32,431 bases of DNA from Thermomicrobiales bacterium. Lineage in GTDB: Bacteria > Chloroflexota > Chloroflexia > Thermomicrobiales > CFX8. Shown in pieces: positions 1 through 32,431 of this stretch (its first letter is position 1; each line of letters begins with the position of its first letter). The position numbers and the translations under genes were made by a program. Location: positions 1 through 32,431 of the forward strand of contig JAMLIA010000031.1 in NCBI GenBank assembly GCA_023954495.1. Reading direction: 5' to 3'. The notes under the pieces were generated by a model. The model was not told the DNA's origin. It made no database searches and saw only the letters and a list, made by a program, of their open reading frames with translations.

Positions 1-36
1 AGAAGGTCGCGAGTTCGAATCTCGTCTTCCGCTCCA
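1..36 (+). tRNA. tRNA-Gly, 3' part only (cut by window edge)
   Basis: A T-arm is visible at 9-25 (5-bp stem, TTCGAAT loop), followed by the acceptor 3' strand CTTCCGC (26-32), discriminator T33 and an encoded CCA at 34-36. The T-arm plus the ending CGCTCCA closely resembles bacterial tRNA-Gly, which also has U73. The anticodon lies outside the window, so the isoacceptor is unknown and the glycine assignment is by resemblance only. Confidence 0.75.
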
Positions 37-64
37 GAACGGGCCGAAAGGCCCGTTTCTTCGT
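37..64 (+). terminator. Rho-independent terminator after tRNA-Gly
   Basis: A perfect 7-bp stem, ACGGGCC (39-45) and GGCCCGT (50-56), closes a GAAA tetraloop and is followed by a T-rich stretch (TTTCTTCGTT). It starts three bases after the tRNA CCA end, so it should end that tRNA transcript just before the tRNA-Leu gene. Confidence 0.75.
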
Positions 65-90
65 TCCTGGAACGTTTCGGTTGCGTCACC

Positions 91-173
91 GCGGAAATGG
101 CGGAATGGCAGACGCTGCGGTCTTAAACACCGCTGGGCTTTGGCCCGTGGGGGTTCGACTCCCCCTTTCCGCA
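91..173 (+). tRNA. tRNA-Leu (anticodon TAA)
   Basis: A complete class II cloverleaf of 83 nt. The acceptor strands GCGGAAA (91-97) and TTTCCGC (166-172) pair fully. The anticodon stem GCGGT/ACCGC holds the 7-base loop CTTAAAC with anticodon TAA. The extra arm TGGGCTTTGGCCCG is long, as expected for leucine tRNAs, and the T-loop is TTCGACT with a GGGGG/CCCCC stem. The discriminator is A173, also leucine-like. CCA is not encoded, unlike in the upstream tRNA-Gly. It reads decodable UUA codons and is chromosomal housekeeping material. Confidence 0.93.
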
Positions 174-394
174 CAGACCGACACCACCTCAGCTTCAACC
201 GTCTACTTCCGCCATTCCACCTCGCATGAACGCTGATACGACTGCACCTCGCGGAGTCACACGACCCTCTGATCGCAAGCCAGGTTCAATGACTGAAACG
301 ATGATGCTCCTGAGCTGCCGCAACAATCACCAAAACGCGGACCGCCAGCAGGGGCGATCCGCGCTTGTGCCGAGCCTTGTTGTTACTGAATGTG

Positions 395-658
395 CTACGG
401 GAATGCCTCAGCTCGGCTGACTGTTCGGCGTTCGAGCGAATCGAAGATCAGCGCAGCCTGTGCTGCCGATACGTGCTCACTTTGCACATGCCACCACCAG
501 CCGCTGCATTCACATTCCAGAAAGTACTTGCCATCTGGCGTCGCGAACAGCCTGACGTTGAGGACTCCGTCGAGGTATGGCTCAACGGTCGAGGCAAGCA
601 TCCTCGGAGTGATGTCTGCGGCTTGAAGCTCTTCCGGTTGATGGCGGCGACTCAGCAT
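395..658 (-). CDS. Small tryptophan-containing hypothetical protein
   Basis: An 87-residue protein of unrecognised family. I chose the ATG at 658 because GGAG lies 8 bases upstream; an in-frame TTG at 706 would add 16 residues but has no such site. The sequence has a helical N-terminus (MLSRRHQPEEL), a region that reads like a two- or three-strand sheet (RLFATPDGKYFLECECSGWWWHV) split by two Cys and three consecutive Trp, and an amphipathic C-terminal helix (SAAQAALIFDSLE). There is no signal peptide. It follows the CARDB gene after 120 bp that hold a hairpin, so it may or may not be co-transcribed. The ordered hydrophobic pattern suggests a real folded protein, but no function can be given. 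Confidence 0.55.
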   Translation of the reverse strand: MLSRRHQPEELQAADITPRMLASTVEPYLDGVLNVRLFATPDGKYFLECECSGWWWHVQSEHVSAAQAALIFDSLERRTVSRAEAFP

Positions 659-731
659 GGCGGGTCTCCGATTCTCTGAGATCGTCGTTTGCGTACGTTG
701 CGTCAAGTCGCGGTGGAGATTGGAGATGTGC

Positions 732-756
732 GAGACACCGCAGACTGCGGTGCCTC
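732..756 (-). terminator. Hairpin downstream of the CARDB gene, possible terminator
   Basis: A 7-bp perfect stem (CACCGCA at 736-742, TGCGGTG at 746-752) with a 3-base loop is extended by three more pairs beyond one mismatch. It lies about 22 bases after the stop codon of the CARDB gene on the minus strand. There is no clear T-run after it, so it could be a weak terminator or a 3' stabilising stem. Confidence 0.4.
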
Positions 757-778
757 ACACAGATGAGGTCACGAGACC

Positions 779-3121
779 CTATGACTCCGGCAGTTGCGCA
801 GCGTTCATGAATTCGTCGAGTACCGTCTGCGAATCAAGCGGGAGCGAGAACGTAGACGACATTGACATCATCGACGCAGGCACATTGGACGACAGAACCG
901 TGACTGTGAAGTTAGCCGTGAAGCACGATTCGCCGCAGCCCGATTCACCCTCCTGGCCAGGAATCGAGATCGATCCCAGGGTCAGGTAGTCTGGCGGGAA
1001 GGAGATCTGGAACGCGAAGCCCATAATCTCACCCGGCAGCGGGATTCCGACGACGTCGTCATCTTCGTAGGCACCGAAGGCGAAGATCAACGGCGTGAAC
1101 TCTTCGAGGGTGACGTCGAGGTAGTTGTCACTACCGAACGTCAACGTGTCGCCGTCTTCGACCGCGTCGTTACTGTAGATCCGGCAGGTGACGCCCTGAA
1201 TCGTCTCGCCCGCGAAGTTGCACGACGCGGTGGGGTTCAGCAAGGCGAAGATCATCGGGTCCCATTCGGCGTTCCCGTCGATGCCGTCTTCTCCGGCGTG
1301 TGACACGTTCACCGAGTCGAGCGTGACCCGCAGCGTTGTCTGTTGCGGTACGACTGTGACGGACTTGTCGGACGTGTTGTTCGCTTCAGCTCCGGCCCCC
1401 GGCTCGATAACCATTTCGTAGACATCCACGATGGCCCGACTGTTGAATGTTCCAGCCACGTAGTAGGTGCCATCGAAGGTCAGCGTTCGCGATTCGCCCG
1501 GGTTCAGTCCGTTGACGAACTGGACCGGTCCGAAGTCATCGCTGTCCGACAGCAGCCACTGGACGGCGAAGTCGTTCGCCGGGAACGGCCCGTTGTTCTT
1601 GACTGTGATCGTCGCCGTGGCTTCAATGCCGCGCACTGGCTGTGCGGGGCTGATGTTGAAGCTGGTGATGACCAGATCGATCGGAGCCGGCTTCACCGTC
1701 ACATTCAGGATCAGCAGGTTGTTCGACTCGTTCGATTCAGCGATGTTGCTGAATGCATCGACCTGTGCCAACCCGCGGAAGTTTCCGGCAAGCGGATACG
1801 TGACCTGGAAGTTGACAGTCGTCGACGCGCCAGCACCCAGGCCGAACACCTGCTTGCTGACTGTCTGCATGCCCGGCGTGTAGAGGAAGAACGAATCCGG
1901 GTTGAACTCAACCATGAAGTTGCCGGCAGGCGTGTTGCCCTGGTTCTTCACGGTGATATTGACCGATGCGTTCTGGCCCTGTGTCGGCGAGGACGGTGTG
2001 ATCGACATGCTCGTGATCACGAGGTCGATCTTGTTCTGGCCGACTGGTACCTGCACCGGCAGGACATTGTTATTGTCGTTGACCTCCCAGACGGAGTTGG
2101 TGCTGTCAACAGTGACCCAGCCATCGAACGATCCGGCCCATGGATAGACGTACTTGAACGTCACATTGGTTGATGCGTTCTCGGCAAGGCTATTCACCTG
2201 CACTGTGATCGGTGAGGTCAACCACCATGGCTGCCATGCGACGCGGAATGGTCCGGCGTTCGCATGTCCCTGATTGGTCACCGTGACCGTTGCGGTCGCG
2301 ATCTGACCAGCAACCGGCGATGCAGGACTGATGGCGAAGTTGTCAACGATCAGATCCGGAAGCGGCGGATCAACAAGCACGGACTTGGTGAGCGTGTTGT
2401 TGAACTCGTCCGTCTCAAAGACCCAACCACCTGAATCAACCGTCGCCCAACCGTCAAACGTCGCTGCCCACCAGAAGGTGTAATCGAACGTGACGGTCGT
2501 TGTTGCGCCTGCGCCGAGCGCGTCAACTTGCGTCGTCAGCGGCGTTTCAAACAGCCACGGCGTCCACTGCACCTGGAAGGGCCCCGAGGCAGTGTTGCCG
2601 TTATTCGCAACCGTAATCGACACGGTCGTCACACGCGTGGCGACTGGAAGCGATGGTGCGAAGGTGATGCTGGTCACTTGCAGGTCGATCGTCGCAGCGA
2701 GGACCGTCACCGGCAGGATTTCCAGATTGTTGACTTCGTTTGTCTCATTGACGGCGAAGCCCGTGTCCAGGTTGACAACGGTCAGGAAGTTGCCTGCGTT
2801 CGGGAACGCGTACTGCAACTGAACATCGACCGTTGCGCCGGCAGCGATACCATCGACGGTTGTCGATGGTCCTGCGGGTGCGAACTGATCGGATTGCCAT
2901 TGCACTACGAAATCCTGCGACGCGCAGGTCCCACCGTTGTGAACGGAGATATGGACCGTCGCAGGCTGATTCTGGATTGGTTCGTACGGGTCGGTAGACA
3001 TCGCCGTGATTGAGAGGTCTGCGCACGGCGTGGGTGCAGCTGCCGCTGGTGTGATCGCCATCATCGATAGCGTCAGCAGCAACATGACGACTGCGAGTCG
3101 TCGGACAAGAGCAGTGTGCAT
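779..3121 (-). CDS. Secreted CARDB-repeat adhesin-like protein
   Basis: A 780-residue exported protein. The start is the ATG at 3121, preceded by GAAGGGG; an upstream in-frame start would bury the signal peptide. Residues 1-29 form a Sec signal (RR followed by a Met/Leu-rich core and the cleavage-like ending ITPAAAA). Five tandem Ig-like CARDB domains of about 115 residues follow, at roughly 35-145, 149-260, 264-375, 383-500 and 505-615. Each begins with a DLxI/VT-type strand and carries the signature T(V/I)xxx(V/N)xNxG. The last ~165 residues are different, acidic, with four Cys (two in GCGESC), and match nothing I recognise. CARDB domains in bacterial surface proteins usually act as spacers or adhesion modules. 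The gene has its own promoter at 3284-3312. A role in displaying or organising the cell surface is inferred; no anchor motif is visible. Confidence 0.85.
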   Translation of the reverse strand: MHTALVRRLAVVMLLLTLSMMAITPAAAAPTPCADLSITAMSTDPYEPIQNQPATVHISVHNGGTCASQDFVVQWQSDQFAPAGPSTTVDGIAAGATVDVQLQYAFPNAGNFLTVVNLDTGFAVNETNEVNNLEILPVTVLAATIDLQVTSITFAPSLPVATRVTTVSITVANNGNTASGPFQVQWTPWLFETPLTTQVDALGAGATTTVTFDYTFWWAATFDGWATVDSGGWVFETDEFNNTLTKSVLVDPPLPDLIVDNFAISPASPVAGQIATATVTVTNQGHANAGPFRVAWQPWWLTSPITVQVNSLAENASTNVTFKYVYPWAGSFDGWVTVDSTNSVWEVNDNNNVLPVQVPVGQNKIDLVITSMSITPSSPTQGQNASVNITVKNQGNTPAGNFMVEFNPDSFFLYTPGMQTVSKQVFGLGAGASTTVNFQVTYPLAGNFRGLAQVDAFSNIAESNESNNLLILNVTVKPAPIDLVITSFNISPAQPVRGIEATATITVKNNGPFPANDFAVQWLLSDSDDFGPVQFVNGLNPGESRTLTFDGTYYVAGTFNSRAIVDVYEMVIEPGAGAEANNTSDKSVTVVPQQTTLRVTLDSVNVSHAGEDGIDGNAEWDPMIFALLNPTASCNFAGETIQGVTCRIYSNDAVEDGDTLTFGSDNYLDVTLEEFTPLIFAFGAYEDDDVVGIPLPGEIMGFAFQISFPPDYLTLGSISIPGQEGESGCGESCFTANFTVTVLSSNVPASMMSMSSTFSLPLDSQTVLDEFMNAAQLPES

Positions 3122-3283
3122 CAGCCCTACCCCTTCATCTCGGGCATCCGCACGGAAAACACACAGACCTGACCGGCGGATACCACCGAGCAACCACTAC
3201 AAGAACGAGGACAACAACGTAGGCGCATTCGGTGCAACTTCACCGGTCACGCTCGCGCGACTCAATTCGTTACCGACGCTTCC

Positions 3284-3312
3284 AATGTAGGTGCGCAAAT
3301 CGCGAATGTCAA
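3284..3312 (-). promoter_or_regulatory. Sigma70-type promoter of the CARDB gene
   Basis: On the minus strand there is a perfect -35 TTGACA (3307-3312), a 17-base spacer and a -10 TACATT (3284-3289, 4 of 6 consensus bases). Transcription would begin near 3277, giving a leader of about 155 bases before the ATG at 3121. This suggests the CARDB gene is transcribed separately from the acyltransferase gene upstream. Confidence 0.6.
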
Positions 3313-3373
3313 TAGCGGAATCGTCAGTCTCACAGATACGAATACAAATGACCTGACGGTCCACATTTGCGCA
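3292..3373. repeat. 9-bp inverted repeat spanning the CARDB promoter
   Basis: TGCGCAAAT occurs at 3292-3300, inside the -35/-10 spacer of the CARDB promoter. Its exact reverse complement ATTTGCGCA lies at 3365-3373, about 50 bases upstream of the -35. The placement fits a two-site operator with DNA looping, or one site over the promoter and one upstream. A chance match of 9 bp in this interval cannot be ruled out. Confidence 0.35.
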
Positions 3374-3384
3374 ACTTCACTGGA

Positions 3385-4740
3385 CTATGTCGACAGGTGA
3401 CCTGCTGTCGACCCATGCGATGCAACGAGCTTCGTGGCATCTAAGCACTGCTCGGGCGTTCCCAGTGCCCGGGTCTGGTCCGCGAACAGACGCAAAAAAC
3501 GTGCTGCTGCTGCAGCATCGAAGAGAGCATGTCGATAGCGGATTGATATGTGGAGGCGGTCTTTCCAGCGGACGATGCCGATTCCCAGGCCGGGAGGCAT
3601 CGAGGCCGGCGTCGAACCCCAAAGCTCAACAACGTCCCCTGCGGAGCCAAACTCCTCGAATCCGCGCAACCGACCCACATTTGATATCAGCGCCGCTGCT
3701 TCTCGGCGGCGACGAAATGGACGCCGGGTGAAGATGAAAATCAGGAGCGGGTCGAATTGCCGAACCCAGTCGGGTCGCGACTTGAACGCAGCGGCCGCGT
3801 GGGTGCGCATGTGGCGGGTCTGCTGCGTCGTCGTCGCGAGCAATGCATGTCGGTCGGCGCGCTGATCGGCGGTGGTCACGATGACGCCGTGCCCGACGAC
3901 GTTTGCCACCACTTCGTGCATCCACTCTGGCGGTCGCAAGCTGATCGGCGTCAACACGATGAGCTTGCCGGTGCTGCCACCGTGCAAGCGATTCCACTCG
4001 TCAATCGTCAGGTGCAGCGCTGCCAGCAGAATGTCATTGACCGTCACTCGGTGTTCGAGGCCGTCGTAGTCGTGGAGGTCAATGTCATCCAGCTCAATTG
4101 CCTCGTAACACATCCCGTAGCCGGGTTCGTCATGGGCACCGTTCGATAGGACGAGCGAAGGGATATCACGGGTCCGCGGTGGGCTTGCGGATGAGTCCGA
4201 GTCGAGTTCAGACGGATCCCCGTCCGTTCTGAGGATGCGCGCATCAATCGGATCTACATCCGGAATCGGGTCGGACTGATCCGCATAGGCGCGCACGATG
4301 GAGCGCAGGAACCGGATGCCGCCCATGCCGTCGGCCATGGCGTGATGCCAGATATACAGGAGCGAGTCGCCGCCAACGCGTCGCACGATCAGCAGCCGGA
4401 CGGCAGGAGGGCGCTCCAGATCAATCAGCTCGCTGGTGAATTCGCCTCGCAAGCGTTGCATGTCGTCTTCACCATCCGCTTCGGCAACGCGAATGACGTG
4501 CGAGATGTCGAGGCTCCCGGATTCCTGTACTTCCCACATTGGTGGGCTCAGCCGACGACGCCTGGCAACGCGGGCCGCCCGAGCCATCGGGTGGATCCCC
4601 GTCGCTCTGACCACGGCGTCACGCAAGCGATCCTCGTCGATAGTTCCGGACACCCGCAGCTCAATGCAGGCATTCTGCGGCTGCGACGGACGATTGCCAA
4701 AGGCGAGGATCTCTTCAGTCACAATGAACGGAAACCGCAT
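3385..4740 (-). CDS. HHxxxDG acyltransferase (PapA / WS-DGAT-like)
   Basis: A 451-residue acyltransferase of the condensation-domain superfamily. The start is the ATG at 4740, which has GGAG 8 bases upstream; the reading frame stays open further upstream without a better site. The catalytic motif is HHAMADG at residues 132-138, in the context YIWHHAMADGMGG. TVNDILLAAL, PISLRP and SNVGR further on correspond to segments that follow the active site in wax-ester synthase/DGAT and PapA-type enzymes. Such enzymes move an acyl group from CoA or an ACP to an alcohol; the mycobacterial PapA enzymes esterify polyketide lipids. There is no membrane span, so it should act in the cytoplasm or on the inner face. 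In this cluster it is a candidate for esterifying a hydroxyl of the lipid or sugar, or for releasing the chain by transesterification. The exact subfamily is uncertain. Confidence 0.75.
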   Translation of the reverse strand: MRFPFIVTEEILAFGNRPSQPQNACIELRVSGTIDEDRLRDAVVRATGIHPMARAARVARRRRLSPPMWEVQESGSLDISHVIRVAEADGEDDMQRLRGEFTSELIDLERPPAVRLLIVRRVGGDSLLYIWHHAMADGMGGIRFLRSIVRAYADQSDPIPDVDPIDARILRTDGDPSELDSDSSASPPRTRDIPSLVLSNGAHDEPGYGMCYEAIELDDIDLHDYDGLEHRVTVNDILLAALHLTIDEWNRLHGGSTGKLIVLTPISLRPPEWMHEVVANVVGHGVIVTTADQRADRHALLATTTQQTRHMRTHAAAAFKSRPDWVRQFDPLLIFIFTRRPFRRRREAAALISNVGRLRGFEEFGSAGDVVELWGSTPASMPPGLGIGIVRWKDRLHISIRYRHALFDAAAAARFLRLFADQTRALGTPEQCLDATKLVASHGSTAGHLST

Positions 4741-4809
4741 GGAACAAGCTCCAGACTGCGGTGATCCAGGTCGTCCGTCACACGAACGACGAGCGATGAA
4801 TGCGGGTGT

Positions 4810-4847
4810 CATTGGGGGCGGCCCAGCTTGCCGGACCGTCCCCAATG
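4810..4847 (-). terminator. Strong stem-loop just after the propeller gene
   Basis: CATTGGGG (4810-4817) pairs with CCCCAATG (4840-4847), and the stem continues inward through a G-T pair, CGG/CCG, one mismatch and CC/GG. It begins only a few bases after the stop codon of the minus-strand propeller gene (4853). There is no T-run after it, so it is either an imperfect intrinsic terminator or a 3' end that protects the message. Confidence 0.55.
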
Positions 4848-4852
4848 CCGAG

Positions 4853-7045
4853 TTAGCGGCAGGCGTCGCTGCCGTAGGTGACGTGGCGTCCGAGGCGCAT
4901 CACCTGGTCGCCGAGATCCTCTCGGGTCGTCTGCGATGCCACGACGCCACCGTCGCTTGTCGACGAGTAGATCTGGTTCTGCAGCGTGTCGAATGCCTTA
5001 GCGGCAACGCTGCAATACCCGTTCGATGTCGCCCACTCCGCGCGCGTCAGCAGCTTCGTCATTTGTGCCTGACCACCTGCCACCAGGTCACCACGCCCGG
5101 CGGCCTGTGCGACGCTGGACTGCACCGCGCTGAAGGTAATCCCTTCCATCGCCGCGTCGGATGATGCGGAGTTGGATGGTGCCGAGGCGTCGCCGGATGC
5201 TGCCTTGGCGACGACCTGATAGACATACTCGGTGTCAGCAGACGCGGTTGTGTCAGTAAAGAACAGGTCAGTCGTTGTGCCGATCGTGGTGTATTCGCCG
5301 AGAACGTCGATCGGATTGGCGGTGTCATTGGTGTCGACGATAGGCGGCGGGAATTCAGGAACGAATCCGCGATCCCCCGCTATCGACCGACCGAACTCGA
5401 TGCCAGGTGTCGACGTGTAGGTCGCCCGCTTGATGGTGTATTCCGTCGCGCCGTCGACAGCGTCCCACGACAACAGCATGCCGTCGGGCTGCTGCTCGGT
5501 CACGAGGCGGCCAGGTGCGTCGAGCGGACCATCGACAGTTGCCGATTGGCCAGGACGGGAGCCACGGTTCGGCTGCCACGGACCTGGATATCGGCAGTTC
5601 TGATTCGGATTCCCCTCCCAGACAGCCGTGCCCTGGGCATGGTTGGCACTGCCGATGAACATGCCGTTCGGCGTTTCCTCCATTGTTCGCGCGCCGAAGT
5701 TGTAGAGGCCGTCGCCAAATGCGTTCATCGTCGTCATGCTCCAGTACTGACCGTCGCAGCTGGAGTAGACGTCAAAGCCGAACTGAGGCTGGAGCAAGAA
5801 ATTGACGAACGGGACCGTGCGCATCGCCCAGCTCCAGTCGTTCGTCCCGAGATACAGGGAGCCGCGCAGGTCTTCCATGCGCCAGAAGTGGGCGTTGAAC
5901 ATGTTCCCGTAGCCGTCGCCCAGTCCGCTGATTGGGAACAGCCACGAACCGTTTTGCGCCTGACGGACGTTGCCAACGACAAGCTGCCAGGAATCGTCAG
6001 CTGCGATGCGGATCAGCTCGGAGCCGGGGAAGATGGTCGAATACCAGCCACTGGAGCCAACATATAGTCGATCACGATACACGTGCATCGCCACGACAGA
6101 CGTGATCTCAGTCCCACGACCAGCACCGTTAGTCACAACCGGAGTGAAGTTGAACTGCGAGCCCTGTGGGCCGAGCGACGCCTTCCAGACGCCGTACCCA
6201 TCGGTCGACGATCCAGTGCCAAGGTAGAGCTTATTGTCGAATGACTCAGTTTCGAAAATGCTGAAGTTGTTCGGGCTGACCTGAACAACGGACGGCGACC
6301 CGCCCAGCGGGTCGATCACTTCGACAACTGCGCCGTCACCAACATAGCTCTGGCTGGCAGTGGCAAAGACGCGATTGTTGATGACAGTGAGGCCGCGGAA
6401 TCCGATGACATCGTACTCGCCGTACGAGGTGTTGATCTTGCCCGCGACAGCGCCTGTATCAGTGAAGGTGGTTCCGTCGGTCGTCTTCAGGATGCGCGCG
6501 GGTGCAGTTGCCACCAGTTCCGGGATGTATTCCGCGGCTGTCACGCCACTGATGAGCAACGTCTCGTTACCGGATCCGTCGGTCATCACCGCCATGCCGC
6601 GGTAGCCGATGTCGCGACCAATCTGCTTGCCGGGTGCGCGCGGATTCTCTACCGTCGGGGACTCATACACGCGCTCCCACGCCCCGGTTCCCGGCGTGTA
6701 GCGCCAGATTTCCGCGCGCAGATCGAGATCGTACTTGTCCGCTGTGCAGTTCAGATCTTCCGCAGGTTTGGCTGAATAGAGTCCAAATCCGGGATAGTAA
6801 TAGTCGAGCAACGCGTTTTCGACACAGAGCGGGTTGGCGGCGGTGCCGATATAGAGCCGCCCCTTGAACCATGCCATCGACCAAGAGTATGAGTTCTTGG
6901 TGTTGCCCATCCCGCCAGTCGAAATCTCGCTGACGCCGCTGACAGCAGCCAGGCTGGTGAACACCTGTACCATCGACAGCGTCACCAGCAACGCCACGGT
7001 TCCAACAATGCGCTTGCGAGTTGTCAGTCGCCGCCGTGCCTTCAC
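4853..7045 (-). CDS. Secreted beta-propeller protein with FnIII-like domain
   Basis: A 730-residue exported protein of unassigned function. I chose the GTG at 7045 because GGGAGGAC sits directly before it. Residues 1-37 are a signal or anchor: a basic stretch (KARRRLTTRKR), then a hydrophobic core. Residues ~45-500 contain repeated strand blades of the type 'RLYIGT', 'KLYLGTGS', 'RLYVGSSG', 'SLYLGTNDWSW', 'GMFIGSANH', which are typical of a 6- or 7-bladed propeller. A fibronectin III-like domain follows at ~510-640 (LLSWDAVDGATEYTIKR to YVYQVVAKAASG). The last ~85 residues are helical and could be a FIMAH-like module, a tentative match by pattern only. Isolated Cys residues are spread through the protein. 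It follows the glycosyltransferase after 44 bp and is closed by a strong hairpin, so it probably belongs to the cluster. Confidence 0.8.
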   Translation of the reverse strand: MKARRRLTTRKRIVGTVALLVTLSMVQVFTSLAAVSGVSEISTGGMGNTKNSYSWSMAWFKGRLYIGTAANPLCVENALLDYYYPGFGLYSAKPAEDLNCTADKYDLDLRAEIWRYTPGTGAWERVYESPTVENPRAPGKQIGRDIGYRGMAVMTDGSGNETLLISGVTAAEYIPELVATAPARILKTTDGTTFTDTGAVAGKINTSYGEYDVIGFRGLTVINNRVFATASQSYVGDGAVVEVIDPLGGSPSVVQVSPNNFSIFETESFDNKLYLGTGSSTDGYGVWKASLGPQGSQFNFTPVVTNGAGRGTEITSVVAMHVYRDRLYVGSSGWYSTIFPGSELIRIAADDSWQLVVGNVRQAQNGSWLFPISGLGDGYGNMFNAHFWRMEDLRGSLYLGTNDWSWAMRTVPFVNFLLQPQFGFDVYSSCDGQYWSMTTMNAFGDGLYNFGARTMEETPNGMFIGSANHAQGTAVWEGNPNQNCRYPGPWQPNRGSRPGQSATVDGPLDAPGRLVTEQQPDGMLLSWDAVDGATEYTIKRATYTSTPGIEFGRSIAGDRGFVPEFPPPIVDTNDTANPIDVLGEYTTIGTTTDLFFTDTTASADTEYVYQVVAKAASGDASAPSNSASSDAAMEGITFSAVQSSVAQAAGRGDLVAGGQAQMTKLLTRAEWATSNGYCSVAAKAFDTLQNQIYSSTSDGGVVASQTTREDLGDQVMRLGRHVTYGSDACR

Positions 7046-7089
7046 TTGTCCTCCCAACCGATCGTTCAAAAACTGATGATCCTTCTGTT

Positions 7090-8385
7090 CTAATGTGATG
7101 TTGCGACTGGCTGCACCAGACGCTCAATGAGCTGGGCTGCACGTGGCGGCCCCGGTGCGTCGGCCAGGTGCTGGGCAATTCGACGTGCGTTGGCGGTGTA
7201 GCGCCCGTCCGAGAGCACGTCCTCGACCGCCGCGCGAAGTCCAGCCGGCGTACATTTGCGCGGCGATAGCTGCACACCTGCGCCGGCTTCAACTACACGA
7301 CGGGCGTTATCTGGCTTGTCCCAGGTCGTCGGGACAATGACCATCGGAACGCCTGCTTTCATCGCGGCCATGACAGTGCCATTGCCGCCCGTTGTTACGA
7401 TCGCCGCACAACGCGGTAGCAGCGTATCGTGGTTGACCCAATCGACGAAGTGTAGGTTCGGCGCGAGACTGCTCTCCATTTGTACGTCGCGCTCACGTCC
7501 GGCCGTCAGAATCACTTGCATCGGGCGACCCGCCAGGCCCTCAAGCGCCGAGCGCAGGACGAACGGGTCCTGGAAATGCGACGTGCCTTCCGTCACGTGC
7601 ACCCACGGCGAATCAACGGGAATCTCGTTCAGCCAGTTAGCCTCGTCCGCCAGGTGTGGCGGGAACCAGGTACATGCGCCGACGTACTGGACTGACTCAG
7701 GCAGGTCATGACGCTCGAAGTCGAGCTCGCGTACGTTGCCAATGATGTACAGCGGCAGCCGACCCTGGAACTCACTGACCGAGCACCCCATCGGCGCTAG
7801 CCCGTGCTGCGATCGGAAGAAATCCACTCGTCGCCGCAAGCCGGTAGCGGCGATGTCGACTGCGCCGGTCAGCATCCGGGCGACGACGCGCGACCCGGTC
7901 GACTTTGGCGGGGCCATGCCGAAGCCCCACGGCGGCGCGTCCGGTCCGGGGATCATCGAACCCAGCAAGGACACGAGCGCAACCGGGATCGGCGCAGCTT
8001 CCCAGAGGATGAGAATCGGCCCCCACATGTTCATGTCGGTGACGATTACATCCGGTTGCCAGTCATCCTGAATCTTCTGGATATCAGCGACCTGGCCGGG
8101 GATCGTCTCGACCAGCCAGTTGCGAAATGCTTGATGACCCACACGGGCTGACTGACGTCGCCCGCCGACAGACTGCTCCATCGCGTGGATACGCTGGTAG
8201 CTCTCCGGCTTCACCGCCTGAAACGGGTAGAAGCGAAAATCTTCAGACTCCACCAACTCGCGAGCACTCTCGGCAGTGTAGACGGCGACTTCGCAGCCGC
8301 GATCTCGCAACGCGTGCGCAATGCTCATTTGGGGGAAGACATGACCGGGGAAGGGCCAGCATGTCACTAGCACACGAGTACTCAT
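7090..8385 (-). CDS. Family 1 glycosyltransferase (MGT/UGT type), copy B
   Basis: A 431-residue GT-B fold glycosyltransferase. The start is the ATG at 8385, which aligns with the start of the neighbouring paralogue. The N-terminal acceptor domain opens with VLVTCWPFPGHVFPQMSIA, the usual GT1 strand-turn. The C-terminal donor domain has HFVDWVNHDTLLPRC, the TTGGNGTVMAA loop and VPTTWDKPDNARRVVEAG around Trp355, where nucleotide-sugar binding residues lie. Family members transfer a sugar from an activated donor to lipids, macrolides or polyketides, and mycobacterial phenolic glycolipid loci use related enzymes. No membrane span is seen. The gene lies 234 bp after copy A. In that gap a weak promoter (TTGCGG, 18-base spacer, TATATG on the minus strand) is possible. 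Its acceptor is presumably the cluster's lipid, possibly the second sugar step. Confidence 0.88.
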   Translation of the reverse strand: MSTRVLVTCWPFPGHVFPQMSIAHALRDRGCEVAVYTAESARELVESEDFRFYPFQAVKPESYQRIHAMEQSVGGRRQSARVGHQAFRNWLVETIPGQVADIQKIQDDWQPDVIVTDMNMWGPILILWEAAPIPVALVSLLGSMIPGPDAPPWGFGMAPPKSTGSRVVARMLTGAVDIAATGLRRRVDFFRSQHGLAPMGCSVSEFQGRLPLYIIGNVRELDFERHDLPESVQYVGACTWFPPHLADEANWLNEIPVDSPWVHVTEGTSHFQDPFVLRSALEGLAGRPMQVILTAGRERDVQMESSLAPNLHFVDWVNHDTLLPRCAAIVTTGGNGTVMAAMKAGVPMVIVPTTWDKPDNARRVVEAGAGVQLSPRKCTPAGLRAAVEDVLSDGRYTANARRIAQHLADAPGPPRAAQLIERLVQPVATSH

Positions 8386-8619
8386 GGCAACAATGGCCCC
8401 GTTCCAGTTACGACGAGAGTACGGCTCACTGGGGCTGGCTGTTGAACGAGTTGACGTCCACATGATGTCAAGCACCGCGAAGCGCAATGCACCCATCTAT
8501 GAGATTGATACCTCTTCATATAGCGCACCTAACGGCGGTTCCGCAAGATGTGACTTCGGTGTCACGTCGCCAATGACGATCTTGTAATTTGCTTCGGACG
8601 TATCGAAACCAGCCACGTG

Positions 8620-9927
8620 TCATCGCGACGCACCGACCGTCCGCGCCGCGAGCTCTTCCAGAAGGGTGACTGCCTGGGCAGGTCCCGGGGCGGCATTCAG
8701 GCGCTCCGCAAGCTGCTGCGCGTTGTACCTGTAGCGCGGTTTGCTCAGCACCTCGCCGATCGCAGCGCGCAATCCGGCTGGCGTGCAGCGCTTGGCCGGC
8801 AGGCGTACCCCGACTCCAGCTTCGACGACGCGGCGGGCGTTATCCGGCTTATCCCACGTCGTCGGGACAATGACGAGCGGCACGCCGGCCCGCAGGGCAC
8901 TCATGACCGTTCCTGCCCCACCGGTGGTGACCAGCACGGAACATTGCGGGAGCAGTGTGCTGTGATTGATCCAGTCGGCGGTATGAATGTTCGGCTCCAG
9001 CTCCCCAAGATCCAGTTCGGCAATCGAGCGCTGCCGACCACTGGTCAGGATCACTTCCATTGGCAGGCCGGCTAGCCCCTGCGCGCCGGCACGCAGCACG
9101 AACGGGTCGCCATAGCTGAGCGTGCTCTCCGTGACATGGACCCATGGACGATCCCTTGGCAGATCGGCGAGCCATTTTGGGTCTGGTATGTCAGTCGTGG
9201 GGTGCCAGGCAAGCGGTCCGACATAGCGAACCGACGCGGGCAAGTCGGTGCGGTTGTAATCGAGCTCGGGCAGGCTACCGATCATGTACAGCGGCAGCGT
9301 GCCGGTCTGACGATTCATCGACATGGTAAGCGCAGGCAGGCCGGAGTCGGCGCGAATCTCGTTCACCCTGGCACGCAGTCGCCGCCCCGCCAGCTCGGTT
9401 GCGCGATTGACGCCCTTCGTCAGCAGTTTCGCGCCAGTCGATCGTGGTGGAGCCATCCCCAGCCCGGCGGGTGGTGCGTCTTCACCGGGCACGAGGCAGC
9501 CGAGCAGTGTCGACAGGATAGCCACCGGCGCGCGACCAGTCTCGGAGAGGACGAGGATCGGCCCCCACATCGCTGTCTCAGCAACAACGACATCCGGCTG
9601 CCATGAGTCGACAATCGGCTCCAGATCGGCAACCTGATCCGGTATCGTCTCGACGAGCCAATCGCGAAAGATCTGGAGCACATTGCCGGCGACGGGCCGA
9701 CCGGATGGCGCAGCCGTGTCCATCGAAATCATGCTGCTCGTCGCGCTCGATTCCGACAGCCGATCAAACGGAAAGAACGTGATGCCCTCGCGCTCAACAG
9801 CCTCGCGAGCGGACTCGCCCGAATAGATCGCGACATCGTGCCCGGCATCACGCAGCGCCAGCGCCACGCTCATGAACGGGCTGATGTGCCCGGCGAACGG
9901 CCAGCAGGTGAGCAGATACCTTCCCAT
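8620..9927 (-). CDS. Family 1 glycosyltransferase (MGT/UGT type), copy A
   Basis: A 435-residue GT-B enzyme, clearly paralogous to the next gene downstream over its whole length. The start is the ATG at 9927, with GGGAGG 7 bases upstream. It begins YLLTCWPFAGHISPFMSVA and carries the donor-site segments TADWINHSTLLPQC, TTGGAGTVMSA and VPTTWDKPDNARRVVEAG around Trp358. The last segment is identical in both copies, whereas the acceptor halves differ more. That is the usual pattern when two enzymes share a donor sugar but act on different acceptors. It is 58 bp after the SDR gene, consistent with operon membership. It is a likely cytoplasmic transferase of the first sugar to the polyketide alcohol or acid; the order of the two steps is inferred. 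Confidence 0.9.
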   Translation of the reverse strand: MGRYLLTCWPFAGHISPFMSVALALRDAGHDVAIYSGESAREAVEREGITFFPFDRLSESSATSSMISMDTAAPSGRPVAGNVLQIFRDWLVETIPDQVADLEPIVDSWQPDVVVAETAMWGPILVLSETGRAPVAILSTLLGCLVPGEDAPPAGLGMAPPRSTGAKLLTKGVNRATELAGRRLRARVNEIRADSGLPALTMSMNRQTGTLPLYMIGSLPELDYNRTDLPASVRYVGPLAWHPTTDIPDPKWLADLPRDRPWVHVTESTLSYGDPFVLRAGAQGLAGLPMEVILTSGRQRSIAELDLGELEPNIHTADWINHSTLLPQCSVLVTTGGAGTVMSALRAGVPLVIVPTTWDKPDNARRVVEAGVGVRLPAKRCTPAGLRAAIGEVLSKPRYRYNAQQLAERLNAAPGPAQAVTLLEELAARTVGASR

Positions 9928-9985
9928 CAGCAAGCCTCCCAACTCGCGCACGCAGCAGTTCGATTGGCGGCCGCGGCTACGCCTC

Positions 9986-10900
9986 TCATTGCGTTGCCGT
10001 CGTTGGCTGCGCTTCCGCTTCTGCCGCTTCCTTCTCCAGGCGCTTGACCATGCCGCCGAAATAGACCTTTTCGAAGACTGGCTCCGGCAGGAGTCGACGG
10101 AGCTTCACGACGGCAGACGCCGGTTTGCCGACGATGTAACGCATCTTCGGCGTCTCGACCGTAAGCGCCGTGTGGATCGACTTGGCGACATCGGCAGATG
10201 TCGTCTTCGAGCGGGCGACGACCTCATCGGACATCACTTCGCTGACCTGGAACATGCGGTAGTACGGACTCTGCGGGTCCATCGCACCTTCGGCGAGGCC
10301 ACGGTGTGTCGTCCAGCGGGTGGTGTCGATGATCCCCGGCTCGATCAACACCGACTGCAGCCCAAACGGCGCGATCTCCAGCGCCAGCGCCTCGCCGAAC
10401 CCTTCGAGTGCAAACTTGCTGGCGCAATACATGGAGACGCCGAACGACGAGATTCGGCCACCGACCGACGACACGGTCAGGACGCGCCCACGGCCAGCCG
10501 CGCGCATGTGCGGCAGCACCGCCTGTGTGACAGCGATCGTGCCGAAGACATTCGTCTCGAACACCTGGCGGATCTCATCAGCAGCGAGATCTTCAAGGCA
10601 GCCACGCAGGCCAACGCCGCCGTTATTCACCAGTCCGTAGATAGATCCGGCTTCCTGCATGATCTGATTGACAGCCGTATCAATACTTTCTTGATTCGTT
10701 ATGTCTAATTCAAGGACACGAAGCGACACTCCTCGATCGGTTGCTGCCTGGGTGACCTTCGGTTCTGAAGCGATATCGCGCACTGTTGCGTAGACGTTGA
10801 AACCCTGCTTGGCGAGGTGAATGGCCGCCTCGAGACCGAGGCCGGTTGAGCTGCCAGTGACGAGAACGGTATCTCCCGGCGAACCACTTGATGCGGTCAT
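9986..10900 (-). CDS. Short-chain dehydrogenase/reductase
   Basis: A 304-residue classical SDR. The start is the ATG at 10900, with a perfect AGGAGG just upstream. That ATG overlaps the hydrolase stop codon (ATGA), so the two genes are translationally coupled. The Rossmann motif TGSSTGLG covers residues 15-22. The NNGG variant of the NNAG motif follows, then the catalytic Ser in VSSVGG and YCASK with Tyr158 and Lys162. The C-terminal ~50 residues are extended and basic, with RRLLPEPVFEKVYFGGMVKRLEKE. NAD(P) preference cannot be read with confidence. In heterocyst glycolipid synthesis SDR enzymes reduce keto groups on the chain. A similar trimming role, reducing a beta-keto or terminal keto group before glycosylation, is the simplest inference here. 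Confidence 0.88.
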   Translation of the reverse strand: MTASSGSPGDTVLVTGSSTGLGLEAAIHLAKQGFNVYATVRDIASEPKVTQAATDRGVSLRVLELDITNQESIDTAVNQIMQEAGSIYGLVNNGGVGLRGCLEDLAADEIRQVFETNVFGTIAVTQAVLPHMRAAGRGRVLTVSSVGGRISSFGVSMYCASKFALEGFGEALALEIAPFGLQSVLIEPGIIDTTRWTTHRGLAEGAMDPQSPYYRMFQVSEVMSDEVVARSKTTSADVAKSIHTALTVETPKMRYIVGKPASAVVKLRRLLPEPVFEKVYFGGMVKRLEKEAAEAEAQPTTATQ

Positions 10901-11751
10901 CGGTCCTCCTTCATTGCTGAAATTGCGGGCTCTCGCTCCAACGCTCTGAGAATTTCGGCGGCGACCAACTCCGGCTGCTCCAGCGGCCCGAAGTGCCCCC
11001 ACTCGGTGCGAGGCAATAGAATGGAACGAACATGCGGCAGGTGTTCGCGGAGAAAGTCATAGGTTCCCAGAAACGCGGAACCGTCGCTGAAAATCTGGAC
11101 AACTGGTGTCTGAATGTTGCTGATCTCTTCGAGCGGCAGGCCGCCGATCTCCATCGTGTCGGTCGCCATCGTCGTCTCGTCAATGAGGCGCAGGAACGGC
11201 TTCGGGTTGCGTGGCAGTCCGTTCAGCGGCCCCCACTTCTTGGGAACTTCCAGGCTGAGGCGGAATAGATACTCGACATCGGTGCGGTGCTCGGGCGGAA
11301 CCTCGTGGCCGGCGCGGGCGAGCACGTCCGACCAATAGTCCCATCCTTTCCAGTCGTCGGATTCACGTGTGTAGATCATGGCCGGCAGCGCCGCCTCGAT
11401 CGCAACGATCTGGCGAACCCGCTCCGGGAAATGGTGCGCGAAATAGAGCGAGATGTCCGCACCATAGCTGTGCCCGACGAGAGCAGGTCGCTCGATGTCC
11501 AGCGCGTCAAGCAGATCGCGCAGGTCTTCCGCCATGTCATCGCTGGTGTAGCCGGATGGCGTCACCTCGCTATAGCCATGGCCGCGCAGGTCGTAGGTCG
11601 TGATACGAAATCGATCCATGAGCTGCGGGATGATTTGCAGATGCCAGACTGCAAGGTTGCCGGTCAGGCCGTGAACCATTACGACGTCCGGGCCCTCGCC
11701 AACCTGCTGATAGTGGATTTTCACCCCACTGCGGAGAACAACCTTCGGCAT
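10897..11751 (-). CDS. Alpha/beta hydrolase
   Basis: A 284-residue alpha/beta hydrolase with a complete triad: nucleophile Ser95 in GHSYGA, acid Asp223 in IFSDGSAF, and His253 in WGHFGPL. The oxyanion-hole motif MVHGLTG is near residue 25. There is no signal peptide, so it should be cytoplasmic. It starts 20 bp after the phosphodiesterase stop with only a weak GAGAG as ribosome site, and its stop overlaps the SDR start by 4 bases. This family includes esterases, epoxide hydrolases and proofreading or releasing thioesterases. None of the synthases has a thioesterase or reductase release domain, so this is a leading candidate for chain release or editing. That is an inference from context, not from the sequence. 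Confidence 0.85.
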   Translation of the reverse strand: MPKVVLRSGVKIHYQQVGEGPDVVMVHGLTGNLAVWHLQIIPQLMDRFRITTYDLRGHGYSEVTPSGYTSDDMAEDLRDLLDALDIERPALVGHSYGADISLYFAHHFPERVRQIVAIEAALPAMIYTRESDDWKGWDYWSDVLARAGHEVPPEHRTDVEYLFRLSLEVPKKWGPLNGLPRNPKPFLRLIDETTMATDTMEIGGLPLEEISNIQTPVVQIFSDGSAFLGTYDFLREHLPHVRSILLPRTEWGHFGPLEQPELVAAEILRALEREPAISAMKEDR

Positions 11752-11771
11752 GTATTACTCTCAGTCTCTGG

Positions 11772-13367
11772 TCATTCAACGTAGCCAAGCGCACGCAGGC
11801 GGTTGAGAATCGTCGCCTCAGCGTCGCTGTCAATATCGAGTGCAGCATCCGATTGGGATGTGGCAGTCGCCGCTCCGTCCGACGTGAACCATCGCGGCGG
11901 CCGTTGCTCAAGCTGCTCTGGCAGGACCACACTTTGCGGAACAATGCCGTCCGCATCGGTCGGAATTGGCAGATCGAGGCTGTACAGCAGCAACGGGGCG
12001 ATGTCGACGAGCGACACCTCGTCCGCACGCTCGCCAGACCGAATTCCCGGGCCGTTCGCGATGAACACGCCGTCCCACTTGTGGTTGCCGAGGGCGGTGT
12101 CCCGGCGGCGGAACAGGACGTCAGAACGCAAGATCGAGATCGCCGCGCCGTCAGCCAGGGTCAACGTCAGGTCTGGCCCGTAGCCTTCGTACGGTCCGGG
12201 GAAAACGTCGTGGCGATCGTGTATCTGAGCGACGATCGGTTGGTCAGTCCACGGGTTTCTGACAGTCCGCAGGGCGGCGATCAGATCGGCGAGAATCGTC
12301 TCGCGATCCTTGCCGCATACGGATTCCGGCTGGTCGACGATGTTGATCCCAAGGCTGCTGGGTGTCGCCGCGTAGGCAACGGTCTTGTCCCAGTCCATCT
12401 CGTAAACGTGGCGGGTCATTTGGGCGAAGCCGATCTGTGGGTCGACCTCGTCACTCTCCCAGTCCTCCGCCTTCCAGGCCAGAAATCCCTGCTCTTCGAG
12501 CCACGCATTCAGATAGAAGACATCGTAAGACGCGCCGAAGCCGTGGTCAGACGCGACAACGACTGTCGCATCGGATCCAGCCAGATCAACGATCTCTGCC
12601 AGTTTGCTGTCCAGTCTCGCGAAGTAGTCCTCACACAGATCGATGATCTCCTGCTCCCAGGCATTTGGCTCAGCGGATCGCATGGCGGGATCGAGGAAGC
12701 GCCAGCACAGGTGTTGCAGCTTGTCCGCGCCATCGAAGACGACGCCGACAAGATCGACATCGTCGTTCGTCATGATGTGACGCAGAATCTCCGTCCAGCG
12801 CTCCTCACGACGTGAATGCAGCTGGATCCAGTCTGCATATTCCTCTGCGGCACAGCCCTCGAGAGCCTTCGCCTCAAGCGTCATGTCCAGAGCCAGCTCG
12901 CGCGGATTGAAGCTGGGTAGCGTCTTCAGCCGATCAAACAGGCCGGGAGGGTAGCATCCGAGTCTCAGCTGCCGCCAGGGCATCCAGCCGCCGGGAACGA
13001 TATAACCATTCACCGCCGGTGGCGGGAACATCAACGGGAAGTTGAGGCTGACAACGTTCAGGCCGTGATCGCTGGCGATTGACCAGATCGTGTCGCTCTT
13101 GACGTTGTGCGAGCTGGCGAACTGGAAGTAGCGACTGGCTGGGTCTTCCTTCTGGAAGAAGTCGAAGACGCCGTGCTTGCCCGGTCGTTTGCCGGTCATC
13201 ACCGTCGTCCACGCCGGCGGCGTCAGCGCCGGGACGATGGAGCGAAGCGGTGCACGCACGCCACGCTCAATCAGCGTTTTGAGAAACGGCATCTTGCCGC
13301 GTTCGATCAACGGATCGAGAACTGTGAACGTCGCGCCATCCAGTCCCAGCAAAAGTGTTTTCGGCAT
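11772..13367 (-). CDS. Alkaline phosphatase-superfamily phosphodiesterase (Thr nucleophile)
   Basis: A 531-residue member of the type I phosphodiesterase/nucleotide pyrophosphatase family. Metal ligand Asp10 lies in LGLDGATF, the nucleophile is probably Thr54 in PAWTTVMTG, and DGADKLQH, SDHGF and NHKWDG supply the remaining Asp/His ligands. There is no signal peptide or membrane segment, which is unusual for an enzyme acting on outer lipids but common in this lineage's copies. The ATG at 13367 has GGGAG 8 bases upstream. A GTG at 13376 overlapping the ACP stop (GTGA) is an alternative start. Family enzymes hydrolyse phosphodiesters or phosphomonoesters; the substrate here is unknown. Possibilities include a lipid phosphate intermediate, a nucleotide sugar or a carrier-bound intermediate. 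A second copy with a Ser nucleophile sits divergently beyond the large synthase. Confidence 0.85.
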   Translation of the reverse strand: MPKTLLLGLDGATFTVLDPLIERGKMPFLKTLIERGVRAPLRSIVPALTPPAWTTVMTGKRPGKHGVFDFFQKEDPASRYFQFASSHNVKSDTIWSIASDHGLNVVSLNFPLMFPPPAVNGYIVPGGWMPWRQLRLGCYPPGLFDRLKTLPSFNPRELALDMTLEAKALEGCAAEEYADWIQLHSRREERWTEILRHIMTNDDVDLVGVVFDGADKLQHLCWRFLDPAMRSAEPNAWEQEIIDLCEDYFARLDSKLAEIVDLAGSDATVVVASDHGFGASYDVFYLNAWLEEQGFLAWKAEDWESDEVDPQIGFAQMTRHVYEMDWDKTVAYAATPSSLGINIVDQPESVCGKDRETILADLIAALRTVRNPWTDQPIVAQIHDRHDVFPGPYEGYGPDLTLTLADGAAISILRSDVLFRRRDTALGNHKWDGVFIANGPGIRSGERADEVSLVDIAPLLLYSLDLPIPTDADGIVPQSVVLPEQLEQRPPRWFTSDGAATATSQSDAALDIDSDAEATILNRLRALGYVE

Positions 13368-13372
13368 TGCGC

Positions 13373-13675
13373 TCACTCCCTCGCCGAAACTGGCTGGCGA
13401 TGGTCGCTGACGTAATTCACCAGCTCGCCGACCGTCACATCGCGCTCTTCGACCGGGCGCTGTCCGATTTCGGCCAGAAACTCTGCGAACGGCAGCTGGC
13501 CATAGCGCTGCTGAATCATCGTGCCGAGGATGACGAGATCGAGTGATTCGAGCCCCATGTCGGTCAGGAACAGCGTCTGTTCAGAAACCGGGCCGGAATA
13601 CTCCCAATCGTCGGCCATCTCGTTGATCAGTTCGAGCACCGCGGCAAGAACTTCCGGATCGGCATTGCGCGTCAC
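13373..13675 (-). CDS. Discrete acyl carrier protein
   Basis: A 100-residue carrier protein. The start is the GTG at 13675, preceded by AAGGAG with 6 bases between. The phosphopantetheine site is Ser44 in DMGLESLDLV, a GLxSL form of the usual DSL motif. The preceding helix (VLAAVLELINEMADDW) and the acidic loop and helix II (VILGTMIQQRYG) fit an ACP fold. Carrier proteins hold the growing acyl chain as a thioester after modification by a PPTase, which here is encoded by the gene directly upstream. Because the KS-AT and DH-PPTase products carry no ACP domain of their own, this protein is their probable partner. It is overlapped or abutted by the phosphodiesterase start, suggesting translational coupling. 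Confidence 0.88.
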   Translation of the reverse strand: MTRNADPEVLAAVLELINEMADDWEYSGPVSEQTLFLTDMGLESLDLVILGTMIQQRYGQLPFAEFLAEIGQRPVEERDVTVGELVNYVSDHRQPVSARE

Positions 13676-13731
13676 TATGATCTCCTTAGAGGTAGATACG
13701 AACCATGGACTGAACCGGGCGACGCCAGCGA

Positions 13732-15981
13732 TCACGGAATCCCGCGCGTCACAATTGCCAGGGCGCTCACAAGGCTATCGACTCTGTGGGTTTGCGCGCT
13801 GATGACTGCATTGTCCTGCACCGACGCCACATCGACACCGCCACTTACCGGGTCGATCCCGACGACCGCCAACGATTGCGGTCCACCCGACATGCCGGTG
13901 CCGAACGCTTTCCCGACAGCTTCCTTAGCGCACCAGCAGCGCAGGAGCCATTCGGCGGAACTGTCCTCGGAAACTGTGCCAATCAGTATCCGTTCGGTAT
14001 CAGTGAACGCGATCTCATCGAATCCAGCAGGCCGCTGCTTCAAGAATTCGATGTCGAACCCGACCGCGCTCGCTACGTCGGCAGGTGCGACGACTGCGGC
14101 AGCAACGCCGTCGGTATGTGAGAACGTCACAAGCGGCGCAGCGCCAAGGGCATCCACGCAGGCACCTTGCACGATCGGCTGTCCATCCGGTCCGCTAACG
14201 ATCTCAATGTCGGCCGGCAACAGCGCAATCCCGGTGCGCTCATGGACAAGCTCGACGATGGCCTCCTTGGCTGCCGATCGCGCGCCGAGCCATTCGAGCC
14301 GCCGATGATCTGGCAGCCGCAATTCGGCAAAACGCTCGCGTTCGGCGCAACTGAGAATACGTCGTGACCACACCCGAATCCAGAACGCCTTGTCACCGCC
14401 GACGCGAGTGTCGACCATTCGACAACGAACCCCGGGCGCAGTTGAGCCGATCAGGCTCGGAGTGGGCACCGAAACGGTCCCGCCGCGCGAGAGGATCAGA
14501 TCGTGCAGGTGGGCGGGAACGTCGAACCGCTTGTCTTCCCAACCCAGCAGGCGAATCCAGACCTGACCATCCGGCGTCACCAGCTCAATGTCAGAGCGGA
14601 CGACCTGTTCGCCTTCCAGCGCTACCTGTGCGCTACATCGGACCGGTGTGCCAACGGGCGGTGTTGGTCGGAAGATCTCCAGCGTCTTCAGGCGATACGG
14701 GAAGATGACATTCGCGCTTGGCAAATGCTCGGTTGTCCAGAACCCTATCACCTGTCCGGCGGCATCCAGCGTCACCGGGTCGAGGACGAATTGTGGTGCC
14801 TGCTGGACAGCGAAAAAGCCCGTTGTCGGCCGGACAGAGAGCGTCGCGACAATGCCGGTCTCACCAGTCTGATCGACCGAACTGACGCCCTGCCAGGCCG
14901 GGCCGTGGAACATGACATCCTGATAGAGCCGATCCGGCATCCAGCGCGATTCCCTGGCATCGGCAGGCGGTGCCACACGCTGCGTGCTGTTGGTTGGCCA
15001 CGTCGGCGACAGGACGACGACTGCTTCGGCAACGGCAGATGTTGAATCGCTTGTGCCGACCGGCGACTCGCTAAGGTTGTGGAGTGCCACGCGCACGCGA
15101 GCGGCCCCTTCTGTATCCGCGATCCGCGACGCCAACACCCGCAGCGTCTGCGGCTCATCGTCCCAGGCGAGCCAGCGGCTGGCGAAGACGTCTTGCATGC
15201 CGACGACCTGCAACCCGGGAAGCAGGCACGTTGCTGCCTCGGCGAGAATTTCGAGGCTCATCGTCAACGGCATGATCGCCAGTCCGGCCAGCGTCGGATC
15301 GGTGCACGAGATCTCACGCCCGAATGTGTGATCGAGCAGATAGCGGTCGCGTCGAACATCGAACACGCGCTCGGCCACTAACGTCTGGCCCGGCTCGATT
15401 GAGACGACTGATCCGAGCAGCGGAAACATCGTGGTGTCAACATCCGGCAACGACCGCGAGTCATTGTCCGTTGCTGTCGGTCTACCCGCTGGTGGGTCAA
15501 GAACCTGAATCTGCTGCACAACGTGGTTCGACTCTGCTTGAGTCGAATCGCGCATGCCTGACAGGTAGGCGTGCATGATTTCCTGCTGAGTGGCCAGGAA
15601 CTCTTCCATGACATCGAGATGACCTGCCAGGAATGAGGCAGCCTCATCGTCGAAGGCAGCCGGTTCATGGCCAGGGACCGCCAGATTCGTAGGCGAATCG
15701 TGCCAAACGTTCGTGTCCTCGAAAGCGTCAATCTCGGGCTGGAGGCTCGTCGTATTGCCGGACGAAGGCATCTCAATGTCTGGCTCTGCTACTGGCGTGG
15801 ATATTCGCTGACTGACCTCATCCGTCGACTCAGGCGGGCGCACGGCAGCAACGATCTCGTCCGAAAAGCGGAGCATCGGCCAGGACGAAGACAACAACAT
15901 GTCATCGAAGCGGCGCGGGCTTACGTCAGTCGCATCGAGGTCCAGTTGTTGCGGGTTGCGCCGACTGTAGAGATAGTCCAA
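13732..15981 (-). CDS. Dehydratase-phosphopantetheinyl transferase protein (probably C-terminal half of a split synthase)
   Basis: A 749-residue protein. Residues 1-~190 are a linker beginning DYLYSRRNPQQL, which reads as the end of an acyltransferase domain, followed by a helix VMEEFLATQQEIMHAYL. A double-hotdog dehydratase covers ~205-480, with His218 in LLDHTFGREI and Asp406 in LDAAGQ. An Sfp-type PPTase covers ~560-749, with Asp643 in GFDIE and WCAKEA (Lys686, Glu687). The first usable start is a TTG at 15981 with no ribosome site, and it overlaps the upstream KS-AT gene by 61 bp in the -1 frame. Together these suggest that KS-AT-DH-PPTase was once, or still is, a single polypeptide. The DH would remove water from beta-hydroxyacyl chains, and the PPTase would activate both ACPs of the cluster. 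If it is translated separately, the start is uncertain. Confidence 0.85.
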   Translation of the reverse strand: MDYLYSRRNPQQLDLDATDVSPRRFDDMLLSSSWPMLRFSDEIVAAVRPPESTDEVSQRISTPVAEPDIEMPSSGNTTSLQPEIDAFEDTNVWHDSPTNLAVPGHEPAAFDDEAASFLAGHLDVMEEFLATQQEIMHAYLSGMRDSTQAESNHVVQQIQVLDPPAGRPTATDNDSRSLPDVDTTMFPLLGSVVSIEPGQTLVAERVFDVRRDRYLLDHTFGREISCTDPTLAGLAIMPLTMSLEILAEAATCLLPGLQVVGMQDVFASRWLAWDDEPQTLRVLASRIADTEGAARVRVALHNLSESPVGTSDSTSAVAEAVVVLSPTWPTNSTQRVAPPADARESRWMPDRLYQDVMFHGPAWQGVSSVDQTGETGIVATLSVRPTTGFFAVQQAPQFVLDPVTLDAAGQVIGFWTTEHLPSANVIFPYRLKTLEIFRPTPPVGTPVRCSAQVALEGEQVVRSDIELVTPDGQVWIRLLGWEDKRFDVPAHLHDLILSRGGTVSVPTPSLIGSTAPGVRCRMVDTRVGGDKAFWIRVWSRRILSCAERERFAELRLPDHRRLEWLGARSAAKEAIVELVHERTGIALLPADIEIVSGPDGQPIVQGACVDALGAAPLVTFSHTDGVAAAVVAPADVASAVGFDIEFLKQRPAGFDEIAFTDTERILIGTVSEDSSAEWLLRCWCAKEAVGKAFGTGMSGGPQSLAVVGIDPVSGGVDVASVQDNAVISAQTHRVDSLVSALAIVTRGIP

Positions 15982-18794
15982 ATCGAGATCGACGCCGTTG
16001 CTGTCAGCATGCCGACCAGGTGGTTGAGCTGGGTGATGCCAGACCGGCGCATGACGTTGGCCGGCATCACGCAGGACGGCTTCCCACGCAAAATGTCCTC
16101 GACGAACGCGGAGAGATTCCCGCGCGGCCCAACTTCAACGAATACTCGGCACCCTTCGTCATAGAGGGCTTCGATCGTGCGCTGGAACTCTACCGGTTGC
16201 GACCAGTGGCGCAGGAAGATCTCCCGTACTTCATCAGGTGCTTCGGGATAGCGACGCGTCGTCGCGCACGAATAGAGCGGGATCGTCGCGGGCCGCACCG
16301 GCACCTGCTCGTACAGCTGACGCAGGTCGGCGGTGTACGGCTCGAAGAGCGGAGTATGAACTGCGCGATCGTAGGTTAGCTGCTCGTAGATGAGCCCCTG
16401 TCGCTCGACGATGGCGCGGGCGCGTTCCGCAGCGGCGAGTTCGCCGATGAGGACAGCCTGGTGCGGACAGTTCTCCACCGCCAGATAGATGTCGCCGCCT
16501 GCCTCCTGCGCAATGGCGTCGACCTGCGTACGAGGCGCGGCGATTGCCAGCAAGGTCGCGCGCGGCACGCCGTCGTGCGACTTCGCCGACGCGTAGTAGT
16601 CGTAGAGCGCGCGACCGAGCGCGATGAACTGCTCGTCCGAATCGACGTCAAACACGCCAGCAGCCGTCGCGGCGGAGTACTCGCCACTGCTGTGTCCCAC
16701 GCAGGCATCGCCCTGCAGACCGAGTCGCTGGAGTAGCGCGAACATCGCCTGATTGGCTGCCTGAACAGCTTCAATCGCGAGATCCATCTGCATCAGGCGC
16801 TGGAGATTTGCCGTGCGATCTTCATCGTTAAACGCTGGCCGGGGGAAGATGTAATCGCTCGGCACATCATCGCGTGGGTGATCGTGGAAGATCCGATCAT
16901 AGCGATCGAAGACCTCGCGCACTTCCGGGAAGTGCAGACACAAGTCGGCCAACATGTTCTGGTACTGCGCGCCTTCGCCGGGAAACATCAGCGCGACCTT
17001 GCCATCGCCTCCGAGCGGCTCGGCGAAGAAGAAGATGCCCGACACATCCTTGATGCGGCGACAGGCCGGATCAGCGAGCCGCTTTGCGGCGCGATCGAGC
17101 TTCGCGAGCAGATCGTCGTGGCTCGCCGCAACAATCGCCAGCCTGAGCGTCGAACCGGCAGCATCGAAATCGCCATTCACCGTGAACGCGAGATCGACAA
17201 GCGCGCCAACGCCCTCTGGTCGACCATCCAGTCGCTCGATCTGCTCCGTGAGACGCAGCGCTTTGTCCCGGATCGCGTCTATCGTATCGCCGCCGATGAT
17301 AAAGACTTCGCTATCCCAACGCGGCAGATGCCGAACGGTGTTGGCGGCCGGATCGGCAGGCCGATACTCCTCCAGCACTGCGTGCGCGTTGATGCCGCCA
17401 AAACCGAATGCGTTGACCCCGGCACGGCGCGGCTCGGGCGCGCCATGAATCCACGGACGCGGTTCGGTGTTGAGATAGAACGGCGTCTTCTCCAGCTCCA
17501 GCTTTGGGTTGGGCTCCGTCACGTGCAGTGTTGGAGGTAGCACCTTGTGGTGCAGCGCCATGGAAGTCTTGATGATGCCGGCAACGCCAGCTGCCGGAAT
17601 CGTGTGGCTAATCATCGACTTGACGGTCCCCAAGGCGACCTTGGGCAACCCACCGTTTCGCTGGCCAAATACGTTCGTGAGCGCCTGAACCTCGACCACA
17701 TCCCCGACTGCAGTCGCGGTGCCGTGTGCTTCGATCAGCCCGATCGAGTCTGGCGACACACCGGCATCCTCGTAGGCACGTCGCAATGCCATGATCTCGC
17801 CATCGACGCGCGGAGCCATCACGCTCACGCCGCGTCCGTCGCTGGCGACGCCAACGCCACGAAGAACTGCGTAGATCCGATCCCCGTCGCGCTCGGCGTC
17901 TGCCAGACGCTTCAGCACGACCATGCCGATGCCCTCTCCCAGCAGCGTGCCGTTTGCATCCTTGTCGAATGGGCGGATCTGCTCATCACGCGACAGCGCA
18001 CCCAAACGGCAGAAGACGTTCAGCGCCGCAACCGGCATCCAGACCTGCGACCCACCAGCGAGCGCGAGATCGCATTCGCCGCTGAGCAGGTCACGCATCG
18101 CCAACTGGACAGCGATCAGCGATGACGCACAGGCGGCATCGACCGTGTAGGTCGGTCCCATCAAATCAAGCTTGTTGGCGATGCGACCAACGATAATATT
18201 CGGGATCAGGCCCGGCACCGTCTCGGCGGTCATCGGCGGCAGGATGCGCTTCATCTCCTCACGCAGTAGGTGGATGCGCTCGTCGTCGATCTCCGGGTTC
18301 AGCTTGCGGATGAGTTCGAGCGTCTGCCCGATGATCAGCGTGCGCTGGATGGCAATGGCATTGCCACCATTCAGGTAGGTGCCTTTACCCAGCACAACCG
18401 CGGTGCGGTGACGCACCTCTTCGGGGAGATCGTCGCAGCCGGCATCACGCATGGCGTCGTGGGCGAGTTTGAGTGCCAGCCACTGATCCGGCTCACCGCC
18501 GACCGACATCGGCGGTACTCCGTACGCCAGCGGCGAAAACGAGACCAGCGATCCAAGGTATCCACCGCGTTGGCAGTAGACCTTGTCGGCATCGCCAAGG
18601 TCGGGATCGTAATAGACGCCCGGATCCCACGCTTCTGCCGGTGGCTCCGAAACGGCATCGAATTTATTGAGAATGTTCTCCCAATATGCTTCCAGATCTT
18701 TCGCGCCCGGAAACAGGCACGACATCCCGATAATGGCTATTCCATCGACTGGCGTTGAATGATTTTGCGTTGGCGGCTGATATTTGTGAGCCAT
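15921..18794 (-). CDS. Iterative polyketide/lipid synthase, KS-AT
   Basis: A 957-residue protein. The start is the ATG at 18794, with GGAGG just upstream; an ATG at 18818 lacks such a site. A ketosynthase covers ~18-480: Cys222 in DAACASSL, His in EAHGTAT, and a second His in VKSMISHTIPAAG, where Ser replaces the usual Gly of IGH. An acyltransferase covers ~610-930: FPGEGAQYQNM, Ser702 in GHSSGE and AVHTPLF. The active Cys means this is a working condensing enzyme, not a chain-length factor. The last ~30 residues lose family character after NHLVGMLTA, and the expected AT ending continues in the -1 frame. This points to a frameshift near 16000. The product resembles KS-AT modules of PUFA-synthase and heterocyst-glycolipid type clusters. 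Malonyl loading and long-chain elongation are inferred. Confidence 0.9.
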   Translation of the reverse strand: MAHKYQPPTQNHSTPVDGIAIIGMSCLFPGAKDLEAYWENILNKFDAVSEPPAEAWDPGVYYDPDLGDADKVYCQRGGYLGSLVSFSPLAYGVPPMSVGGEPDQWLALKLAHDAMRDAGCDDLPEEVRHRTAVVLGKGTYLNGGNAIAIQRTLIIGQTLELIRKLNPEIDDERIHLLREEMKRILPPMTAETVPGLIPNIIVGRIANKLDLMGPTYTVDAACASSLIAVQLAMRDLLSGECDLALAGGSQVWMPVAALNVFCRLGALSRDEQIRPFDKDANGTLLGEGIGMVVLKRLADAERDGDRIYAVLRGVGVASDGRGVSVMAPRVDGEIMALRRAYEDAGVSPDSIGLIEAHGTATAVGDVVEVQALTNVFGQRNGGLPKVALGTVKSMISHTIPAAGVAGIIKTSMALHHKVLPPTLHVTEPNPKLELEKTPFYLNTEPRPWIHGAPEPRRAGVNAFGFGGINAHAVLEEYRPADPAANTVRHLPRWDSEVFIIGGDTIDAIRDKALRLTEQIERLDGRPEGVGALVDLAFTVNGDFDAAGSTLRLAIVAASHDDLLAKLDRAAKRLADPACRRIKDVSGIFFFAEPLGGDGKVALMFPGEGAQYQNMLADLCLHFPEVREVFDRYDRIFHDHPRDDVPSDYIFPRPAFNDEDRTANLQRLMQMDLAIEAVQAANQAMFALLQRLGLQGDACVGHSSGEYSAATAAGVFDVDSDEQFIALGRALYDYYASAKSHDGVPRATLLAIAAPRTQVDAIAQEAGGDIYLAVENCPHQAVLIGELAAAERARAIVERQGLIYEQLTYDRAVHTPLFEPYTADLRQLYEQVPVRPATIPLYSCATTRRYPEAPDEVREIFLRHWSQPVEFQRTIEALYDEGCRVFVEVGPRGNLSAFVEDILRGKPSCVMPANVMRRSGITQLNHLVGMLTATASISIWTISTVGATRNNWTSMRLT
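15985..16010 (-). other. Frameshift site joining KS-AT to DH-PPTase
   Basis: On the minus strand the KS-AT frame reads NHLVGMLTA up to about 16000 and then becomes unrelated. In the -1 frame the text from about 16005 reads DSNGVDLDLDYLYSRRNPQQ and runs on into the DH-PPTase. The large synthase has the matching stretch in one frame (LVTEGAPVQLDRLFTGRN). One missing base, or a -1 slip, would restore one continuous protein of about 1,720 residues. No classical slippery heptamer is visible here. Confidence 0.75.
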
Positions 18795-18842
18795 GTAACC
18801 TCCATGGCGAATATTCATCAGGGGCGTGGGTCAATTCAGCAT

Positions 18843-21800
18843 TCATCTTGGATTACCTACGACGCGATTGAGTGATCGTGATCCTGTTCCTGCCATGCCG
18901 GTAATGGCGATTGCGACCGCCCCGTCACTGCTATAGAGGAAGTGATCTGCCTGGCAGAGTGGCAACTTGATGTCGGCATGAATCAGCACTTCATGCTGGA
19001 GCGTCCAGTTATCCGACGCGTCGCGGGCCCGCGCGAAACGCTCAATCCGCTGCATGGTGTTCGGCAGGAGGGTCACGTCTACGGACATCCGTAACCAGAC
19101 CAATTGCATCTGCAGAGCGCTATCAACAATCGACGGATCGAATAGCCAGTCACCGTTGGCGCTGGGCAGGAACCGGTCAAGATCGACCGGCTCGAGCGTA
19201 GCTCGCGCTCCGTACTGACTCGTGCCATCAATTCCGGCGATTCCCTGGAACAACGGCCCGTGAAACAGGTACGTATCGTAGGCGAATCTCGGTGTGATCT
19301 CAGTCGGCGACAGCCCAGACAGCCGCGCAGGCGCAACGGGCGGCGTCGCCAACTCTTCGAGCTCGACCGTCGCGCGATAGTGAACGCGCGGCGTCGGCCC
19401 CGCAGCAACGATCCGCACATCAACCGCGACCCCATCGCGGCTCGACTGGCCGCTCTGCTCGGCAACAACATGCACGCTTACCGGCGACGGAACCGAGATA
19501 CCGCTGAGCAGTTGCATGTCACGCACGGCCCGAACAGGGAGTGTTGGGAATACCAATGACGCAGTTTCGGCCATCAGCTCCAGTGCAACGGCGAAAGGCA
19601 CGATCGGTGTGCCGTCAATCTGATGGTCGAGCAAGTAGCGATCGATTGTCGGATCGAACGTTCGCCCAACGATCACGCCGCTGTTCGAGCGCGACTCGAT
19701 CGTCGCATTGACGGAGATCAGAGGCAGGTCGCTAGCAATAAGCGGCGAAGATTCAGGCTGCGACTTCGCCTGCGGGAAGGCCATCGGATCGCTTTTCCCG
19801 ACGCCACCGACCGGCGCGCTGGCGCCGCCGATGACGATCTCGACCTCGCCCTTGCGACCAAATTGCAGTTCCTCGATCAGCAGACGACAACCAACCGGCA
19901 GCGGTATGAGCTCGATGCCACGTTCGGCGAACTGCTGTCGAACAGCATCGGAGACCATGCCCGTCTTCAGCCATGGGCCCCAGTTGATCGACACGACGTG
20001 TGCGGCCCACTGACGATCCAGGTGCTGCGCCAGCTTGTTCAACACTTCGCTCGCGGCAGCATAGTCTGCCTGCCCGCGATTGCCAAAGCGCCCCGAAACG
20101 GAGGAGAAGAACACCAGGAATCGCAGCGATTCCGGCTGCAGCAAGGTCGCCAGCGTCAGCGCGCTATCGGCTTTTGTCGTGACGACACGTCCGAACGAGG
20201 CGAGCTGCTTGTCGCGAATCAGCTTGTCCTCAATGATGCCTGCGCCGTGGATTGCGCCGTCGATCCGACCGTGACGCCGATAGACATCTTCGATGAGCGC
20301 GCGGAACGCGTCAGCGTCACGGACATCGCAGGCGTGATATTCGACCTGCGAACCGGACGCGCGCAACCTGTCGATCGTTGCCTGTACTTCGCGGCGACTC
20401 AGCAGGTCGCGAACTTCACGCTCGACCATCACTGGCGTCACGTTCTCGCCGCCCGCTCGATGCCGCTGCACCAGGGCGATCTTGAGGGCGGCTGCATCTT
20501 GTATGGCCGCCGTCTCCGGGTCCTCGGACTCCAGCGGCGTTCGACCTACCAGTATGAGTGTTGGTTGCCACAGCTCCGCGAGCCATGCCGCCGACTCGGC
20601 TGTGATCCCTCGCGCGCCACCAGTAATGAGGACGACCGCGCCTCGATCAAGCGCAAACGGCTCTGCTGCCTCATCAACCGGATGCTCAGCGATACCAAGC
20701 CCAACACGCTCGTCACCGCGGTAGCCGACTTCAGCGTGCGCGTCGATGCTCCAGAACTCGTCGGCGATGCGCTGAGCCGCGACACGCGAATCACACGGCC
20801 CGACATCTACAGCCTTCGCTCGCAGTTCCGGGAAGTCCTGCGGCACCGTCTTGACAAAGCCCGCCAGCGCTCCGCTCGCAATCGAGCGAGCGCCAGCAGC
20901 GCTTCCAACGGCAAAATCACCGCCAAGGTCAACGACACTCATGATCGCATTGCAGCCGGACGCCGACTCAATCAGGTCCGGCGCAAAGCGCTGCGTCGCG
21001 AGAAACAGCCATGAGAGTTGTCGATCCAGGTCGTGCTGCAAAGACACAGCGTCCAGGTCGTCTGATGAATCGCTCTGGGCGACAGACGCCAGATGGATGA
21101 GCGCGCCCACCGGGCCATGCTGACGACGAACGGTATCGAGGACTGTAGCGACGTCGCCTTCACTCGGGGACGGAACTTGCCGCGTGTCGATGCGCGCAGT
21201 TCGAATCCCGCCGGCTTCCAGAATCGTCGCGAGGTGGTGTCCGATCTCAGCGCCGTCGTCGATCAGGACGACAACGCCATTGACCTCGCGAGCGCCGGTG
21301 CGGTCTGCCGGCTCAATCGGGAAGCATGTCACGCTGAACCGACCGATCCGCGCGCCGGCCGGTTCAAACTCAAAAGGGAGACGCTCCTCCGTTCCACGAT
21401 TGGCCTCTTCAGTGCCTCCCGCGAGTATTGCCTGTAACGCGTCGGCAATCTGGTTGAGCGTCTTACTACTCGTCACTTGCTCGACGTCCGGCGTCACGCC
21501 GTCCGGAATTGGCAACGACTGCATCATCGTGCCGGCGATCTCAACGCGCTTGATGGAATCGATTCCCAGATCGGCTTCCAGGTCAGCGTCGAGGCCGAGC
21601 ATGTCAGGCGGGTACCCGGTGCGATCGCTGACGACCCCCAGCAACATCGCCATCAGCGCGTCGCGATCGAGCGCACGCGCGGCGGCCGCCGGCGGAGCGA
21701 CGACCGGTGCAGGCGCTGCTGCTTGGGCCACCGGCTCCGGAGTTGGCACTGGCGGTGCGACGGGTTGTGGCGGTGGCGGTGCCGGTTGGACTTGTGGTTG

Positions 21801-24800
21801 CGGCACTCTGGCCACTGGTGGGCTGCTCACTTGTGGGGCAGGTTGCGGAGGAGCTGGCGCATGACCATTCCCGTTGCCATTGCTGGCAGTCGGCGGTCGC
21901 AGCTCGTGAACGGCGGGCCGCGAAATACTGCCAGTCGTATCAACAACGCGCTGCTCGGCACTCGGGCGATACGCGCCGAGATAGGCGAGCATCACTGAGC
22001 GCTGCGTCTCCAGAAACTGCTGCATCACCTGCTGATGGCGATTCATCACGTCGCTCACACGGTCGCCGCCGTGTGCAGCGGGCGACGGCTGTTGTGCGTA
22101 CATCAGTGGCATTGACTGCGGCGAGGACTGCTCTGCCGCGTCCGGTTCTTGTGGAACTACATGATTGTGTATCTGTGCAGTCACTGCAACGCTCCCTTCC
22201 TGCATCGGGACTGATTCTTGAGGAGTCGCATGACCTTCCAATCCGGCTGGTGCGGCCGATACGTCAGCATGTGACGTCGATCTTCCATTGACAGAGGCAG
22301 CGACATGACCTTCGCGATGGACAGTGACCTTCAGCGGCGCTTGCTTCCCTGCTCCACGCAATGGCGCGCCGATCGGTCGCGCGCCGCCGCCGTTGACCAG
22401 CCAGGTCGATGAGGTATAGACAGGGGTATCCTGGCCAGCGTCGAGTGCGCTCATCGAAAGCCGCTTCGCGTTACGCCCAGTGAACAGCCGGTCAAGCTGC
22501 ACCGGTGCGCCCTCAGTCACGAGCGCGGCGAGCGTATGAAGCAACTGCAGCATTGCCGGTCGGCCCGACTGATCCATCGACAAGGCGACGTGCGGACGTT
22601 CAGCGAGAATGCTGCCGATCAGGCCAGTCAGCACACTCTTCGGACCGACCTCGACGAAGATGCGTGCACCGGCGCTGTGCATGGCTTCAACCTCACGCAC
22701 CCACTCCACCGGGTGCGTCAGGTGTCGGCTGAGCAGGTCGGCAATGTCCGCTGCGTCCTGCGGGTACTGCTCGCCGGTGGTGTTCGAGTACACCGGTATG
22801 CGTGGCGTGGCAATCGGCGTCTGCGCCAGCATCTCGGCGAGCCGCTTCTGCGCGGGTGCGACATAGGACGAGTGGAACGCGCACGCAACCGGCAAGCGTC
22901 GCGCGCGCAGGCCGTGCTCGTCGCACCAGGCAATCGCACGGTCGATCGACGCCTCGCCACCAGAGATGACGGTCTGCTTCGGCGAGTTGAGGTTAGCCAG
23001 GGTGATGTCAGAATCGTCGAGCAGCGGAAGCAACGCCTCACGCGGCGCGTCGATCGCGGCCATCGTTCCCGTTTCGCCGACTGCGCCCTCGACCATGAAC
23101 CGACCGCGTGCCTCCGAAAGGCGCAGCATGTCGTCAGAGCTGATGCTCCCAGCAGCGGTCAGCGCAACGAACTCGCCGTAACTGTGTCCCGCAACCATTG
23201 CCGGTTCTACTCCGAATCTGCCGAGCAAATGGTTGTAGGCCAGATTCGTTGCACCGAGGGCCGGCTGAGCGATGTTCGTTTCGGTCAGTGCAGCCCGCTG
23301 GACCTTCTCGTCGTCCGGTGTGAATGTCGGTGGCGGGAAGATATAGCGGCTCAGCGGCTGCTGCAGCAGTCCATCCAATACTGCATCAGCATGATCGAAC
23401 TGTTGGAGCACTCCGGGGAACGCAACGGCTAGATCGCGGCCCATGTTGACGTACTGCGACCCCTGGCCGGGGAACACGAACGCGATGGAACCCTCGCGCG
23501 CCATCCCCTCCTCGGCGAAGTGGATCCCATTTGGCAGGTGCTGGCGCTCGATGTCGGCGGTCAGCACATCACGCGCCGACCGGAGCTTCGTCGCCAGATC
23601 ATCGAGCGTCGCGGCGACGATCACGAGCACAGGTCCGTCGCTCAGCGGTTCCTCCAGACTGAGCGTGTATGCCAGATCCGTTAGCGACGGCTGGGCACCA
23701 ACCTCCAGCTGACCGAGCACACTCTCGATTGCCATCATGAGTTCGGACCGCGAATGCCCACGCCAGACCAGAATCTCAGCCGGGATGTTCCCGACAATTG
23801 ACGGGGTCTCTTCGAGATAGGCGTTGGCGTACTCTTCCAGCGTCAAGTGGAAGTTTGTGCCGCCGAATCCGAATGCACTCACACCGGCCCGTCGCTGCGG
23901 GATCGATGGGTTGCGCAGCCACGGTCGCGGCTCGCTATTGACGTACAGCGGGCCGTCAGGGAATCCAGCACGCGGACTTGGCCGCGTAACACCGAGTGTC
24001 GGTGGGAGTACATGATGATGGAGCGCCAGCGCAGCCTTCATTAACCCGGCGACTCCGGCGGCTGCCTTCGTATGGCCGATCATCGACTTCACAGAACCGA
24101 TCGCGGCAGATTGCGTCGTCGCACCAGCTCGGTTCAACACGGTCGAAAGCGATTGCGCCTCCGCCTGATCGCCGGCGACCGTGCCGGTGCCGTGGGCTTC
24201 GAACAGCTCGACGGTGGCTGGTGAGTAGCCGGCCTGCTGATAGGCTCGATCCAGCGCGCGCATTTGCCCCTCGGGTCGCGGCGCGGTCATGCTGCGATCG
24301 CGTCCATCGCTGGCAGCCCCGGCTCCCTGGATGACCGCGTAGATGCGGTCTCCGTCGCGCTCGGCATCGTCCAGCCGCTTCAGCACTAGCGCCGCGAACC
24401 CTTCGGCGATGGCGATACCGTCTGCCTCCGCGTCGAACGGTCGGCAGCGACCTGTCGCCGACAGCGCCTGCGTCTTGGAGAAACACAAGAAGGCGAACGG
24501 ATTCTGAATGGCGTCAACACCACCGACGACCGCCATGTCACTCACGCCCGATTGCAGATCTCGGATCGCCAGATAGACGGCTGCAAGAGACGACGCACAG
24601 GCGGCATCGACGGTAAAGTTCGCGCCGCCGAAATCGAACCGATTCGCGACGCGACCGGAAGCAACATTCATCAGCAAACCGGGAAAGCTATCTTCGGTCC
24701 ACTCCGGCATCAGGCCATCTGCAAGCTCGTTGATCTCCCACGCCGCATCGCCGACAACGAGCGGCAGTGTCGAGCGCAACATGTATCCGGCAGTGAGGTC

Positions 24801-27263
24801 CGATCCGCCGCCGCCAGCGCCAAGCATGACCGACGTGCGCTCGCGATTAAAAGGCCGCTTCTCATAGCCTGCGTCGCGAAGCGCGGCCCTGACGACCAGC
24901 AAGCCAAGTAGCTGGAACGGCTCGATCGACTCAATCGACTTCGGCGGCATGCCGAACTCGACCGGGTCGAAGGGGATGTCATCGATAAACCCACCCCAGC
25001 GCGAGTAGATCTTGTCGGGAACCGAGCGATCCGGATCGAAATACTGCCGCCAATCCCAGCGCTCAGCCGGGATCTCAGTCACCGCGTCGACCTTGCCCAG
25101 GATGTTCTTCCAGAACGTCTCGGTGTCGGCGGCACCGGGGAAGATGCTCCCCATACCCACAATGGCGATCTGGGCCGGTTCAGGTGTCGGCTCCGGGTTG
25201 GCGTCTTCGATCGCGAGGTCGGCCAACGTCCGGGATGATCCGATGGAGATTCCCGCGTGCAGGTCTGCCATCGACATGACCTGTTGGTGCAGCGCAGCCA
25301 CCTGACCGATCATGTACATTCCGCGCGACCATTGGTCGTCTGGTGCAACATCGATCAGCTTCTTTTCGGCAGCGTCCTTCCCGAACGCCGGATTGCGGTC
25401 GACACCCTTGGACGCGATCCGCAGGCGGCCAATGTTGAACTCTTCAAGGCGATTGCGGATCTCGTCACTCGACGTATTGGCACGGATGAGATCGAGCTTC
25501 TCTGTGCGGAAATCATCGACAAACGGGGACGGGAGGCAGCGGGTGGAATGGCCGGGCCCACTCTCCAGCAGCACCGTCTCATTGCAATCCTGCGCGGCAC
25601 TCTGGAAGCCAGCGGTGATCGCACCTGATGTCACGGCCTCGGACGTGAACAGGTAGGCGGTACCAACCAGCACGCCAATCCGGACGCCGCGCTCAGCCAG
25701 CGGCGCTGCCAGAGCAGCGACCATCGCTGCCGATCGTGCATCGTGAATGCCGCCGGCAAACAACACGTGAAACTCGGCAGCGTCGACCGAGCGAGTCAGG
25801 TTCGCGAGCAGCGCACTGACCATCGTCTCCCAAAGCACGAAACTCGTGCGTGGGCCAACGTGACCGCCGCACTCGCGCCCTTCGAAGACGAATCGCCGCG
25901 CGCCATCCTTTATATAGAGGCCCAATAAGCCGGGGGAAGGGACGTGGAGGTAGGTGGCGATGCCATCAGCCTCAAGCGCCAATGCCTGATCCGGACGCCC
26001 GCCGGCGATCAGCGCGAACGGCGGACGATAGCGCCGGATCACCTCAAGCTGCTCTGCTCGCAGCTCGGCCGGAACGAAGCCGAGGATGCCAACACCCCAC
26101 GACCGTTCGCCCAGCAGCTGCGACGTCTCGTCCAGCAGCGACTCGACTTCCCCTGCCCGCATCAACGCGAGAGCGAGGAACGGCAGCGCTCCGGATTCCG
26201 CGACCGACATGGCGAACTCGGCGCGATCGCTGACGCGCGTCATCGGCCCCTGAACGATCGGGAATCGCGTCCGATGCGACTCCGCCAGCGTTGATGACTC
26301 GCTCAATGGATCCAGACGCTGGGCGGTGCGGCAGTGTGCCGCGGCCTCATCTCGAATAGCGCCGAGGATGCCACCGACGGTATAAAAGCGATCGGCCAGG
26401 CTGGCAGCAAAAGCCGCATCCTGGCCGACGAGAAGGACGTCCGACTGAGGATCACGCCAACCGGCGGCGGCAATGACGCGTTCTGCCCATAAACTCGTAG
26501 GAGGCTCGCTGGTCGCGAGCGTCAGATCACGCTCCTGCTGGCGCAATTCATCAACTGCAGCAACGCCTGGTCGCGAATAGACGCGCACCGGCTGACCCAG
26601 GTCAGCGCCGAGAACCGTCGTTTCGCTGCCATCCATCCGGCGCAGAATCGTTCTGGCTGCCTCCGGCAACGGCGACTCGCGTGCCAGCAGCACCTGGCTA
26701 TCTAGCACGAATCCGGCTGCGCCCGCGACGGCACACGCAGCACCCGTGTGCAGCCCGATGCCACCCCAGGCCCACACCGGGACATCGACGCGAGCGATCA
26801 AGCGCTGGAGCAGCACGAACGTGCTCTCCTCACCGATCCAGCCGCCGCTCTCATGCCCCTTGGCAAGGACAGCGTTGGCACCAGCCTCCACGCCAATGCG
26901 CGCGATCTGTTCGTTCGGAGCAACAACGTAGACGTCTCGGCCGAGCGAACGAGCTGCGGAAGTTAGCGATGCAATCGCGTCATCGCCTTGACCGGAGATA
27001 CAGACAGTAGTAGTCTTTTCTGACAGTAGTGACAGAATTGAACGACTGAAGTCCAGCGTTTCAGCACTGAGCAGAACGCCGAGGCGTCCACGTCCATGTG
27101 TTGAAAGCTTGTTCAGGGCGGCTCGACTATTTGGAAGGTCGCTAGTGAACTCAAGACTCAGTATGCCAATGGCTCCGGCACGACTTGCTGCAATGGCAAG
27201 CGTCGGGTCAGGGAGACCGGACGGCGATACAACGAGACTGTCGAGAACGAAGCGAGAATGCAC
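18843..27263 (-). CDS. Giant iterative synthase: NMO-NMO-KS-AT-ACP-KR-DH
   Basis: A 2806-residue megasynthase, started by the GTG at 27263 with AGAGGA 8 bases upstream. Two FMN-barrel (nitronate monooxygenase/PfaD-like enoylreductase) domains come first. One covers ~1-270 with KGHESGGWIG (His137), the other ~325-640 with GRECGGHVGPR (His468). A KS follows at ~699-1135 (Cys889 in DAACASSL, EAHGTGT, VKSMIGHTKAAAG), then an AT at ~1255-1560 (Ser1361 in GHSYGE, AFHSSY). A Pro/Ala-rich linker leads to a single ACP at ~1865-1945 (Ser1903 in LGIDSIKRVEI, the PUFA-synthase signature). The KR is at ~2205-2480 (TGGARGIT, Tyr2401) and the DH at ~2530-2800 (His2547 in HxxxGxxxxP, Asp2714 in DSALQ). All catalytic residues needed for full beta-carbon reduction appear present. 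There is no thioesterase or terminal reductase. It heads the operon and is inferred to build a long alkyl or hydroxyalkyl chain from malonyl units. Confidence 0.93.
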   Translation of the reverse strand: MHSRFVLDSLVVSPSGLPDPTLAIAASRAGAIGILSLEFTSDLPNSRAALNKLSTHGRGRLGVLLSAETLDFSRSILSLLSEKTTTVCISGQGDDAIASLTSAARSLGRDVYVVAPNEQIARIGVEAGANAVLAKGHESGGWIGEESTFVLLQRLIARVDVPVWAWGGIGLHTGAACAVAGAAGFVLDSQVLLARESPLPEAARTILRRMDGSETTVLGADLGQPVRVYSRPGVAAVDELRQQERDLTLATSEPPTSLWAERVIAAAGWRDPQSDVLLVGQDAAFAASLADRFYTVGGILGAIRDEAAAHCRTAQRLDPLSESSTLAESHRTRFPIVQGPMTRVSDRAEFAMSVAESGALPFLALALMRAGEVESLLDETSQLLGERSWGVGILGFVPAELRAEQLEVIRRYRPPFALIAGGRPDQALALEADGIATYLHVPSPGLLGLYIKDGARRFVFEGRECGGHVGPRTSFVLWETMVSALLANLTRSVDAAEFHVLFAGGIHDARSAAMVAALAAPLAERGVRIGVLVGTAYLFTSEAVTSGAITAGFQSAAQDCNETVLLESGPGHSTRCLPSPFVDDFRTEKLDLIRANTSSDEIRNRLEEFNIGRLRIASKGVDRNPAFGKDAAEKKLIDVAPDDQWSRGMYMIGQVAALHQQVMSMADLHAGISIGSSRTLADLAIEDANPEPTPEPAQIAIVGMGSIFPGAADTETFWKNILGKVDAVTEIPAERWDWRQYFDPDRSVPDKIYSRWGGFIDDIPFDPVEFGMPPKSIESIEPFQLLGLLVVRAALRDAGYEKRPFNRERTSVMLGAGGGGSDLTAGYMLRSTLPLVVGDAAWEINELADGLMPEWTEDSFPGLLMNVASGRVANRFDFGGANFTVDAACASSLAAVYLAIRDLQSGVSDMAVVGGVDAIQNPFAFLCFSKTQALSATGRCRPFDAEADGIAIAEGFAALVLKRLDDAERDGDRIYAVIQGAGAASDGRDRSMTAPRPEGQMRALDRAYQQAGYSPATVELFEAHGTGTVAGDQAEAQSLSTVLNRAGATTQSAAIGSVKSMIGHTKAAAGVAGLMKAALALHHHVLPPTLGVTRPSPRAGFPDGPLYVNSEPRPWLRNPSIPQRRAGVSAFGFGGTNFHLTLEEYANAYLEETPSIVGNIPAEILVWRGHSRSELMMAIESVLGQLEVGAQPSLTDLAYTLSLEEPLSDGPVLVIVAATLDDLATKLRSARDVLTADIERQHLPNGIHFAEEGMAREGSIAFVFPGQGSQYVNMGRDLAVAFPGVLQQFDHADAVLDGLLQQPLSRYIFPPPTFTPDDEKVQRAALTETNIAQPALGATNLAYNHLLGRFGVEPAMVAGHSYGEFVALTAAGSISSDDMLRLSEARGRFMVEGAVGETGTMAAIDAPREALLPLLDDSDITLANLNSPKQTVISGGEASIDRAIAWCDEHGLRARRLPVACAFHSSYVAPAQKRLAEMLAQTPIATPRIPVYSNTTGEQYPQDAADIADLLSRHLTHPVEWVREVEAMHSAGARIFVEVGPKSVLTGLIGSILAERPHVALSMDQSGRPAMLQLLHTLAALVTEGAPVQLDRLFTGRNAKRLSMSALDAGQDTPVYTSSTWLVNGGGARPIGAPLRGAGKQAPLKVTVHREGHVAASVNGRSTSHADVSAAPAGLEGHATPQESVPMQEGSVAVTAQIHNHVVPQEPDAAEQSSPQSMPLMYAQQPSPAAHGGDRVSDVMNRHQQVMQQFLETQRSVMLAYLGAYRPSAEQRVVDTTGSISRPAVHELRPPTASNGNGNGHAPAPPQPAPQVSSPPVARVPQPQVQPAPPPPQPVAPPVPTPEPVAQAAAPAPVVAPPAAAARALDRDALMAMLLGVVSDRTGYPPDMLGLDADLEADLGIDSIKRVEIAGTMMQSLPIPDGVTPDVEQVTSSKTLNQIADALQAILAGGTEEANRGTEERLPFEFEPAGARIGRFSVTCFPIEPADRTGAREVNGVVVLIDDGAEIGHHLATILEAGGIRTARIDTRQVPSPSEGDVATVLDTVRRQHGPVGALIHLASVAQSDSSDDLDAVSLQHDLDRQLSWLFLATQRFAPDLIESASGCNAIMSVVDLGGDFAVGSAAGARSIASGALAGFVKTVPQDFPELRAKAVDVGPCDSRVAAQRIADEFWSIDAHAEVGYRGDERVGLGIAEHPVDEAAEPFALDRGAVVLITGGARGITAESAAWLAELWQPTLILVGRTPLESEDPETAAIQDAAALKIALVQRHRAGGENVTPVMVEREVRDLLSRREVQATIDRLRASGSQVEYHACDVRDADAFRALIEDVYRRHGRIDGAIHGAGIIEDKLIRDKQLASFGRVVTTKADSALTLATLLQPESLRFLVFFSSVSGRFGNRGQADYAAASEVLNKLAQHLDRQWAAHVVSINWGPWLKTGMVSDAVRQQFAERGIELIPLPVGCRLLIEELQFGRKGEVEIVIGGASAPVGGVGKSDPMAFPQAKSQPESSPLIASDLPLISVNATIESRSNSGVIVGRTFDPTIDRYLLDHQIDGTPIVPFAVALELMAETASLVFPTLPVRAVRDMQLLSGISVPSPVSVHVVAEQSGQSSRDGVAVDVRIVAAGPTPRVHYRATVELEELATPPVAPARLSGLSPTEITPRFAYDTYLFHGPLFQGIAGIDGTSQYGARATLEPVDLDRFLPSANGDWLFDPSIVDSALQMQLVWLRMSVDVTLLPNTMQRIERFARARDASDNWTLQHEVLIHADIKLPLCQADHFLYSSDGAVAIAITGMAGTGSRSLNRVVGNPR

Positions 27264-27645
27264 AGGTATTGTCCTCTTCTATATGAGATGTAGGAATTCA
27301 GCGTAATCTCAGCATTGATACCTTCTCGTGCCTCACGCAACGACCAACCAACCGCATGCCTGCCTGCATACGGTGAATCCGACCGGGGACGACAGTCGGC
27401 GGCCATCGATGGATCGACACATCCACGATAGCATCCATCTGCGCAGTGTCAACCAGATGCGAGTATTGTCTTCATGTCAACGTGCCTCGTATCGCCTAAT
27501 GGATCCCGTACGAACAGTTCACAACCCGCAATTGCCCAGCAGCGTCTGTGCATCGAAGAGCTCCGGCGTTATCGTTTGTGGCATGACGATCCCGCTCTTC
27601 GTCGTGACAATCGCAGACGCAACCGTGTGAGACGGGAGGAACTCT
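27264..27645. other. Divergent intergenic region between the synthase operon and the plus-strand genes
   Basis: This 382-bp gap separates two divergent transcription units and should hold both promoters. A candidate promoter for the synthase operon is listed separately. An 8-bp direct repeat GTATTGTC occurs at 27266-27273 and 27463-27470; its meaning is unclear. I found no convincing plus-strand promoter, no small gene and no strong hairpin. Confidence 0.6.
27425..27452 (-). promoter_or_regulatory. Candidate sigma70 promoter of the synthase operon
   Basis: On the minus strand there is a perfect -35 TTGACA (27447-27452), a 16-base spacer and a -10 TATCGT (27425-27430, 4 of 6). Transcription would begin near 27418, leaving a leader of about 155 bases before the GTG at 27263. 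The -10 is weak, so confidence is moderate. Confidence 0.42.
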
Positions 27646-29034
27646 ATGGGTCGCAGGGTCGCTGTTATAGGGCTCGATTGTGCAGAGCCATCGCTCGTCT
27701 TTGAGCAATGGCGCGACGAACTACCCAACTTTCGGGCCCTGATGAACCGGGGTGTCTGGGGCAAGTTGCGCAGCGTCGATCCGCCAATCACCGTCCCGGC
27801 CTGGAGCTGCATGATGTCCAGCCACGATCCCGGCCAGCTCGGCATCTACGGCTTTCGGAACCGCACAGATCACACCTATGAAAACCATTTTGTCGCCGAC
27901 TCGCGCGCCATCACCGTCGCCCGTCTCTGGGATATCCTCGGCTGTGCCGAGAAGAACGTGATCGTGCTTGGCGTGCCCGGCACCTGGCCGCCGCCACAGG
28001 TGAATGGCGACCTCGTCAGCTGCTTTCTCACTCCCGATTCACGGACAGACCAGTTCACCTTTCCGCCCGAGCTGCGCGAGGAAGTCGAGCGTCTCGTCGG
28101 CCCTTATCATGTCGATGTCAAGAACTACCGGCGCGATGATCGGGATCGCATCCTGGCTGAGATCTACGAAATGACGGAGCAGCACTTCACAACTGCTCGA
28201 CACTTGCTGGATTCGCGACCGTGGGATTTCTTCATGATGGTCGAGATCGGCGTCGATCGCATCCATCACGCATTCTGGAGCTTTCAGGATCCGGCGCATC
28301 CGAAGTACGAACCCGGTCATCGCTATCGTGACGTGATTCGCAACTATTACCAGTACCTCGACGACCAGCTTGGCGAGATGCTGGAGCGGTTCGACGAGGA
28401 TGATGTCGTCCTAATTGTCTCCGACCACGGAGCGGAAGCCATGCGCGGCGCGATCTGCGTCAACGACTGGCTCATACAGGAGGGCTATCTCACCCTGCGC
28501 AAGCAGCCGGATGACATCGCGCCACTCGACCTCACCAACGTCGATTGGTCACGGACGCGTGTCTGGGGCGACGGCGGCTACTACGGCCGCATCTGGATGA
28601 ACATCCGCGGGCGCGAGCCTGAAGGCATCGTCGATCCAGCGGATGCCGACGCGCTCGCAAGAGAGATCATCGAACGTCTCGAAGCGCTGCCGGCACCCGA
28701 CGGGACGCCAATCGGCACGCGCGTCTACCGACCGTCAGACCTGTGGCCAGAGCGCCGCGGAGTCGCACCCGACCTGATTGCGTACTTTGGCGACCTTGCC
28801 TGGCGAAGCATCGGCAGTATTGGGCACGACGCGTACTACACGTTTGAGAATGACACCGGACCGGACGACGCCAACCACAGTCGCGATGGCATGTTCATCA
28901 TGACCGGAACAAACCTGCCGCCCGGCGAGCGCAACGGGTTGAAGCTCCTGGACGTCACCCCGACGATTCTGGACCTCTTCAACTTGCCCACCACCGACAC
29001 GATGCGCGGGCGATCGATTACGTCATTGGGCTAG
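27646..29034 (+). CDS. Alkaline phosphatase-superfamily phosphodiesterase (Ser nucleophile)
   Basis: A 462-residue type I phosphodiesterase/nucleotide pyrophosphatase family enzyme. The ATG at 27646 has GGGAGG 6 bases upstream. Asp11 in VIGLDCAEP is the first metal ligand. Ser54 in PAWSCMMSS occupies the position held by Thr54 in the minus-strand paralogue at 11772-13367. GVDRIHH, SDHGAEAM and ANHSRDGMF supply further Asp and His ligands. There is no signal peptide. It is about 70 residues shorter than the other copy, and the two agree mainly around the metal motifs. It is divergent from the synthase operon and next to a secreted protein gene. The substrate is unknown. Its presence on the other side of the shared promoter region hints at a role in the same lipid pathway, but such enzymes are also scattered singly in related genomes. 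Confidence 0.85.
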   Translation: MGRRVAVIGLDCAEPSLVFEQWRDELPNFRALMNRGVWGKLRSVDPPITVPAWSCMMSSHDPGQLGIYGFRNRTDHTYENHFVADSRAITVARLWDILGCAEKNVIVLGVPGTWPPPQVNGDLVSCFLTPDSRTDQFTFPPELREEVERLVGPYHVDVKNYRRDDRDRILAEIYEMTEQHFTTARHLLDSRPWDFFMMVEIGVDRIHHAFWSFQDPAHPKYEPGHRYRDVIRNYYQYLDDQLGEMLERFDEDDVVLIVSDHGAEAMRGAICVNDWLIQEGYLTLRKQPDDIAPLDLTNVDWSRTRVWGDGGYYGRIWMNIRGREPEGIVDPADADALAREIIERLEALPAPDGTPIGTRVYRPSDLWPERRGVAPDLIAYFGDLAWRSIGSIGHDAYYTFENDTGPDDANHSRDGMFIMTGTNLPPGERNGLKLLDVTPTILDLFNLPTTDTMRGRSITSLG

Positions 29035-29069
29035 CTCGATCAGATCCAGCTCAAACAGTCGCCGCTAGA

Positions 29070-29102
29070 TTGCGTTATGTGGTATTCGTATTGTTACAAT
29101 AC
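29070..29102 (+). promoter_or_regulatory. Promoter with overlapping palindrome upstream of the TolB-like gene
   Basis: TACAAT at 29095-29100 matches the -10 consensus at 5 of 6 bases and is preceded by TGT, making an extended -10. TTGCGT at 29070-29075 could serve as a distant -35 (19-base spacer). The palindrome GTATTG-TTA-CAATAC (29088-29102) covers the -10 exactly, as an operator would. The leader to the GTG at 29224 would be about 118 bases. Confidence 0.42.
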
Positions 29103-29223
29103 TGTCACCTGCGCGATCATGACCTCGTTTGTCCGTTGTACGGGCAGCGAATGCCGGCCGGCGATTGATTGCGGCAATCTACCGCGGTGGGCGGTGGGGA
29201 TGGACAACTGAATTGGAGCCCAG

Positions 29224-30441
29224 GTGATCAAAGCTACGCGGCGCATGAAACGCGCCGTGCGAAGCGGGCTGCTCATGGCGGCCCTCGTACTCGCGGTCTC
29301 AGGAATCTCGATGCCGGTTACCGCCGCACCAAAGGCGGATCGGTTTGAACACTCTCGCAGTGAGACAAGTGGCTTACTGTCGGATCTCAAGCTCATTGAT
29401 TCTGCCACCGGCGTCTGCAAGGTGACGGACGCGGAACTCCTGGTGCAGGGCGGCGGCGACCAGGACTGGTCGCACGTGACCGATCGCATTGTCTACGACT
29501 ACGTCGACTCCAAGGGCATCTTCCAGCTCGCAACCATGAACTCGGATGGCACCGGAAAGACCTGCCTGACCTGCACATCGCGAACCGGCGCACCCGCAGT
29601 GAATCAGCACAAGTTCAATCCATCGTGGTACCCGAATGGCCAGGGGATGATCGTTCAGGTTGAGATGAAGAGCCACTGGCTGACATGGTTGAAGACCGAG
29701 CCGCTGACGTCAGAGCTTCTGCTCAATGGCCTCTGGAACGACTTGTATTACGTCAATGCCGATGGCACGTCATGGCAAAAGTTGACGAACACCAGTAACG
29801 CGATAACCGACGGCGTTCTCGCACCGGTCTTTTCGCCGGATGGCACGAAGCTCATGTGGTCGCGACTGGTCGAGCAGGCATCGAAGTCTGCGCCGTTCGG
29901 CAAGTGGAAGCTGATGATCGGTGACTTCGCCCTGAACGGCGGCAAAGCGTCGCTGACCAACGTGCGCGACATCACCCCTGCCGGCGCGAACTTCATCGAG
30001 TCGCACGGCTTCTCACCCGATTCCTCGTCTGTTCTGGTAACGACTGACATCAACAGCAAGGGCACCTGGGAAAAGCACATCTGGCTGCTGCACCTGAACA
30101 ACGGCGAGATGGAGAATGTCTCGCCAAACAACCACTGGAACGAACACGCCTACTACAGCCCGAACGGCTCGAAGATCGTCTACATGTCGAGCCTGCCGTT
30201 CCTGTGGTCGTTCATGCAGACCGAGGTCATCCTCGCCGATCCAGATGGCAGCAACCCGGTGCGTCTGACGCACTTCAACACGTCGGGCTACCCGGAGTCC
30301 AACACAAAGACCAGCGCTGCAACACGCACGCGCTGGAATGCAACCGGCACGAAGATCGCCGTGACCCAGCAAATGAAGGATTCGTACCCCGCCCGAAACA
30401 TGTGGGTGCTGACCTTCGCTGGAGCTTGCGGTGTTCAATAG
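29224..30441 (+). CDS. Secreted TolB-like beta-propeller protein
   Basis: A 405-residue exported protein. The GTG at 29224 has TTGGAG 5 bases upstream. Residues ~1-35 are a Sec signal (RRMKRAVRSG, then a hydrophobic core ending PVTAAPKA). The rest carries WD40-like PD40 blades of the TolB kind: ATMNSDGTGKTCL, FNPSWYPNGQGM, YYVNADGTSWQKLT, PVFSPDGTKLMW, GFSPDSSSVLV, YYSPNGSKIVYM and LADPDGSNPVRLT. That corresponds to six or seven blades. Four Cys residues occur in the first third or at the very end, two in the sequence KTCLTCTS. Its role is unknown; such propellers usually bind proteins or ligands outside the membrane. It ends before a strong terminator and has its own probable promoter, so it may be a single-gene unit. 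Confidence 0.85.
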   Translation: MIKATRRMKRAVRSGLLMAALVLAVSGISMPVTAAPKADRFEHSRSETSGLLSDLKLIDSATGVCKVTDAELLVQGGGDQDWSHVTDRIVYDYVDSKGIFQLATMNSDGTGKTCLTCTSRTGAPAVNQHKFNPSWYPNGQGMIVQVEMKSHWLTWLKTEPLTSELLLNGLWNDLYYVNADGTSWQKLTNTSNAITDGVLAPVFSPDGTKLMWSRLVEQASKSAPFGKWKLMIGDFALNGGKASLTNVRDITPAGANFIESHGFSPDSSSVLVTTDINSKGTWEKHIWLLHLNNGEMENVSPNNHWNEHAYYSPNGSKIVYMSSLPFLWSFMQTEVILADPDGSNPVRLTHFNTSGYPESNTKTSAATRTRWNATGTKIAVTQQMKDSYPARNMWVLTFAGACGVQ

Positions 30442-30461
30442 CCTACCCGCTCGCTGATCTC

Positions 30462-30500
30462 CACTGCCCTGCCGGTCTTCCGGCAGGGCAGTGTTGTTCT
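30462..30500 (+). terminator. Strong rho-independent terminator
   Basis: A perfect 14-bp stem, CACTGCCCTGCCGG (30462-30475) and its complement (30480-30493), closes a TCTT loop and is followed by TTGTTCT. It lies 20 bases after the TolB-like stop codon and separates that gene from sat-cysC. The stem is symmetric, so it could also stop transcription coming from the other side. Confidence 0.85.

Positions 30501-32431
<1,931 letters not shown>

Follow-up and report, generated by a model that had tools for sequence, protein, structure and literature searches.

Which product does a polyketide cluster of a Thermomicrobiales bacterium make when it joins PUFA-type synthases to glycosyltransferases, a phosphodiesterase and secreted proteins, and does the set match any described system? 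The reading we favour, and consider rather probable, is a horizontally transferred cluster whose product, a glycosylated lipid with a long chain, is made by an iterative type I PKS of the PUFA-synthase kind and exported from the cell.

Results

The window analysed here is one whole contig (C31, 32,431 nucleotides) of a 3.36 Mb genome that is 96% complete (G000). It carries a single tRNA-Leu gene (91–174), and its composition is even along the contig, with no break. Domain calls with Pfam and NCBIfam place the domain-bearing parts named in an earlier note between 779 and 27263 on the minus strand. That note on this DNA had listed a synthase, KS-AT, DH, PPTase, ACP, SDR, hydrolase, phosphodiesterase, GT1 glycosyltransferases and an acyltransferase on one strand; every one of these parts was recovered, and motif reading shows their catalytic motifs to be intact. 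The extent given then (395–27263) needs correction at both ends: the ORF at 395–706 has no support, and the feature continues past 27263, where a divergently oriented phosphodiesterase, PDE2, keeps its place next to the large synthase SYN in the congener G102, a Herpetosiphonaceae MAG (G051) and Micromonospora as well as in the window. The features are listed below with the evidence for each.

779–3193, minus: secreted protein with five CARDB repeats (Pfam, neighbourhoods)
3385–4845, minus: Condensation/WS-DGAT-superfamily acyltransferase, CoA-dependent type, HHAMADG (Pfam/NCBIfam, motif)
4853–7069, minus: secreted seven-bladed beta-propeller with Fn3 and C-terminal helices, confined to genomes that have the cluster (structure prediction, genome searches)
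7090–8496, minus: GT1 glycosyltransferase a (Pfam/NCBIfam)
8620–9951, minus: GT1 glycosyltransferase b (Pfam)
9986–11002, minus: SDR reductase, YxxxK (Pfam/NCBIfam); the true start probably lies inside the ORF
10897–11751, minus: alpha/beta hydrolase, GHSYG (Pfam, motif, alignment)
11772–13376, minus: PDE1, AlkP-superfamily type I phosphodiesterase (Pfam, alignment, genome searches)
13373–13735, minus: discrete ACP, GLESLDL (Pfam E 9.8e-4, just under the gathering score; alignment)
13732–18818, minus: KS-AT-DH-PPTase, one gene in two ORFs, 15921–18818 and 13732–15981 (Pfam, motifs, alignment, single-ORF homologues)
18843–27263, minus: SYN, iterative synthase ER1-ER2-KS-AT-ACP-KR-DH, 2806 aa (Pfam/NCBIfam, motifs)
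27646–29034, plus: PDE2, second AlkP-type phosphodiesterase, divergent from the cluster (Pfam/NCBIfam, neighbourhoods)
29224–30441, plus: secreted PD40 (TolB-like) propeller, conserved in G102, with a distant homologue near the Luteitalea locus (Pfam)
30757–32430, plus: ATP sulfurylase-APS kinase (SAT-APSK), running off the contig (Pfam/NCBIfam, neighbourhoods)

SYN is the seven-domain reducing synthase first described from the letters, and Pfam and NCBIfam confirm its two NMO/FabK-type ER domains, KS, AT, ACP, KR and DH. It scores 1190 bits against TIGR02813 (PfaA; curated cut-off 1010), and its Micromonospora homologue is likewise a single protein (2772 aa). The NMO family (PF03060) matches SYN twice, and the FabK chains 5gvh and 3bo9 match the ER. 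The protein has one carrier motif (DSIKR) in a single PP-binding stretch, and the catalytic motifs of its KR and DH are intact. The two FabK-type ER domains lie in tandem in one chain (25251–27263); ER1 reads GGW and lacks the histidine of GGH, which ER2 has, and conservation across homologues is far higher in ER2 than in ER1. Together with the thraustochytrid enoylreductase ERb-ERc, which works as a heterodimer (PMC13311796), these motifs suggest by analogy a fused enoylreductase duo with one working half. A structure model of the tandem ER was poor (mean pLDDT 56, pTM 0.44).

The second synthase protein carries a PS-DH and an ACPS-type PPTase after its KS-AT. The KS-AT and DH-PPTase had been taken for separate genes; a frameshift near 16,000 divides what is a single gene, since the 1706-aa homologue of the congener aligns with adjoining stretches of two window frames (-3 down to 15999, -2 from 16002) and homologues are mostly single ORFs of about 1540–1990 aa. 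This single frameshift at 15999–16002 may be an assembly error or a real mutation. The G017 and G021 copies are each split in their own way, and the Micromonospora version lacks the PPTase domain. Motifs are intact in both KS, both AT and both DH domains and in the PPTase (WCAKEA). Both KS domains have DAACASS and both His motifs, and the Cys is conserved in homologues; because this active cysteine is present, the KS of the second protein, judged by its sequence, is not a chain-length factor. Lacking both KR and ER, the protein would either borrow those of SYN or add a differently reduced unit. The carrier Ser of the discrete ACP is conserved in 14 homologues.

The order SYN – KS-AT-DH(-PPTase) – ACP – PDE1 – hydrolase – SDR – GT1 (one or two) – propeller recurs, mostly colinearly, in 14 genomes from Chloroflexota, Micromonospora, Isosphaeraceae, one Luteitalea MAG and one unassigned MAG. 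When 84,980 species genomes were scanned with the PDE1 alignment, eight loci came back, every one of them a cluster locus: the congener G102, the Herpetosiphonaceae MAG, an Oscillochloris MAG (G017), Micromonospora qiuiae, M. sonchi, Paludisphaera soli, the Luteitalea MAG and the MAG 'bacterium HOT.CON.50'. Whole-genome searches added a third Micromonospora (3/160 in total). An orthologous PDE1 is present in 5 of 45 genomes of the Paludisphaera family, which we take to be Isosphaeraceae (850–911 bits; next best 320 bits), and among 400 evenly drawn Chloroflexota genomes the window alone reached an orthologue's score (919 bits; next 330). The PDE1 proteins of the clusters form their own cluster-specific clade. 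A link to the long-chain-diol membrane lipids of Thermomicrobium was also considered and is unlikely, the synthases being absent from family- and order-mates.

The core is colinear in the window, in Micromonospora and in all five Isosphaeraceae; the M. qiuiae contig ends within the first GT1. In G102 and G017 the cluster is split over contigs. The G102 genes, about 49–83% identical to those of the window, sit on short contigs whose content is consistent with the window order: SYN to hydrolase on L037 and L038, GT1-GT1-propeller-acyltransferase-CARDB in the same order on L056, and the divergent PDE2-PD40-SAT/APSK on L102. G051 keeps the order with no recognised SDR, two propellers and SYN on another contig. 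The Luteitalea locus is rearranged, its propeller fused to a hydrolase-like domain. HOT.CON.50 has neither SDR nor GT1 within the stretch examined; a core with no GT1 beside it, as in the MAG locus L066 (10 kb examined), speaks against the glycolipid reading. G021 has both synthases and the ACP together with other tailoring genes and no PDE1; there (L041:3921-12002) the synthase pair and ACP are followed by a glycosyltransferase-like gene and two SDRs, possibly a sister cluster type.

Among 158 genomes of the class, the full-length propeller occurs only in G000, G102, G051 and G017, the same four that have a cluster-type PDE1; two more PDE1 matches are 32–39% identical relatives in loci without synthases. 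Such a 4/4 overlap has a chance probability of 4e-8 if the genomes are independent, a figure that kinship makes overstated. Isosphaeraceae gave a nearly held-out test, the search profile having contained only one of the five sequences: of 45 genomes, the five that encode the propeller are precisely those that have an orthologous PDE1. The alpha/beta hydrolase is kept in every PDE1-bearing locus of sufficient length, and from its sequence is a probable chain-release or transfer enzyme. The observed core comprises both synthase proteins, the ACP, PDE1, the hydrolase and the propeller, and the SDR (57–66% identical to its Micromonospora and Isosphaeraceae counterparts) and GT1 are nearly core.

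The two secreted surface-type proteins first reported differ in how they were borne out. One has Pfam-supported CARDB repeats, and its five-repeat homologues adjoin cluster genes in G102, G017 and Micromonospora; the other (4853–7069) has no Pfam match and is predicted to be a beta-propeller with Fn3. The N-termini of both look like signal peptides when read from the sequence. The propeller model (pTM 0.81) finds its best structural matches among seven-bladed propellers, followed by an Fn3-like part and then C-terminal helices. Foldseek and VIA-align return generic propellers (virginiamycin B lyase 2z2o, Z 27.6, rmsd 2.5 Å over 287 residues, 11% identity), and the fold as modelled is too common to name a function.

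Both GT1 proteins are EryCIII/UGT-like, and a second GT1 is also present in G102, G051, Micromonospora and G331. The earlier note had proposed to look for conserved GT1 and acyltransferase neighbours: GT1 genes are kept beside the cluster in Chloroflexota, Actinomycetota, Planctomycetota and Acidobacteriota, and the acyltransferase is found in the window genus only. The acyltransferase matches PF00668 and PF03007 only and scores under the WS_DGAT cut-offs. Its homologues among the 158 class genomes are in two, both of the window genus, plus one weak match; none was found in cluster flanks outside that genus, and a sequence search of the PDB gave nothing useful. We therefore rejected the PapA-like acyltransferase as a core gene. 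G051 has a different one, a PapA_C protein (PF16911).

This distribution bears on a product of the phenolic-glycolipid (PGL) or PDIM kind, a diol esterified by a PapA-like enzyme. Mycobacterial PGL/PDIM loci combine a PKS chain with GT1 glycosylation, O-methylation and PapA-type acylation, and a PKS, GT1, methyltransferases and a Condensation/PapA-type acyltransferase are likewise combined across the clusters studied here. Yet the acyltransferase is neither conserved with the core nor above curated WS/DGAT cut-offs, nor of the PF16911 family, and the modular Pps-type PKSs, FadD or other AMP-ligase and aromatic starter genes of such loci were not found on the contig, so that we hold this alternative to be improbable. 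The envelope lipid first proposed, a long chain with one or two sugars and an ester-linked acyl group, keeps its glycosylated chain in the reading we favour; the acyl ester falls outside the conserved plan and becomes a lineage-specific guess, because acyltransferase homologues are confined to the window genus. Conservation marks out other partners: the phosphodiesterase and the two secreted proteins, propeller and CARDB.

Other lineages add genes of their own. In Isosphaeraceae, Micromonospora G303, G017 and Luteitalea, methyltransferases (FkbM or other) adjoin the GT1s or the propeller. HlyD, an ABC ATPase and a MacB/FtsX permease are directly downstream in Isosphaeraceae, and HlyD/MacB genes are beside SYN in G051; no exporter gene was found on the window contig. 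Heterocyst glycolipids are exported by the same kind of transporter, HlyD with a MacB-type ABC protein (PMC6161253, PMC8277102). In G051 (L039:14974-18866, L045:3-3704) there are also two Sulfotransfer_3 genes, two P450s, the PapA_C acyltransferase and a PHB-esterase, and its product is possibly a sulfated, hydroxylated version.

The GT1 and exporter families also bring in an alternative that we regard as unlikely but substantial, namely a reduced or partly reduced glycosylated polyketide that is diffusible and akin to antibiotics, with the propeller and CARDB proteins serving uptake, self-protection or delivery. The nearest solved chains to GT1 b are CalG1, EspG2 and CalG2, and the GT1s are also close to macrolide glycosyltransferases; that the nearest solved enzymes act on antibiotics (CalG1, EspG2) rather than membrane lipids counts against the lipid reading. 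The sporadic, horizontally moved distribution is typical of specialised metabolites, and MacB-family pumps export antibiotics too (PMC5985334). However, a complete KR-DH-ER set with a PfaA-type KS suggests a fatty chain, Pfam and NCBIfam found no aromatase, cyclase, modular PKS or deoxysugar genes on the contig, and the cluster retains two large secreted proteins of structural type. On the glycolipid reading that we prefer, the conserved GT1 neighbours support a glycosylated product.

PDE1 has D13, T52, D215, H222, D277, H278 and H432, invariant in nine homologues, the residue set expected of an active AlkP-type phosphodiesterase. A sequence search of the PDB with PDE1 returned only NPP and phosphonoacetate hydrolase kin. 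PDE2 has a wider setting: in many Chloroflexia without the PKS cluster a PDE2-type phosphodiesterase adjoins ATP sulfurylase and APS kinase (L069-L085), SAT/APSK being visible beside it in about 11 of 19 such loci examined with short flanks, and in G051 PDE2 sits between the two. SAT-APSK is probably a neighbouring sulfate-activation module and not core. A sulfatase and a PD40 propeller occur at the rearranged Luteitalea locus (L064:15239-18496).

A sulfated, sulfolipid-like glycolipid would fit the SAT-APSK beside the cluster in the window and G102, and the SAT-PDE2-APSK upstream of the G051 cluster with its two internal Sulfotransfer_3 genes. But PDE2 with SAT/APSK is common in Chloroflexia that lack the cluster, SAT/APSK is absent beside the Micromonospora and Isosphaeraceae clusters, and the sulfolipid (Pks2/PapA/Stf) pathway needs a PAPS sulfotransferase, and neither of the two main sulfotransferase families, PF13469 and PF00685, has a match in G000 or G102. 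We consider this alternative very unlikely overall and rejected it for the window genome; it may hold for G051 alone.

The favoured glycolipid cluster has an unusual history. In a tree of both KS-AT paralogues, each of the two joins the window genus to Micromonospora (support 100/98 and 100/99) and sets it apart from G051, G017 and G021; a constraint that unites the Chloroflexota sequences of the second KS-AT is rejected (AU p 1.2e-10). Because the two KS-AT genes share the same odd history, their sequences argue that the cluster moved as a unit between distant bacteria. Plasmid-borne spread was considered and set aside: a PLSDB search gave only 12 distant haloarchaeal AlkP proteins (27–32% identity). 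The Micromonospora G303 cluster (L107:541-1686, L108:8881-20000) adjoins, or is embedded in, an extracellular contractile injection system locus (Pvc16_N PF14065, eCIS_core PF13699), and similar genes flank L062 and L111; this locus may be only a landing site for the cluster.

Discussion

Each component family is known, and we found no described counterpart of the gene set as a whole; literature searches, limited to open-access sources, agree with the earlier note in this, and no characterised close homologue with a different product turned up. Pfa/PUFA synthases share the PfaA-like KS-AT-ACP-KR, FabK-type ER and DH domains and the terminal PPTase, as one survey describes them (PMC3098273). 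Here the window differs in its pfaD-pfaA fusion with tandem ER, its KS-AT-DH-PPTase fusion and discrete ACP, in the single ACP of SYN where PfaA usually has tandem ACPs, and in a second KS-AT with active Cys where a KS-CLF pair is usual. That survey divides secondary lipid synthases into 20 types (A-T), none of which has the window's set as far as its text descriptions go (PMC3098273). Type R of Roseiflexus, likewise a PfaA-type synthase with a PPTase in Chloroflexota, is described there as one KS-MAT-CLF-ACP(3-6)-KR protein plus PPTase, a different architecture that lacks the tailoring genes seen here (PMC3098273).

Among described architectures, the closest is the pfaD-pfaA fusion of Ottowia thiooxydans, with a pfaBC homologue lacking a canonical KS-CLF and one glycosyltransferase; that cluster is joined to PKS-NRPS/NAPAA genes, and PDE1, propeller and CARDB proteins are not described there (PMC13291983). 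The hgl islands follow a common logic of PUFA-related PKS, dedicated glycosyltransferase, DevBCA/MacAB-like export in some lineages and a mobile island (PMC11804610, PMC6161253). Compared by architecture rather than gene by gene, they have a KS-CLF-AT HglC, and PDE1, propeller and CARDB proteins are not described in them (PMC11804610); KS-CLF, like the exporter gene, is absent from the window contig. An enediyne PKSE is a single KS-AT-ACP-KR-DH-PPTase protein with a TEBC thioesterase, whereas the window's domains are on two proteins with tandem ER, and no hotdog thioesterase is among the contig's Pfam matches.

For a glycosylated lipid speak the PfaA-type synthase over its cut-off, the full reducing domains, GT1 neighbours in four phyla, the nearly fixed order, the PDE1-propeller pairing and the concordant trees, and likewise the signal-peptide-like N-termini of propeller and CARDB protein and the exporter and methyltransferase genes of other lineages. 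Gene content, order, motifs, co-occurrence and joint transfer were observed directly, and from them we infer every chemical step of the following pathway as well as its product. The PPTase domain would arm the ACPs (in Micromonospora, a genomic PPTase instead) and the ATs would load malonyl units. SYN would then elongate iteratively with a full KR-DH-ER cycle, ER2 acting as the FMN enoylreductase and ER1 as its structural partner, and the second protein, with active KS-AT and DH, would extend the chain on the discrete ACP by one or more units processed in a different way. PDE1 would act in the cytoplasm on a phosphodiester or pyrophosphate intermediate. The hydrolase may free the chain, the SDR reduce a keto group to a hydroxyl and the GT1 enzyme or enzymes glycosylate it. 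Decoration would fall to methyltransferases in other lineages and to the PapA-like acyltransferase in the window genus, and export to a MacAB/DevBCA-like pump in planctomycetes and perhaps G051. Outside the cell, the beta-propeller and CARDB proteins could handle or anchor the product.

We propose more tentatively, at somewhat less than even confidence, that this is a separate, previously undescribed class of exported glycolipid, marked by a two-protein PUFA-type synthase without chain-length factor, an AlkP phosphodiesterase step, a dedicated propeller and block spread across at least four phyla. Few secondary lipids of PUFA-type synthases have a known structure, and we found none in this lineage. 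Because named strains that grow in culture carry the cluster (Micromonospora qiuiae NBRC 106684, M. sonchi CGMCC 4.7312, Paludisphaera soli JC670), its product is directly testable beyond uncultured Chloroflexota. It is also a clear instance of an envelope-type pathway that has passed intact between phyla. Its constant joining of a lipid-type synthase to a secreted beta-propeller and a cytoplasmic AlkP phosphodiesterase suggests that the lipid is handled outside the cell and made by way of a phospho-intermediate.
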